Part shown: piece by piece, positions 1 through 64,000 of the stretch
Layout of the letters: every line of letters begins with the position of its first letter
Numbering within the stretch: position 1 is the first letter of the stretch
Origin: Sphaerolaimus hirsutus
Lineage: Eukaryota > Nematoda > Chromadorea > Monhysterida > Sphaerolaimidae
NCBI GenBank assembly: GCA_964036195.1
Contig: OZ038459.1
Span: 1,733,206 to 1,797,205 of the forward strand
Length of the DNA: 64,000 bases
Direction: 5' to 3'
The notes under the pieces: generated by a model
What the model was told of the DNA's origin: nothing
Database searches by the model: none
The model's input: only the letters and a program-made list of their open reading frames with translations
Position numbers and translations under genes: made by a program

Positions 1-2004
1 AAATCGGTAATAAAAATACTGCAAGCAAACTGTGATAAAAAGTGACAAGTGATAAGGAAAGTTTCACTGTACTTGTCATATTTCACATGTTTATTTTATT
101 TGCGGACTCTGCCCGTTTTGATGACATGTTCCAGACACTTTTGGCGCCATTCTGCCTTACCAGCGCCAACAAAAGCGCCAAGCGCCGATTACGTCATTTA
201 TGTATCCAAAATATTATGCCAATTTTATGAAACTGCAATGGCAGTGCCGTTGCACACACTAACAGCAGTAGACTCAAACTCAACTCAAATACGTTCAAAG
301 CTGATTTATGACTTTTTACGAGTATTCATTTTGAGTTTACTGGTGTGAGTAAACTAGCGAGCGCTGTGGCAAAATGGTATCAATCCGCCATCCCACCACT
401 TTTTTAAATGTTCAAATAATCGACGCTTTTATGTCGATGTTGGCCATTTACTTTTTTACGCTTGCGAGCCCTGCATTTAGCAGAAAAAATCATTTCACCT
501 TGAAATACGGCAATTGGTCATTGTGGCGCCTTGTGTAAACAGAAACTATTTATTGTCTCGAATAAATAGATTTTTTCAATTGAGCCATTTAAGTTCAATC
601 CGCTGAAACATATTTACGGTCGAAATTGACACGCGAATTTGTTTGTTCATATTTTTTTCTGCTGCATTCGCCTTTCATCGTGTTATTTCACCAATATGTG
701 TGACCTCTCGAAAAATTGGTCACAAAATTACCGAAAAAGTTCCAAAATCGCCTTGAATGTGACACTTTATTGCAGATTACGAGCGAAAGTGCACAGAAAA
801 GAGGGCAGTTTTTTTCGTCCGGCGGCGTGCCGACTTCTCTCGGTCTGTTTTTTTATATATTTGTATTTTTCAATATTCACGTGATCCCGTAATTCGCCTT
901 GTCTTCGGATTCCACTTTTTAAGTACCTATCTCTTTGTTCCCCAAAATGAATGCACTCGAATCCCTTTGTTTGGCTGTTTTTGTGCAAAAATTTTCGCGG
1001 CCATTTTTCAAAATGAACCCGTAATTTTCCGTTCGCGAATTATTCTGAAATTTTAGAAAAGAGCGAATTATGATTGACTGATTTTGGATATTAATGAGCT
1101 ATTTTATATACTTAACAATGATAGGCCCCTATGTTCCAGGTTAGACTATAGTAGAAAATCGTAAAAAATTGTTTGATATTTTTCTTTACTATTCCTCAGT
1201 TTGTTAGGAGAGGAGTAAACTTATCGGTGATAGATAAAGTTGTAGGTCTTAAGTGAACTGACAATAAAACTTTGTTGACAAGAAAGTACATATTCAAGCT
1301 AAGAAGCCCCCCCCCCTTCATGTCACTTAACTTGACTGCTCATATCGTATTGAAAATACAGCTATATCCCATCCCATCTGAAAAATGATTCCAAAAATAT
1401 ATTACCGTATTACCTCGAAATACCCCCATGGGGGTTTATTATTTCGCCAGCAAAATTTGAGGGGGGGTTAATTCGAGGGGGGGGTTTATTCGAGGGGGGG
1501 TTTTATTATTTCGCCAGAAAATTTCGTGGAATTCATAGTAAAGAATACACTATTTCTTACACAAAAACGGTAATAAATGTGAGAATATAGGTTATATTGG
1601 GGCTATAGATGTACATCTGTACACAAATGAGCGTATAAAAGTAGCTGCGATGCAAATAAGTAGTAATGAATACATCATGTACATTGCATGCATGATGTAC
1701 ATCATTCCGGAGGGGGGGTATTTCGAGGGGGGGGTTTATTATTTCCTCAGCCCATTTTGAGGGGGGGTTTATTCGAGGGGGGGGTTAATTCAAGGGGGGG
1801 GATAATTCGAGGTAATACGGTATATTCACAATAACTTAATTGAAAAGGAAATTTAGCAAAACGTTTATCACATCAAAATTTCCATCAAATTTTGATAGCG
1901 TATTTACTGTGCAAATCACGCGGTCCAATCAGAACATCACTTGACAACTTACCAAACTGCCACTTAGCACTTACCACTTAGCACTATCACTTACCACCTG
2001 CCAG
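1..2004. other. Gene-poor upstream stretch
   Basis: No exon can be supported here. The sequence is AT-rich, apart from an ACCGTAT-type MITE at about 1404-1822. Earlier exons of the receptor that begins at 2005 must lie upstream of the window or be too divergent to see. Just before 2005 there is a short run of imperfect CACTTACCACTTAG repeats that serves as part of the acceptor region. Confidence 0.6.
1404..1822. mobile_element. ACCGTAT-type MITE
   Basis: Ends TACCGTATTACCTCGAAATA and its inverse. The interior alternates C- or G-runs with TTATTATTTCGCCAG. Other copies lie near 4165-4441, 8554-8655, 10383-10800, 11457-11697, 15974-16523, 19002-19267, 21395-21822, 23341-23779, 26893-28011, 33815-34201, 38689-38942, 49319-49456 and 49873-50248. 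Confidence 0.8.
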
Positions 2005-2132
2005 GCTACCAGCTGGGCACGGACGGGTCGCACACAGTGACGGGTGACTCTGGAGGGCCGCGGGTCATCTCCATCAAGCCCGATGGGAACGGCACCGAGC
2101 CGCTGATACACATGATGGATTCTGCTATTGAT
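2005..2132 (+). CDS. Receptor exon a: membrane-proximal ectodomain
   Basis: Opens after CCTGCCAG and ends at ATTGAT before GTGAGT (phase 0). It encodes 42 residues including DGSHTVTGDSGGPRV. The GDSGGP string resembles a trypsin active site, but no other protease feature is present and the next exon is a membrane helix. Confidence 0.75.
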
Positions 2133-5100
2133 GTGAGTTTTGGGGGTTTGTTTGGAAATTCTGGACGATTTCTGGTGGTAAATAAGTTTTCACCATCGAA
2201 ATATACCAGCGAGATTTAGGCCTGTTAGACATGTAAACCAACTAGTCATGTAGACCCGCCAGTCATGTATTTTAGCGAGGATTAGCACGCCACACCAGGA
2301 TCAGCAGCAGCGGGTTTACATTAGTAGAGTAGAGTACATAACGCGGCCGATGTGTCCATGTACTCGCATTCTTTTTATCGCTATTTTGATGACACTGTTC
2401 AAAAAAAAATTGAAAAACCCAAATGCATATCGACTGATCTTTCATTCAATTTTTCTGTGGGTGGTAATATTAATAGAGTGGCAGAAACAATGTGAGTGCA
2501 CATGCGCTGCGGCCCATGCTATGTACCCTACTTATCATGTAAACCCGCTGCCGCCCCCTGTGAAGTACTAACGGCGCCCTATACATGACTGATGGGTCTA
2601 CATGACTAGTGGGTTTTACATGACTACAGCATGTTTATTTACCTATCATATATTTATGAATAGATGTATATCCTGGCAATGGAATAGCATCACCAAACCC
2701 CGAACCAATCATCACTCAAACCCCCCTCAAACTCCGCCCACCTAAATAACTCAGGGCGGGGGCGGCGAGCGCGCCTGGGCCTACATCTTCCTGGTGCTCA
2801 TCTCGGTGCTGGTGCTGTTGGCGCTGGCGGTCTTGGTGCTGGTCGCCTACAAGCTGTGCATGCGCGTGGTCAAGGGCAACCAGAGTCTCGGCATATGTCT
2901 ATTGGCCTCCGTTGTGGGCTTGTATGCCACTGGATATCTGTTTGTGTTAGCGCCTACTGATGCGGTTTGTAGACTGCGCTATTTCATACACCCGTTGGCT
3001 TATTCAGTGTGCTTTGGTTGGTTGTTTTGGTGGTTTTTGTTTCCGTGTTTTGGAAACGTGTTTCCGAGTTGATGGACCTTTGATGGAGTTTTCTCGCGAA
3101 CAGGCGCCATGATAGCGAAAGCGGTGCAGTTGAAGAATCGCGAGTCTCTCAGTGCAGCGGCGCCAGTGAATGCTGCGCCGCCGCAAATCAGCGTGTGGAA
3201 TTATTGGCTCCTTTTAGCATTTATTGTCGCCGTGCAGGTGCGTTTTTGATTCATTGGCTAGACTTTTGTCCAAAAAATGGTTCAAAGTAATTTTTTAAAT
3301 AAAACTATGATTTAGCCTTATGAACTTCATGACCCATGTTAAAGCAAACATTGATTGATTCCGAGCGTTTGGTTTGGACTGAACGCTATAAATACAAAGT
3401 ATGGGGCCGTAATTTGATGAATAAATTACCGACTAAAATTGTCCAACGAATTCGCCCACCCATCACTAAAAAAGATGTAAAAAATATGCTGAAAGAAATA
3501 CAAAAATCCGTTTTTATTCACATCGACCACAGTAACCCAACCCCTCCTTCATCCCACCCCTCAACCCCTCTCACCCCCTCCTCAACCCCCCTCACCCCCC
3601 AACCCCCCAGGTAGCCCTCGGCCTCCCCGGCCTAGTCACAACGGCCGGCCGGGCAGTAGTCACCTACACAGGCAACGGCATCACGCAGCACAGGCAGTCG
3701 GCCCCAGAGTGCGTGTATAGCCGGCCCGCTTTCGTGGTGGGCCAGGCCTATTGCGGGGCGCTTTTGGTGCTATTGTTGTTCTTGGCGCTGATTAATAGGA
3801 ATGTCAAGAGGAATTATAAGGTGAGGGGGGTATGGGGGGTTTGGGGGTGTGTTGTGAGGAAGCCTGTGGGATCAGACGGCAGTCCCGTAACCCTGTGAAA
3901 TGTCGACTTGTCAGTATTGTGTCGTTTGATTTTTCTCGGGCATGTTACATGACACTTGACAAAATTGCGCGACTTTTTACAATATTTTATATGGTGCGTG
4001 ACTGGCACCTGCATGGGATACATGAAATAAGATTTACTTGAATACCATATGTTGGTATATAAATGTGGAAGTCAAATGCGTCAAATTCACCCGACTGAAA
4101 GTAATCCATTTTATGTCTAAGAAGATCAAACAATTATTTGATTCATTTTTCAGCTGGTGCATTTACCGTATTTGCTCGAATAATTCCCCATAGGATATGA
4201 TTTTTCGTCAGACTAGTTTGAGAGGGGGACTATTCAGGGGGGATTATTATTTCGTCATTTTTGATAGCATCTTTCCATCAACTGATTTCACTAAAATTGA
4301 ATAGTTAACAAAACATACCATTTTTGTTCAAATTGGACACCGCGAATTGATCATACGCCTAAAGAGGGGAAATTATTCAAGGGAGGAATAATTTTTCCTC
4401 ACTCATTTAACAGGGGGAATGATTCAAGCAAAAACGGTAAATAAAATACTAGCCTGCACGTAAACTGGGCATCACTCATTCCACCCCAAAACAACCCCCC
4501 CCCCCCACAGGAAACCCGCTGGCTACTGTCCACCGCCCTCCTGTGCGCTCCGGTGTGGGGCGCCTGGGTGGCCGGCTACCTCCTACTGCCCGTGCAGTTC
4601 GCCGACACGGTGGTGGTCATGGAGCTGATCACGTGCGGCACCGTGGTGCTGTGCTTCATGTTCGGCCCCAAGGTGTACATTCTGCTGCGATATGAGCCCG
4701 TGTTGATGGAGAATTATCAGAGTGATGGGTTGGTTTATTGGGGAGTTTTTCAAACTGATCTAATGTACATGGGGACCATCCCTGGCACTGTAAAATGTCA
4801 AATGTCATGCAAAGTGTCAAATGAAATATTTGACATTTTACACGGTCTGGGGGTCGCCACTCCGGCTGGATTCAATTGGAATTTAAGGCGCGCGTCAGAC
4901 GCCGCTTCTAGATTTTCTAGATCGCGCATTTTTAAACGTATTTTTTCCCTCTTTTCCAATTCCAACTAGTGATGGAAAAAGCGCCAGGACTTTGGCGCCA
5001 AGCGCCAAAATTGCCATGGTGCTTTTTCGGACCCCCGCGCCAAGCGCCAATGGCTCCAGAGTAAAATGGCGCCAAGCGTCAAAAGCGCCATGGCGCTTTT

Positions 5101-8100
5101 TGCTTTTGGCGCCAGCGACATGGCGCTTTTCCATCACTAGTTCCTACCAATAAAAAAAAAGTCACGACAAAGTCATAAAAAAAATCGCATCAAAAAAATC
5201 GCAACAAAAAAATCACAACGAACCCCCAACCCCCAGCTCGAACGGGGTGTCCATCTCAACCACGGGGGGCCGTTTCCAATCGAACGCGAAACCCTCTACG
5301 GGGGGCGGGCACGGGCCGCGGCTTGTGGGCAAATGGCGCGCTAGACTGCGCTCGCCGCAGCGCGGCAGCAACGCCTCCTCCCTGTTCACCACCAACAGCG
5401 TGGAGAATAATTATGGAGTGTTCGATATTTATGAGAGGGGTGAGTGTTTTTTGGGGGTGCTGGGTTTTTGTTTGGGTGGTTTTGATTGTGGATTTAGTGG
5501 GGTTGGGGGATACTCAGCGGAGTGAAGAGTTGACATGCGCATTCATTTTTTTCTCATGTTGGAAATGTGCCAGCGCAGACAACGCGTGACTCTCGACTGA
5601 AAGTCGTACCGGATAATTCGAACTTAAAAATTTATCACTCGATAATATACGTGTGATAAAACTGTGATAAAAGGTTGCGTTTTGAACTGGGAGGCGGTTT
5701 GCAATCAATTTTTTTTCGAAAAAAGTCCCTTCTTCCATACACCATCATTTTTCACTCTCAATGTAATTTGATATCCATCCCCCCTCAGACAACTACGCCA
5801 TCTCCAACGACAACATGGTGTCGTCGGGGCTGGCGCCCGTGCCGCCCGGCCGCTCGAACGACCCGACGACAAGCGGCGGCGTCAAGCGCATGTCGTCGGG
5901 CTGCAGCGACTCGGACGAGGAGTTGCGCGCAGCCGTACGTGCCGGCAGTCCAGCGGATAGTTTTGGCAGCGGCACTAACAGCACCAGGTGGGAAGTTGTG
6001 CATGTGCTCGCTGGTTTGGGGTCGAGAGTTCGGGAACTGTTGAATTAGCTTTAAGGCTTTTGAGTTGACCGGAATGAGGTGCCTGTCAGCTGCAGTTGAC
6101 GGATGTGATAGTTAAGCATTGCCCCCGTAAACTCGAATGGTTCAAAGCTGATTGATGTAGAGTTTTCGAAATTTCGGCTGTAAACTAGTATACTCGGCGT
6201 ACGTGATACTCTGCCCTCGCACTGATTTATGTCTCGTGTTGGAAGCGTGCCAATTATTATTAAATCATGCGATTTACGTAAAAATATGAAAAAAATTCAT
6301 CGATGTGAATGTGTTAATGAATAAGAACAATCAATTTTGTCATCTTTTTATGAAACTCGGACGCGTTAACCATCGTTGGCACACTTCCAGCGGGAACCAC
6401 GCGTGCAGGGTGTAAAGTAACCGGAGTATATGTATGTTTAGAGTCTATATTTTATTGTTATTTAACTGTTAGACCCCGTTTACACGGATTTTTTGTGACG
6501 ACTCGACAACAATAAAACGTTCAATAAGTTGAGTAAAAAGGTTCCATATACATTAGAAAAAGTGGTCAAGTATACCTTCTACCTAAGCGAATATCCAGGC
6601 CAAATTGCAGACTCGCGCTTGTAGCTCAAGATTTACAATGTTCCAAAAAAAGTTTGCTATTGTCGCTGGCTGTCGGAGACAGTCCGACAACTGTCCGACA
6701 ACTGCAAAAGTTTACAAACGCCTTTAACTCATGAGCTACAAGCACGATTGTGCAATTTGACATGCATATTCGCCTAGGTAAGATGTATTATCGACCACTT
6801 TTTCTCATAAATATGGAACATTTTTACTCAACTTATTGAACGTTTTATTTTTGTCGAGTCGTCACAAAAAATCCGTGTAAACGGGGTCTTAAGTTAACTC
6901 ATGTGAAAAATTGTGCACAAAATCGTCAGACTTCAAAGCAATCTATAAAAATAATGTGATAACAACATCATTTCTTTTTTTGAGATTGGTATGTTGCAAA
7001 TTGCGTTGTAAAGTGTGCAGACAGTAAATCCGCAGTATTTTACGTAGTCGGCTGTTTTACCAGCCGGTTTGCACTTCGCGCCGAAATTATCGTAAAAAAA
7101 TTCAGGTCGACAAATTTGTCGCGAGCGGCCGCCGCCGTGAACGCCGCGCAGCCAGGCGACGGGAACAGTCCCGCTTTGCATGTGAGTCGACGGAATTTTA
7201 TGATTTTATGATCAGTGATCAGCATTGAAAAAATCTCTGGGAGATTTATTTTTGAAAAATCTCAGAAAATCTCGGAAAATATAAGATTTTCTGAGATTTG
7301 TATTTTTTTCACGATTTTCTAGAGAGATTGAATAATATTTTCTTTTTGAGAGATTTTCTGAGATTTTTTTAATATCAGAAAATCTCTCTAATTCTGATAT
7401 TTTATTTTATTTTATATGTTCCAGGTTTTTTGAGAGAGATTTAATTATATTTTTTCTTGAGAGATTTTCTGAGATTATGTTTTCTAAAAATTGACGATTT
7501 TTCAATGCTTACAGTGATACATGAAATGCTTATTGGGCAGAACGCTGCACAAAGAATGTGACCACATTTTGTGATGAATCAAGTCGAGTGAAAAAATGTA
7601 TGTGACCAAATTCACCCACAGCATAGACCATGGTGTAAGTAAGCACTGAAATATGCTAAGAAAAATCGGAATTTTTTTTCTTTTTCATTCAGATGGAATA
7701 CGGTAGATTCTTTTCCTTGGACGTGGGGCCAGTTCCGCAAATTGAGAAGTGAGAAGTAAAATGGCAAATGCGAAGTGAAATGAGAAGTGATAAATGAATT
7801 GAGAAGGAAATAGGCAAAAGCGACAGGAAATCACTTTTTATTTTCTTTACTTAGCTTTTACCAATTTACTTGCCATTTCACTTTTCTTTTGCCAATTTCC
7901 TTCTCAATTCACTTCGCATTTGCCATTTCACTTCTCACTTCTCAATTTGCGGAACTGGCACCAGGTCGATAACCCCCCAAACTACCCCCAACCCCCTCTC
8001 CCCCAGGCGCCGAGCGCGCGCAAGAAGTCGCGCAGCAAGCGCCTTGGCAAGCAGCCGCGCGACCCCGCCAGCGGCGACGACAGCCCGCCGCAGCGCAACG

Positions 8101-8156
8101 AGCAGCGCCGACTGCACGAGCGCGCCCTGCACCAAGTCGGGGATGAGACTATGTGA
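2005..8156 (+). CDS. Class C (metabotropic-type) G-protein-coupled receptor, 3' part
   Basis: Nine exons (2005-2132, 2755-3016, 3104-3237, 3611-3820, 4511-4728, 5237-5439, 5789-5987, 7106-7181, 8007-8156) join in frame with GT-AG borders and encode about 525 residues. They cover a short ectodomain stub, seven helices and a long polar tail. Helix 1 starts at AYIFLVLISVLVLL. The helix-3 cysteine (AVCRLRYF) and an ECL2 cysteine (ECVYSRP) form the usual class C pair. Helix 7 ends in FGPKVYILL, which matches the class C PKxY motif. The tail is rich in Ser, Gly, Arg and Lys. In this family a large ligand-binding ectodomain precedes the helices; here it must lie upstream. The cytoplasmic KRNYKETRWL segment before helix 6 recalls orphan insect receptors of the bride-of-sevenless type more than classical mGluRs, but the subfamily is not settled. 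Every intron is loaded with MITEs. Confidence 0.88.
2755..3016 (+). CDS. Receptor exon b: helices 1, 2 and start of 3
   Basis: Acceptor AACTCAG, donor TTTG before GTTGGT (phase 1). Encodes helix 1, the KLCMRVVKGNQSLGICLL loop into helix 2, and the conserved helix-3 cysteine in DAVCRLRYF. Confidence 0.9.
3104..3237 (+). CDS. Receptor exon c: end of helix 3 to helix 4
   Basis: The split Gly codon joins CFG to AMIAKAVQLKNRESL, the class C intracellular loop 2. Helix 4 (WNYWLLLAFIVAVQ) runs to the donor GTGCGT. Confidence 0.88.
3611..3820 (+). CDS. Receptor exon d: ECL2 and helix 5
   Basis: Seventy codons, phase 0 at both ends. Contains the ECL2 cysteine in SAPECVYSRP and helix 5 (YCGALLVLLLFLALI), ending at KRNYK before GTGAGG. 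Confidence 0.9.
4165..4441. mobile_element. ACCGTAT-type MITE in receptor intron
   Basis: Begins TACCGTATTTGCTCGAATAA and ends in an imperfect inverse (AAGCAAAAACGGTA). Same family as 1404-1822. Confidence 0.7.
4511..4728 (+). CDS. Receptor exon e: helices 6 and 7
   Basis: Starts ETRWLLSTALLCAPVWGAW (helix 6). Helix 7 ends FGPKVYILLRYEPVLMENYQ, with the class C PKVY motif. Ends in phase 2 before GTTGGT. Confidence 0.92.
4966..5141. repeat. hAT-like element filled with GGCGCCAAGCGCC repeats
   Basis: Inverted ends TAGTGATGGAAAAAGCGCC and GGCGCTTTTCCATCACTA enclose many copies of GGCGCCAAGCGCCA. The AGTGATGG ends resemble hAT-superfamily termini. Related, less complete copies are at about 24835-25010 and 48056-48255. 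Confidence 0.7.
5237..5439 (+). CDS. Receptor exon f: cytoplasmic tail
   Basis: The split codon restores GGC. The exon encodes a Gly/Ser/Arg-rich tail with LRSPQRGSNASSLFTTNS and ends at phase 1 before GTGAGT. Confidence 0.82.
5789..5987 (+). CDS. Receptor exon g: cytoplasmic tail
   Basis: Acceptor CCCCTCAG. Encodes DNYAISNDNMVSSGLAPVPP and an acidic-serine patch (SGCSDSDEELR). Ends at phase 2 before GTGGGA. Confidence 0.82.
6469..6892. mobile_element. Foldback MITE, GACCCCGTTTACACGG ends
   Basis: The two halves are inverse copies of each other from AGACCCCGTTTACACGGATT to its complement, with a CTGTCGGAGACAGTCCGACA centre. A second copy with the same layout is at 48645-49055. Confidence 0.8.
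7106..7181 (+). CDS. Receptor exon h: small tail exon inferred from phase
   Basis: A 76-nt exon between TTCAG and GTGAGT. It is needed because joining 5987 directly to 8007 gives an implausible Arg/Ala frame. With this exon (one leading base plus 25 codons, including NLSRAAAAVNAAQPGDG) the last exon reads in its sensible frame. Confidence 0.65.
7224..7510. repeat. Element built of GAGATTTTCTGAGATTTT repeats
   Basis: Flanked by inverted CATTGAAAAA and TTTTTCAATG; the interior is a degenerate array of AGATTTTCTGAGATTTT. Probably another non-autonomous element with subterminal repeats. Confidence 0.5.
7724..7962 (-). mobile_element. Second-family introner-like element in receptor intron
   Basis: Ends GGGGCCAGTTCCGCAAATTG and CAATTTGCGGAACTGGCACC are inverted repeats. 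The interior has AAGTGAGAAGTAAAATGGCA-type repeats in both orientations. It lies just upstream of the last receptor exon, but in the orientation that does not supply splice sites to the plus-strand gene. Confidence 0.75.
8007..8156 (+). CDS. Receptor exon i: C-terminus
   Basis: Acceptor CTCCCCCAG, then APSARKKSRSKRLGKQPRDP and a polar end with a TGA stop at 8154-8156. Forty-nine residues, strongly basic then acidic. Confidence 0.78.
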   Translation, partial: APSARKKSRSKRLGKQPRDPASGDDSPPQRNEQRRLHERALHQVGDETM

Positions 8157-11107
8157 ATTGTGATAGAAAGTGATTGATTCGACTGCGTTTTTGGATGATG
8201 TTTTTTTGGTTGCCCGACAGTTGCCCGACAGATTTTTTGTCGGGCAGCCCGACGCGGTTTTTTCCCGGTTGCTGGCTGCTAACTGACTTGTGATACCGAT
8301 AAGAAGGGAGGTATTTAAATTGGGCAGCAGATGATAATCCTGTATTGATGAGAGGCCCCCGGACTCCTGTCCTATCAATTGATAGGCAGCAGGTGATAGG
8401 ATATGAGAGTGAATAAGATAGGACACTGATCGGCTGCCTGAAAAACTGCATGCTTTTATGCATGTTATCATATTTTGATGAATAACGCCACGTGGTGAAT
8501 TCGGCACTGAATTCACGTCTAGTGAAAACAATGTAATGCGATGAGAAACAATATACCGTATTTCCTCAAAATACCCCCCTCGTTTACCCCCCCCCCCTCA
8601 AATTTTCCACTCGGAAGAAATAAACCCCCGGGGGCTATTTCGAAGAAATACGGTAAATGGTCCTTCGGTTAGGTTACGCTGTTACGGTAGATTTTGATGT
8701 AAAAGTGAGCAGTCAATAGACTATACGCGATTTTATATTTTCAGTCCGCAGTGATAAAAAAACCCATTGTCCACTGGTATGGCCATGCCTAATTAGCAGA
8801 TTTCCAGTTTGATAAATGAAAAATCGCATTAGGGACTCGTATACTAATGTATTTTTAATGGAAATCCTCAAATATTCATTCTTTTCAGCTCTCCCCCAGT
8901 GATGTCAAATGTGTACTTTGAAAATTTATCACTGTCAATTTGCTCAGCATTGTTAAATTTTTATCGATCGACATTTCACAGGTGAATTGGCTGCTACTAT
9001 CTAACTAGGTACTTTACTCAATTATATATTTTTTATTAAATATTTATGGTGCTTTCACATTTTTTTTTTATAATCTTATATTTTTCATGACAATTGACAA
9101 CTAACAATTGCGCGCCGATTGATATGTTTACTGACCACGTGCCACTACCAGATGCAGTCAGACCCTGTAAAATGTCAAATGTTACGTAAATTGACAAAAT
9201 TCATGTAAAATGTCAAACGTCTAAAGAAAAACATTTAAAAAATGTGAAATTTCACGGAATTTTGCATGACTTCTGATTTGACACTTTGCATGACATTTTA
9301 CGGGATCTTCTTTGGAGTGCTTGTAAAATCGACAAAATGCTAAATACCATGTATATAATAAATAATCTTGACAAGTGACAAGTCACGTGACAAGTGTTGT
9401 GCTAAATTTGTAGAAATGCATTGCATGGAAAACATGAGGCAATTTACTGGTGTGTTATTTACTGGTGTGTATATGGAGAATTGGTAATAGAGGACTGGCG
9501 AGGACTGGCAACTTTTGAATGGGTCAAAGGGCCATCTCTCCTTGATTTGAATTTGAAAACTGCACCATCTCTGCGAATGGCCTCCTTGGGACTACGCGGA
9601 CGCGCATTTTTCCTGACGCATTTCCATTAGAATAAGTTGATAAGAATAAGAATAAGATTAGAATAAATAGAACAAGAGTAGATGTTGATGTTTTAGCAGC
9701 ACACAGAAATAATATCAATTCTAAATTTTCAAATGAAATTAATTTACGGGTACATCGTAAAACTAATCTGGGTTACATGATTAGAGTAATGTTTTACTGG
9801 TGGCCAGGGTTGGCTATTTACAGCGGCCCTTATCGGGGACCGGTCCCTGGTGAAAATTTTTTTTTTCAAAAGTCAATATTTGGTGTGTATAGGTTGTTTG
9901 CATGTTAATTAGGTAAGTTATCACCAAATATGCATGCACAAAATTTTTGCAAGGCAGTTACACACGCTGGCGCATATTCTTTGGGGGGTATAATTTTTTT
10001 TCACCAATTTGTCTCAATTTTGGCATGCATGTACTCCTTCATTAAGTGAGTACGCATGCCAAGTTTCAGCTCAGAGTTAGTGGTTCTTATATTTTAATGC
10101 CTTTATTTTTGTCAATGACTGTATTTTTGTACAGTGAACAAAATCCCTCAGGGGACCGGTCCCTGGTGCAAAAAGAAACATCCCCAGTGAGAAAAAATGT
10201 TGTTCAGTAAACAACGAATTTTGGTCCCCTACAGGGGACAAACGTCCAAAGTGCGAAAATTGAGACAAATCAGAAATATCTTTACAACCCATCAAAGAAT
10301 ATGTCAGCATGTGTAACCGTCTTGCAGAAATTTTGTGCATGCAAATTTGGTGATAATAAACCTAATTAACATGCAAACAACCTACCGTATTACCTCGAAT
10401 TATCCCGCCCCTTGAATTAACCCCCCCTCAAAATGGGCTGGGGAAATAATAACCCCCCCCCCCTCGAAATACCCCCCCCCTTCAGAATGATGTACGTCAT
10501 GTACATAATAAATACGTCATGTATGCAATGTACATGATGTATATTACTGTTAATTTGCATTGCAGCCTCATTTTGTGTAGCTATCTACGTTTTTATGTTC
10601 AAATATTTCCTGTTTAGACACAATTATTACCTGTTTTGGGTATGTAAATGCCTACTATTTACTACGATTCTTATGAAAAGTTCTGACGAAATAATAACTC
10701 CCCCCCTCGAATAAACCCCCCCTCGAATTAACCCCCCCCTCAAATTTTGCTGGCGAAATAATAAACCCCCATGGGGGTATTTCGAGGTAGTACGGTATAC
10801 ACACCAAATATTGACTTTTGATTATTTTTATTTTTCACCGGGGACCGGTCCCCGATATTAGCCACTGTAATTAGCCCCAGGGTTGGTTGTAAAAATAAAT
10901 TTTACGAAAATTGTAAGTATAAAAATTGTACAAATTGTATAAAAAGTTTTATAAAAATTATGTTCCGTGTCAAAAGCATTGAATAAAATACAAGAATGCA
11001 AATATTACAATTTTAAAAAAAAAATTTATAATCTTGCATGCAAGGCTGTAAGACAATCTGCACACTACAAGTACAAATGTGAACATGATTACAAAAAAAA
11101 TTCACCG
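8157..11107. other. Intergenic repeat zone
   Basis: No coding sequence recognised. It contains a short ACCGTAT element (8554-8655), TGTAAAATGTCAAATG repeats around 9148-9312 resembling the introner interior, and a large inverted-repeat element at about 9797-10880 with GGGACCGGTCCC ends. A complete ACCGTAT MITE (10383-10800) is inserted in that element. Confidence 0.6.
9797..10880. mobile_element. Foldback element with GGGGACCGGTCCC ends, interrupted by a MITE
   Basis: Left arm TATCGGGGACCGGTCCCTGG and a matching right arm near 10845-10860, with further matching inner blocks (GTGTGTATAGGTTGTTTGCA and inverse). The ACCGTAT MITE at 10383-10800 splits the right arm. Confidence 0.6.
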
Positions 11108-11282
11108 ATGCACAATTTTACAAAAAGATGAACTTGTATTCAGGTTTATAAAAATTTTTTTTCCAGAATATGAATTTTTATACTTTATTGTAAAATTTAC
11201 CATTTTTATGGTTCAATTTTCCATTTTATTTCCATTTTTCTGAGATTTTGCAAACCCTGCTCGCTGCCGGCGTCACAAAAAG

Positions 11283-11401
11283 TTATTTTTCAGCGTCAGA
11301 ACTCCGTTCCGAAGACTGTCTCTTTATCCTTTTACTTCTCCTTGTGTTTCTCCTCCACTTATCGTTGGGTGAAGAGCCGCCGCTGTTCCCAGCCGATGAA
11401 T
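11283..11401 (-). CDS. Basic Ser/Arg-rich protein, last exon (copy 1)
   Basis: I do not recognise this protein. The exon follows TTTTCAATCAG and encodes 38 residues plus TAA: SSAGNSGGSSPNDKWRR then TRRSKRIKRQSSERSSDAEK. It joins the exon at 12004-12165 with matching phase (one base plus two, forming an Asp codon). The composition (Ser, Arg, Lys, a terminal acidic end) suggests a disordered nuclear or RNA-binding tail. The copy at 15802-15920 differs by one Ser-to-Thr change and a silent change and stays open, so the frame is under constraint or the copies are very recent. Confidence 0.55.
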
Positions 11402-12003
11402 CTGATTGAAAATCGGGATTTTTTTTATTTTTTATTATTATTTCATGATTTATCGGCCGTATTTCCTCGAATTACCCCGCGGGGGTTTATTTTTTCAGAG
11501 TGAAAATTTTGAGAGAAAAACGTGAACAATGCAACAATAACCACCATTTATAAGGTTTTACAGCTTTATATAAGGATGTAGATGGTATAAACGATGTTCT
11601 AACATAACACAGTAAGTGTTTTGAACGTCTGTTATGCATTTCCCGGGCCACAAATTCATAGTGCCCATTGTGAGGGGGGAGGGGTATTTCGAGGAAATAA
11701 TTGTGCCTTGCTTTTAACACTATGCATGCGCAGTTTTTTTTTTTTTGGGGGGGGGGGGAAATGCCAGCGATAACTAATGCATGTGATTTTTGTAAATTAT
11801 AAAAAGTTTGCTGTTAAAAGGTCTTACATAAATGCCTTGTAAAATGCCATAAATTTCCTCAGTAGTTGCTCAAAGGGGAAAGTTGGTCAAAGGGGAAACT
11901 ATTTGAGGTAGGAAATTATTCAAAGGAGATTATTCGCGCAAATACCGTACATAACTGCGTGTGCATAGCGATAGCATCGAGTCATCTAGAAAAGACAACA
12001 CAC

Positions 12004-12165
12004 CAGCACCCCCTTTTTGTTGATTTTCCGATGACATTTTCGAGTGCTGTACTTTATGCTCCCTGAATGACCCCCTATCGCCGCCTCCACGCGTGGACCT
12101 CCTGGAGCCGTGTCTACTTAACCCTGGTTTGTCTCTGTTGTCAGCGGGCGTTGGCGCGAACATGC
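12004..12165 (-). CDS. Basic Ser/Arg-rich protein, penultimate exon (copy 1)
   Basis: Acceptor ACTCCACAG, donor GCTG before GTGTTG (phase 1). Encodes MFAPTPADNRDKPGLSRHGS, then an Arg/Gly stretch (RRSTRGGGDRGS) and KMSSENQQKGGA. Disordered, low hydrophobicity, no known domain. The homologous exon in copy 2 is 16809-16970, with a different donor (GTTCGT). Confidence 0.55.
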
Positions 12166-12443
12166 CTGTGGAGTTGTGCGGGGGTTTTGGGGTTTCCTCG
12201 AAATACCCCACGGGGGGTTAATTTTTCAGAGTAAGTTTTGAATGGGGTATTGTGAGGGGATATTCCGAGGGGGTATTAATTCGCCGGAAGTTTTCGTAAA
12301 ATTCATACTAAAGAATTCGCTTTTATGTACCCAATACCGGCAATAAAAAAATGTCCGGTGTCCAAAGAGACGTAGGCCTATTCATTGTCCATCTAAGCCC
12401 ATTGTCCATCTAAACCAGCCCATCTAAAATTAACTCATCGCCA

Positions 12444-13099
12444 AAAATGTAATTGAGGCGTCTAATTCTAAAAGTCGACAAGTCCACAAAATGTGATTTT
12501 GAGTAAATCGCATTTTAAGTTTCAAACCCAATTCCAGGCCCGTGGTGCGTGTCCAATTTGGCTCTCTCATGCTTTCCATTTAGTTCCATATGTTGACAAT
12601 AAAGTGTCAAATTTTCAGCCCCTAATCCCAACGTATATGTGAAAAATGGGGTGTCCATAAAATTCCATTCGGTCAGAGCAAAACTGTTTCGGGGAGGGAA
12701 ATGGACTTGTCGCCTTCTTGCAGGGAAGAACATTTTTGTTCCCGCCCGCGTTGCGCCTCCCTTATGGGAAATTTATGTACTTGTCAGCTTTTAGAAATCG
12801 GTGCCCATAGTGGACTTATCACATTTCTTGCGTTTTTTTACTTAAAAAAAGGAAGCGGAGGATGGACTTGTCGCCTTTTAGCCCAAAACTAAGTGGACTT
12901 GTCGACTTCTTGCCCAAATTTTTTTGCATTTTTCCCCAAAAATGTCAAATTGGCACTATGCCATATGGGCATGTGAGGTCAAAAAATTTATGGAAAATGA
13001 TGAAAAATGTGCGGAAGTAGCCCCAGATGACGTTTCCGGGCCTAACTCGAAATTTTCATATTTTGGACTTGTCGACTTTTAGAATTGGACGCCTCAATT
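12444..13099. mobile_element. MITE with CAATTGAGGCGTC ends; empty site known
   Basis: Ends AATTGAGGCGTCTAATTC and GGACGCCTCAATTG are inverted. At 17252-17258 copy 2 reads straight through GTAATTGTAAAG, which is the empty site. Interior: TCTAAAAGTCGACAAGTCCA repeats. A second copy is at 28641-29249. Confidence 0.8.
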
Positions 13100-13201
13100 G
13101 TAAAGTAAGACGTTTTTTACGAAAACTCAGATAACCGCAACAAAGGCAGTTGAAAAACTTTTTAAGAATTAACATTTTTTAAGAATACATTTTTAAAAAA
13201 C

Positions 13202-13341
13202 ATGCGTGCCTGTAGATTGAACCAGCGCCATAGTGGACGCGTGTTTCGGGTGCCTTTTGCCGCCGGCGCTTTTGCTGCTGCGATCGCGACGCCAAATGTG
13301 CGGCGTCTCCCCGCTGCACTTTTCGTTCAACGCAGTCTCGC
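13202..13341 (-). CDS. Possible upstream exon of the basic protein (copy 1)
   Basis: A GC-rich island in AT-rich surroundings, preceded on the minus strand by CCAACACCCAG. Two minus frames are open. One reads ETALNEKCSGETPHIWRRDR and is favoured because a substitution between copies is silent in it. The other gives better phase to the exon at 12004. The frame is unresolved. Copy 2 equivalent: 17363-17502. Confidence 0.3.
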
Positions 13342-13707
13342 CTGGGTGTTGGCATTTTCGGGTTTGCAGTTTTCTAGTTTGTTTGCTATTGGTTTTTACT
13401 CCCCTGGTATTTAATGTATTTACGCACTGTATTGGCTCGAAAAATTACCCCTTGAATAATTCTCTCTCTTGAATAATCCCCCTCAAAAAAAGTCTGAAAA
13501 ATAAAAAATTCCTGAGGGGAATATTCAAGCCAGCCAAGTCAATAGAGTCAGGTGAAATTTTTCCACCGAATTATTAATGGCAAGGACACATAAAAGTGAT
13601 GGAAAAATCTTTTTTTCTTTTTTTAAATTGAAATATGGAAGATTTCAGTGCAAAATAGCGCTCACTGAACTAAATACATAATCAATAAATCCAAACCAAT
13701 CAAACAC

Positions 13708-13804
13708 ACTCATATTTCTCTTAGGCTGTCTCATTCTGCTCAACATCATTTGCCCACTGGTTTTCCTAGGCGTGGGGTCAGTCAGATTCGAGAGGCGTTG
13801 CTGG
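13708..13804 (-). CDS. Possible upstream exon of the basic protein (copy 1)
   Basis: Minus-strand open segment after TTCTGCCAG, encoding QQRLSNLTDPTPRKTSGQMM and RMRQPKRNMS before GTGTTT. It is the same in both copies (copy 2 at about 17839-17935). Phase to the next exon is not settled, so this is tentative. Confidence 0.3.
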
Positions 13805-13910
13805 CTGGCAGAATTTAATTTTGACATCCACATGTCAGGTTTCCACATTGGCACTGGGCCGATGGGCACCAGTGATTTTGTGCTGCCCATGTGGCCTGTG
13901 TGATGGGTAG

Positions 13911-14092
13911 TGATGTAAAGCACCGAAGGGCACCAGCACCGGTGCTGGTGCGGTGCCATTGCAATCTTCAGGGGTGCCATGCCGGTGCCGGTGCCATTTT
14001 TTCCAGAATAGCACCGGTGCCGGTGCGGTGCGGTGCCATTTTTTGGACGGTGCCAAAGGTGCTAGCACCAGGGCCAAAGTAAAAGGCATCGG
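13911..14092. repeat. hAT-like element filled with GGTGCCGGTGC repeats
   Basis: Begins GTAGTGATGTAAAGCACC and is filled with GGTGCCGGTGCGGTGCC units. Related copies at 18042-18240 and 18730-18955; the last ends ACATCACTAGTGATGG. Confidence 0.65.
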
Positions 14093-14099
14093 GAAAGGA

Positions 14100-15434
14100 T
14101 TACAGGTTTTTATCCCCCGATGGACCTCTTACTCCGGGGGATGATATAGCCCTCGAGGACTACATCAGCCCGAGGTCTACTTCGACCCGACTTTTATAAC
14201 GTGGGATGATGTAGTCCTCCATACAAAATAGTAATAAATAGTAAATTGAGTGGGATTACTTCAACCCGCATGCACGATTCACATGATTGGGCGCGTCTGT
14301 TCGTTCGCGGTTATAAATTATAGACTGTGTGTGTGTGTGTCTGTGCGATGCGCGTCCCTACATACGCATATCGGGTGTTTGCGCCGCGCCTGTCTGTCAA
14401 TCAATTTGAAGTATTGGTTGGACTGGCCGTTTCATTGTCCGTGGACAGGCGGTTTGATCGTCGGTGGTGTATTAACGGTTTGTCTGCCATGATTTGCACC
14501 CATTTCCTTGTCATCACAATTTGATTCGTGAAGATGCAATCGTTCGTGGTGTATTAACGGTTTGTCTGCTATGATTTCCACCCATTTCTTTGTCATCGCA
14601 ATATGATTTGTGAAGACGCATGATGCATGAAGTATTAATCTTGTTCACTGCTGTTAAATAGTTCATGCTACGGTATAATTGTAGAATAGATTGCGTGTTT
14701 GCGCCCAAGCCTAAGCCTGTATGAGGACTATATCAACCCATTATATATATATATGTATATACGTAACGTAATCCCTATAGTGTGCGTTACATTGACCCGC
14801 GGCACGCGGCCTTGCTTTACATTGACCCGTTGCCCGCGACCCAGGGCATCTGTTCTGCCGCGTTGACAATCGATTGCGTATTGCGTACGCGCATGTACAT
14901 TACACACAGGTATTAGGTAAGCCTAAGCCCAAGCATTTGTGCACAATTCGGCAGATACAATTATCGTTCTCTGCTCGAACCTAAGCCTAAGTGTTTTCTC
15001 ACAAAATGCATTGGCGTTGTGTTATATTGACCTTTTGCCCGTGTTGCATGATTATTCTGTCCGTGTCGCATAGCCTTTTTGTAGGTGGTATGTTTTGTAT
15101 GTTTTATATCATTTATTATTAATGATTGAGGTGATGATGGCAAACACTCTGGAAAATGTATTAAAATTTTTAAGTGAACCGATGTCAAGTGACAGTAGCC
15201 AGTAGACAAGTCTTCACAAATTTAATTGTGATGACCACGCAATCTATTCTACCCTACAATGTAAAGGTTAAGCGTGGCCGCGCACTTAAAAATTTTAATA
15301 CATTTTCCAGAGTGTTTGCCATCATCACCTCAATCATTAATAATAAATGATATAAAACATACAAAACATACCACCTACAAAAAGGCTATGCGACACGGAC
15401 AGAATAATCATGCAACACGGGCAAAAGGTCAATA
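14100..15434. other. Intergenic, includes small tandem and inverted repeats
   Basis: No gene seen. There is an 82-bp tandem duplication around 14466-14625 (GGTGTATTAACGGTTTGTCT repeated), a TG run at 14327-14341 and a TA run near 14744. The stretch 15283-15434 is the reverse complement of 15025-15176 and ends exactly at the gap. Confidence 0.65.
15025..15434. repeat. 152-bp inverted repeat abutting the assembly gap
   Basis: Left arm 15025-15176 and right arm 15283-15434 are reverse complements; the right arm stops at the first N. Confidence 0.85.
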
Positions 15435-15634
15435 NNNNNNNNNNNNNNNNNNNNNNNNNNNNNNNNNNNNNNNNNNNNNNNNNNNNNNNNNNNNNNNNNN
15501 NNNNNNNNNNNNNNNNNNNNNNNNNNNNNNNNNNNNNNNNNNNNNNNNNNNNNNNNNNNNNNNNNNNNNNNNNNNNNNNNNNNNNNNNNNNNNNNNNNNN
15601 NNNNNNNNNNNNNNNNNNNNNNNNNNNNNNNNNN
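15435..15634. other. Assembly gap (200 N)
   Basis: Exactly 200 unknown bases, a typical placeholder length. Confidence 0.99.
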
Positions 15635-15801
15635 TTTACAAAAAGAGTAACTTGTATTCAAGTTTTTTTAAATTTTTTTTCAAGTATATGAATTTTTTTA
15701 CTTTATTTTCAAATTTACCATTTTTATGGTTAAATTTTCCATTTTTTTCTCCATTTTTCTGAGAATTTGCAAACCCTGCTCGCTGCCGGTATCACAAAAA
15801 G

Positions 15802-15920
15802 TTATTTTTCAGCGTCAGAGCTCCGTTCCGAAGACTGTCTCTTTATCCTTTTACTTCTCCTTGTGTTTCTCCTCCACTTATCGTTGGGTGTAGAGCCGCC
15901 GCTGTTCCCAGCCGATGAAT
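15802..15920 (-). CDS. Basic Ser/Arg-rich protein, last exon (copy 2)
   Basis: Same 119-nt structure as 11283-11401, ending SERSSDAEK and TAA, with SerThr (GGSTPNDKW) in place of SerSer. Confidence 0.5.
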
Positions 15921-16087
15921 CTGATTGAAAATCGGGATTTTGTTAATTTTATTTATTATTTCATGTTTTATCAGCCGTATTTCCTCGAATTACCTCCCGG
16001 GGGGTTATTTTTTCAGAGTGAAAATTCTGGGAGAAAAATGTGAAAAATGCAAAAATAACCACCATTTATAAGTTTTACAGCCTTATA

Positions 16088-16404
16088 AACACCTTCCCGG
16101 TCAAGTAAGCCACCCATTTTTTTATTTCACTTCGGAAGCTATATCTCGGGCTATGGTGGGATTATAGAGCTGAAACTTTGTGAATATATACTTGTAACAT
16201 CCCTCTACTCTGCATCAATGGGGGGAGGCATGGCGACCAACTACAGGGTGGGTCGCCATGCCTCCCCCCATTGATGCAGAGTAGAGGGATGTTACAAGTA
16301 TATATTCACAAAGTTTCAGCTCTATAACCCCACCATAGCCCGAGATATAGCTTCCGAAATGAAATAAAAAAATGGGTGGCTTACTTGACCGGGAAGGTGT
16401 TTAT
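16088..16404. mobile_element. Near-perfect hairpin MITE, AACACCTTCCCGG ends
   Basis: The two arms (AAACACCTTCCCGGTCAAGT and inverse) pair over about 150 bp each around GGGTGGTCGC. It is inserted in copy 2 at TTATA (duplicated on both sides); copy 1 has the empty site. A relative with the same ends is at 43419-43732. Confidence 0.85.
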
Positions 16405-16808
16405 AAGGATGTAGATGGTCTAAACGATGTAAGTGTTTTGAACGTCTGTTATGCATTTCCCGGGCCACAAATCCATAGTGCCCTTTTTGAGGGTGGGGGG
16501 GGGTATTTCGAGGAAATACGGTAGATGCCTTGCTTTTAACACTATGCATGTGCAGTTTTTTTTTTTGGGGGGGGGAAATGCCAGCGATAACTAATGCATG
16601 TGATTTTTGTAAATTATAAAAATTTTGCTGTTAAAAGGTATTACATAAATGCCTTGTAAAATGCCATAAATTTCCTCAGTACAATAGTTGCTCAAAGGGG
16701 AAACTATTTGAGGTAGGAAATTATTCAAAGGAGATTATTCGCGCAAATACCGTACATAACTGCGTGTGCATAGCGATAGCATCGAGTCATCTAGAAAAGA
16801 CAACGAAC

Positions 16809-16970
16809 CAGCCCCCCCTTTTTGTTGATTTTCAGATGACATTTTCGAGTGCTGTACTTTATGCTCCCTGAATGACCCCCTATCGCCGCCTCCACGCGTG
16901 GACCTCCTGGAGCCGTGTCTACTTAACCCTGGTTTGTCTCTGTTGTCAGCGGGCGTTGGCGCGAACATGC
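16809..16970 (-). CDS. Basic Ser/Arg-rich protein, penultimate exon (copy 2)
   Basis: Same 162-nt structure as 12004-12165. The donor reads GTTCGT, and the split Asp codon to 15920 is preserved. Confidence 0.5.
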
Positions 16971-18239
16971 CTGTGGAGTTGTGCGGGGTTTTTGGGGGTT
17001 TCCTCGAAATACCCCACGGGGGGTTAATTTTTCAGAGTGGAAGTTTGAATGGGGTATTTTGAGGGGATATTACGAGGGGGTATTAATTCGCCGGAAGTTT
17101 TCGGAATATTCATACTAAAGAATTCGCTTTTATGTACCCAATACCGGCAATAAAAAAATGTCTGGTGTCCAAAGAGATGTAGGCCTATTGTCCATCTAAG
17201 CCCATTGTCCATCTAAACCAGCCCATCTAAAATTAACTCATCGCCAAAAATGTAATTGTAAAGCAAGACGTTTTTTACGAAAACTAATAAAACCGCAACA
17301 AGAAAGGCAGTTGAAAAACTTTTTAAGAATTAACATTTTTTAAGAATACATTTTAAAAAAACATGCGTGCCTGTAGATTGAACCAGGGCCATAGTGGACG
17401 CGTGTTTCGGGTGCCTTTTGCCGCCGGCGCTTTTGCTGCTGCGATCGCGACGCCAAATGTGCGGCGTCTCCCCGCTGCACTTTTCGTTCAACGCAGTCTC
17501 GCCTGGGTGTTGGCATTTTCGGGTTTGTTGTTTTCTAGTTTGTTTGCTATTGGTTTTCACTCCCCTGGTATTTAATGGCTCGAAAAATTACCCCTTGAAT
17601 AATCCCCCTCAAAAAAGTCTGATAAAAAAATAATTCCTGAGGGGAATTATTCAAGCCAGCCAAGTCAATAGAGTCGGGTGAAATTTTTCCACCGAATTAA
17701 TTAATGGCAAGGATACATAAAAGTGATGGATAAAAATATTTCTTTTTCTTTTTTAAAATTGAAATATGGAAGATTTCAGTGCAAAATAGCGCTCACTGAA
17801 CTAAATACATAATCAATAAATCCAAACCAATCAAACACACTCATATTTCTCTTAGGCTGTCTCATTCTGCTCAACATCATTTGCCCACTGGTTTTCCTAG
17901 GCGTGGGGTCAGTCAGATTCGAGAGGCGTTGCTGGCTGGCAGAATTTAATTTTGACATCCACATGTCAGGTTTCCACATTGGCACTGGGCCGATGGGTAC
18001 CAGTGATTTTGTACTGCCCATGTGGCCTGTGTAATGGGTAGTGATGTAAAGCACCGAAGGGCACCAGCACCGGTGCTGGTGCGGTGCCATTGCAATCTTC
18101 AGGGGTGCCATGCCGGTGCCGGTGCCATTTTTTTCAGAATAGCACCGGTGCCGGTGCGGTGCGGTGCCATTTTTTTGCCGGTGCCAAAGGTGCTAGCACC
18201 AGGGCCAAAGTAAAACGCACCGGGAAAGGCACCGGCCAA

Positions 18240-19683
18240 GGCTTCATGTGCTGTGCAATTTTGTCCATATATGTGCTTATTCATATTTCAAAAAACAGCG
18301 ATATATTTACCCAACCGTTTTTGCCTATTTTGTAAACCTCCCATCAAATAAATATACCTACTGTGAAATACATTATACCCGATACGTGATCTGATGAGCG
18401 AATCTAAAATTTTGTTGAATTTCAAATCATTTTTATTTTTTATATTTATCTTACTTGTTTGTTAAAAATTTGTTGTCACTTTATGACAGAGATAGTTCCA
18501 TTCTCTGTACAGCAACGACTCCGATCAGTAGACAATAGTGGCTATGGACATTGCAGTGAATTAAATATTTTATCTTTCATTTGTAATCATGGTAATTGCT
18601 TCATAAAAGTGATTGCCACATCATTCTGATCATTTTAAGTGCTCAACCATCAAAATCGGTTGAAAATTCATGGAAATATGCACATCCAAAGGTGAGACCA
18701 CTGAGCAACTGCCCAATATTTACTTCAGAAATTCCAGCCCGGTGCGGTGCCTTTCGGTGCTAGCACCGGCAACCCGCCGGTGGCCTTTGGTGCCGGTGCC
18801 ATTTTTTCCAAAAGGCACCGGTGCCGGTGCAGTGCGGTGCCATTTTCTGGCCGGTGCCCCAGGGTGCAAGGTGCCCTTTTCATGCGTTGGCAAAGGTGCC
18901 GGTGCGGTGCGGTGCCATTTTTCCCGGTGCCTTTAACATCACTAGTGATGGGCTACAGCTGGGAGAGTATGCTTTTAATGTATTTCTACATACAAGTTTT
19001 TCGTTGAAATACCCCGACCGAAGGAGTTTATCTTAGGTAGAGTGTAAATTTTGAGGGGAAGTTAATCGAGGGAGGGGGTATTTCGAGGGTGTTTACTGTT
19101 TCAGTGTGTTGATTTCTAGGGGGTTATTTCGTGGGGTTTACTTTTTCAGAGTGTTAATTTCTAGGGGGTATTTCGAAGGGGTTTACTTTTTCAGAGTGCC
19201 GAATTCTAGGGTGGTGATATTTCTAGGGTGGGGGTATTTCTAGGGAGTTATTTCGAGGAAATACGGTGAAAATAATCTTATACAAAATGGAATAGAAAAC
19301 CGAAATGGCAAAAAGTTTTCAGCTTCCTGAAAACGGAAAATGGAAGTTGGAAGTATGGACAGAAATAAAAAATATTGTGATGATAGTATGCAAGCATCCA
19401 AGTTTGCAAGTTGGACTTTGATTGCAGTAGAAATTGGAGAATCTGCTGAAAAAAAATCGAAACCAGAAAATGGAAAGCCTTATCAAAACTTATCAAAACC
19501 TAATGCCATTTTCAGCAGTATGTTGTGCATGCTGTATATTTTCAATGATTTTTTTGAAATATTTGAAATTGTCGTGGAACTATTTCAAACTGGATCACCT
19601 TCTTCATTGCTTCACATATGTACTTACAACGGCAATTTTTTCAAGAAAAAAAACAACAACAAAACAATTTGCGCACTTTTGAC
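18240..19683. other. Gene-free stretch
   Basis: AT-rich. It contains the GGTGCC element at 18730-18955 and an ACCGTAT-type element at about 19002-19267. Open frames at 19340-19816 (plus) are not supported by splice signals. Confidence 0.5.
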
Positions 19684-19793
19684 CTCATTGACAACGCAAA
19701 CGGACTCGCGGCTGGCTCGCTGCCACCTCTGCCTTTGGGGGGCGGCGTCTCTGTACCTTTTATCATGCACTTCGTTCCACCAAACGTTGTCAC
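19684..19793 (-). CDS. Possible exon on far side of a second-family introner
   Basis: On the minus strand the frame reads DNVWWNEVHDKRYRDAAPQR then WQRASRESVCVVNE before GTCAAA. It connects in frame to 20030-20072 if the element 19794-20029 is removed exactly. The 3' border would then be TG rather than AG. The plus strand is also open here, so strand and coding status are uncertain. Confidence 0.3.
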
Positions 19794-20029
19794 CAGGGGC
19801 CAGTTCCGCAAATTGAGACATGAGAGAGAAGTAAAATGGCAAAAGCGAAGTAAATTGGCAAAAGCGAAGTGAGATGGCAAGTAAATTGGCAATAGCAAAG
19901 TAAAAAAGCTAAAATAAGAAGTAATTTATTTTCAATTTGCCATTTTACCTCTCAATTCATTTCGCTTTTGCCATTTTTACTACGCATTTGCCGTTTTACT
20001 TCTCACTTCTCAATTTGCGGAACTGGCAC
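19794..20029 (-). mobile_element. Second-family introner-like element
   Basis: Minus-strand sense: begins GTGCCAGTTCCGCAAATTG, ends TTTGCGGAACTGGCCCCTG. The interior has AAGTAAAATGGCAAAAGCGA-type repeats in both orientations. The terminal dinucleotide is TG where the related element at 30697-30905 has AG. Confidence 0.65.
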
Positions 20030-20072
20030 CAGTTCTTCTCCGCCCGTGTCGGTGGTCATCGGCCGTGGACAT
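20030..20072 (-). CDS. Possible short exon beginning with ATG
   Basis: After TTTTCCCAG comes ATG and 14 codons (MSTADDHRHGRRRT) ending in phase 1 at GTGCCAGTTCCGCAAATTG, the element end used as donor in other introns here. Support comes only from context. Confidence 0.3.
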
Positions 20073-20293
20073 CTGGGAAAATGTCTTTCTTAAGTGGACA
20101 ATTTTTATACAGGGCTAAATATGGGTGATGAGATTCCTGGTTCTTTATTCAGATGGTGTACGGTAGATTTTACTATGAAGGATGCGATCGGCAGACTCAT
20201 ATGGAATCTAATGAAATTTCGTTTATCTGTATTCGATGGTTCTTAATGATAGTTGATAAAATGCGTTTCAATAAACGCGTTGCAATCGATTTC

Positions 20294-20515
20294 TCAGTTG
20301 ACCACGATGCAATTGTCAACTAGTTGACAATCACCGACCATCTCAGTCTTTTCCTCAATCAAAGTGGACAGGTCCCTGACATTCCTTCTCCTGTTCACCT
20401 TCGGACAGGTCTGTGGCCTTTGAGGTTTGCCGCCGACGCAATTCAACTTGAATGACAAGTCGCTGACAACCAGCGCTAAAGACGCGGCCACCAGTGCACC
20501 GCGGTCTACCCCCTT
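20294..20515 (-). CDS. Possible terminal exon, unassigned
   Basis: After CACCCGCAG the minus strand is open for 73 codons to TGA (GVDRGALVAASLALVVSDLS early, RNVRDLSTLIEEKTEMV late). A second minus frame is also open (RRRQTSKATDLSEGEQEKE), so the frame is uncertain. It could be a 3' exon of the membrane protein gene at 22656-25509. Confidence 0.25.
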   Translation of the reverse strand, partial: KGVDRGALVAASLALVVSDLSFKLNCVGGKPQRPQTCPKVNRRRNVRDLSTLIEEKTEMVGDCQLVDNCIVVN

Positions 20516-20765
20516 CTGCGGGTGGGTGGGTGTCTGATTTATATTTAGATACCGTATTTCTTCTAATAGAAGGTCTATTATAGAAGGGCGTCTCCAATAG
20601 AAGGTACACTTTTTCGACTTAATTTGGGCCACGAAATGAATAGAGGGGCGATCTCCAATAGTAGGTACGCAAAGTGCTGGAATTGTGCCAAATGCTTTAA
20701 AAAAAATAAAAAATATCAGCTGACGCTGTGATTAAGCGGCCCTGGTCCATTGATTTTGTTCTAAT

Positions 20766-20913
20766 GGCCCCACACACACTACTTAACATCCACACCAAAT
20801 GTCAACTGGTTCCGATCCCAATTCAAAGTTTGCTGACGAGCCAACGAACGACGTTGCAATGCAAGCTTGGATCGGTTGGTGTCGATGTTAACTAGTGTGT
20901 GTGGGCCCATTAA
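20766..20913. mobile_element. MITE with GGGCCCACACACACTAG ends
   Basis: Inverted ends GGCCCCACACACACTA and TAGTGTGTGTGGGCCC, then CATCGACACCAAATGTCAAC. Copies at 32780-32948 and 41212-41372; a partial relative near 56285-56400. Confidence 0.75.
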
Positions 20914-22621
20914 CACAAAATCAATTGACCAAAGCCGTTAAATCACAGCGTCCGCTGATATTTTTTAATGCATTTGGCACAATTCCAGCACTTTGTGTAC
21001 CTTCTATCGGAAATTTGGAGGTCGCCCATCTATTTATTTCCTGGCCAAAATTACCTATTTTAGGTAAGTTGAAAAAGTGTACCTTCTATTGGAGACGCCC
21101 CAATAATCAGAGTAAAGTAGTAAAACGTTGGCAATTTTTCTATTCATTTACGGATGCACGGCAAATATACGAGATGAACCTGTCTACAGCGGAGCTGCAA
21201 TTCCTTCTTGGATGGTTTTCTCGCCTCATTCCTGCAATGTAAGTACTGTTGTCAATTGATAAAAAATTAAGCTGACCGGAGATCAATTTGTGACTGTTGT
21301 AACTTAAAATTCACACGAGTGCAAATGAGGCGTTTGGTTCCGTAACTCGATAGACGATAAAGTGAAAAAAATTGAGTTAAGTGCATATCTGATATACCGT
21401 ATTTACTCGAATAATTCCCCCGGGGGATTATTTTTTCGTCAGACATTTTTTAGGGGGGAACTATTCGAGGGGGGAATTATTCAAGTGGGGGGATTATTAT
21501 TTCGTCAAAATTTTCAAGCATGTTTCTATCACACTACATACACATGTAGGTCCTGTTTCTATTGGTAGTGCACATTACATTGCATCTTTGCACTCTTGGC
21601 ATGCTACACTGCATTCGATGAATCAAACCACAGGTTTTTTGCTGGTTTGACTTCATCAATCGTTTTATTCTCTCAAATAAATGTGCATTATCTACCCTCC
21701 ATCATTGGGGGGGGGGGTTATTCAAGTGGGGGAATTATTTTTTCCTCACTCATCTAACAGGGGAGAATTATTCGAGGGGGGGAATTATTCAAGTGGGGGG
21801 AATTATTCGAGTAAATACGGTATATACATTTTTCTTCAAGATAAAAAAACAAATTACGTAAATATCTCATACCGTTCCTGACTAACTTTGCATCCGAAAC
21901 TCGTTATAAATTTATAGGGAAATGGCTCAACTGGGCAAAATACCCATACAAAAATGAAGTTTGTATCCGAAACTCGTTATAAAATTTTGTTAGTTAAATT
22001 TGTCGCCATAATGACAGTAAAATGTACCTAACTCTAGGTATATTTGCCGGCCAGAGGATTGTAAATATGGAAAATGTAGAGAAATTCGTTGGCTTTTCAA
22101 AAAGTATTGGGCAAGGGTTGTCACTCGAAGCGTACCCGCTCAGGCCACTCTCAAAGTTTCAAATGCAATTTTCACAAAACTGAAAAACATGGAGTTATCG
22201 AGTTTCGGAAGCAAACTCCTCAAATATCGTACATCATCGAAAAAGTCCCTAGGAAATATGTTTTCAGAGAGATTATTCACAAGGAGGGGTTATTTTACAT
22301 CAAGATACTAAGTAAAATGCACGATCAAAATTTTGTATGAATGAGGTTCAATTGTTTTTGGAATCTGTAAATTAGGATGAAAATTCCATAATTCAAGCAT
22401 TAAAATCAATGCAAGTGAACACCAGCTGCAAAATGTACATGTTTCTAAGGACACAACTTTTTTACATGAGACATTTTTCTCACCTATCACATGGACAGGG
22501 GTGAGGCGTTATTAATTACTCAATCAGTTAACTGTGAAACTTTTCCGAAGCGTAACTTTCCCCTGACGAGGATTCATGAATACATTAATTGGCTGATGAA
22601 ATCCTAATGTTTATGGATCCT

Positions 22622-22692
22622 GGTGCCAGTTCCAGACCCTGTAAAATGTCAAATGTCATGCACTGGGTCTGAAACTGCCCCCCGGTCCCAAC
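22622..22692 (+). mobile_element. Short introner-family copy in the opposite orientation
   Basis: Reads GGTGCCAGTTCCAGACCCTG to GGGTCTGAAACTGCCCCC on the plus strand, only about 70 bp. Relative to the minus-strand gene it is reversed, so its GT end cannot serve as donor. Confidence 0.6.
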
Positions 22693-22917
22693 AGGACAAA
22701 CCGTTTATACATGCACACTAGCGCACTAATAAGCGCTAGAAGCACGATGACCATTGTCCACATGAGAAGTCCCAACTGCACGAGCAGGTAAATATCGTCG
22801 ACATTATGTTCCTGTTTCTCCTTCTGCACTTCCAGGCTGCTTTTATTGGCGAAAAGTGACTCGCCGAAATCGATCGTCTTGTCAGTCAGTCCTGGTTTTT
22901 CGACCAAATTCCCGTAT
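22656..22917 (-). CDS. Membrane protein exon 6 with transmembrane helix
   Basis: Encodes YGNLVEKPGLTDKTIDFGES, a charged segment (KEKQEHNVDD) and the helix LLMWTMVIVLLALISALVCM. The reading frame enters the short element at 22622-22692 and stops there at 22656-22658. An alternative splice out of that element cannot be excluded. Confidence 0.6.
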
Positions 22918-25509
22918 CTGGCGGGCACTCCGGAGCACTGTAAATGACCTGTTATGTCATGTCAAGTGTCAAACGTCATGTAAAATGTTGTGGAAAATGG
23001 TAAACTTTTTTGTTTGCCATTTTTCAGTGCATTTTACATGACTTTTTACACTTTGGATGACATTTGAAATTTTCCAGGGCATTTTACATTACTTGATGAC
23101 AGACTTTGCGTGACATTTGAAATTTTTCACTGCATTTTACATTATTATTAACAGTTTGGATGACATATGATATTTTCCAGGGGATTTTAGATGACTTGAC
23201 ACACTTTGCATGACATTTAACATTTTGCAAGGCATTTTACATGACTTTTGACACTTTGGATGACATTTCAAAGTTTCCAGGGCATTTCACATGACTTGAC
23301 AGACTTTGCGTGAAATTTGTCATTTTGCAGGGTATCTTATTTACCGTATTACCTCGAATACTCCCCCCTTTGAATTAACCCCCCCCTCGAAATACCCCCC
23401 TAAAATTCGGCTGAGGAAATAATAACCCCCCCCCCTCGAAATACCCCCCTAACATTGAGTGTAAAGAGAACGTACATGACAAATACCGCAGTTTGTGATC
23501 TGTACAATGCAGAACACACGTTAAGACTGATGATTGAGCGATGTTAGGGAAGGATTTATGTGTAACTACAGTTATATATGGATATGCCTAAAAACACATA
23601 TACATCTATGTAATTGCTTGATTTTTCTACGTTTGAGTATGCGGAATTTCTGAAAATTTCTGGCGAAATAATAGACCCCCCCTCGAATAACCCCCCCCCC
23701 TCCCCCTCGAATCATCCCCCCCTCAAATTTTGCTGGCGAAATAATAAACCCCCTGGGGGTATTTCGAGGTAATACGGTACATGACTTTTGACACTTTGCA
23801 TGACATTTGAAATTTAACAGGGCGTTTTACAGGGTCTGGGAGTGGCACCGGTTCTTCCATTTGTCGAAATCGTCGGACGAGTGAAGCTCTTCGGCGGACG
23901 GCAAGAACGGTGTTTTGTCGGCTTCGCTGCGAGATATTTCGTTTTACTCTAAACTTTTGTTCGACTTCAACTTTCCTTCGATTACCGTATTTCTGTTTTG
24001 TAAAGTGAAAATGTCAGATAAAAATTGCCAAGTGTTGTTTATGTAACGTTTCATTGAATTAGGTAAATACCAGCGTTTTGATTTTATAATAGGAACTTAA
24101 TAGATAAGTTAGCACGCTATTTAAAATTTTGCAGCGTTCTGGATTGGCCCCGAGTAAAAATTGACACTTCAAAGGCCAATTCCAGCTCAACGTAAACACT
24201 CACAATTCAACATTCCCCACTAAAAAAAGCCGAAACTCTCAAAAACCAACTCTCCCAACAAGACTTTCCTATACGCCAGCAGCGCCTTGGTATTCGTCTG
24301 GGCTTGGGCGCCAGTTGGCTGGGGGCACTCCCAGACCCTGTAAAATGCCATGTAAAATGTCTAATGTCATGCAAAGTGTCTCAAGTCATGTAAAATGTCC
24401 TGTAAAATGGCATTAGCAAACAGGGAATTTTACATGACGTTTGACACTTTGCATAACTTTTGACATTTTACAAGGTCTGGGAGTGGCACCAGGTCGCTGC
24501 AGCAAGTCCACAGGCGCTCGCGGATCGTCTCCACTCGAGTGAATCTGCACCGCATGTCAGCCGACTCCCACTGCGGCGAGGCCTGCGTCAAGTGGTAAGT
24601 GACAAGACAAGTGGTAAGTGATAAGTGACATAAGGTTGCACGTGAAAGGCGAAATTTATGTAATGTGTTAAGTGAAATCCAAGTTGCACACATTCTGAGG
24701 ACAGTTGACTCTTAGTGCCAGCAAATTTGTCAAGTGCTGCGTGAGCCGTGAAGAAATGTAGTGCGCGGCAATGTGCAATACATTTGACTGGACATTTCAC
24801 ATTATCCAGACTAGATATGTAAAAAGCGACATGAGTTTGACACAAAGTGCCATAGCATTGGGTTGTTTCTGACTCCAGGCGCCAAGCGCCAATGGCACCA
24901 TGGGGCAGTAGCGTCAAGCGCCATACGTTTTTGATATCGCAGCGAGAGTGCGGATAGCGCCACGACACTTTTCCGAGTCCTGGCGCCAAGCGCCAATGAT
25001 GTCATGCAGATTGCGATTTTACATCACCATTATATTTCACCAATTTCACACTTTGCAGGGTTCGGCACATGCAGATGATCCAAAATAAACGATCTATAAA
25101 CCGCTAGTAATTCCAAAAACTCATTCAAATGCAAAATTGTCAACGCAAAAATCCATTCCCACCCAATCACCATAGCCAGATCGCAGCTGAACCCGGCGCA
25201 GCCAAACTCGTACTTGTGGGGCGTGAAGCGAATGTCGTTGGGCACGTACGTGCTGGGAGCAGTCCCGCACCCTGTACAATGCCTTGTAAAATGTCAAAAG
25301 TCATGCAAAGTGTCAAAAGTCATGGAAAATGCCCTGCAAAATGGCAACAGTTGCCATTTTGCAGGCATTTTTCATAACTATAGACACTTTGCATGACATT
25401 TGACATTTGACAGGGCATTTTACAGGGTCCGGGACTGGCACCTGGACATGCAGCGGAGCACCCAGGGGTCGCACTCGATCACCGCCGGCGCGGCCATGTT
25501 GTCGGGCAT
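22656..25509 (-). CDS. Single-pass membrane protein, unrecognised, split by introners
   Basis: Six exons (25442-25509, 25171-25252, 24490-24582, 24260-24318, 23849-23926, 22656-22917) join with consistent phase into about 213 residues. The N-terminal half has many cysteines (CDPWVLRCMS, GCAGFSCDLA, MRCRFTRVE, LWTCCSDL), suggesting disulphides. A polar stretch (EADKTPFLPSAEELHSSDDF) follows. One strong helix near the C-terminus (LGLLMWTMVIVLLALISAL) precedes CMYKRF. There is no clear signal peptide, so a 5' exon may be missing, or ATG 25509 or 25497 (strong context, AACATGG) is the start. I do not recognise the family. Three of five introns (25253-25441, 24319-24489, 22918-23848) are TIR-bounded elements that carry their own splice sites. 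The 3' end is unsure because the frame runs into another such element. Confidence 0.68.
22918..23848 (-). mobile_element. Introner enlarged by a nested MITE (931 bp)
   Basis: Minus sense: GTGCCACTCCCAGACCCTG at the donor; GCTCCGGAGTGCCCGCCAG at the acceptor. An ACCGTAT MITE (23341-23779) sits inside, in TACATGACTT-rich introner sequence. Confidence 0.82.
23849..23926 (-). CDS. Membrane protein exon 5
   Basis: Acceptor TATCTCGCAG; 78 nt encoding EADKTPFLPSAEELHSSDDF and DKWKN; the last two bases CG complete Arg across the next introner. Confidence 0.65.
24260..24318 (-). CDS. Membrane protein exon 4
   Basis: Starts after CCCCCAG at the introner's end with PTGAQAQTNTKALLAYRKV and ends in phase 2 before GTTGGG. 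Confidence 0.55.
24319..24489 (-). mobile_element. Introner: whole 171-bp intron is one TIR element
   Basis: Minus sense: GTGCCACTCCCAGACCTTG to GGTCTGGGAGTGCCC then CCAG. Interior: self-complementary ACATTTTACATGACTT-type repeats. Confidence 0.85.
24490..24582 (-). CDS. Membrane protein exon 3
   Basis: Acceptor TTGACGCAG; 31 codons from ASPQWESADMRCRFTRVE to LWTCCSDL, phase 0, abutting the introner donor. Confidence 0.7.
25171..25252 (-). CDS. Membrane protein exon 2
   Basis: Encodes TYVPNDIRFTPHKYEFGCAG and FSCDLAM, ending at GTGATT. The open frame continues, but base composition turns AT-rich, which marks the intron. Confidence 0.62.
25253..25441 (-). mobile_element. Introner: whole 189-bp intron is one TIR element
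   Basis: Minus sense: donor GTGCCAGTCCCGGACCCTG, acceptor GGTGCGGGACTGCTCCCAG, interior of inverted TGTAAAATGTCAAA-type repeats. The exon phases on both sides agree (AG joined to C). Confidence 0.85.
25442..25509 (-). CDS. Membrane protein exon 1
   Basis: From ATG at 25507-25509 (or the better-context ATG at 25495-25497): MAAPAVIECDPWVLRCMS. The last two bases AG join C of the next exon to make Ser. The donor is the first base of an introner. Confidence 0.6.
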
Positions 25510-27135
25510 CGGGCGGTGGCTGGGCGAACTTCAAAGGGCACGCCGAGGCAATGGCAGCGGAGTTTTCCCACAGACGATTTTTTTTTGACTTTTATATCTT
25601 TTTCCAAAGCTGAAAATTTCTTAAAGCACCCATCTGTGCAATCTGTGGTCGATTTGGCTAATTGCCAAGTGTCAATTTTTTGACGGTATGGTTTGAATTT
25701 TAAAACGGATCCACAAGCGTGCGTTTTTCACAAAAAATGTGGGCTCCTTCAAAAGCAATCGGCCATTTGGAATTGACAAACTGGGCCCTTCCTTCAGTCA
25801 ACTGAAATCCGTTTCAATGCACTTAACTCGGAAGACAAAAATAATTCTAGTTTTGATAGTGGACACTGTCAGAGACAAAACGTATCCGTTCATGAGAACT
25901 AAAACGTGGATACAAAATGTTTGGTGAGAAAATATTTGACAGAAGACCCAACATCTGGCCCCTTTATATTGGAAAGGCACAATATCTTTAACACGTTTTG
26001 TCGCCCCAACCAAAAGATCACACCAAAAAAGTGCACGTTTTTCCAGACCGCATCCTGTCAACTCCGGTGCCATTTTCTCCGCGAACTAGTTCCCAAATTC
26101 GCCCAGCCACACCGGCCAACTGACGGTGCCGTGGAGACAATGAATTGCCGAAATCACTGGCAAAAACAGGGTGAGTACGGCTAGAAGTTCGCCAAACATA
26201 ATTTTGAGTTGACGGATAAGAAATAGAAAATAGCGATAGATAGGGTTAAAATAATGTATTCGTGGGATTATCCAAACTGAAGGTGGATGTTAGTCAGGAA
26301 ACGGGAAATGAATATTAGGTATTCTCCTTTGAGAAGCTACATAGTTATTGAAATTAGGTAGTAATCCTTTCAATTAAAATACTAAGCTTTTTAAAATTAA
26401 TAGGTAATTAATGCGGGGTTAAAGCTAAGCGCAGACACCATATTTTAAATGAAATATTTTAGTACGCCTTTGAACGCCTTGATATAAGTAATTAAAAGGC
26501 CATCAAAAAAATACGCCTTCAATGTGGTTGACACCAAACCCGACCCGACCCGAAACAGATACAAGCAAATTTTTGGACCCGAAAACAGATACCCGAACCC
26601 GAAAATTTGCAAGTTCCCAACCCCAAACATCGGCGCCTAATCCGAAAACGGATTTGCAAGGATCCATATTAACAAAACGGTATTGCCGAGCGGACTGCAA
26701 TCACGTGCAGTACTGCAGGCTTACCATAATGCCCATTTTACAGTATACACACAACGACATGAAATGTCAACTGGTCCCCATCCCAAATCGAAGTTTGCTA
26801 ACGAGCCGATCAACACCGTTCAAATGCAAATGAATTTGTAGTGTTTAATGTACAATGTACAAGGCTGGGTGGAGTATATTTACCTATATGTATACCGTAT
26901 ATCCTCGAATAAGTCCCCCGGGGAGTTATTTTTTCGTCAGTTTTTGAGGGGGAGTTATTTTTTCCTAATAACTTTTAGGAAAACTTGCAGGTATGTGTGT
27001 GTACACTGCGTAAAATACACACTGTGTATCTGCTTTCGCTGCTGTAGGCTAACATTCTTTTGTATTTTTTGTCTCACACACTACACTGCATTTCGTTTTT
27101 TTTCACTTGTTGCAGTATCTTCTCCACTCATCAGT

Positions 27136-27872
27136 AGGGTTCATACGATATATCGTATCGAATATCGGATATCGACCATTTTTTAATATCGAATATCGAT
27201 ATCGAAAATTTTGAAAAAATATCGAATATCGATATCGAAAATTTTGAAAAAATATCGAATATCGATATCAAATATCGACCATTTTTTCGATATATCGAAC
27301 CTGTATTGTGTCCCCAAATTTACCTTTCATTTTCATTTTGAGATGTTTATGGTTGATCTGATGTGCTTATAGTATTGTATTTGATGAGTAAAAGTACAGT
27401 ATTTACAATGTCATTGTTGTTGGAGTGCTAAATCTGAACCCAGAAAATGCTGATATACTTTTTTTTGCAACATGCCCTTAAGCAATTAGGTTAGGATGAA
27501 CTGTAATATCTAACAATTGTTATTTGTCTGATACACTTTGATTCATCATGTTTTTCTTCTATTTTCTACCATTGAGTGATGTAAAGCTTGTTAAAATAAC
27601 TCGCACCATTCAAATTTCAGTAAAGAGATGATTAAACATGTGTGCAACCACATGAAAATACAATATGCCACTTGAAATATGCCTTGCTATACCAAAAGCA
27701 TATCGCAATATCGAATATCGAAAATATCGAAATATCGAATATCGACCCTTTTTCAATATCGAATATCGAATATCGATATCGAGGTTCCATATCGTATCGA
27801 TATTGAATATCGAGTTTCAGGAAAAAATATCGAATATCGATATCGAAAAGTCATATCGTTTGAACCCTACTC
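27136..27872. repeat. Element with GGGTTCA ends filled with ATATCG repeats
   Basis: Ends AGGGTTCATACGATATATCG and CATATCGTTTGAACCCT are inverted; both flanks inside are arrays of GATATCGAATATCG. The inverse copy is at 47012-47738, with matching unique centres (GTGGTTGCACACATG region). Confidence 0.8.
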
Positions 27873-28640
27873 ATCAGAGAGGGGGAGTTATTCAAGGGTG
27901 GGGAGTTTTTCAAGGGGGGGAGTTATTTTTTCGTCAGTGCTTTTGAGGGGGGAGTTATTCAAGGGTGGGGAGTTATTCAAAGGGGGGGTCTTATTCGAGG
28001 ATACACGGTAATAGCATATTCAAATAAACTGTTGGAATTTAAATTTACACTTCATTCTGTATAAAGGAAACCATTGGTAAAGGAACTAGTATTTATTCAA
28101 ATTTCTGCAAGGCATCGGAGCAAAAAGTAGTGCACTTGACCAAACTAAAGACAACTTTTTGCCCAACTCGAGGCGAAATTTTCACCTGACCCAACTCACC
28201 AATTTGACTCGAAAATTTGGTAATTATCGACTCAATCGAGTTTGAAATACTCGACTTTGAGCCCGATTACACACGCGTAGCGTTAAGTAACCGAAGTACA
28301 CCATTTATTCCAAAACATACCAACCGTAATATTTAACCTCTCGAGCCCCCCCCCCCCTCCAGTGAAAGCCTTTTCCATGCATGTCTAAGTGAGTGGCCAG
28401 GGTCGCTTTTGCATGCAACGAATGAATTGTGACAAAGTGAAGGGACGGCGGCATGTGGGCATGTTGAATGGCCGCTTGCGGATGGTTACGTATAAATAAT
28501 ATAGGTTTATTTGATCATTCTGATTATAAATACATGCATACATGTGGGGAGGTTATTTTCGTGAGCCCAAAGACTTCCAAAGTCGAAAAAAGCGGTGAGA
28601 TCAAAAGGTCAAATTTTGACTGATTTGTCCGGGGAGATTT

Positions 28641-29249
28641 AATTGAGGCGTCTACTTCTAAAAGTCGACAAGTCCAAAATATGAAAATTTCGAGTTAGGC
28701 CCGGAAACGTCATCTGGGGCTACTTCCGCACATTTTTTAAAATCATTTTCCATAAAATTTTCCATATGGCAAAGTGCCAAATTTGACATTTTTGGGGAAA
28801 AATGCAAAACTTTCGGGCAAGAAGTCGACAAGTCCATTCCTCCGCTTCCTTTTTTATGGGAAAAAATAGCAAGAAATGTGATATGTCCACTATGGACAGC
28901 TACTTCTAAAAGTCGACAAGTGCATAAATTGCCCATAAGGCAGCCTCGGCCTCCCCGGGAACAAAAATGTTTGTAAGTGCAAGAAGTCGACAAGTCCAAT
29001 TCCCTCCCAAAAACAGTTTTGCTCTGACCGAATGGAAATTTATGGACACCAAATTTTTCACATAAAGGTTGAGAGCAGGGGCTGAAAATTTGACACTTTA
29101 TTGTCAACATATGGAACTTGATGGAAAGCATGAGAGAGCCAAATTGGACACGCACCACGGGCCTGGAATTGGGTCCGAATCTTAAATGCGATTTACTCAA
29201 AATCACATTTTGTGGACTTGTCGACTTTTAGAAGTAGAGGCCTCAATTA
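28641..29249. mobile_element. MITE with AATTGAGGCGTC ends, copy 2
   Basis: Same family as 12444-13099; carries TAAAAGTCGACAAGTCCA units in both orientations. Confidence 0.75.
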
Positions 29250-30267
29250 TATTTTTATTTGAGAAGAAAAAAAAATTAAGATTAGGTTGGAAAGAAAGTT
29301 CTGTCTGTTTCTGCTTTTATGCTCCGCTCTGCTTCGTTTCTATTTAGAACTGACAGAAATTTCTTTCCAACCTAATACCGTATTTCTTCTAATAGAAGAG
29401 CGCCGTTCTATTTTTTCATCAACTTTTTTACCTGCCATTCTATTAGAGGTGCCGTTCTATTGGAGCGAGCCCTTCTATTTTTTTCAACAATATTTTTCAG
29501 ACATTTTTCATTTGAACAGTGTTTTTAATGGAAAATGAATAACATTTTACTATGAGAGCATCAATTCAAACAAAATCAAATGTGAAAATAACCCTAAATC
29601 ATAGTTATGAACACCTTGGATGTCTTACCACCCATTTTCCTAATGTTTGGGTGTTCTGGCATTCTCTCAACGTAATTTACACCTGCCGTGCTATTGGAGG
29701 TGCCGTTCTATTGGAGGCTGCCGTTCTATATATTTCGTGAATGCCAAAAAGTGCCATGGATTACATTTTCTTTTTGAGAGATTTTCTTAAGTTATATTTG
29801 CTCAATTTTCTCATAAATAAAATATACAGATGTTTGATTAGATTTTCTCAAAATAACCATTTTTGGAATGATAATGCCATGTAAATGCTTACACTATACA
29901 TAGGGGTGGTTGATGCTTGCGCGGTTGCACTATGCGTCCGTGCCGCTTTGCATACTCAATGGAGTTATTGCAAGTCAATTTTATGTAATGAAACTACCTA
30001 AAGAAATGGATTTATTTCAATATATATGATTTTCAAAGGCAACACTACTCCACTGCGAGCACCTTTCAGCATTTTCAATGTGCATTTTATCGCATCACTT
30101 TTTAAGGGTCTCTTGTAGTTAAAGTGGCACTAAATTCTAATTACATGCATTCTTACATTCCATTAAAGGTTTCGGGTGTACTCTGAATGAAAAAACTTTT
30201 GTTTTAGCCATTATTTTATGCCTCTCAATAATGCTCAGATGACGTCATCACGTCAGACGGTGAACAT

Positions 30268-30540
30268 ACATGGTCGGGCTGAAAAGTCCCCGGGCAGTGC
30301 TCGCCATTCGCGCTAGGGGTAAGCTACAGTTATAAAATTTTCACACGTTAACATATCAGGTGTTTTGAGTTTTCACCCCTCTAGCTCCACCCACATGCGG
30401 AACTGTGGGGGGAGCTAGAGGAGCGAAATTTTGGGTGATAACACAAAACACCTGATATATTAACGTGTTAAAATTTTATGACCGTAGCTTACCCCTAGCG
30501 CGAATGGCGAGCACTGCCCGGGGACTTTTCAGCCCGACCA
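30268..30540. mobile_element. Hairpin MITE with GGTCGGGCTGAAAAGTCCCC ends
   Basis: Inverted arms of about 130 bp (GTCCCCGGGCAGTGCTCGCC and inverse) around a short centre ACATGCGGAACTGTGG. TACAT flanks suggest a TA-targeting (mariner-like) origin, which is inference. Confidence 0.7.
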
Positions 30541-30696
30541 TGTACATACGAAGGGCGTGCTTCTAAAAGTACCGATCAACAAATTTTTCAAATTTGAGTT
30601 AGAACCACACTGATCGGGCGCCAACGAGCACTTCAAAAGCACCGCCGCACTCCGCCACACTCCGCCTCATCGATGCCTACCATACTCTTAATCGAC

Positions 30697-30905
30697 CTGG
30701 GGCCAGTTCCGCAAGTGGAAAAGTTAAGAGTAAAAACTTAAGAGTTGAGTAAAATGGCAAGTTATGAGTAAAGTTAAGAGTTAAGTAAAACGACAAATGA
30801 TTTTACTCAACTCTTAACTTTTAACTTTACTCTTAACTTATCATTTATCATTTTAAGCAACTCTTAAGTTTTAACTCTTAACTTTTCCACTTGCGGAACC
30901 GGCAC
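30697..30905 (-). mobile_element. Second-family introner-like element with GT-AG ends
   Basis: Minus sense: GTGCCGGTTCCGCAAGTGG to CACTTGCGGAACTGGCCCCAG, interior AAGTTAAGAGTTAAGTAAA repeats in both directions. Canonical splice dinucleotides at both ends. Confidence 0.65.
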
Positions 30906-30972
30906 CTGTTTTAGGCCCAGCGATCCAAAGACTATACCATGCATAACAATAACCAACAATAAACCCCAAGTA
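30906..30972 (-). CDS. Possible exon with one membrane helix
   Basis: Minus frame reads MGTWGLLLVIVMHGIVFGSL then GLKQ, ending exactly at the element's GT. It resembles the first helix of monocarboxylate-type transporters only loosely. The far side (up to about 30686, SMVGIDEAECGGV) can be joined in phase 0 through a downstream AG. No further exon was found. Confidence 0.25.
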
Positions 30973-31128
30973 CCCATTCTCAAAATACCCATACCCAATA
31001 CTCATGTGTGGGAATTGCATAATGTTGAATGGTGGTAATCTCAAAATAGATTTTTTGTAGATCGGTACTTTTAGAAGCACACCCTTAATATTTACCTGTA
31101 GGTAAACTATGCCTTGGTAAGTCACAAC

Positions 31129-31937
31129 CAGGGTTGGCAAAATCTCAGAAAAAAATAAAAATAAAATAAAAATAAAATGGAAAATTAATAAAATAAAAAT
31201 AAAATTTTACTAAAATTCGAATTTTAGTAAAATTTTAGTAAAATTGTACAATAATACAAATTTTTGTACAATTTTAGTAAAATTTTACAAAAACTTGAGT
31301 GTCTGTTAAATTCTATAGAAAGTTTTCTATCATGTTGCTTAAGTTCCTAGCTGCCAATTTGCAGAACTAGTGCCTTGTTGTATCTTTCATTGTTGTGATT
31401 GAAACATATCATTGCTCAAAATTGCAAATTTTCACATTTTTTAAAATATTTTCACCTTAAAAATCATTAATTTATGTGATTTGTTTCCCATTTTCTTCGT
31501 TCCATACCTTGAAAAAGCCTATATATTGAACCCCGCAAGCCCTCCCCCCACCCAAAAAAAACAACCAAAATTTAGGTATCTTCCCTTGGGAGGAGCAATT
31601 AGATGCATATATCCAGGACCTCCTGAGGGTCAAAATACAGAATGCCTACCTCACAACTCGTGTCAAAAGTTGACATTAAATTTTTTTGTATTCATCTGCA
31701 TGCTTCTAGCATGCACATTGTTTTATGTCCTTGCATCCAAGATTTCCGATTTTTTGTAAAATTTTTGTAAAATATTTGTAAAATTTTTGTAAAATGGTTT
31801 CATTTTATTTTATTAATGACATTTCAGAATAAAATAAAATAAAATAAACTGAAACATGAATAAAATAAAAATAAAATACAATTTTAATAAAAATAAAATA
31901 CAATTTTAGTAAAAAGAATTTTATTAAAACCAACCAT
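31129..31937. repeat. hAT-like element, AGGGTTGG ends, GTAAAATTTTAGTAAA arrays
   Basis: Ends CCAGGGTTGGCAAAATCTCA and AAAACCAACC(A)TGG are inverted; flanks are arrays of TAAAATTTTTGTAAAAT. Relatives at 44895-45640 and 63871-64000 (cut by the window end), plus fragments at 10881-11260 and 15635-15775. Confidence 0.7.
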
Positions 31938-32332
31938 GGTCACAACACAAGCTCTCGATTTTTTCCATTTTGTATTTATCCGGTTAGCGTTCGTTTTGAT
32001 ACACGTATTTTGGGAGTTTCATTCCAAAAACGCATATATCCACAATTTTCAATTTTTCAAAATCGCATTTTAAAGTTTGGCGATGACCCGACGGCGCTAT
32101 CTTTGGGCGACAAAGCTTGCCTTGCACTTTTCAGATAGATACGACATTGCTCTACAATTTTTGTAACCACAAATTTTGTTGGCCGGGAAATATTTAAGGA
32201 GTTATGTGAGATTTTGTAAATCACCCAAAATTGGGAACAAATCTGAACATTTGAAATAAAAATTTAATAACTTCGTAACGGTGCATCGTAGGCTAAAACG
32301 AATTACACGACCGCAAAGCCCGTGTCTAAAAG

Positions 32333-32722
32333 GGGCGTGCACTGATACGCACACGTGCCCGATACGCACATATGCCCGTTTTTTTCACTTGACACTTTTT
32401 CAAGTGATTTTCAGATATGAGTAAAGTGAAAAAAAGTTGCGCAATGACATTAGTAAACTTTTTCCAGTCACTCATATCTGAAAATCACTTGAAAATGTGT
32501 CAAATGAACAACAGTGAAAAATGGCTATTTTTCACTGGGTTTTTTTCACTTGACACATTTTCAAGTGATTTTCAGATATGAGTGAAGTGAAAAAAGTTCA
32601 CTAATGTCATTGCGCAACTTTTTTTGCACTTGTCTCATATCTGAAAATCACTTGAAAAAGTGTCAAGTGAAAAAAACGGGCATATGTGCGTATCGGGCAC
32701 GTGTGCGTATCAGGCCTGCCCA
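32333..32722. mobile_element. Foldback element with TACGCACA and CACTTGACAC repeats
   Basis: Ends TGATACGCACACGTGCCC and inverse; arms contain TTTTTCACTTGACACTTTTT and GTGATTTTCAGATATGAGT in both orientations. The same modules occur at 57067-58025. Confidence 0.75.
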
Positions 32723-32779
32723 GTCTAAAAGTACCTCTACAAAAGTTTTCAGATCAATATGTACACGCATATTTGATTT

Positions 32780-32948
32780 ATAGGCCCCAAACCCGCTAGT
32801 TGACATCGACACCAAATGTCAACTGGTTCCGTTCCCAATTCAAAGTTTGCGTTTGTACATCGTTCGTCGGCTCGTCAGCAATCTTTGTATCGGGAACGAC
32901 ACCAGTTGACACTTGGTGTCGATGTCAACTAGCGTGTGTGGGCCCATA
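32780..32948. mobile_element. MITE with GGGCCCACACACGC-type ends
   Basis: Same family as 20766-20913: inverted TTGACATCGACACCAAATGT arms. Confidence 0.75.
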
Positions 32949-33701
32949 GCGCAAAATAGATTCGGAAATTCACGTATGCATTTTTGGAAATGAAACTTTA
33001 TTTTGTATGGGAATTCCGGCCAGCTCTTCACGCGTGCATTTTTGGAAATGAAACTATTTTTTGGATATGTGCATTTTCGATAAGAAACGCCGGCGGTCTG
33101 AGATGGATTTATGCATTTTCGATGTGAAACTCCTGTTTTTCATAGGGGACTGGTCATGAATATGTGAACTTTCGATGTGAAAATTGCGATTTTTTTGTTG
33201 AAAATCGGTACCACCGTATCTCGGGAACGAAACGGGCCATAACGCTGATTTTTTTCTAAAATGTGAAAAACTATACGTGGAGGTCAAATCCACGCTTAAC
33301 TCGATTTTTCTGGATTTGGCGCTTGTGAACTTTTGGAATGGAACTCCCCATTTAGATGCGTGGAAAATCGACAAAAAGACACTGCACTAGAAATGCATTG
33401 ATAATAAGTGAAGTAGTGACACAAGTACAATAAAAACACCATATAATATTAGTAATACTGATAAATCTGTTTTGAACGCATCTGAGTTCACTGATAATTC
33501 TTCAAAATTAATTAATGAAAAGAAATGAATAATTTTCGATCTTCGTCAACAATAGTTGACAGATAAATTCTGTTAAACTGAAATGTGTTCAAAATAGTAA
33601 ATATAACAGCTTACGAAATTTTGGTTGTCAACTAGTGTGTGTAGAGAGAGAAAAAAGTGAGACCAATGAATTTTTCAATGACAACTCAAATCAGGCGCAA
33701 C

Positions 33702-33772
33702 TCATTCCCGATCCAGATCACTATCATTTCCTGCAACCTGCTCATCATGTTCAGCTGCAGCATGCTCTTCAC
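33702..33772 (-). CDS. POLE3 exon 4 (acidic tail, stop)
   Basis: Completes Gly, then EEHAAAEHDEQVAGNDSDLD, RE and TGA at 33702-33704. Confidence 0.9.
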
Positions 33773-36700
33773 CTGAAACATTGAAGAAATTTACATGATA
33801 TAATATTTGATTTTACCGTGTATCCTTGTATAAGCCCCCAGCGGAGGTATCATTTAGTCAGAATTTTTTTGAGGGGGAGTTATTCGAGGAGGGGGGTGTT
33901 TTCCCCAGACAACTTGGACTTAAATGATTGTATGAATGCAATCTGTCAACTCATGTAATCCTGGTATTTAATGGTTCAACAACAACAAAAAACTGCGTAC
34001 ACGTTATGTAAATGTCCGCCGTCGCTTCCATAGGCTAACATTCTTTTGTATTTTTATCTAACATTATTGTAATTGTGCAACATTCTTTTCACCCAGAGGG
34101 GGGAGCTATTCAAGGAGGGGGAGTTAAGTCAACTTATTTTTCCTCACCTCGCCAACAGGAGGAGTTATACAAGAGGGAGTTATTCGAGGATGTACGGCAT
34201 TTCCACACTTGTTTACGGGGACCGGCGAACGGGGGGGTCTCAGACCTAATTTTTTCCCCCATATATAGGGATGGAAAGGCGTTTTGGTGCTCGCCATACA
34301 AAGGCGCCACGCCATGGCGCTATTGGCGTTGGCGCCAGCGCCAGGAACCGCTTTATAAATATATGTATTTTATAGCGAACGTCGCAAAAATGTGTTAATT
34401 TCCAACGATATTGGTTTACAGGGACCGATCCGCTGAAAATATATGCATGGGGAAGAAATTGCGCGCTTGCGAAAAATATATAGGAAAAGTTGCACTTTCC
34501 GGGATTTTTTACGTCTCACCCAGGGACGTACCCTCAAATATCTGTAAAGTACGTTTAATTTCGTGCCCATCTCTCCATATGTATTGAAAAAATGTATGAT
34601 CTGAGGTGGGAATCGAACCCACCTCCCTGGAATTGGCTCTCCAGTGCACTAACCACTGTGCTACCCAGATCACATGACACCAGATCTTAGTGTCTTGTTA
34701 AGAACACTGGACAGAATGTAAAGGGGAGGAATCTCTCAACCCTAAACATCTGCCAGCAGTTGTAATGAAAAAATGTATGATCTGAGGTGGGAATCGAACC
34801 CACCTCCCTGGAATTGGCTCTCCAGTGCACTAACCACTGTGCTACCCAGATCACATGACACCAGATCTTAGTGTCTTGTTAAGAACACTGGACAGAATGT
34901 AAAGGGGAGGAATCTCTCAACCCTAAACATCTGCCAGTAGTTGTAATGAAAAAATGTATGATCTGAGGTGGGAATCGAACCCACCTCCCTGGAATTGGCT
35001 CTCCAGTGCACTAACCACTGTGCTACCCAGATCACATGACACCAGATCTTAGTGTCTTGTTAAGAACACTGGACAGAATGTAAAGGGGAGGAATCTCTCA
35101 ACCCTAAACATCTGCCAGTAGTTGTAATGAAAAAATGTATGATCTGAGGTGGGAATCAAACCCACCTCCCTGGAATTGGCTCTCCAGTGCACTAACCACT
35201 GTGCTACCCAGATCACATGACACCAGATCTTAGTGTCTTGTTAAGAACACTGGACAGAATGTAAAGGGGAGGAATCTCTCAACCCTAAACATCTGCCAGT
35301 AGTTGTAATGAAAAAATGTATGATCTGAGGTGGGAATCAAACCCACCTCCCTGGAATTGGCTCTCCAGTGCACTAACCACTGTGCTACCCAGATCACATG
35401 ACACCAGATCTTAGTGTCTTGTTAAGAACACTGGACAGAATGTAAAGGGGAGGAATCTCTCAACCCTAAACATCTGCCAGTAGTTGTAATGAAAAAATGT
35501 ATGATCTGAGGTGGGAATCAAACCCACCTCCCTGGAATTGGCTCTCCAGTGCACTAACCACTGTGCTACCCAGATCACATGACACCAGATCTTAGTGTCT
35601 TGTTAAGAACACTGGACAGAATGTAAAGGGGAGGAATCTCTCAACCCTAAACATCTGCCAGTAGTTGTAATGAAAAAATGTATAATCTGAGGTGGGAATC
35701 GAACCCACCTCCCTGGAATTGGCTCTCCAGTGCACTAACCACTGTGCTACCCAGATCACATGACACCAGATCTTAGTGTCTTGTTAAGAACACTGGACAG
35801 AATGTAAAGGGGAGGAATCTCTCAACCCTAAACATCTGCCAGTAGTTGTAATGAAAAAATGTATGATCTGAGGTGGGAATCGAACCCACCTCCCTGGAAT
35901 TGGCTCTCCAGTGCACTAACCACTGTGCTACCCAGATCACATGACACCAGATCTTAGTGTCTTGTTAAGAACACTGGACAGAATGTAAAGGGGAGGAATC
36001 TCTCAACCCTAAACATCTGCCAGTAGTTGTAATGAAAAAATGTATGATCTGAGGTGGGAATCGAACCCACCTCCCTGGAATTGGCTCTCCAGTGCACTAA
36101 CCACTGTATGTATATTTACATACATATCAGCGGTTCATGGCGCCAGCGCCAACGCCAATGGCGCCATGGCGTGGCGTCTACGAATGGCGCCAGCGCCATG
36201 GCGCCATTCCGCCACTGTACAGGTAAAATTTTAGGGGGGGGGGGGCTGAGCCCCCCCCGTTCGCCGGGCTCCGTAAACAAACAGCCCCCCCCGCTCAAAA
36301 ATCCTGGATACGTCCCTGCTCACCATGTTCAGCGTGCTCTTCACCACCTTCATTGTCATCATTTTCCTTGTCCGCCGCGTGTTTCTCCTTTTTCTGTTTT
36401 TCTTTTTTAGATTTCTGTTGCTCTCGCCACGACTCCAAAGCCGACTCAACCTGCGGGAGGGAAATTGAATTTAATCGAAATTAAATGTTTGAATTTCGTC
36501 GGGGATGTTTAATAGTTTTTTTTCCCGGATCTTTCACTGGATCTTTTTTTCAATTTTATGGATAGAAATCCATAAAATTCGCGCGAAAATCGTCTCAGGG
36601 GTCTGTTCCCCAAGTGGCAAAATAAAGTAAAGAGGGTAAAGGGTAAAGTAAAAAATAAAGTAAATAGGGAAGGGTAAAGTATAGATTAAAGAGTAAAGTC

Positions 36701-38333
36701 AAAAGGAAAATGATAAATGGAAAGTAAAGAGTGACGTAAAGAGTAAAGACGTGAAGAGTAACGTACTTTGCCACTTGCGGAACTGGCCTCAGCCCTAAGC
36801 ACATCGACACTGTGCCGGTAAACAATTAAACCCAGGGACGTACGCAGGTGGGGGGGCGGCCGCCAGGAATGGCACTTTGTTAAGCGATTTTCTACCGACT
36901 TAGCAAAAATTTTGCGCGCGAGCGCGCATTTCCGCACCGCACGCTATATAGAATGCATTTTTTTTCTTCCAGAGTGAAATAACCACTAAAAATGCCCTCA
37001 ACGCAGTGCCCGGTACCATAAATTCAGGCACAAATAAGTACTAAATGGTATACGTTGGCGTTGGCGCCAACGCCAATAGGGTCCTGGCGCTGGCGCCAAC
37101 GAATGGCGCTAGCGCCATGCCCCCATTCCGTTACTACAGGAACAAATTTTAGGGGGGGGGGGGCGCCGCCCCCCCCGTTCGCCGGGCTCCGTATACAGTC
37201 CGCCCCCCGCTCAAAAATCCTGCGTACGTCCCTGATTAAACCCATTACACATCTAGACAGAGTCTGCGGATAAACAGCGAATATCTACAAAGTGGATCGA
37301 TAAACATCTATCATTCAATCAAACATAGCTCATTATTCAGCGGCGCTGGCAGCATGGATAGTTTCGTCAGCGCAGCTGAATTTGGTTGGATGATAGTGAT
37401 ATTGGTGGACACGCCCGCTCTACACTGGGCGGTAAACACAAAGGCATACAGGTTCATGCCTTTGTGTTTGCCGCCCACTGCAGAGCGGGCGTGTAAAATA
37501 ATTTGCCAGATCATAACCCTTCCTTAATCCTAGATGTGTGATGGATAGAATTAGATCAATGGCAGGTTTAGATGTGTAATGGGTTGTACTAGGCCCCAGC
37601 CACAAAGACATCACCCCCCCCCCCCCCCCACCTGCGGCACGAGATCCTCGCAGCCGAGCTCGGCGACGGCTTTGAGCACGTCTGCGGCGGCGACAGTCTT
37701 CCTGCCGCTGGCGGCGGCCGCCTCGCCGGCGAAGTTGCTCGAGTGCAGGATGAACACAGAGGCGGCCCTGGACATGGCCACGCGCGCGTCACGCGACACT
37801 GCGCACTGGTCGGGTAGGGCGCTCTTGGGGGGGGGGGGTTGAAATGGGTTGGAGTGCAGTTGACAGGACTTCTACTGTGTGACTGAGTTATGGAAATTAT
37901 CTGGTCACATTTTGCATTGGAAGAATCGTTTATTTATGCAAAATATCAATCACTATGTAATACCAATAACTGAATCTCCCTACAACACCTGTAAAAATAT
38001 GTATAAATATGATACTTGTCAGAACTTTTCTGTTTTTTTCTCTCTAAAATATTAGAAAATTTCTAGTAAAAAAAACTTTTTATTTCTAAGGAAAATACTG
38101 TCAAAAGTATACCTAAATATACAAATCATTAAGTTAATATTTAAAAATATAAATACATAGGTGATAAAAATAGGTGAACTGTTTTAGAGCAAAACAATCA
38201 CCGCTTGATGCGGTATTTGTGCGGCACTTTTCCCGAACAATCAAATACAAGTCCCCATTAATTGCTCAATACAAACCTTAATGATTCTGCTAATAACAGC
38301 AGTTGGCAGCTTCAAATCTTCAACTTTTTCCAT
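33702..38333 (-). CDS. DNA polymerase epsilon subunit 3 / CHRAC14 histone-fold protein
   Basis: A complete four-exon gene: 38277-38333, 37632-37823, 36324-36450, 33702-33772; 447 nt encode 148 residues plus TGA, against 147 in human POLE3. It starts MEKVEDLKLPTAVISRIIK, followed by ALPDQ and SRDARVAMSRAASVFILH, then the helix ADVLKAVAELGCEDLVPQ. These align along the whole histone fold (human: NLPNAVITRIIKEALPD, SAISRAASVF). Next come the basic linker SWREQQKSKKEKQKKEK and an acidic tail (GGEEHAEHGEEHAAAEHDEQ). In this family the protein pairs with a POLE4 or CHRAC16-type histone fold, binds DNA, and serves the leading-strand polymerase and the CHRAC/ACF remodeller in the nucleus. All introns are GT-AG. 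The last intron holds a Pol III-like tandem array, and its flanking exon ends are near-copies of each other. Confidence 0.95.
34597..36107 (-). repeat. Nine tandem 181-bp units, each a tRNA-like Pol III unit
   Basis: Units start at 34597, 34778, 34959, 35140, 35321, 35502, 35683, 35864 and 36045 (the last truncated). They are almost identical. Each has a 76-nt tRNA-like part on the minus strand and a 105-nt spacer. The core folds as a cloverleaf: acceptor ATCTGGG/CTCAGAT, D stem GCAC/GTGC, anticodon stem CTGGA/TCCAG, T arm GTGGG-TTCGATT-CCCAC. The A box (TAGCACAGTGG) and B box (GGTTCGATTCC) are intact in most units; units 4-6 carry GGTTTGATTCC. TTTTTT follows a few bases downstream. The anticodon loop has eight bases (GAGCCAAT), so decoding is doubtful; a tRNA-derived SINE origin is likely. 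Confidence 0.88.
34599..34670 (-). tRNA. tRNA-like core, representative unit (probable pseudo-tRNA)
   Basis: A 72-nt cloverleaf as described for the array. The 8-nt anticodon loop without U33 argues against a decoding tRNA. The same core repeats every 181 bp seven more times in full. Confidence 0.45.
36120..36318. mobile_element. CAGGGACGTA-type element beside POLE3 exon 3
   Basis: Contains TGGCGCCAGCGCCA repeats, a G-run, TTCGCCGGGCTCCGTAAACA and the terminal AAAATCCTGGATACGTCCCTG. Family members: 36830-37237, 43183-43937, 57236-57675, 60440-60735, and a fragment at 34200-34520. Confidence 0.7.
36324..36450 (-). CDS. POLE3 exon 3 (basic linker, acidic start)
   Basis: VESALESWREQQKSKKEKQK to EGGEEHAEH, phase 1 at GTGAGC. 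The donor immediately precedes a CAGGGACGTATCCAGG element end. Confidence 0.93.
36597..36788. mobile_element. Second-family introner-like element in POLE3 intron 2
   Basis: Ends GTCTGTTCCCCAAGTGGC and GCCACTTGCGGAACTGGCC are inverted; interior AAAGTAAAGAGTAAAG repeats. Diverged at the outer ends. Confidence 0.55.
36830..37237. mobile_element. CAGGGACGTACGCAGG element
   Basis: Ends CCCAGGGACGTACGCAGG and CCTGCGTACGTCCCTG are inverted. Interior has GGCGCCAACGCCAATAGG-like repeats and TTCGCCGGGCTCCGTATACA. Confidence 0.75.
37632..37823 (-). CDS. POLE3 exon 2 (histone fold)
   Basis: 64 codons, phase 0 at both ends, from SALPDQCAVSRDARVAMS to CEDLVPQ before GTGGGG. The exon is strikingly GC-rich compared with exons 1, 3 and 4. 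Confidence 0.95.
38277..38333 (-). CDS. POLE3 exon 1
   Basis: ATG at 38331-38333 in context CCAAAATGG; 19 codons MEKVEDLKLPTAVISRIIK; donor GTTTGT. Confidence 0.93.
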
Positions 38334-39215
38334 TTTGGTAGAATCTGGATTCTAGAGTGACAAGTTTTCGTGTTTTAGTGAACATCAGTGTACATCAGTC
38401 GCAGTCCCAACTAGGCGCACAATTTCCCATGTGTAAGGTAAAGCGTAAAGGAACACTGCGTAAAGCATGCAGAACGGAACAAACGCTTTACAAGAAATGA
38501 CACCGTAATTTGATGAATAAAGTCGCATGAAAAATCATCCATAAAATTCAAGCAGTGATAGTCATTGTCACGGTGCGAGAATCATATAATTTTGGCTATT
38601 TTTTCGATGGAATACGGTAGACTTCTACGTAAAGCGTGTGGCCACCGAATCGTTTAAGTGAGCTTTCGTTTCCGATTATCAACGGAAGTACCGTATTTCC
38701 TCGAAATACCCCCCCTCAAATATGAATTATGGCACTATGAATTTGTGGTCCCGGAAATGCATAACAGACGTTCAAAACACTTACTGTGTTACGTTAGCAC
38801 ATCGTTTATACCATCTACATCCTTATATAAGGCTGAAAAAACTTATAAATGGTGGTTATTGTTGCATTTTTCACGTTTTTCTCTCAAAATTTTCACTCTG
38901 AAAAAATAAACTCCCGGGGGGTAATTCGAGGAAATACGGTAGATATTTTACAATTACGCACGTATTTTGTCAAACTCCAAAGTTGATTTATCGCCAAATT
39001 AGTAAACAACGGAACTTCAGCAAACCGTTAGACAAACGGACAATGAAAGATTTATCCCGGAAATAAATGCAACCAAATATTTCTATCGTGATTCAAACGA
39101 TGAAACCAGAAGCCAGAAAATTAACGTTCTAAAAAGCGGAAAAATAAGTAATTGTACAGAAATAGCATAAACAGTAATTTGATCAGCCAAAATTCACAAA
39201 ATTTACGGCAAAAAT

Positions 39216-39296
39216 TCACTGCTGCACCAATCTCTCGCCAATCAATGACGACTCCATGTCCCAGTCAATAATGACTCGCTCGACCCGCGTATCGAT
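39216..39296 (-). CDS. Rap1-like last exon
   Basis: Acceptor TCTCCACAG; IDTRVERVIIDWDMESSLIG then ERLVQQ and TGA at 39216-39218. Confidence 0.6.
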   Translation of the reverse strand: MDTRVERVIIDWDMESSLIGERLVQQ

Positions 39297-42200
39297 CTGT
39301 GGAGAATATGTTTGAAAAAAAAACAGCCAGTCACAATGTCCGGGAAGAAACCCGACAGTTTGTCGGGCAGCCCGAAAACGAGTCGGGCCAAATTACAGAA
39401 GCCCCCAGATACCACACACAGATTTACAGATGTTAACAAAAAGTCAATGTACCTTTCACATACACATTGACACTGGTGGTAGTTTTACTTGGTTTTGTGG
39501 CGGTTTCAATGCCAAAGCTTCTATTTCTGCATTCTACCATAAAACAATAAGCTGTGATATGTTACTGTTGTATTAAATATCTAGGTAATGTGCTTCCACA
39601 TACATTCATACCATGAAACATCACTCCCAATAATGTATCAACATCCTTTTATAACATTATTTATGTACTTTTCCATGCCCAACTTCACTTGAAGTCACAA
39701 ACATTTGACAAATGGTGATTTACATTATGAGTTGACATAAAAATTGATTTTTTTGTATGGAAATTACCACTTAAAACCCAGTTATTTTATTACCCGGAAC
39801 CGAAATTTTGGAAATTTTAGAACCGTAAGAACCGAACCGGAACCGAGCTTGAAAACCGAACCGAGAACCGGAACCGAAAATTTTGTGGAACCGAAAACCA
39901 ATAACCGAACCGAAATCTTTTGGAATCGAGAACCGGAACCGAGAACCGGAACCGAAAATTTTGAAAATCCCGACCCTAGCACCGACCCCTCTATCAAAGG
40001 CCACGTGCGCGCCAGCCTCGGCAGTGAGCTGCGACAGGGCGTGCACCACCCGCTGCAGCGGCTGGCCCAAGCGACATGCCAAGCTGTGCGCCTTCTTCAA
40101 GTTCCGCCAGAAGCGCTCGGCCACGTCCAACGACTCGTCGGGCACGCGCGCGCACTGCAACGTCCTGGCGCCAGTCGCAGACCCTGTAAAATGCCCTGTA
40201 AAATGGAAAATGTCATGCAAAGTGTCTAAAGTCATGTGAAATGCCCTGCATAATGGCAACTCGGTCGCCATTTTGCAGGGCATTTTACATGACTTTAGAC
40301 ACTTTGCATGACATTTGACATTTTACGGGGCATTTTACAGGGTCTGGGACTGGCACCTGAAAGCGAGCGCCGCCCAGCCAGCGCAGTCGCCGCGTTGCAC
40401 CAGCCAGTCGGGCCAGTACCGGCCGTCGAGCAGTGCCGCTGTCGCCGCGGCAGATAATTGTGCCGCCGCGGCAGATAATGGTGCCGCCGCGGCAGGTAAT
40501 GGCGCCGCGGCGGCAGATAATGGTGCAGTCGCGGGAGGTTCGTTTGAGACCGACGTGCCTTGGTGCGCCGTTTTGACTGGAGAGACTTGCGCTGATTGGT
40601 TGGCCGTGGTTCGTACGGTGGATGGACAACTCTGCGCGATGAAGGGGGGATTGCGCCTGGGCACTAAGGACAAAGGCAGGTTGCGGGTTAACGACACGGT
40701 CCAGAATACGCAAAAGTGAAATGGGAAATGGAATGGGAGGCGGAAAATAAAAGAATAAAAGTTGACAAGGAAATGCTTAAAAAATTACTAAAATTAGAAA
40801 TCAATTTAAATTATAAAATATTTTTTCAAATATCTAAAAAATTAAATTTGATTTTTTTATTTTAAAAATAAAATATTTTTAAACCATTTTCCTGGCCCCA
40901 GCCCAGACCCCTTTCCTTCTTCACCATTCGACCCTGGCAAAATCCCAACTTCAAAGTAGGGCTAACTTGATTGAACACGTCCACAGCTACAGTGAGCTGG
41001 CGCACGAGCGCGGCCACAGCACCCTGATCGTCAAGGGAATTGTGAAGGCCGTCTGCTGCATTCGGACAGTGTTCTGTTTGCACGGCTGCACTGCATACAG
41101 ACGCCTGGGCGAAAAGTCGAATGTGTTTTCATGCGAAATTGAAATGTGAAGTTTAATTCAAAGACAAGGTGGTTGACATGCGAGTAAGCTGAATTTAATG
41201 CAATTTGGTACCCCACACGCTAGCTGACATCGACACCAAATGTCAACTGGTTCCGTTCCCAATTCAAAGCTTCCGTTTGAACGTCATTCGTCGGCTCGTC
41301 AGAAGTTTTAAATCGGGATCGGCACCAGTTGACATTTGGTGTCGATGTCAACTAGCGTGTGTGGGCCCTTTTAGCTAACGTTCGAATTGAATTTATCACC
41401 TGATGTCTATTCTCCGTATTGTCACGGTCGGCGGAAGGTTCAGCGATCACCAATCTTCTTTCAGGCGACGCCACACTGCAATTTTCCGCCGCCGCCGCGC
41501 TGGAATTTTCCGCCGCCGTGTCAGAATTCATGTCGACAACGAGACGCCTCCTGGGGGACTCCCACACCCTGTAAAAGACCCTGTATGGTGTCAAAGACCA
41601 TGTAAAATGTCGTGTGTCATGTAAAAGACAATGTAAAATGTCATGTGTATCCAAATCTTATTTTATTGTATCCAAATCTTATGTTTTTGTATCTAAATAT
41701 TCCAAATGTATGTCAAAAAGTTAGATTTGGATACAAACCATAAGATTTGGATACGATAAAATAAGATTAAGATACACATGACACTTTACAGGGTCTTTTA
41801 CATGACATTTGAGACTTTACAGGGTCTTTTACATGACACATGACATTCTACAGGGTCTTTTACATGACATTTGACACTTTACAGGGTCTTTTACATGACA
41901 CATGACATTCTACAGGGTCTTTTACATGACACATGACATTTTACAGGATTTGACAGTTTACAGGTTCTTTTACAAGGTCTGGGAGTGGCACCTGGTGCGC
42001 TTGTGCGCCGGCGCCGTTGCGCTGTCGCTGTTGTTTTCCGCCTCGAGCGCCTGCGCGGGTATACACTTTATTTTGAGAAAATACAAACTTTTATTTCACC
42101 GTAAAGGAATGAAAAAATGTGCAAATTTTTTGCGCAAACAATAAGATAACTAAATTACACTTGCGACAACTCTCGTAAATGTAACAAAGGCGAGGTACTA

Positions 42201-45200
42201 CGCGAGCTATCTCACATTCTCAGTAAACCTTTACGTAAAAACTTCAAATGCTGTGTCAATAATTAACTAGAAGCTTAGTTGACACACAGGAAATTTGAAA
42301 ATTCGTCTAAAAATCGTCACTTAACATACAAAACTTTACAGGGTGCAAATCAAACAAACCGGATCGCCGGGCATCGGAGTGTCTAATTCATCATTACGCA
42401 GTCTCCTTAATTCGGAGCGGCGCTGGGTGCAGTCGTCCTGGACAGTCCCAGACCTTGTAAAAAACCCTACAAAGTGTCATGTGTTATGCAAAGGACCCTG
42501 GGAAATGTGTCATGTTGAATAGCATGTAAAGTGTCATATTTATGAAAATCTTATGTTTTTGTATCCAAATCTTATGTCAAACGTAAGATTTGGATACAGA
42601 AACATAAAATTTGGATACTATAGAATAAGATTTGGATACACATGACACGTTAAAGGGTCATTTACAAGGTCTGGGACTGGCACCTGGGCGACGCTGCCGG
42701 CCGAGCCGAGCTTGCACACGCGCTGCTGCCGATTCTGTTGCTGCCGCCGCAGCACGGCGAGCGCGGCCGTTCGCAGCGCCGCCTTCGATTGAGCGTTGTT
42801 CGAAGTTTCGGCAGAGTTTGCCGCCGGCGACAAGCTGCCGCTGCCGCTGCCGCTGCGCGGCCGTCCGGAGCGCAGCCAGTGGCCGCGCGTTTCTGTGGAG
42901 GTGTTAATGAATTTGAAATTTTTCTTCTTCAAATTTTCGAATTTTCCACCTTAATTTGACACAAATTGCTCGCGTGGGGTGGAAAGAGGCATGTTTGATT
43001 TTACTGTGACTTTCACACAACCGAAAATCAGACAAAAGAATTCAAATTATTAAACATACAACCCCCACTGCGGCTCTGGATTTTTTTATATTCTGGAAAT
43101 AATTTTTAAGTGCACAGTGCCATTATTGGATGAGCGGAAAGTTGTATACTGGTGGGACGGAACGCTATACAATGATTGATACCAGTGGCGTAGCCAGGGG
43201 GGGGGCGGGGGGGGCGGCCGCCCCCCCCCCTTCCGGGGTGAGACTTAAGAAATGTTTGGAAACGTGTTCTGGTGCAACGATTTTGAGGTCAATTTGTAAA
43301 AATTTTGCGCGCAAGCGCGCATTTTGGCGTCAATTGACAGCCATTTTTCCTTTACAGGTCGCGATAACCTCAACTTACGTGAAAATGCACTGAAACACTT
43401 CCATGTCGCTGTATATGTAAACACCTTCCCGGTCACGTCCGGCAGCCATTTTTTGATTTTACTTCTTATATCCTATCCCCAGTTCTACGGCGCCCCCGAG
43501 ACTGAAACTTGGGGGATATATTGGCGCAACCCCCCTCTACTTCGCATGAATTGGGGGGGTCGCGGCGACCCCTCTCAGGGTGGGTCGCCGCGACCCCCCC
43601 AATTCATGCGAAGTAGAGGGGGGTTGCGACAATATCTCCCCCAAGTTTCAGCCTCGGGGGCGCCCTAGAACTGGGGATAGGATATAAGAAGTAAAGTCAA
43701 AAAATGGCTGCCGGACGTGACCGGGAAGGTGTTTATGTAAAATACATACATATACAGCGGTCTTTGGCGCCAATGGCACCATGGCATGGCGCCTACGAAT
43801 GGCGCCAGCGCCATGGCGCTACTACCCTACTACAGCGGTCGAATTTTAGGGGGGGGGGGGGGCGCCGCCCCCCCGTTCGCAGGGCTCCGTAAACAATCCG
43901 CCCCCCCCGCTCAAAAATCCTGGCTACGCCACTGATTGATACTATTTTTGATGAATAAGGTCACGTGAAAAATTGCGAACCAAATTCACCCGTACTGCAG
44001 CAATGTGGTGTAACGAAAATTAAATTCCCACTGTTCGTTTATTCAGATCGGATACGGTAGATTTATTGTAAGGTGTGACGTCGTAGACCATATCAAATAA
44101 ACACAGGGGCCAGTTTGGGTGCACAACCTAATAATACCTAAATATCAAGGAAGATAAATATATCTTGGTCAGCCCCCACGTGTCAGTTTTCTCCTATATA
44201 CCGTAATCAATCTAAAGCTATGCCATATAGCGAATAAGAGGTCAAAAATCGCCAAAACCCTTTCACCTTTCTGTTTCTTTTTGCTAGACTCATCGACAAG
44301 TGCAAAAAGGGAATCTTCCATTTCCGTCCCATTTTCATTATTCCCGTTTTGTTCACGGCCGTGTCTTCTAGGTGATGCGTTATTTTGCTGCGAATGTCAA
44401 AATGCGCACATATTTATGAATTCAAATTGTGAATTGAGACCAATTCCGCGAGTGGACCAGTGACAAGGGAACTAATAAATATGGTGAAAAGAAAACATCT
44501 CAGTGACGAACTTTCTTATCAATCAATTTACTTGTCATTTATAACTTGACTTGACATTCCATATACACCTCTCTTGTCACTTGTCAACTTGAGGAACTGT
44601 CATTTACCGCCATCACTCATACCGGATTGTCATCAGAATTATCCGCCGCCGCAGTGCCATTTTGTCTTTGAATTTGAGCCCTACGTCCGTCAAAATTACG
44701 CAACTTTCGCACATCTTTCACGTCGCGATCCGCAGAACTGGACACTTCGGATGTGAAAATTTCGTCAACAGGTTGAGGATCATTGTCAACATCACGACCA
44801 TAGTTCGCAATTTTCTGCCGGTGTTTCGAACGAGTGGTCGGGGTTGACTGAATAAGTAGAGATTTTATCAAATGGCCATTGTAAGGGGTCTCCAGCAGGG
44901 TTGGCAAAATCTCAGAAAAGAATATAAAAAATATAAAAAATGGAAAATTGTTGATTAAAATAAAATAAAATAAAATGGAAAATTTCAAAATAAAAATAAA
45001 AATTGTATAAAAATTCGAATTTTTGTAAAATTTAAGTAAAATTTTATAAAAATTCGTATTTTTGTAAAATTGTATAAAAATTCGTATTTTTTGAAAAATT
45101 TTTATCTTGTAGCTTGAGTTTCTGCCTGTTTATTCATAGAGCTGGGGGCAGTCCCAAGCTTTGTTAAGTGTCAAATGTCATGTAAAATGTCATGCAAAGT

Positions 45201-47993
45201 GTCAATTGTCATGACAAATGTAAAGTTAAGTGTCAATTGACATGCATGACTTGCATTGACTTGCATGACATTTTACAAATGCACCCAGCACACCCCAGTA
45301 GTCTTTCTGTTGAAAATGCAAACCGTTGTTATCAATCATTGTAAGTTTACACTTGCAGCTGGTTAACAATACCTACAGCATGCAACTTTTGTAAAGTAAT
45401 GGAAAAATTTGTCACAGCTTTTTCATGTATAGGTCTAATGATGACATTTTTCTGGCGTTGCATGCATGATTCTGATTTTTTTTGTAAAAAATTTGTAAAA
45501 TTTCTGTAAAATTTTTGTAAAATGGCATCATTTTATTTTATTAATGACTTTTAGGAATATAAAAAAATAAAATGAAACAAGAATAAAATTAAAATAAAAT
45601 ACAATTTTTATACCAATAATTTTTATATAACCAACCCTGGTCTCCAGGGGGTGCGCGGTTTACACGCGCCAGATATTCGTTAGTGCCGGGGAGCTATTTA
45701 CATAGATTCATCGCACCGCCCCCCTGAAGACACATCTAAATACGTTAAGCAAATTGTTATAACTTTCATCACAGATTTAAGTCAAATTCGCCTACGTTAT
45801 GTATTTCGCCATTTGAAACTGTCATTTTTGTTTTTGTTAACAAAATATTTTAACCCGAAAAAGTGATCAATTCACCATCTAGACGACCCCCCCCCATCAC
45901 AAAGGTCAAATTTTTTAGAGACCCCAGCCGATTTTGAACAATTTGATTTTGATCACCACTTAACCATAAAGTGCGTTCACTTGACCAACTTCTGGCAATT
46001 TGGAAAGTCGTTCGCGAACATCGGGCACTGAATCTTCATCGTCGCTGATGCGCACCGCGTTCGGCTGAAATTAATTGTCGTTTTTTTCAAAATTTGTACC
46101 CTCTATTGAACAGTAACACTTTTTTTCTGATTTAATGGCGAATCTAATGGTATAGAGGACCTACATATTTTCAAATGTAGGGGATATGGAATAAAACATT
46201 TTGACAAAAAAATCTCAATATTTTCGTATTCAGTGGTTCATAAAAAATCAATTTACAACAACGGAAAAACTGAAGTAAATAAGCCGGTGTGCAACATAAA
46301 ATAGTCACTTTCGCTATATACCTCACTCCTAAAAAACGGGGGGGGGGGGGTCAAACTCAACCTTTTTCTCACCAACCTTCAAATAAACCCCCAAAACGCA
46401 CCTTGATCACCCTACTCCCCCCGGGGACATTGGCACCATTATCTCTGACCCCCGTGACGCGAACGCGAATTTCTAGCCGCCGGCGCAGGCGCTGCAACAG
46501 CTCGTCGTCGGCGGGCAGGTCGTCGCTGCCCGACTTGAGCTTGGGCAACAGGATCTTGCGGAACCTAAGTGGGTGCATGGGTGTTGCGTGGGCGGGACGA
46601 AGGTTGGTGGGGTCTATTACGCTAGTTGAGAAGTAGGGAAAAACAAGTTAGAAGTGATTTTTAGAAAATTAGAAAGTTAGAAGTGATTTAAAAATCTTAA
46701 AAAACATGAGTAAAATGAGAAGATAATTTAAAATAAAAGTAAATTTACATAGAAGAAGAAGTAATATGAGAAGTAGAATTTTTTTTAAAAAATTGGGTAG
46801 TTTACTTTTAACTTTTGTACTTCTCTATTTACTTCTAGATTTACTTCTCCTTCAATATTTTGCAATGCATTAGACAGAATTTAACCACATTTTAATGAGA
46901 AAAAAACAGCATTAAACTGTGACCAATATAACGCAAAATTCACAAACAGTGAAGTAATGTAACAAAAAACAATCCATGCCCTTTTATTCAAATAGTATAC
47001 AGTAACCTCCACCCTAGGGTTCAAACGATATGACTTTTCGATATCGATATTCGATATTCGATATTTTTTCAAAATTTTCGATATCGATATTCGATATTGA
47101 AAAATGGTCGATATTCGATATTTCGATATTTTCGATATTCAATATTGCGATATGCTTTTGGTATAGCAAGGCATATTTCAAGTGGCATATTGTATTTTCA
47201 TGTGGTTGCACACATGTTTAATCGTCTCTTTACTGAAATTTGAATGGTGCGAGTGATTTTAACAAGCTTTACATCACTCAATGGTAGAAAATAGAAGAAA
47301 AACATGATGAATCAAAGTGTTGGAATAAAAAAGTGTTGGAATCAAAAAGAAAAACTGAATCAGACAAATAACAATTGGTAGATATTACAGTTCATCCTAA
47401 CCTAATTGCTTAAGGGCATGTTGCAAAAAAGTATATCAGCGTTTTCTGGCTTCAGATTTAGCACTCTAACAACAATGACATTATAAATACTGTACTTTTA
47501 CTCATCAAATACAATACTATAAGCACATCAGATCAACCATAAACATCTCAAAATGAAAATAAAAAGTAAATTTGGGGACACAATACAGGTTCGATATATC
47601 GAAAAAATGGTCGAAATTCAATATTTTTTCAAAATTTTCGATATCGATATTCGATATTTTTTCAAAATTTTCGATATCGATATTCGATATTAAAAAATGG
47701 TCGATATCCGATACGATATATCGTTTGAACCCTCCTCCACCCCACCGCGTTCAATCAACGAACCCTCCAAACTCCGCCCCCCCCCACCTGGAATGCATGC
47801 TCTGATACGTGTGCTGGGGACACAGGTGCTGCCTGGCGGCCAGGCGCCACAGCTCCAGGCCGGCCGGCTCGAAGGCGCACCTGACACCCTTGCGCTGCAT
47901 CTGGTCCACGAACTCCAGCATGGTGCCGTCCTCGTCCAGGGTGAACTTGGCGCGGCCCGCGCCGCATAGAGTGGATGAAGTCACGTTGTGCAT
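39216..47993 (-). CDS. Rap1/TERF2IP-like Myb-domain protein
   Basis: Twelve exons are supported: 47788-47993, 46402-46564, 45990-46064, 44623-44847, 42684-42892, 42360-42437, 41992-42050, 41400-41550, 40967-41023, 40357-40631, 39987-40164, 39216-39296. The first two encode a Myb fold: RAKFTLDEDGTMLEFVDQMQ, then LELWRLAARQHL, then HTYQSMHSRFRKILLPKL. It matches the Rap1 pattern (FTxxDD, LWxxM, HSWQSLKxRYLKHL). A long polar middle rich in Ser, Ala, Asp and Arg follows. The conserved-looking C-terminus has GRYWPDWLVQRGDCAGWAAL, AERFWRNLKKAHSLACRL and VERVIIDWDMESSLIGERL. Rap1 acts at telomeres in shelterin-like complexes. The N-terminal BRCT expected in Rap1 was not found, and the start is uncertain. 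The junction 44623/42892 has a phase mismatch, so a small exon is probably missing there. Three introns are introners. Confidence 0.6.
39783..39978. repeat. hAT-like element filled with AACCGGAACCGAG repeats
   Basis: Arrays of AACCGGAACCGAGAACC; the right end ACCCTAG is the hAT-like terminus. Similar designs with CGGGATCGGGATTGG are at 58449-58600 and 62700-63190. Confidence 0.6.
39987..40164 (-). CDS. Rap1-like exon, helical C-terminal region
   Basis: Completes Arg, then TLQCARVPDESLDVAERFWR, NLKKAHSLACRLGQPLQRVV and AEAGAHVAFDRG. The donor GTCGGT lies about ten bases from the end of a transposon (39783-39978). Confidence 0.6.
40165..40356 (-). mobile_element. Introner: 192-bp intron
   Basis: Minus sense: GTGCCAGTCCCAGACCCTG to GGTCTGCGACTGGCGCCAG. 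Nearly complete self-complementarity of the interior (GCAAAATGGCGACCGAG centre). Confidence 0.87.
40357..40631 (-). CDS. Rap1-like exon with Ala repeats
   Basis: Starts after CATCGCGCAG. Contains three units close to PLSAAAAPLPAAAA, then LLDGRYWPDWLVQRGDCAGW and AALAF. Phase 2 at the introner donor. Confidence 0.6.
40967..41023 (-). CDS. Rap1-like exon, tentative
   Basis: A 57-nt GC-rich segment after GACGATCAG: GAVAALVRQLTVAVDVFNQ, phase 0 on both sides, donor GTTAGC. Confidence 0.4.
41212..41372. mobile_element. MITE with GGGCCCACACACGCTAG-type ends
   Basis: Third copy of the 20766-20913 family; inverted AGTTGACATCGACACCAAAT arms. It lies in the intron between two Rap1-like exons. Confidence 0.75.
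41400..41550 (-). CDS. Rap1-like exon
   Basis: Follows GTCCCCCAG at the introner end; RRLVVDMNSDTAAENSSAAA, then VASPERRLVIAEPSADRDNT to HQ before GTGATA. Confidence 0.55.
41551..41991 (-). mobile_element. Introner: 441-bp intron
   Basis: Minus sense: GTGCCACTCCCAGACCTTG to GGGTGTGGGAGTCCCCCAG. Interior: repeated TGTCATGTAAAAGACCCTGT units and the ATCCAAATCTTAT pair seen in 42438-42683. Confidence 0.85.
41992..42050 (-). CDS. Rap1-like exon
   Basis: Acceptor ACCCGCGCAG; ALEAENNSDSATAPAHKRT, phase 2 at the introner donor. Confidence 0.55.
42360..42437 (-). CDS. Rap1-like exon
   Basis: Follows CTGTCCAG at the introner end: DDCTQRRSELRRLRNDELDT then PMPGDP, 26 codons, donor GTTTGT. Confidence 0.55.
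42438..42683 (-). mobile_element. Introner: 246-bp intron
   Basis: Minus sense: GTGCCAGTCCCAGACCTTG to AAGGTCTGGGACTGTCCAG. Interior has an inverted pair around ATCCAAATCTTATG / CATAAGATTTGGAT. Confidence 0.85.
42684..42892 (-). CDS. Rap1-like exon, Ser/Ala/Gln-rich
   Basis: Acceptor CCTCCACAG; TRGHWLRSGRPRSGSGSGSL, a helix AALRTAALAVLRRQQQNRQQ, end LGSAGSVAQ at an introner donor. Confidence 0.6.
43183..43937. mobile_element. CAGTGGCGTAGCCAGG element with nested hairpin
   Basis: Ends ACCAGTGGCGTAGCCAGG and CCTGGCTACGCCACTG are inverted. Inside are TTTTGCGCGCAAGCGCGCAT, TTCGCAGGGCTCCGTAAACA and the hairpin 43419-43732. Confidence 0.78.
43419..43732. mobile_element. Near-perfect hairpin MITE, AACACCTTCCCGG ends
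   Basis: Two arms of about 150 bp pair almost fully (CCCCCCAATTCATGCGAAGT and inverse near the centre). Same ends as 16088-16404 but a different interior. Confidence 0.85.
44436..44602. mobile_element. Degenerate second-family introner-like element
   Basis: GAGACCAATTCCGCGAGTGG at one end, CAACTTGAGGAACTGTCATT at the other; TGACAAGTGACAAG-type repeats inside. It lies just downstream of the exon 44623-44847. Confidence 0.5.
44623..44847 (-). CDS. Rap1-like exon, disordered
   Basis: 75 codons from STPTTRSKHRQKIANYGRDV to NGTAAADNSDDNP, donor GTATGA, phase 0. Confidence 0.55.
44895..45640. repeat. hAT-like AGGGTTGG element with TAAAATTTT arrays
   Basis: Ends CAGGGTTGGCAAAATCTCAG and ATATAACCAACCCTGG. 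A partial introner-family sequence (GGGGGCAGTCCCAAGC, 45138-45290) sits within it. Confidence 0.7.
45990..46064 (-). CDS. Rap1-like exon, acidic
   Basis: 25 codons PNAVRISDDEDSVPDVRERL then SKLPE, phase 0, donor GTTGGT. Confidence 0.5.
46402..46564 (-). CDS. Rap1-like exon completing Myb domain
   Basis: Acceptor CCACTTAG; a split Arg, then FRKILLPKLKSGSDDLPADD, an Arg-rich helix LLQRLRRRLEIRVRVTG, ending RVIK before GTGCGT. Confidence 0.65.
47012..47738. repeat. GGGTTCAAACGATA element filled with ATATCG repeats
   Basis: Inverse copy of 27136-27872, including the same unique centre. Confidence 0.8.
47788..47993 (-). CDS. Rap1-like exon with first Myb helices
   Basis: From ATG 47991-47993 (or an acceptor just before it): MHNVTSSTLCGAGRAKFTLD onward to CPQHTYQSMHS, phase 2 before GTGGGG. 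GC-rich. Confidence 0.65.
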
Positions 47994-48055
47994 GCTTTGT
48001 GGGTGAATTTGATGGTGTGATTGTGGCAATAGAAAAAGTGGCGTTGTAAAGAGAG

Positions 48056-48255
48056 CCAGGACATTGGCGCCAAGCGCCATTTCCACCTGCAGCGCCAATC
48101 ACCAAGAGCGCCATGGCGCTAGCGCCAAGCTCCAGGCGTTTTGTTCCTGTAGCGCCAAGCGCCAAAAGCGCGTTTCCAAAGCCCAGTGCCAAAGAAAAAT
48201 GGCGCTAAAGGGTATTTGCTTTGGCGCTAGCGCCATGGCGCTTTCACATCATTAG
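48056..48255. repeat. GGCGCCAAGCGCCA repeat element
   Basis: Many GGCGCTAGCGCCA and GGCGCCAAGCGCC units; the right end TTTCACATCATTAG is hAT-like but decayed. Confidence 0.55.
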
Positions 48256-48644
48256 ACAAGTGGAAAATGAACGCTCAGGTATCAAAAGCCATACCGATCG
48301 ATCACATATTTCGAATTTATCAGGACGGAAATTGAAAAAATCATTATTTCAAAATTTGAAAAAACCAAATTCACATGACTTGGCTTTTCGACCCAAATGT
48401 CAACTTACTGAAGTGGCACCAGCTTTCAGTAGATAAAATGTAAGCAGTTGGAGGCACAACATGCACTGCAAGCATAACCGGAAACAGCAACAAAATAATT
48501 AATTATGTGTTTGTTTGAATTTTACATTTCCGAGTTTATTGTCTGTATTCGTGCATAAAGTGTGTGATATGAGAAACAATTGTATACACAAATATGTATT
48601 TATTGGGCAGTAGGCGACAAATTTTCTACCAAAACTGCTTATTA

Positions 48645-49055
48645 TTAGACCCCGTTTACACGGATTTTTTCTGACGACTCGACAAAAATAAAACGTTCAA
48701 TAAGTTGAGTAAAAATGTTCCATATTTATGAGAAAAAGTGGTCACTTATACATCTTACCTAGGCGAATATGCATGTCAAATTGCACAGTCGTGCTTGTAG
48801 CTCATGAGTTAAAGGCGTTTGAAAACTTTTGCAGTTGTCGGACTGTCTCCGACAACCAGCGACAATAGCAGACTTTTTTCGAACGTTTTAAATCTTGAGC
48901 TACAAGCACAAGTCTGCAATTTGGCCTGCATATTCGCTTAAGTAGAAGGTATACTTGACCACTTTTTCTAATGAATATGGAACATTTTTACTCAACTTAT
49001 TGAACGTTATATTGTTGTCGAGTCGTCACAAAAAATCCGTGTAAACGGGGCCTTA
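48645..49055. mobile_element. Foldback MITE, GACCCCGTTTACACGG ends, copy 2
   Basis: Same structure and centre as 6469-6892. Confidence 0.8.
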
Positions 49056-51074
49056 AAAGTCGAAAACTGAGTAATATATAAAAATAAATAGAATCGAGGG
49101 GGTAAAATTTCACAGTCGAAAGATCTCGTTACGATAATCCACAGAAGTAAAAATAAATTGAAAAAACGTCAGCAGAAAATGCATACTGCGGTAAAAAGTG
49201 CACAAAGGGGGGAAATACCAAGCTATGGGTACTATTCATATCACACCAAAGTCGTGACATTGCATCGGTCAATCAGAGAACTATACAGGTTTATGTAGGT
49301 AAACGGACGGTATTAAAATACCGTATTATCTCGAAATACCCCCAGGGTGTTTATTATTTCAGATACCTAGCACATTTTGATTTACAGATTGCATATAGGG
49401 GTAATTCGAGGGAGGGGGGTATTTCGAGGGAGGGGGGTATTTCGAGGACATACAGCACGCACAATGAGCTCAGAATAATTCTACTTGCATTTTGTCAATT
49501 CAAGTGTGTGACAGAAAGGGGGTCTAAATTAACATGAATATGGTAGTGGGAAGTGTTCTTTACCAAGGACCAATCGCGCAAAATTTCACACAAAAATCCA
49601 AATTAAAAATACCGGCTAACAATACAACGTCACGAATAAATTTTAACGGCTTGTGCAATGTAAAAGTTTTCGCTTTCGACCAAAATTAGGGCATAATTAC
49701 ATATCTGACTACCCGAAATTTCCAAATGATTTTTGTCACTGAAATTTTTCAAAGACTGAAGGAAATTTTTGATCAGCTTTTTGCATGCATGATGCATCCA
49801 CAGCAAGACAATTCAACACAATTGTAGGATAATAATAAGACTAATAAGCTTTCCCAAATGTTAGCTAGCACATACCGTATTTCCTCGAAATACCCCCAGG
49901 GGGTTTATTTTTCAGAGTGGAAATTTTGAGGGGGGTATTTCGAGGGGGGTTTACTACGTCAGAAATTTTCATGAAATTCATAGCAAACAGTACACTTTTT
50001 CATACCCAACACTGGTAATAAACGTGGGAAAATAGGATATATCGGGACATATCGGGTATATAGACGTACATATGTACACATATTAGTGTATGTGTATCTG
50101 CGATGCTAATTGGCATCAATAAATACATCATGTACATTGCTTACATGATGTAAATCATTCCAGACGGGGGGTATTTCGAGGGGGGGTTATTCAAGGGGGG
50201 GTAATTCGAGAAGGGTTATTCAAGGGGGTAATTCGATAAAATACGGTATTTGGATTGGGAACCCTGTAATGGGATAAGTATAAATATGTAATCTGAACTG
50301 AACGACCAGCAGAAATAAGAAAAAAACATCGATATAACGCAACATAATGTAATGAATTGGGCTGCCCGAAAAATGTGTCGGGGAAAAATAAGATCCCACC
50401 CATAGATCGACACCCTAAATACACCAACTTTGTAAAGCAGTAAACACGTGAGCATTAAAGTTTATTTTTACATACGCAAATACAAATAGGTATGTATTAT
50501 TCCTGTATCCAAAAGTTGATTTCGATCAATACCTGCATCTATCATGTGAAAAGTAAAATAAAGAAAAGGATCTGCGTAAAAACTGGATAATCCATGAAAG
50601 CTGCACTTGGGTAAAAAAAGTGTCAAATGTCAACATTTACAAAAAAAATAGGTTGTCAAGATTACGGATGGATAAATTTTTCACTAAAGAGCCGCCACAT
50701 CTTAAAATAAATTAAAGGCCAGGAGTCAAATTTAATTAGCCCTATACGTTTCCAAATAAAATAAATCGGGTTACCCGAAAAATAAAATGTCGGGTAAATT
50801 AAATTGGGCCCTGAGATATCAGATAAAATACGATCAACGGCTGCGGATCCGTTCAGGAAAAGTCGCTGCAAATTAATTTAAAATGAGCCATTTTGTTGTT
50901 TTTGTAAAAACCAAAGAAACACATCCATCCAGGCCATCTAAATGTAAAATGCCTGAGTTTAAAAAAAACGATAGAGCAATTGAATGAAAAGACAGTCGAA
51001 AGCACCTGAATGAAACAAACTCAGGTGCCCCATTTCAGACGAAATAAACAACAATAAATAATAAAACGACGAGT
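49056..51074. other. Gene-free stretch with two ACCGTAT MITEs
   Basis: MITEs at 49319-49456 and 49873-50248. The rest is AT-rich without supported exons. Confidence 0.55.
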
Positions 51075-51599
51075 ATGTATAAATTGAAGTGTTTAGTTTC
51101 ATACTGTTCAGAAAAAATGTCTGCAGTGAGAAATAAACCTCCTGGGTTAACGATCACACATGGAATACGGCCAATCTTTTACAAAATTGTAAATCCGGGG
51201 GTCAGCTGCCCCAAATTACGACGGTATTTTACGTTTGATAAGTTCCACACAGTGTAAAATGTCAAACGAAATACAAAATTTTACTGAAAATTCAACATTT
51301 TACAGGATCTGGCACTGGCTGGATCTTGGAACATTTTACACGATCTTGAAAATTGGATGCATTCCGAGGTTCCGCTGTACAAGTTCACATTTGCGGAAGG
51401 CAAAAGTGACAAAAAGTACACAGGTATCCGACAAAAATACGGCAACCCGACAGCAAAAAAAGACAAATGTAGAAAAGCTCATTTACAGACTGCGAACAAA
51501 AAGTCATTTACAAAGAGCACCTATGTATGCAAATATGTATCTCGTTTTAGCATGATAGCATTTTTTGGTGCCCTCTGTACCTATCCCGTCTGCTTGTAG
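51075..51599 (+). CDS. Possible two-exon gene with a 55-bp introner-like intron
   Basis: Exon 51075-51250 runs from ATG to ...RRYFTFDKFHT. GTGTAAAATGTCAAACG opens a 55-bp segment ending TTTTACAG at 51305. The frame then continues 97 codons to TAG (DLALAGSWNILHDLENWMHS, later KYTGIRQKYGNP). The intron body looks like the introner interior. The protein is not recognised, and other frames are also open, so this may be chance. Confidence 0.3.
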
Positions 51600-51805
51600 A
51601 ATTTGTGACACACGCCGGGACTGGCTGGTCCGTCTGAGATGTGGCAATGTGGTGTTTAGAAGATTCAATTGGCATAGGCACAGTAGTCATCTAAACCCGC
51701 CTGTTTAGAGTAGTAGTCATCTAAACTCATTTTCAAAAATTCTATAACTCAGCGTGGTAGGCAAACACAAACTTTTACACACCTTTGTGAGGCCTTTGTG
51801 TTTGC

Positions 51806-52303
51806 CATACACCAGGGGTCTCCAAGGTTTTGGCCCTCGCGGGGGCTGGATAGATAGCAAATCGCTCCTCCGGAGGGATAGATAGCTGGAAAAAATTTCT
51901 GGGGGGGGCTTGCGGGGGCAAAATATTTATATAGGCTTTTTCAGTGCATAGAAGGCCGAAAGGGGAAAAAATCGCTAATAATCGGTTAAAAGTGGCCAAA
52001 AGTAGGTTTAAAATGGCTAAAAACAGGCTATAACCATGCATATAGCCGGAGAGCACGATTTTGAAGGTGAAAAACTATAAAAATGTGCGAAAATTGGTGA
52101 TTTTTAGCGAAAATTGGGGCTAAATTTCTCAAAAACCACTCCAGATAGATCGATAGCTGAGCGATTTGGGGGGGGTCTTTGGGGGTAGTAGCCAAAATTT
52201 TTGCCTCGGGATAGATAGATAGCTAAGCGGCCTCGGGGATAGATAGAAAGCTGGCGGATTTGGGGGGGGGGCAGCCCCCCCCCCCCCCCTAGGAGACCCC
52301 TGC
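51806..52303. mobile_element. AGGGGTCTCC element with GATAGATAG repeats
   Basis: Begins CCAGGGGTCTCCAAGGTTTT and ends CTAGGAGACCCCTG. Contains TAGATAGCTGG units, a purine-rich tract and TTTTTAGCGAAAATTGG. CAGGGGTCTCC resembles hAT ends. Related: 52320-52832 (inverted) and 63325-63808; fragments at 31500-31640 and 54515-54800. Confidence 0.7.
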
Positions 52304-52319
52304 CACACACACAGTAATC

Positions 52320-52832
52320 ATCTAAACTGTAGCTACAGGGGCCTCCTAGGGGGGGGGGCTGGGGGCTGCCTCCCCCCAAATCGGCCAGCTATCTACCTAT
52401 CCCGGAGGCCGCTCATCTATCTATCTATCCCGAGGCAAATTTTTTGGCTACTACCCCAAAAGACCCCCCCAAATCGCTCAGCTATCTATCTATCTGGAGT
52501 GTTTTTTTAGAAATTTTGCCCCAATTTTCACTCAAAATCACTAATTTTTGCACCTTTTTATAGTTTTTCACCTTCAAAATCGTGCTTTCCGGCTATATAC
52601 ATGGTTATATACCTATTTTGAGCCATTTTAAAGCTACTTTTGGCTACTTTTAACTGATTATTAGCGATTTTTTTCCCCTTTCTGCCTTCTTAACCTTGAA
52701 AAAGCCTATATATTTTGTCCCGCGAGCCCCCCCCCCAGAAATTTTTTTCAGCTATCTATCCCTCCGGAGGAGCGATTTGCTATCTATCCAGCCCCCGCGA
52801 GGGCCAAAATCTTGGAGACCCCTGTGTAGCTA
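52320..52832. mobile_element. Inverted neighbour of the AGGGGTCTCC element
   Basis: Mirror arrangement of 51806-52303, ending CTTGGAGACCCCTG. The two form a large inverted repeat. Confidence 0.7.
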
Positions 52833-53129
52833 AATCATCTAAATCCTGTGATCTGCTAATCTCTCACCCGGTACTCATCATAGTCCACCAATTAGAGTTA
52901 TAGATGAGTAAATAGCGGGTATAGATGAGTAGCGGGTTAGAACGAGATGAGTGACGGACCTGATGACTAGCGGGTTAAGATGACTACCGGCGCATAAAGA
53001 TTTAATTGTCAACGCAAAATGTATAGCTAGGTATTGGCTTTGGCTAATCGTTTGGTAAACTCGAATGTCGACTAACAATTTCCGAAATTACAGCTGAAAA
53101 AATATAGAAAAAATAAAAAACCCAAAAAA

Positions 53130-53423
53130 TCAAAAAACCCCACAACCAACCGGCGCTTGATGGCTGGCGCTAGCCTCCCTTTTGCGTTTCCTAATAGCAA
53201 ACAAACTCTCGTCACTATAACAAGTGCGCAAAGTGGCCGGGCCAGTCTTGGCGTGACTTGGCAAGCAGCCAAACTGTCCTGGGCTGATATGTAAGTTCTC
53301 CATGTCGGCCACGCGGCGAGCCAATTCACCCATGGTTATTGGGGGACTGAATGCATCCGCTTGGTGCCTGTCGCGCAGATAGATGCACCGCCAGAGTAAA
53401 ACTGATAGACACACGGCGATCAC
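53130..53423 (-). CDS. OATP last exon: TM12 end and cytoplasmic tail
   Basis: VIAVCLSVLLWRCIYLRDRH then a 75-residue polar tail (FAIRKRKREASASHQAPVG) and TGA at 53130-53132. Confidence 0.9.
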   Translation of the reverse strand: MIAVCLSVLLWRCIYLRDRHQADAFSPPITMGELARRVADMENLHISPGQFGCLPSHAKTGPATLRTCYSDESLFAIRKRKREASASHQAPVGCGVF

Positions 53424-56400
53424 CTGAGTTTGGGGGGGTGAAATTGGGTTTGGGGGGGGCGGGTTTGGGGGGGGGGGGTGTATTGTTGTTTGGTTCACTG
53501 ATTGTGGAGTTTAAGGTGAAACCTACCATATTGATATGACGTCGAAATTAGGGATGGAAAAAACGTGTTTTTTTCCAACGACCCAGTTGAAAACAACAAC
53601 AACGTTTTTTTCATAAAACCGTTTTTTCAAAACCTCGCAGATATGGCTATGGGTCAACATATATACTTATATTAAAAGCCATTTAAAAACCCTCGGCCAT
53701 CCGTAATCGAAATTAAACACAGTTTCTTTTCACATTACGACACGCTCGTTGTTTGTGAATTTGCAGCACTCTTGGCGCGGCCGTATTCGTCAAAATAGGG
53801 TAAAATTCTTTGTATAGCGTCTAATTTAAACAGTAAATGATGGCTATCCTGATTACGATCTCAGACAATAATAAATAAATATAACTATTTGTTTACTATT
53901 CATAAAGGATACGGTAGATATCAGTACGGCGTGTGCAGTCACAGTTACCATATTTTCATGAATACAGTCACGTGAAAGATTGTGTGAATGCCGCGAAGTG
54001 ACAAATTTCAATGTTTGAAATATATGCCAAACGTTTCGATTCCTTCTACAGGCACACGTAAAGTTTCACATTCCCAAAAAGCGATCACCCGAACCTCGCA
54101 ACTTAACCCAAACCGAAACTATCAACATGACAGCAGGGTTCGCCTAAACTCGCACCCAAACCAATCAAAACCCCCCAAAAACCCCACCCACCTTCAAACC
54201 GAGCGCGATCAAGCCATACCTCAATCTAAACTGCTCCACATCATACAGCAGACAAGTAGTGCCCACGGCGGGCTTGCCCACCACGGGGCAGCCCTCGTCC
54301 AAGCCGGGCACCTTCCACAGCAGGCACGTGGTGTCGATCACCGCGCCGAAGATTATGGGTGCGGGGATGTAGGCCAGCACGCGCAGCATTACGACCTGGG
54401 GGGGGGGTGGGTGTAGGGCGCCGGTAGGGCGCGGAAATTGTGCGCGCCTTAAGGCGGTTTTAACGATTTTTTAGGGATGTCGATATTTATTTGATTTTTT
54501 GAGAGTTGTAGCGGGTTCGCGGGGGTTCAATATATAGGCTTTTTCAAGGTCTGGAACGTACACGGGGAGAAAAATCGCTAGAAATAGAAAAATATAAACT
54601 ATAAACTGAAAATAATCATTTGATAATCATCAGTGGAAAATATAAACTATAGGTGACTAAATATAGGTGACTAATCACATATGTAGCCAAAAATAGTTGA
54701 AAATAGGCAATAATTCAATATGCAATAACAAAAATTTTGTCTCGGAATGTATCGGTAGCACGAGCGTTTCGGGGGTAACCCCCAGCAACGCCCCAGAATT
54801 TCGTCACTTGTCCACTTGCAGAAAATTCACCAAATCTTCCACAAAATAACCCCAAATCACCCCCTTCAACCCACCTGCAACCCCAAGGCAAAAGCCTTCT
54901 GATCCTCCGTCACAGCCCTCAAAGTGACCATGATCAAGGGCATCTGGTTGAGACTGGCGCACAGGGTCAGCGCGAACAGAAACGCGAAGAATGGCACCAT
55001 CATGGCGCAGTCGCGCACGCACGCGCCTAATTCCGCGTCGCCCATGGGGTCCGTTGAGAGGGCTTCTGCCTGTGTTGGGGGGGGGGGTTGGGGGTTGGGG
55101 GTTCACAGGGGTGATGAAACACTTTGTCAAGTGACAGGGTCAGTGCGGTGTTATTAGTGCGCTTAGCAATGAATTATGCCATAGTCGATAGTGGCAAAAA
55201 AACCTAAACATTTTCCTCTTCGCAAATTACATTGCTCTTACGGGTGAATTATTTATTCATCAAAATACGGTAGTATTCCCTGTACGGTATTCAGTCTAAT
55301 AAGTGTGGATGGCTTTTCAAATCGAGAATTGATTCAAAAATAAAAAAGGATTGTAACTAACCCAACCGGTGCCCAGTGCAACGCGCGCAGGCTTGGTCAT
55401 GTTTTCGGGAATGCACGCGCAGTCGCGGTAATTCTGCAACGAAACGCACTAAATTCATATGTTTACGTTCGGTTATATTCCAGCAACAGTAATCAATTTA
55501 CAAAACTTTGCAAAATATAGACGAATAGAATCAAACGTGATTTTTTTATGTGAGCAACAAATCTGGGGGATTTATCAGCTGAACGCAAAACTTTCTATAC
55601 AGATTCAATCGGTACGTCAAATTTCCCGCCACCTCTTACATAAAATTGTTTCAAAATAAAAATTCCTGCACGAAATATATTGACGTTCCTCGTGCTCTAC
55701 GTCGCCTTTTTCATCATAATATTTATCTGGTTTTTATGAAAGTGCGTACATAAGTATCCCGGTCGCGCGTGATCAACAACGACATAAGTAATTTTGAGCG
55801 CATACCTCGGGCCGCCTAGTCTACAACCCCCCAGACCCCCCCACAAACCCCCCCCCCCCAACTTACCACCCTGGACCTGAACACGGGCCCGGCCAAGCTC
55901 GGCTTAGCCACGGACTGCGTGTGCACCGTGGTGCAGCCAGCGAAACAGGGGCTGAAATAGGTTCCTGCCGTCGCGGCCGCACACCGGCTGGTATTCGTCC
56001 GGCGAGCAGTGGCAGTCCAAGTTGCACGGCACCGATAGATTCACGGTCGATTTTTGCAGCAAACTAGGGGGTTGGGGGTTTTGAAGGGGTTTTAAAAAGG
56101 GGGGTATAATCGGGCGGCGTTGTTTAGCCATGATTTGCGTAGAAATTCGTCGGGAAAAATTGAACAAATTCAAACCCGTTCAATGCAATTTGCTGGCGAT
56201 TTACGCGTTCGACAACATTACACAGTGATTAGCTCAAACGGCGGGATACAGAACGATGTGGCGATGGAAAAGCCAAGTAAAGGTGGCCCGCACACCAGTA
56301 GAAACATAAGTGTCAACTGGTCTGCGTCAACTCAAATTTCGGCAGCAAATGTCGCAGAGTAGTGTTCCAATGCCACTTAACATTTATGTTTCAACATCGC

Positions 56401-59400
56401 CGCAAAGGCCTTTGAATATCGCTTTAGACACGTGAAGTCGAAATCTGAGTTGACAGAGACCAGGGGGCAGTCCCAAGCACTGTAAAGTGTAAAGTAAAGT
56501 GTCAAGTGTAAAGTCAAATGCAAAGTAAAGTGTCAAGTGTAAAGTCAAATGCAAAGTAATGTGTCATCCAAAACAAAAAAGAAAAGATTTTATTACTGAA
56601 CTTTGCATGACAATTGACAGTTTACTTTGCATTTGACTTTACATTTGACACCTTACTTTACACTTTACAGGGCTTGGGACTCCACCAGTTGACACACGTG
56701 TGTCAAGTGCGCGCCGCCAAAAAGGGACGGTCTACCGCCAAGCTAAACCGTCGGGAAAAAAATCAAAAAGAACGTGGCACAAACTTTTGCAAGTCCTTCA
56801 AATCCTGGAGATCGCCATAGTCGCGTCTCGTGTACGGCTTGAATTTGCCCACCAGATCCAAATTTGCGCAGCCGAAAAAAAAGAAAAACGCCAGCATAAA
56901 CAGGGCCAAAATGTTGAAGCCCATCATCACTGCGGGCGGTGCGACTCAGCGTCGGCTTGTATCTGCAAATAGACAATTCTGCATTTATTCTGCCCATGCA
57001 AAATATTTAATTAAAACGCTGTGTCGCAAAAATTACCTGCGGCATGGGTCTTCAATGGAGGGTGCGGGGATGGCGGTCCACTTGTACGCACAAATGCCTG
57101 GTACGCACAAATGCCTGGTACGCACAAATGCCTGGTACGCACAAATGCCTGGTACGCACAAATGCCCGGTACGCACAAAATTGTGCCCGCCACGCACATC
57201 TGCCCGGTACGAAATGACATTACATTACATTTTGACCAAGGACGTAGCCAGGGGGGGGGCGGGGGGGGCGGCCGCCCCCCCCTTCCCGGGTCGGACAAAA
57301 AAATATGCCAGAAATGGCACTTCCGTAAAGCGATTTTGTCAGCAGTTCGGAAAAATTTTGCGCGCAAGCGCGCATTTCGTTCCCGGTCAGTATTTTTCCT
57401 TGATACCTATAGTTTAGGACAATAAAACGGCTCAAAATGGGTCGCCGTCGCTGTACATGTATGTAAAATACATACACGCACAGCAGTATTTGGCGCTAAC
57501 GCCAACGCCAATAGCGCCATGGCGTGGCGCCTACGAATGGCGCTGGCGCCAAGGCGCCATTCCTGTACCACAGGGGTTAAATTTTAGGGGGGGGGGGGCG
57601 CCGCCCCCCCCGTTCGCCGGGCTCTGTATACAATCCGCCCCCCCCGCTCAAAAATCCTGGCTACGTCCCTGATTTTGACCGTGTTTTTCACATCACACTT
57701 GTGAGTGAAGTGAAAAAAAGTTGCGCAATGACATTAGTTAACTTTTTGTCACTTCACACATACTCGAACATCACTTGAAAAAGTGTCAAGTGAAAAAACG
57801 GTGGATAATGGCTATTTTTGACCGGTTTTTTTTCACTTGACACTTTTTCAAGTGATTTTCAGATATCAGTGAAGTGAAAAAAGCTGTGCAATAACATTAG
57901 TGACCATCTGTCCGGTACGCAAAGATCATCAGCCATGTAAGTTACCGGGCAGATGTGCGTGGCAGGCACAATTTTGTGCGCACCGGGCGTTTGTGCGTAC
58001 CAGGCATTTGTGCGTAGCAGGCCTGACCCGCGGGGATGGGGGTACCCCCTAGGGTTGGCCGATTTTTTTCAATCGTTTTTAAAAAACCCGTATTTTTGAC
58101 CGATACCAGACAGTGCCGACACTTTTTTGAGTCGAGCCTCGATACCGGCACGAAAATTGTTATTCTTCGCTACCGAAACCGCAATCACTTTAAACACCCC
58201 CTTACCTCTTCAACAAGAAACTGCCGAGCGAAATGCCGACAATGGCGCCGGGCACCGCGATGCTGCCGGTGAGCAGACTGGCCTTGGATTTGCTCAAAGC
58301 GAACTGCACCTCGAGATATTTGGGCAGATATGTGGTGAAACCGCTCACGATTGCCAAGTCGCAGCACGCGCCCAGCGAGGATAGAATGTACACGTGGTTC
58401 ATTAAGAGACGCATGATGTGGCCGGGTATCGCTGCAAAGGGCAGTCATGGTTTGGCGGCAGTGTTCAAACGGGATCCCGATCCCGAATCCCGCGAAATTT
58501 CGGTATTTGACAGTTCCGATCCCGATCCCGAAATCTCAGAAAAGCCAATCCCGAACCCGTAATTCAGGACATTTTTCAAAATGCCAATCCCGATATCATA
58601 TGTGGCATGGTAAATTTTTAAAATGGAGAGGTGCGTAGATAGAACTTGATTAACAAACCTTTTTTGAAAAAAAGCAGCATAAAACAGAATCGATTTCTCA
58701 TCTCAGCGCGCACGCATCGAAACTCCGCCCACCCCCCCCCCCAAAAAAAAACAGCCTTCTCAGGTTCCACAAAAACAACCCCAAACCAATATCAAAACCA
58801 AAACGCACTTCTAACTCCGCCCCCCTGTTTCTCATCCGAATCGTCAGCCCCAATCAATTGATCATCATCAGCAAAGTGCACCGCGTTTCCAGCGTTTGAG
58901 CGGGGCGTCACGCCCGGGTTTACCTGCGGCCCGCCCGGTTCTGCAGCGGCGGCGGTCGCCGCGCCGCAGGAAATTGTCAGGCTGCCAGAAATTTGGGGGT
59001 TTTGTGTATACTTGGCGAACCGTGTGCTATGTATTTTTTGAATGGAACACTACAGCATGACGTCATTATAAATAGAATAAAACATTTAGATTTCAGGCGC
59101 GGTTGGCTGGTTCTCTTTTAGAATGTTTTTTTTTCTTTTTGAAATTGCGTACTATAGTGATGAAAAAAGTAGGGTTGGCCGATGTTTTTTTTTAAACGTT
59201 TAAAAAAAAAAAACGTGTTTTTTTTAAACATGACGTCCGAAATGTTTTGTTTTTTTAAAAAAACATCGGCCAAATTTTTTAGTACTAAGCACTAGGTATT
59301 TTGCAAAATTTTTGCGCGCAAGCGCGCAATTTCACACACAAATTGACATTGGTGGTTGTTTTCATTGGTTTTGTTGCATTTTTAGTATCAAAACATCCAT

Positions 59401-62187
59401 TTCTATGTGCTACCATGGGTGAATAAGCCGACATATGTTGCTGTAATATATAATATTGAGGTAATGTGCTTCCATGTACCTCCACAGTGTGTAACTTCAC
59501 TCCCAAAGTAACAACCTCCTTTTATAACCTTGTTTCATCAGCATTCCGTGCCAAACTTTACCTGAAGTCACGAACATTCGACTATAAGGCTATATACGAA
59601 TGATATGTCGACAAAAAATGGATATTTTTGTCACAAATCACAACTTATAATGCTATCCCATGGCTCCACAGCCATTATATGGTCATATTTAACATCACAG
59701 AGTATTGCCAGTGTCTGATATACCTATATATGTTGACACTAGGTCATATCTGGGAGCTTTTTAAAAAAAACGTTGTTTTTTTTAAAACATCGAGTGAAAA
59801 AAACGTTTTTTTTCCAACCCTAGAAAAAAGATACTTATTCCATCGATTTATAAAAATTTATAGACTTAAAATGAATCGTATTTCCAATTTGAGTCAATTT
59901 CCAAATGAAGATATCAGTTACCTTTGAGTTAATTTGTCACTTTACTGACGCCACCTACAACACTTTATTACCCACTTATAACCCCTGCCAGTTTTTCATT
60001 AACCCATATGTTGTCAATTGCCTCTGCATCAGCACATAATCACCCACAAAATACCTCCACAAGCACAAAACAAAACCCCGAAACTTACCCGGACGGGTCG
60101 TAGGCGCAGTTTGACTGGGGCGACTGGGCGGCCTCGCCGGACTGCAGCTGCATGGACGCGTCCGTCCCCGCCGGGCATTGGTCACGTGCCGCCGCCCCCT
60201 CGTTGGGCACGCTGTCCGCTGCGAGTGGAGAATGCGGATTTATGACAAATGTATATTATGGAATAATGGAGTGGACAGACATGACGCTATACAATGAATT
60301 ATACCATATTTTGATGAATTGCGCGCTATATTAATTAAAAGTGGGAGCAATTTTCTCAATATCTACCCGTTTATTCAGTTGGAATATAGTAGATTTCATT
60401 GTAAGCCTTTACTTCACTTGTAAGCATCAGTAGAGTGCAGGGACGTACGCAGGATTTTTGAGCGGGGGGGGGCGGATTGTATACGGAGCCCGGCGAACGG
60501 GGGGGCCCTATAGTAAAGATATTGAGCCATGGCGCTGGCGCCAATTGTAGGCGCCAACGCCATGGCAGTATTGGCGCTGGCATTGGCGCCAACGTCTACT
60601 ATATAGGTATCTTTATACTTATATAGTTTATACTATATTTCGTACTAGAATCATATTGAGTACCTTTCTAACGCCGTTAGATTCCGGAAAAATACATAGT
60701 AATCATTAGGTGGGTATTTGCGCGGGGGGGGGCGGCCGCACAATTTACACTAAATTTACACAAAAATGTATGCCTGCTTAGGTCAATGAATAAAATGAAT
60801 AAAATGACTGCATTGAATAAAATTCTGAACAGATTTTTTTTCGGTCAATTCAAGGCCGCAGAATTGGCAATGGCAACCAGAGTTGTTAAAAGTACTGAAC
60901 TTTTTTAAAGTAAACGTAAAGTATCTTTATTTTACTCGCACCTGAGTACAGAAAAGTATTTTACTCGAGTATAAGAGTACCGGTATTTTTTCGGGTATTT
61001 ACGCAGTACGCGAGTATACGTATTTATCGAGTAAACGTAAATACGTTTCAACAACTATGATGGCAAACCTACACGTGATATTCACAGCTGGAGGGCCGTC
61101 TATTTTGTTGCAGCCGGACTGTTTGAGCCGTTTCGGGAACCCGAAAAAAGGCAACGCGGCAAGGAGGTAGAGAAATCCGAGTAGCACAAACCCCGCCCAC
61201 CAAAGTCCTGCGCGGTTTGCAATGTGAATCATGATAGGAAATAATGAATTGCCAGTTAATTGGGGCTTAGGACCAATATTTAGTGCCTACACACACTAAT
61301 TGAGGGCCTTTGGTACATAAATCGAAATCAGCATGATTTTCAGTTGTTGTTTTTTCGAAATTGCCTTTGAAAATTTGACATTAGCCAAGTATGTAGGCAT
61401 TATTTCAGTAACGAGTCTATTCTGGCGGTTCAATATAAATATGGGGGTACTAGGTACAAAAATAAAGTATTTTGAGCATAAAATGTAAAAAATACACAAA
61501 ATCTACTCCACAACCTGGTTGATGCAGGTTGGGGGGGGGGGGGGATTGTACACCGGGGGGTTCACTTAATAGTAGCTGAAAATCCCCCTCGATAAATACC
61601 ATACCCCCGCCAGAACTTACCCACGAAGGCGCTCTCGGGCAAGTCGGCCGGCTCGGGGGGCACCACGTACTGACTGAGCATGAGCGCGCCCAGCAGGAAG
61701 CCGCACACGGGCCCCAGCGCCACGCACACGTACATGAAGCCCTGAGACACTCCCGGACCCTGTAAAGTGCTCTGGAAAGTGTCAAGTGTCAGGTAAAGTG
61801 TCTGAAGTGATGGGAAATGCCTTAAAAAATGGAAAAAGCGAAGTGAATTGAGAAGTAAAATGGCAAAAGCTAAGTGAGATTACTTTTACTTTTTATTTTA
61901 CTTCGCTTTTACCATTTTACTTGCCACTTCACTTCGCTTTTGTCATTTCACCTCGCTTTTGCTGTTTTACTTCTCACTTGTCCACTTGCGGAACTAGCAC
62001 CAGGGCATTTTACATGACTTTAGACACTTTTGCATGACACTTGACATTTTCCAGGGCACTTTACAGGGTCCGGGAGTAGCACCAGGTACAGGGCGGACTC
62101 GTCCTCGGACACGTGGTTGTCGATGTACGTGGTGCCCAGCGTGAAGATCGGGCTGCCACCGATGCCCAGCAAAACTTGCCCCACCAT
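53130..62187 (-). CDS. Organic anion transporter polypeptide (OATP/SLCO family), 5'-partial
   Basis: Twelve exons, in gene order: 62083-62187, 61621-61741, 61086-61207, 60089-60218, 58809-58981, 58206-58431, 56785-56962, 55867-56063, 55367-55433, 54875-55065, 54192-54395, 53130-53423. Family hallmarks are clear. They include LGIGGSPIFTLGTTYIDNHV (TM3-TM4); LWWAGFVLLGFL, which matches the OATP signature WxGAWWxGFL; SGFTTYLPKYLEVQFALSKS with KASLLTGSIAVPG (TM7-8); FFFFFGCANLDLVGKFKPYT (TM9); and a Kazal-like loop (CNLDCHCSPDEYQPVCGRDG ... YFSPCFAGCTTVHTQ). RVLAYIPAPIIFGAVIDTTC lies near TM11-12. OATPs are plasma-membrane uptake carriers for large organic anions. Two +1 frame breaks (near 56926 and 55962) interrupt otherwise intact exons. 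The first twelve-helix exons lie beyond the window. The first intron (61742-62082) is an introner. Confidence 0.93.
54192..54395 (-). CDS. OATP exon: IPAPI motif and TM12 start
   Basis: VVMLRVLAYIPAPIIFGAVI, DTTCLLWKVPGL ... YDVEQFRLRYGLIALGLK, phase 0, donor GTGGGT. Confidence 0.95.
54875..55065 (-). CDS. OATP exon: TM10-TM11
   Basis: Completes Glu, ALSTDPMGDAELGACVRDCA, FFAFLFALTLCASLNQMPLI and TEDQKAFALGLQ before GTGGGT. Confidence 0.92.
55367..55433 (-). CDS. OATP exon: end of Kazal loop
   Basis: NYRDCACIPENMTKPARVAL then GT, phase 1, donor GTTGGG. The CxC continues the Kazal cysteine pattern. Confidence 0.88.
55867..56063 (-). CDS. OATP exon: Kazal-like loop, with a frame break
   Basis: LLQKSTVNLSVPCNLDCHCS to VCGRDGRN, then one extra C near 55962 before YFSPCFAGCTTVHTQ and KPSLAGPVFRSRV; donor GTAAGT. 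197 nt is again one base too many. Confidence 0.85.
56459..56693 (+). mobile_element. Introner-family element in reverse orientation within OATP intron
   Basis: Plus sense: GGGGGCAGTCCCAAGCACTG to CAGGGCTTGGGACTCCACCAG; interior AAGTGTAAAGTCAAATGCAAA repeats. It lies between exons 56785 and 56063 and does not coincide with the intron borders. Confidence 0.6.
56785..56962 (-). CDS. OATP exon: TM9, with a frame break
   Basis: Starts RYKPTLSRTAR, then one extra base near 56926 shifts to VMMGFNILALFMLA and FFFFFGCANLDLVGKFKPYT. Both parts fit the family; 178 nt is one base too many for the flanking phases. The 3' border is uncertain (GTTTGT chosen). Confidence 0.75.
57067..58025. mobile_element. 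Element with tandem GGTACGCACAAATGCCT termini, nested insertion
   Basis: The left end has about six 17-bp units of GGTACGCACAAATGCCT; the right end has the inverse. Inside are CACTTGACACTTTTTCAAGT arms and a complete CAGGGACGTAGCCAGG element (57236-57675). Confidence 0.7.
57236..57675. mobile_element. CAGGGACGTAGCCAGG element
   Basis: AGGACGTAGCCAGGGGG and CCTGGCTACGTCCCTG ends; same interior blocks as 43183-43937. Confidence 0.75.
58206..58431 (-). CDS. OATP exon: TM7-TM8
   Basis: IPGHIMRLLMNHVYILSSLG, SGFTTYLPKYLEVQFALSKS and GAIVGISLGSFLLK; strong family match; donor GTAAGG. Confidence 0.95.
58809..58981 (-). CDS. OATP exon: intracellular loop
   Basis: Acceptor TTTCTGGCAG; LTISCGAATAAAAEPGGPQV, later HFADDDQLIGADDSDEKQ, then phase 1 at GTGCGT, which restores Thr with the next exon. 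Confidence 0.75.
59168..59822. repeat. AGGGTTGG element filled with TTTTTTAAACG repeats
   Basis: AGTAGGGTTGGCCGATGTTT at one end, TTTCCAACCCTAG at the other. Related fragments at 53547-53645 and 58049-58190. Confidence 0.65.
60089..60218 (-). CDS. OATP exon: intracellular loop
   Basis: Acceptor CCACTCGCAG; DSVPNEGAAARDQCPAGTDA to NCAYDPS, phase 2 before GTAAGT. The frame is chosen by the phase of the next exon. Confidence 0.7.
60440..60735. mobile_element. CAGGGACGTACGCAGG element, decayed
   Basis: GTGCAGGGACGTACGCAGGA start, TTGGCGCCAACG repeats, and a G-run followed by GGCGGCCGCAC near the other end. Confidence 0.6.
60870..61070. repeat. AGAGTTGTTAAAAGTAC element
   Basis: Inverted ends AGAGTTGTTAAAAGTA and CGTTTCAACAACTATG; inside are GAGTAAACGTAAAGTA-type repeats. 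It is inserted close to an OATP exon. Confidence 0.55.
61086..61207 (-). CDS. OATP exon: TM5 with signature
   Basis: Completes Gly, then LWWAGFVLLGFLYLLAALPF, FGFPKRLKQSGC to GPPA before GTGAAT. The phase to the next exon does not match, so the donor is uncertain or a small exon is missing. Confidence 0.85.
61621..61741 (-). CDS. OATP exon: TM4
   Basis: GFMYVCVALGPVCGFLLGAL then SQYVVPPEPADLPESAFVG, phase 1 before GTAAGT. Confidence 0.92.
61742..62082 (-). mobile_element. Introner (341 bp) with a second-family element nested inside
   Basis: Minus sense: GTGCTACTCCCGGACCCTG to GGTCCGGGAGTGTCTCAG. Inside, about 61835-62003, lies an element with CACTTGCGGAACTAGCACC end and AAGTAAAATGGCAAAAGC repeats. 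Confidence 0.85.
62083..62187 (-). CDS. OATP exon: TM3-TM4 region
   Basis: 35 codons MVGQVLLGIGGSPIFTLGTT to ESALYL, phase 0. The initial Met is internal. The donor is GTGCTACTCCCGGACCCTG of an introner. Confidence 0.9.
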
Positions 62188-64000
62188 CTGACGGGAAAGG
62201 GGCGGAGTTTGTGAGGGCAGTTGGAAAGGGTTTTGATTGGTCGGGTGTTTTGGATTGGCTTGTTACATGCTCCAGAGATTGAAATTGTTGGTCGTTAGAT
62301 ATTATGTGAGGCACAAGAATTGCATGGTTTTATATATAGTTCACTGACCGCATGATTTATACTAAAATCTATCACAACTTCAAATATCTGAGAGAAAAAC
62401 CCCAAAAAATTCATAAATGCATTGCTCTCGCTATTGGCGAATTTGGTGCATGATTTTACCGTGACAATGGCGCTACGCACACTGAAGCCGAAATATTCGG
62501 CATACGCACGTTTTTGACAAATGCCGAATTAAATGCTGAATAGAAAAAAACTTGCTGAACTCAAATCGTCCGTACTCTTGAAAATTAGGCGGTTTGTCAA
62601 TTCAGCATGTATTTCAGCATTCAAAAGATGCGTACACTTTTTCATGCGGAAACATTCAGCAATAGGATAAAATCTCAAATGCTGAAATGCAAAGATAAAC
62701 GAGGATTGGTTTTTGAGATCTCGGGATCGGATCAGGATTGACCTTTTGGTATCGGGATCAGGATTGGTTTTTGAGATTTCGGGATCGGGATTGACCTTTC
62801 AGGATCGGGATTGGCATTTTTCGGGATCGGTAATGGCATTTTTGAAAACATTCTAATATACACGTTTTTTGCCAATGTTTTCACAAAACAGGCTCAAAAA
62901 CACGTCTGGATGCCAGAAAAGAGGCATAAAGTGGACATTGGTTAAAATTTATTAATGCAAAAAGGGCATTTAATGAGGTTGACCAAATTTTCTGGGATCG
63001 GGATCGGGATTGTATAAATTTTTTTGGGATCGGGATTGTGATTTTGAAAGTTTCTGGATCGGGATCGGGATTGGCTTTTGAGATTTCGGGATCGGGATCA
63101 GGATTGAGGTTTCAGGATCGGGATCGGGACCACCAAATCCCGAAATGTTTTGGGATCGGGATCGGGATTCCGTTTCAACCCTAGTGCCAACCCTATCCAA
63201 TATACATAATCACTATTGTCTATTGACTGAAGTTGATGCTGTACAGAGAATGTAACTAATTATATCTTGTCATAAAGTTGACATAAAAAATTGTCATCAA
63301 TTATATCTTGTCACACACACTAGTCAGGGGTAGGAAAGGGGGGGTTCCCCCCCCCCAAATCGCCCAGCTATCTATCTATTCCAGAGGCCGCTCAGCTATC
63401 TATCTATCCCAGAGGCAAAATTTTGGGCTACTATCCCCTAAACCCCTCCCCCCAATCGGCCAGCTATCTACCTATCTGGAGCGATTTTTGGGAAACTATA
63501 CCCTAATTTTCGCTCAAAATCGCTATTTTCATACCTATATATAGATTTTCACCTCCAAAATCACTAGTTCGTGCATCTAACTGCCTATTTTGAGCTATTT
63601 TTAGTACTATATGTCCTTATATACCCATTTTTAGCCATTTTTCACCTACTTTCAGCAATTTTTCTCCTTTTCCTCCCTTCTATGCCTATATATTGAGCCC
63701 CCGCAAACCCCCCCCCCCCAGAAAAATTTTCAGCTATCTATCCCTCCGGAGGAGTGATTTGCTATCTATCCAACACCCAGGAGGGCCGAAAACTAGAATA
63801 CCCCTGACACTAGTTGACATCAAAAATTGTGTCAACTAAATTTTGGATAATTATTGGTTTTACTTGGCAGCAGGGTTGGCAAAATCTCAGGAAAAAAAAT
63901 CAAATACAATTTTTATACAATTTTACTACAATTTTAGTAAAAAGAATTTCACAAAAACTAATCCTGGTCACAAAGAATAAAAAATAAAAATAAAATAATA
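62188..64000. other. Upstream of the first visible OATP exon
   Basis: No earlier OATP exon found. Occupied by repeat elements at 62700-63190, 63325-63808 and 63871-64000 (cut by the window edge). Confidence 0.6.
62700..63190. repeat. Element filled with CGGGATCGGGATTGG repeats
   Basis: Dense GGGATCGGGATTGG arrays on both sides of a non-repetitive centre, ending TTTCAACCCTAG. A short relative is at 58449-58600. Confidence 0.65.

Follow-up and report, generated by a model that had tools for sequence, protein, structure and literature searches.

Results

The window, a 64,000-nucleotide stretch of Sphaerolaimus hirsutus DNA, contains three genes (A, B and C) in which we read seven predicted introns on the minus strand, and a single family of ~190-bp palindromic MITE (an inverted-repeat DNA transposon) lies behind all seven. 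Gene A carries three of these introners. At 25253..25441 the element (25256-25441) is followed by a duplicated 3' CAG (25253-25255) and the donor exon also ends in CAG; at 24319..24489 the element (24322-24489) is followed by CAG (24319-24321) with CTG on the donor side, a discordant CTG/CAG pair; and 22918..23848 is a composite of 931 bp with other repeats nested inside it, CCG on the donor side and a CAG acceptor. The three introns of gene B, at 42438..42683, 41551..41991 and 40165..40356, are all flanked CAG/CAG, the first two having shortened right ends and the third a nearly perfect hairpin. Gene C encodes an OATP transporter and has one introner at 61742..62082, between the peptides ..ESALYL and GFMYV.., with CTG on the donor side and CAG at the acceptor.

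The first-pass annotation had described these seven introns as inverted-repeat elements that carry their own splice sites, and when all seven intervals were re-read on the minus strand their positions were confirmed. Each begins with GTGC[CT]ASTCCCRGACCYTGTAAA, the GTGCT version being that of 61742..62082 as annotated, and each closes with the inverted copy, followed by a run rich in C and then CAG. Element borders and exon borders coincide in seven of seven, and copies of the element carry a target duplication of 3 bp across the exon border. The frame is open through the junction in six cases and, as judged by eye, in the seventh (22918..23848), and more than one frame is open at some of the junctions. 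The claim about splice sites stood in part, as the GTGCC donor and the C-tract come from the element, while the AG of the acceptor belongs to the duplicated target triplet, a CWG target site duplication (TSD).

Joining the gene C exons that flank the introner (61621..62187, minus strand; limits approximate, set by eye) gave a peptide that matches the Pfam OATP family over residues 1-106 (E = 4.7e-34) with the junction after residue 35, and human OATP structures from the PDB align through the same junction. This is the one window intron of the seven with homology across its junction. For genes A and B no match to a Pfam family exceeded the cut-off, and their exons are therefore called from open frames.

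Further repeats lie around these genes. A short copy of the element at 22623..22681 is on the plus strand, opposite to gene A, with a left end of CTG followed by GTGCCAGTTCC and a right end placed by eye; a diverged copy occupies 3876..4008 on the minus strand (left CAG, right CTG), and an unstranded member of a related MITE subfamily, with a AGTCCCAAGCCCTGTAAA core, is found at 56464..56686. A second MITE family (GTGCCAGTTCCGCAAATTGAGAAGTG...) has the same kind of GTGC end, with minus-strand copies at 7726-7961, 19797-20029 and beginning at 62000, the last nested in the OATP introner, and with others outside the window at L027:170 (minus) and L026:6671 (plus). Four of the five left ends found for this family follow CWG, and its copy at 20029, with CTG on either flank, interrupts an open frame that includes MTTDTGGEEL. 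C-rich repeats of the CCCCCTCGAATAACCCCCC type are present at 23352-23760, 21430-21810 and 38700-38980 as well as elsewhere, both in introns and between genes, and plus-strand exons at 3536-4969 resemble a 7-transmembrane receptor by eye.

The whole 348-Mb genome (762 contigs) was searched with the 16-mer of the left end of the element, allowing at most one mismatch, and this gave 10,244 matches (5208 + 5036) compared with 21 (7 + 14) for the reversed pattern as control, an excess that chance does not explain. A consensus built from 44 copies is 190 bp long and has terminal inverted repeats (TIRs), its palindrome being broken only at the central pair of bases and at positions 2 and 4 with the positions that mirror them. 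Positions 2 and 4 change GGGGC at the left end to GTGCC, a sequence of splice donor type, and at the right end the sequence is GCCCC, a run of pyrimidines. Folding of the copy at 25253..25441 gave -122.8 kcal/mol (z = -17.85).

We examined the flanks using copies sampled by their intact left ends on contig C1, drawing on 40 surrounding stretches, half of them 10 kb long and half 1.8-2.9 kb. Pairing of ends in these stretches and the window gave 56 elements, 48 of which have one GT-type and one other end, the remaining eight (two GT-type or two non-GT ends) being excluded. CAG or CTG is present on both flanks in 31 of the 48 asymmetric copies; this set was limited to copies in which CWG immediately follows the fixed right end, so that three window introns whose right ends are shortened fall outside it. 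The two triplets are concordant in 26 of these 31 (15 CAG/CAG and 11 CTG/CTG) and discordant in four CTG/CAG and one CAG/CTG, although one of the four CTG/CAG pairs (L030) was mis-paired and its true right triplet is CCG. A second pairing, of listed exact left and right ends 60-450 bp apart on C1 (with a right-end pattern that may also pick up GGGGC ends of related subfamilies), gave 13 CAG/CAG, 14 CTG/CTG, five CTG/CAG and one CAG/CTG, with 27 of 33 concordant (Fisher p = 2.5e-4); the skew of five CTG/CAG to one CAG/CTG is non-significant on its own (p = 0.22). This concordance indicates that insertion duplicates a CWG target of 3 bp. Some copies are located where no single frame stays open across the two flanks.

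The genome also contains a very abundant, near-uniform DDE_Tnp_4 (Harbinger-like) family spread over many contigs (example L052), and most of its listed matches exceed the length of the domain by ~190 bp and contain TGA stops, suggestive of an intron within the DDE domain. An autonomous NuwaI-type partner would be expected to encode a DDE transposase and a Myb/SANT protein. This commonest DDE_Tnp_4 family was considered for that role; in the one copy read (L052) the ends are not element-like, and no autonomous copy with the ends of the element was found. Contig C762 is mitochondrial (14,754 bp, 83% A+T; gene names assigned by eye), with nad2 and nad1 on the minus strand, cox1 and atp6 adjacent, atp8 not noticed and a CYTB frame that is broken near 8054-8211; COX1 fits code 5, with AGA/AGG mostly at Ser positions, and among its 120 best listed matches those that carry an organism name reach 64-67% identity and the others up to 89%.

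Outside the window, open frames and codon scores were tried as proof of coding and rejected as too noisy, the CTG junction of OSCP1, which is proven by homology, having scored non-coding when the 63-nt scoring window overran the exon end; coding calls are therefore based on homology. Altogether 24 joined peptides were run against Pfam, the ligand-gated channel twice. OSCP1 carries two introners with a composite intron between them, and residues 17-105 of the joined protein align with positions 1-89 of the Pfam Oscp1 profile (E = 9.9e-42) with zero net gap over both junctions. The cullin gene (CUL1) likewise carries two introners. Its first junction matches Pfam Cullin with E = 1e-9 and its second with E = 2.2e-5 (23.9 bits, under the cut-off of 33.2), and through this second junction human Cullin-1 (PTLTVYKESFES) aligns with ASL before and AVYRAAFES after the border, in a second stretch of 15.9 bits (the first stretch scoring 88 bits). 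A Srx-like GPCR placed 75 residues on 75 profile positions with zero net gap (E = 4.3e-5; 23.7 bits, the cut-off being 23.8), and a ligand-gated ion channel (L030) with an old diverged copy gave E = 1.5e-25 with a W that we supplied. Beyond the OATP, OSCP1, cullin, Srx-like and channel genes, no peptide among the 24 had a Pfam match above the cut-off. The first-pass view of a family spread over unrelated genes is thus upheld by homology in OATP, OSCP1, CUL1, the Srx-like GPCR and the ligand-gated channel, and by open frames in genes A and B. A search of the sampled DNA for empty paralogous sites returned eight spanning matches from four elements, none of them clearly empty.

In OSCP1 (L045:687-863), CUL1 (L062) and the Srx-like gene (L054) the copies have CTG on both sides and a right end of the GGGACTGCCCC form (the GGGAC variant), and their last 19 bases hold no AG. 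Exact excision from GT to CTG restores the protein, strongly so in OSCP1 and with Pfam matches below the cut-off in the Srx-like gene and at the second CUL1 junction. We infer that exact excision of CTG copies would make them GT-TG introns, able to mature to AG. The companion CUL1 junction (L063) has a right triplet of CAG and an exact GT-AG pair is available there. The follow-up set for CTG comprised 16 CTG places from 100 listed, and five of the 16 (L059, L064-L067) gave no right end.

Genic CTG copies might instead not be spliced at TG, and be recent harmful insertions that disrupt genes or segregate in the sequenced animal. Exact left ends across the genome follow CAG in 1180 cases and CTG in 972, and the lower number of CTG fits some purging; exact right ends, which may include some GGGGC ends of related subfamilies, precede CAG in 1083 cases and CTG in 716, the right end being richer in CAG than the left (chi-square p = 7.7e-4). 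Moreover, a sample chosen by intact ends is biased to young copies, and an open frame antisense to the CTG/CTG copy L055 hints that unspliceable copies may also occupy coding sequence (the frame is long, proline-rich, contains CPYC and is LITAF-like by eye, without a Pfam match). However, CTG/CTG copies are no younger than CAG/CAG copies, with a median divergence from the consensus of 0.094 compared with 0.086 and a median arm mismatch of 0.133 compared with 0.079 (14 and 11 copies, all <20% from the consensus), and CTG copies are found in the conserved OSCP1 and CUL1 genes with frames open on either side. On balance we consider that such insertions are a rather unlikely explanation. We read the counts as those of genic CTG insertions that persist, somewhat rarer than CAG, and whose acceptor copy may drift to CAG as the exon copy stays CTG; the window is in line with drift of this kind, its seven CAG acceptors including two behind a CTG donor side and one behind CCG.

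A further alternative is that CTG targets use some other nearby GT-AG pair (TTTTACAG within the element, the GGGAG found in the G variant, or an exonic AG or GT), with a few residues added, lost or replaced. In-frame and stop-free choices do exist near the OSCP1, CUL1, Srx and L031 junctions, as listed for up to the eight nearest per case with GT donors within 40 nt. Among those listed, the protein would change by +2, +3, +6 or +7 residues or by losses of 9 to 19 in OSCP1, by +4, -2 (residues replaced), -8, -10 and others in CUL1, by +17, -14, -18 or -20 in Srx, and by +1, +3, -1, -3 and others in L031. In the old channel copy (L030), splicing to a GGAAG acceptor would replace the conserved W with CAAR, by eye. 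None of the pairs listed near the OSCP1, CUL1 and Srx junctions leaves the protein unchanged, however, whereas the exact-excision proteins of OSCP1 and Srx match Pfam with zero net gap. Alternative donors also vary from gene to gene but GTGCC is constant, and the GGGAC variant of the three genes offers no AG near its end, all of which makes us regard alternative pairs as unlikely. Two CTG/CTG copies in long open frames, L031 and L049:1274, are of the GGGAG form and have an AG in frame 9 nt before the exon; because this AG keeps the frame they do not discriminate between TG and AG, and neither has a significant Pfam match.

With respect to splicing factors, searching with human U2AF1 revealed a well-conserved copy at C14:3032343-3038016, and a copy on the small contig C720 (101293-108657), possibly a haplotig, which scores almost equally and has different intron spacing. 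A third, divergent locus (G000:C16:15183255-15191469) is a candidate gene with 68% and 72% identity in two pieces and 38% and 53% in two others. For U2AF2 there is a single complete locus, plus fragments in other places. A ZRSR2 query matched the zinc-finger exons of U2AF1 only, which, in a search run without a positive control, is weak evidence of absence; likewise, no match to U12 snRNA was found in the 43 of 36,360 candidates scored, with control genomes silent too. In Fritillaria borealis, non-AG introns flanked by triplets are reported to occur together with a duplicated U2AF1 and a missing ZRSR2 (PMC13326754), and U2AF2 is also duplicated. There, 95% of introns are non-canonical, AG/AC and AG/AT being the commonest, and a YAY triplet often precedes the 5' splice site and almost always forms the last three intron bases. 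A border triplet repeat, a divergent second U2AF1 and a ZRSR2 that was not found are common to both species, although here the donors are GT, the acceptors AG or putatively TG, and there is one full U2AF2 locus (PMC13326754). The likeness between the two U2AF1 duplications is suggestive only.

Discussion

We are confident that these introns are copies of a non-autonomous, palindromic, CWG-target MITE, probably of the PIF/Harbinger-like (NuwaI-type) kind, that duplicates its target. Insertion into an exon at CAG would place, in order, the exon's CAG, the left end GTGCC, the right end GCCCC and a second CAG. GTGCC would serve as the 5' splice site directly after the C-W-G retained by the exon, GCCCC as a short pyrimidine tract, and the sub-terminal TTTAC, conserved ~20 nt upstream of the 3' end, could act as a branch point. 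At CAG targets the duplicated CAG would be the 3' splice site, and loss of the element with one CAG would give the exact mRNA, while for CTG targets an equivalent excision would depend on TG as the 3' splice site; as the acceptor is the duplicated target, a canonical acceptor would be immediate at CAG targets only. Such a TG site would be used less well, and sometimes a T-to-A mutation in the intronic copy only would improve it to CAG. CAG followed by G, with the border between them, is the classic proto-splice site, and a CWG-cutting transposase therefore suits the birth of introns. More tentatively, introns may arise at every genic CWG hit, those at CTG being true GT-TG introns, possibly hundreds of them, with TG as sole acceptor, perhaps via the divergent U2AF1, and a single T-to-A change converting them to AG.

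From the copy number and the target duplications we infer mass intron gain in this lineage. It is very improbable that a MITE landed inside introns that already existed and overwrote their ends, for although composite introns do occur (22918..23848 and the OSCP1 intron between its introners), element ends are exon ends in seven of seven and the 3-bp target duplication lies across the exon border. RNA-mediated spread through reverse splicing, as proposed for fungal introners, had no evidence in its favour here and is hardly credible given the TIRs, the CWG duplications, the many CTG-target copies and the copies without an open frame on both sides.

NuwaI elements, a PIF/Harbinger-like group of the PHIS superfamily, are described as having a CWG TSD and TIRs that usually start with GGG, and as occurring in animals only (PMC4482050). 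Our element is like them in its CWG TSD, G-rich TIR start and animal host, and its right end (GGGGC) fits the GGG start whereas its left TIR begins GTG (GTGCC), so that membership of NuwaI is no more than likely (PMC4482050). Introners themselves are a known kind, and DNA-type families with TSDs and TIRs and with shared recruitment of splice sites have already been described (Gozashti et al. 2022, PMC9860276), including one in Chrysochromulina where the element supplies the 5' splice site. The likeness extends to many similar TIR-bounded introns in which one splice site would be that of the element and the other would come from the TSD, but here we find a 3-bp CWG target, an almost perfect palindrome of 190 bp, some 10,000 left ends and an animal host (PMC9860276). 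Introner elements of Amoebophrya similarly have hairpin-forming inverted repeats, direct repeats of 3-5 nt at exon borders and non-canonical borders; Amoebophrya is, however, a protist with variable repeats, in contrast to the one constant family here (PMC7789003). TG 3' splice sites are documented in 36 human genes as alternative sites of U2 introns, whereas we propose TG as the sole acceptor at CTG targets (PMC2374985). Among the titles and abstract openings listed on introners, from an incomplete set of journals, there was no palindromic CWG-target family, and the one paper listed on introners together with Harbinger elements is fungal. What is new here is probably a CWG-target, palindromic, animal introner, probably with TG-acceptor introns.

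The origin of introns is a long-standing question, and introner bursts in animals have rarely been reported. The anatomy of this element shows a symmetric transposon gaining splicing polarity through two end positions. If the CTG copies are spliced at TG, they would amount to a natural experiment on a large scale, one that probes the strictness of the AG rule and the way in which the spliceosome adapts, and both intron birth and the subsequent improvement of splice sites would be legible directly in the genome of this nematode.
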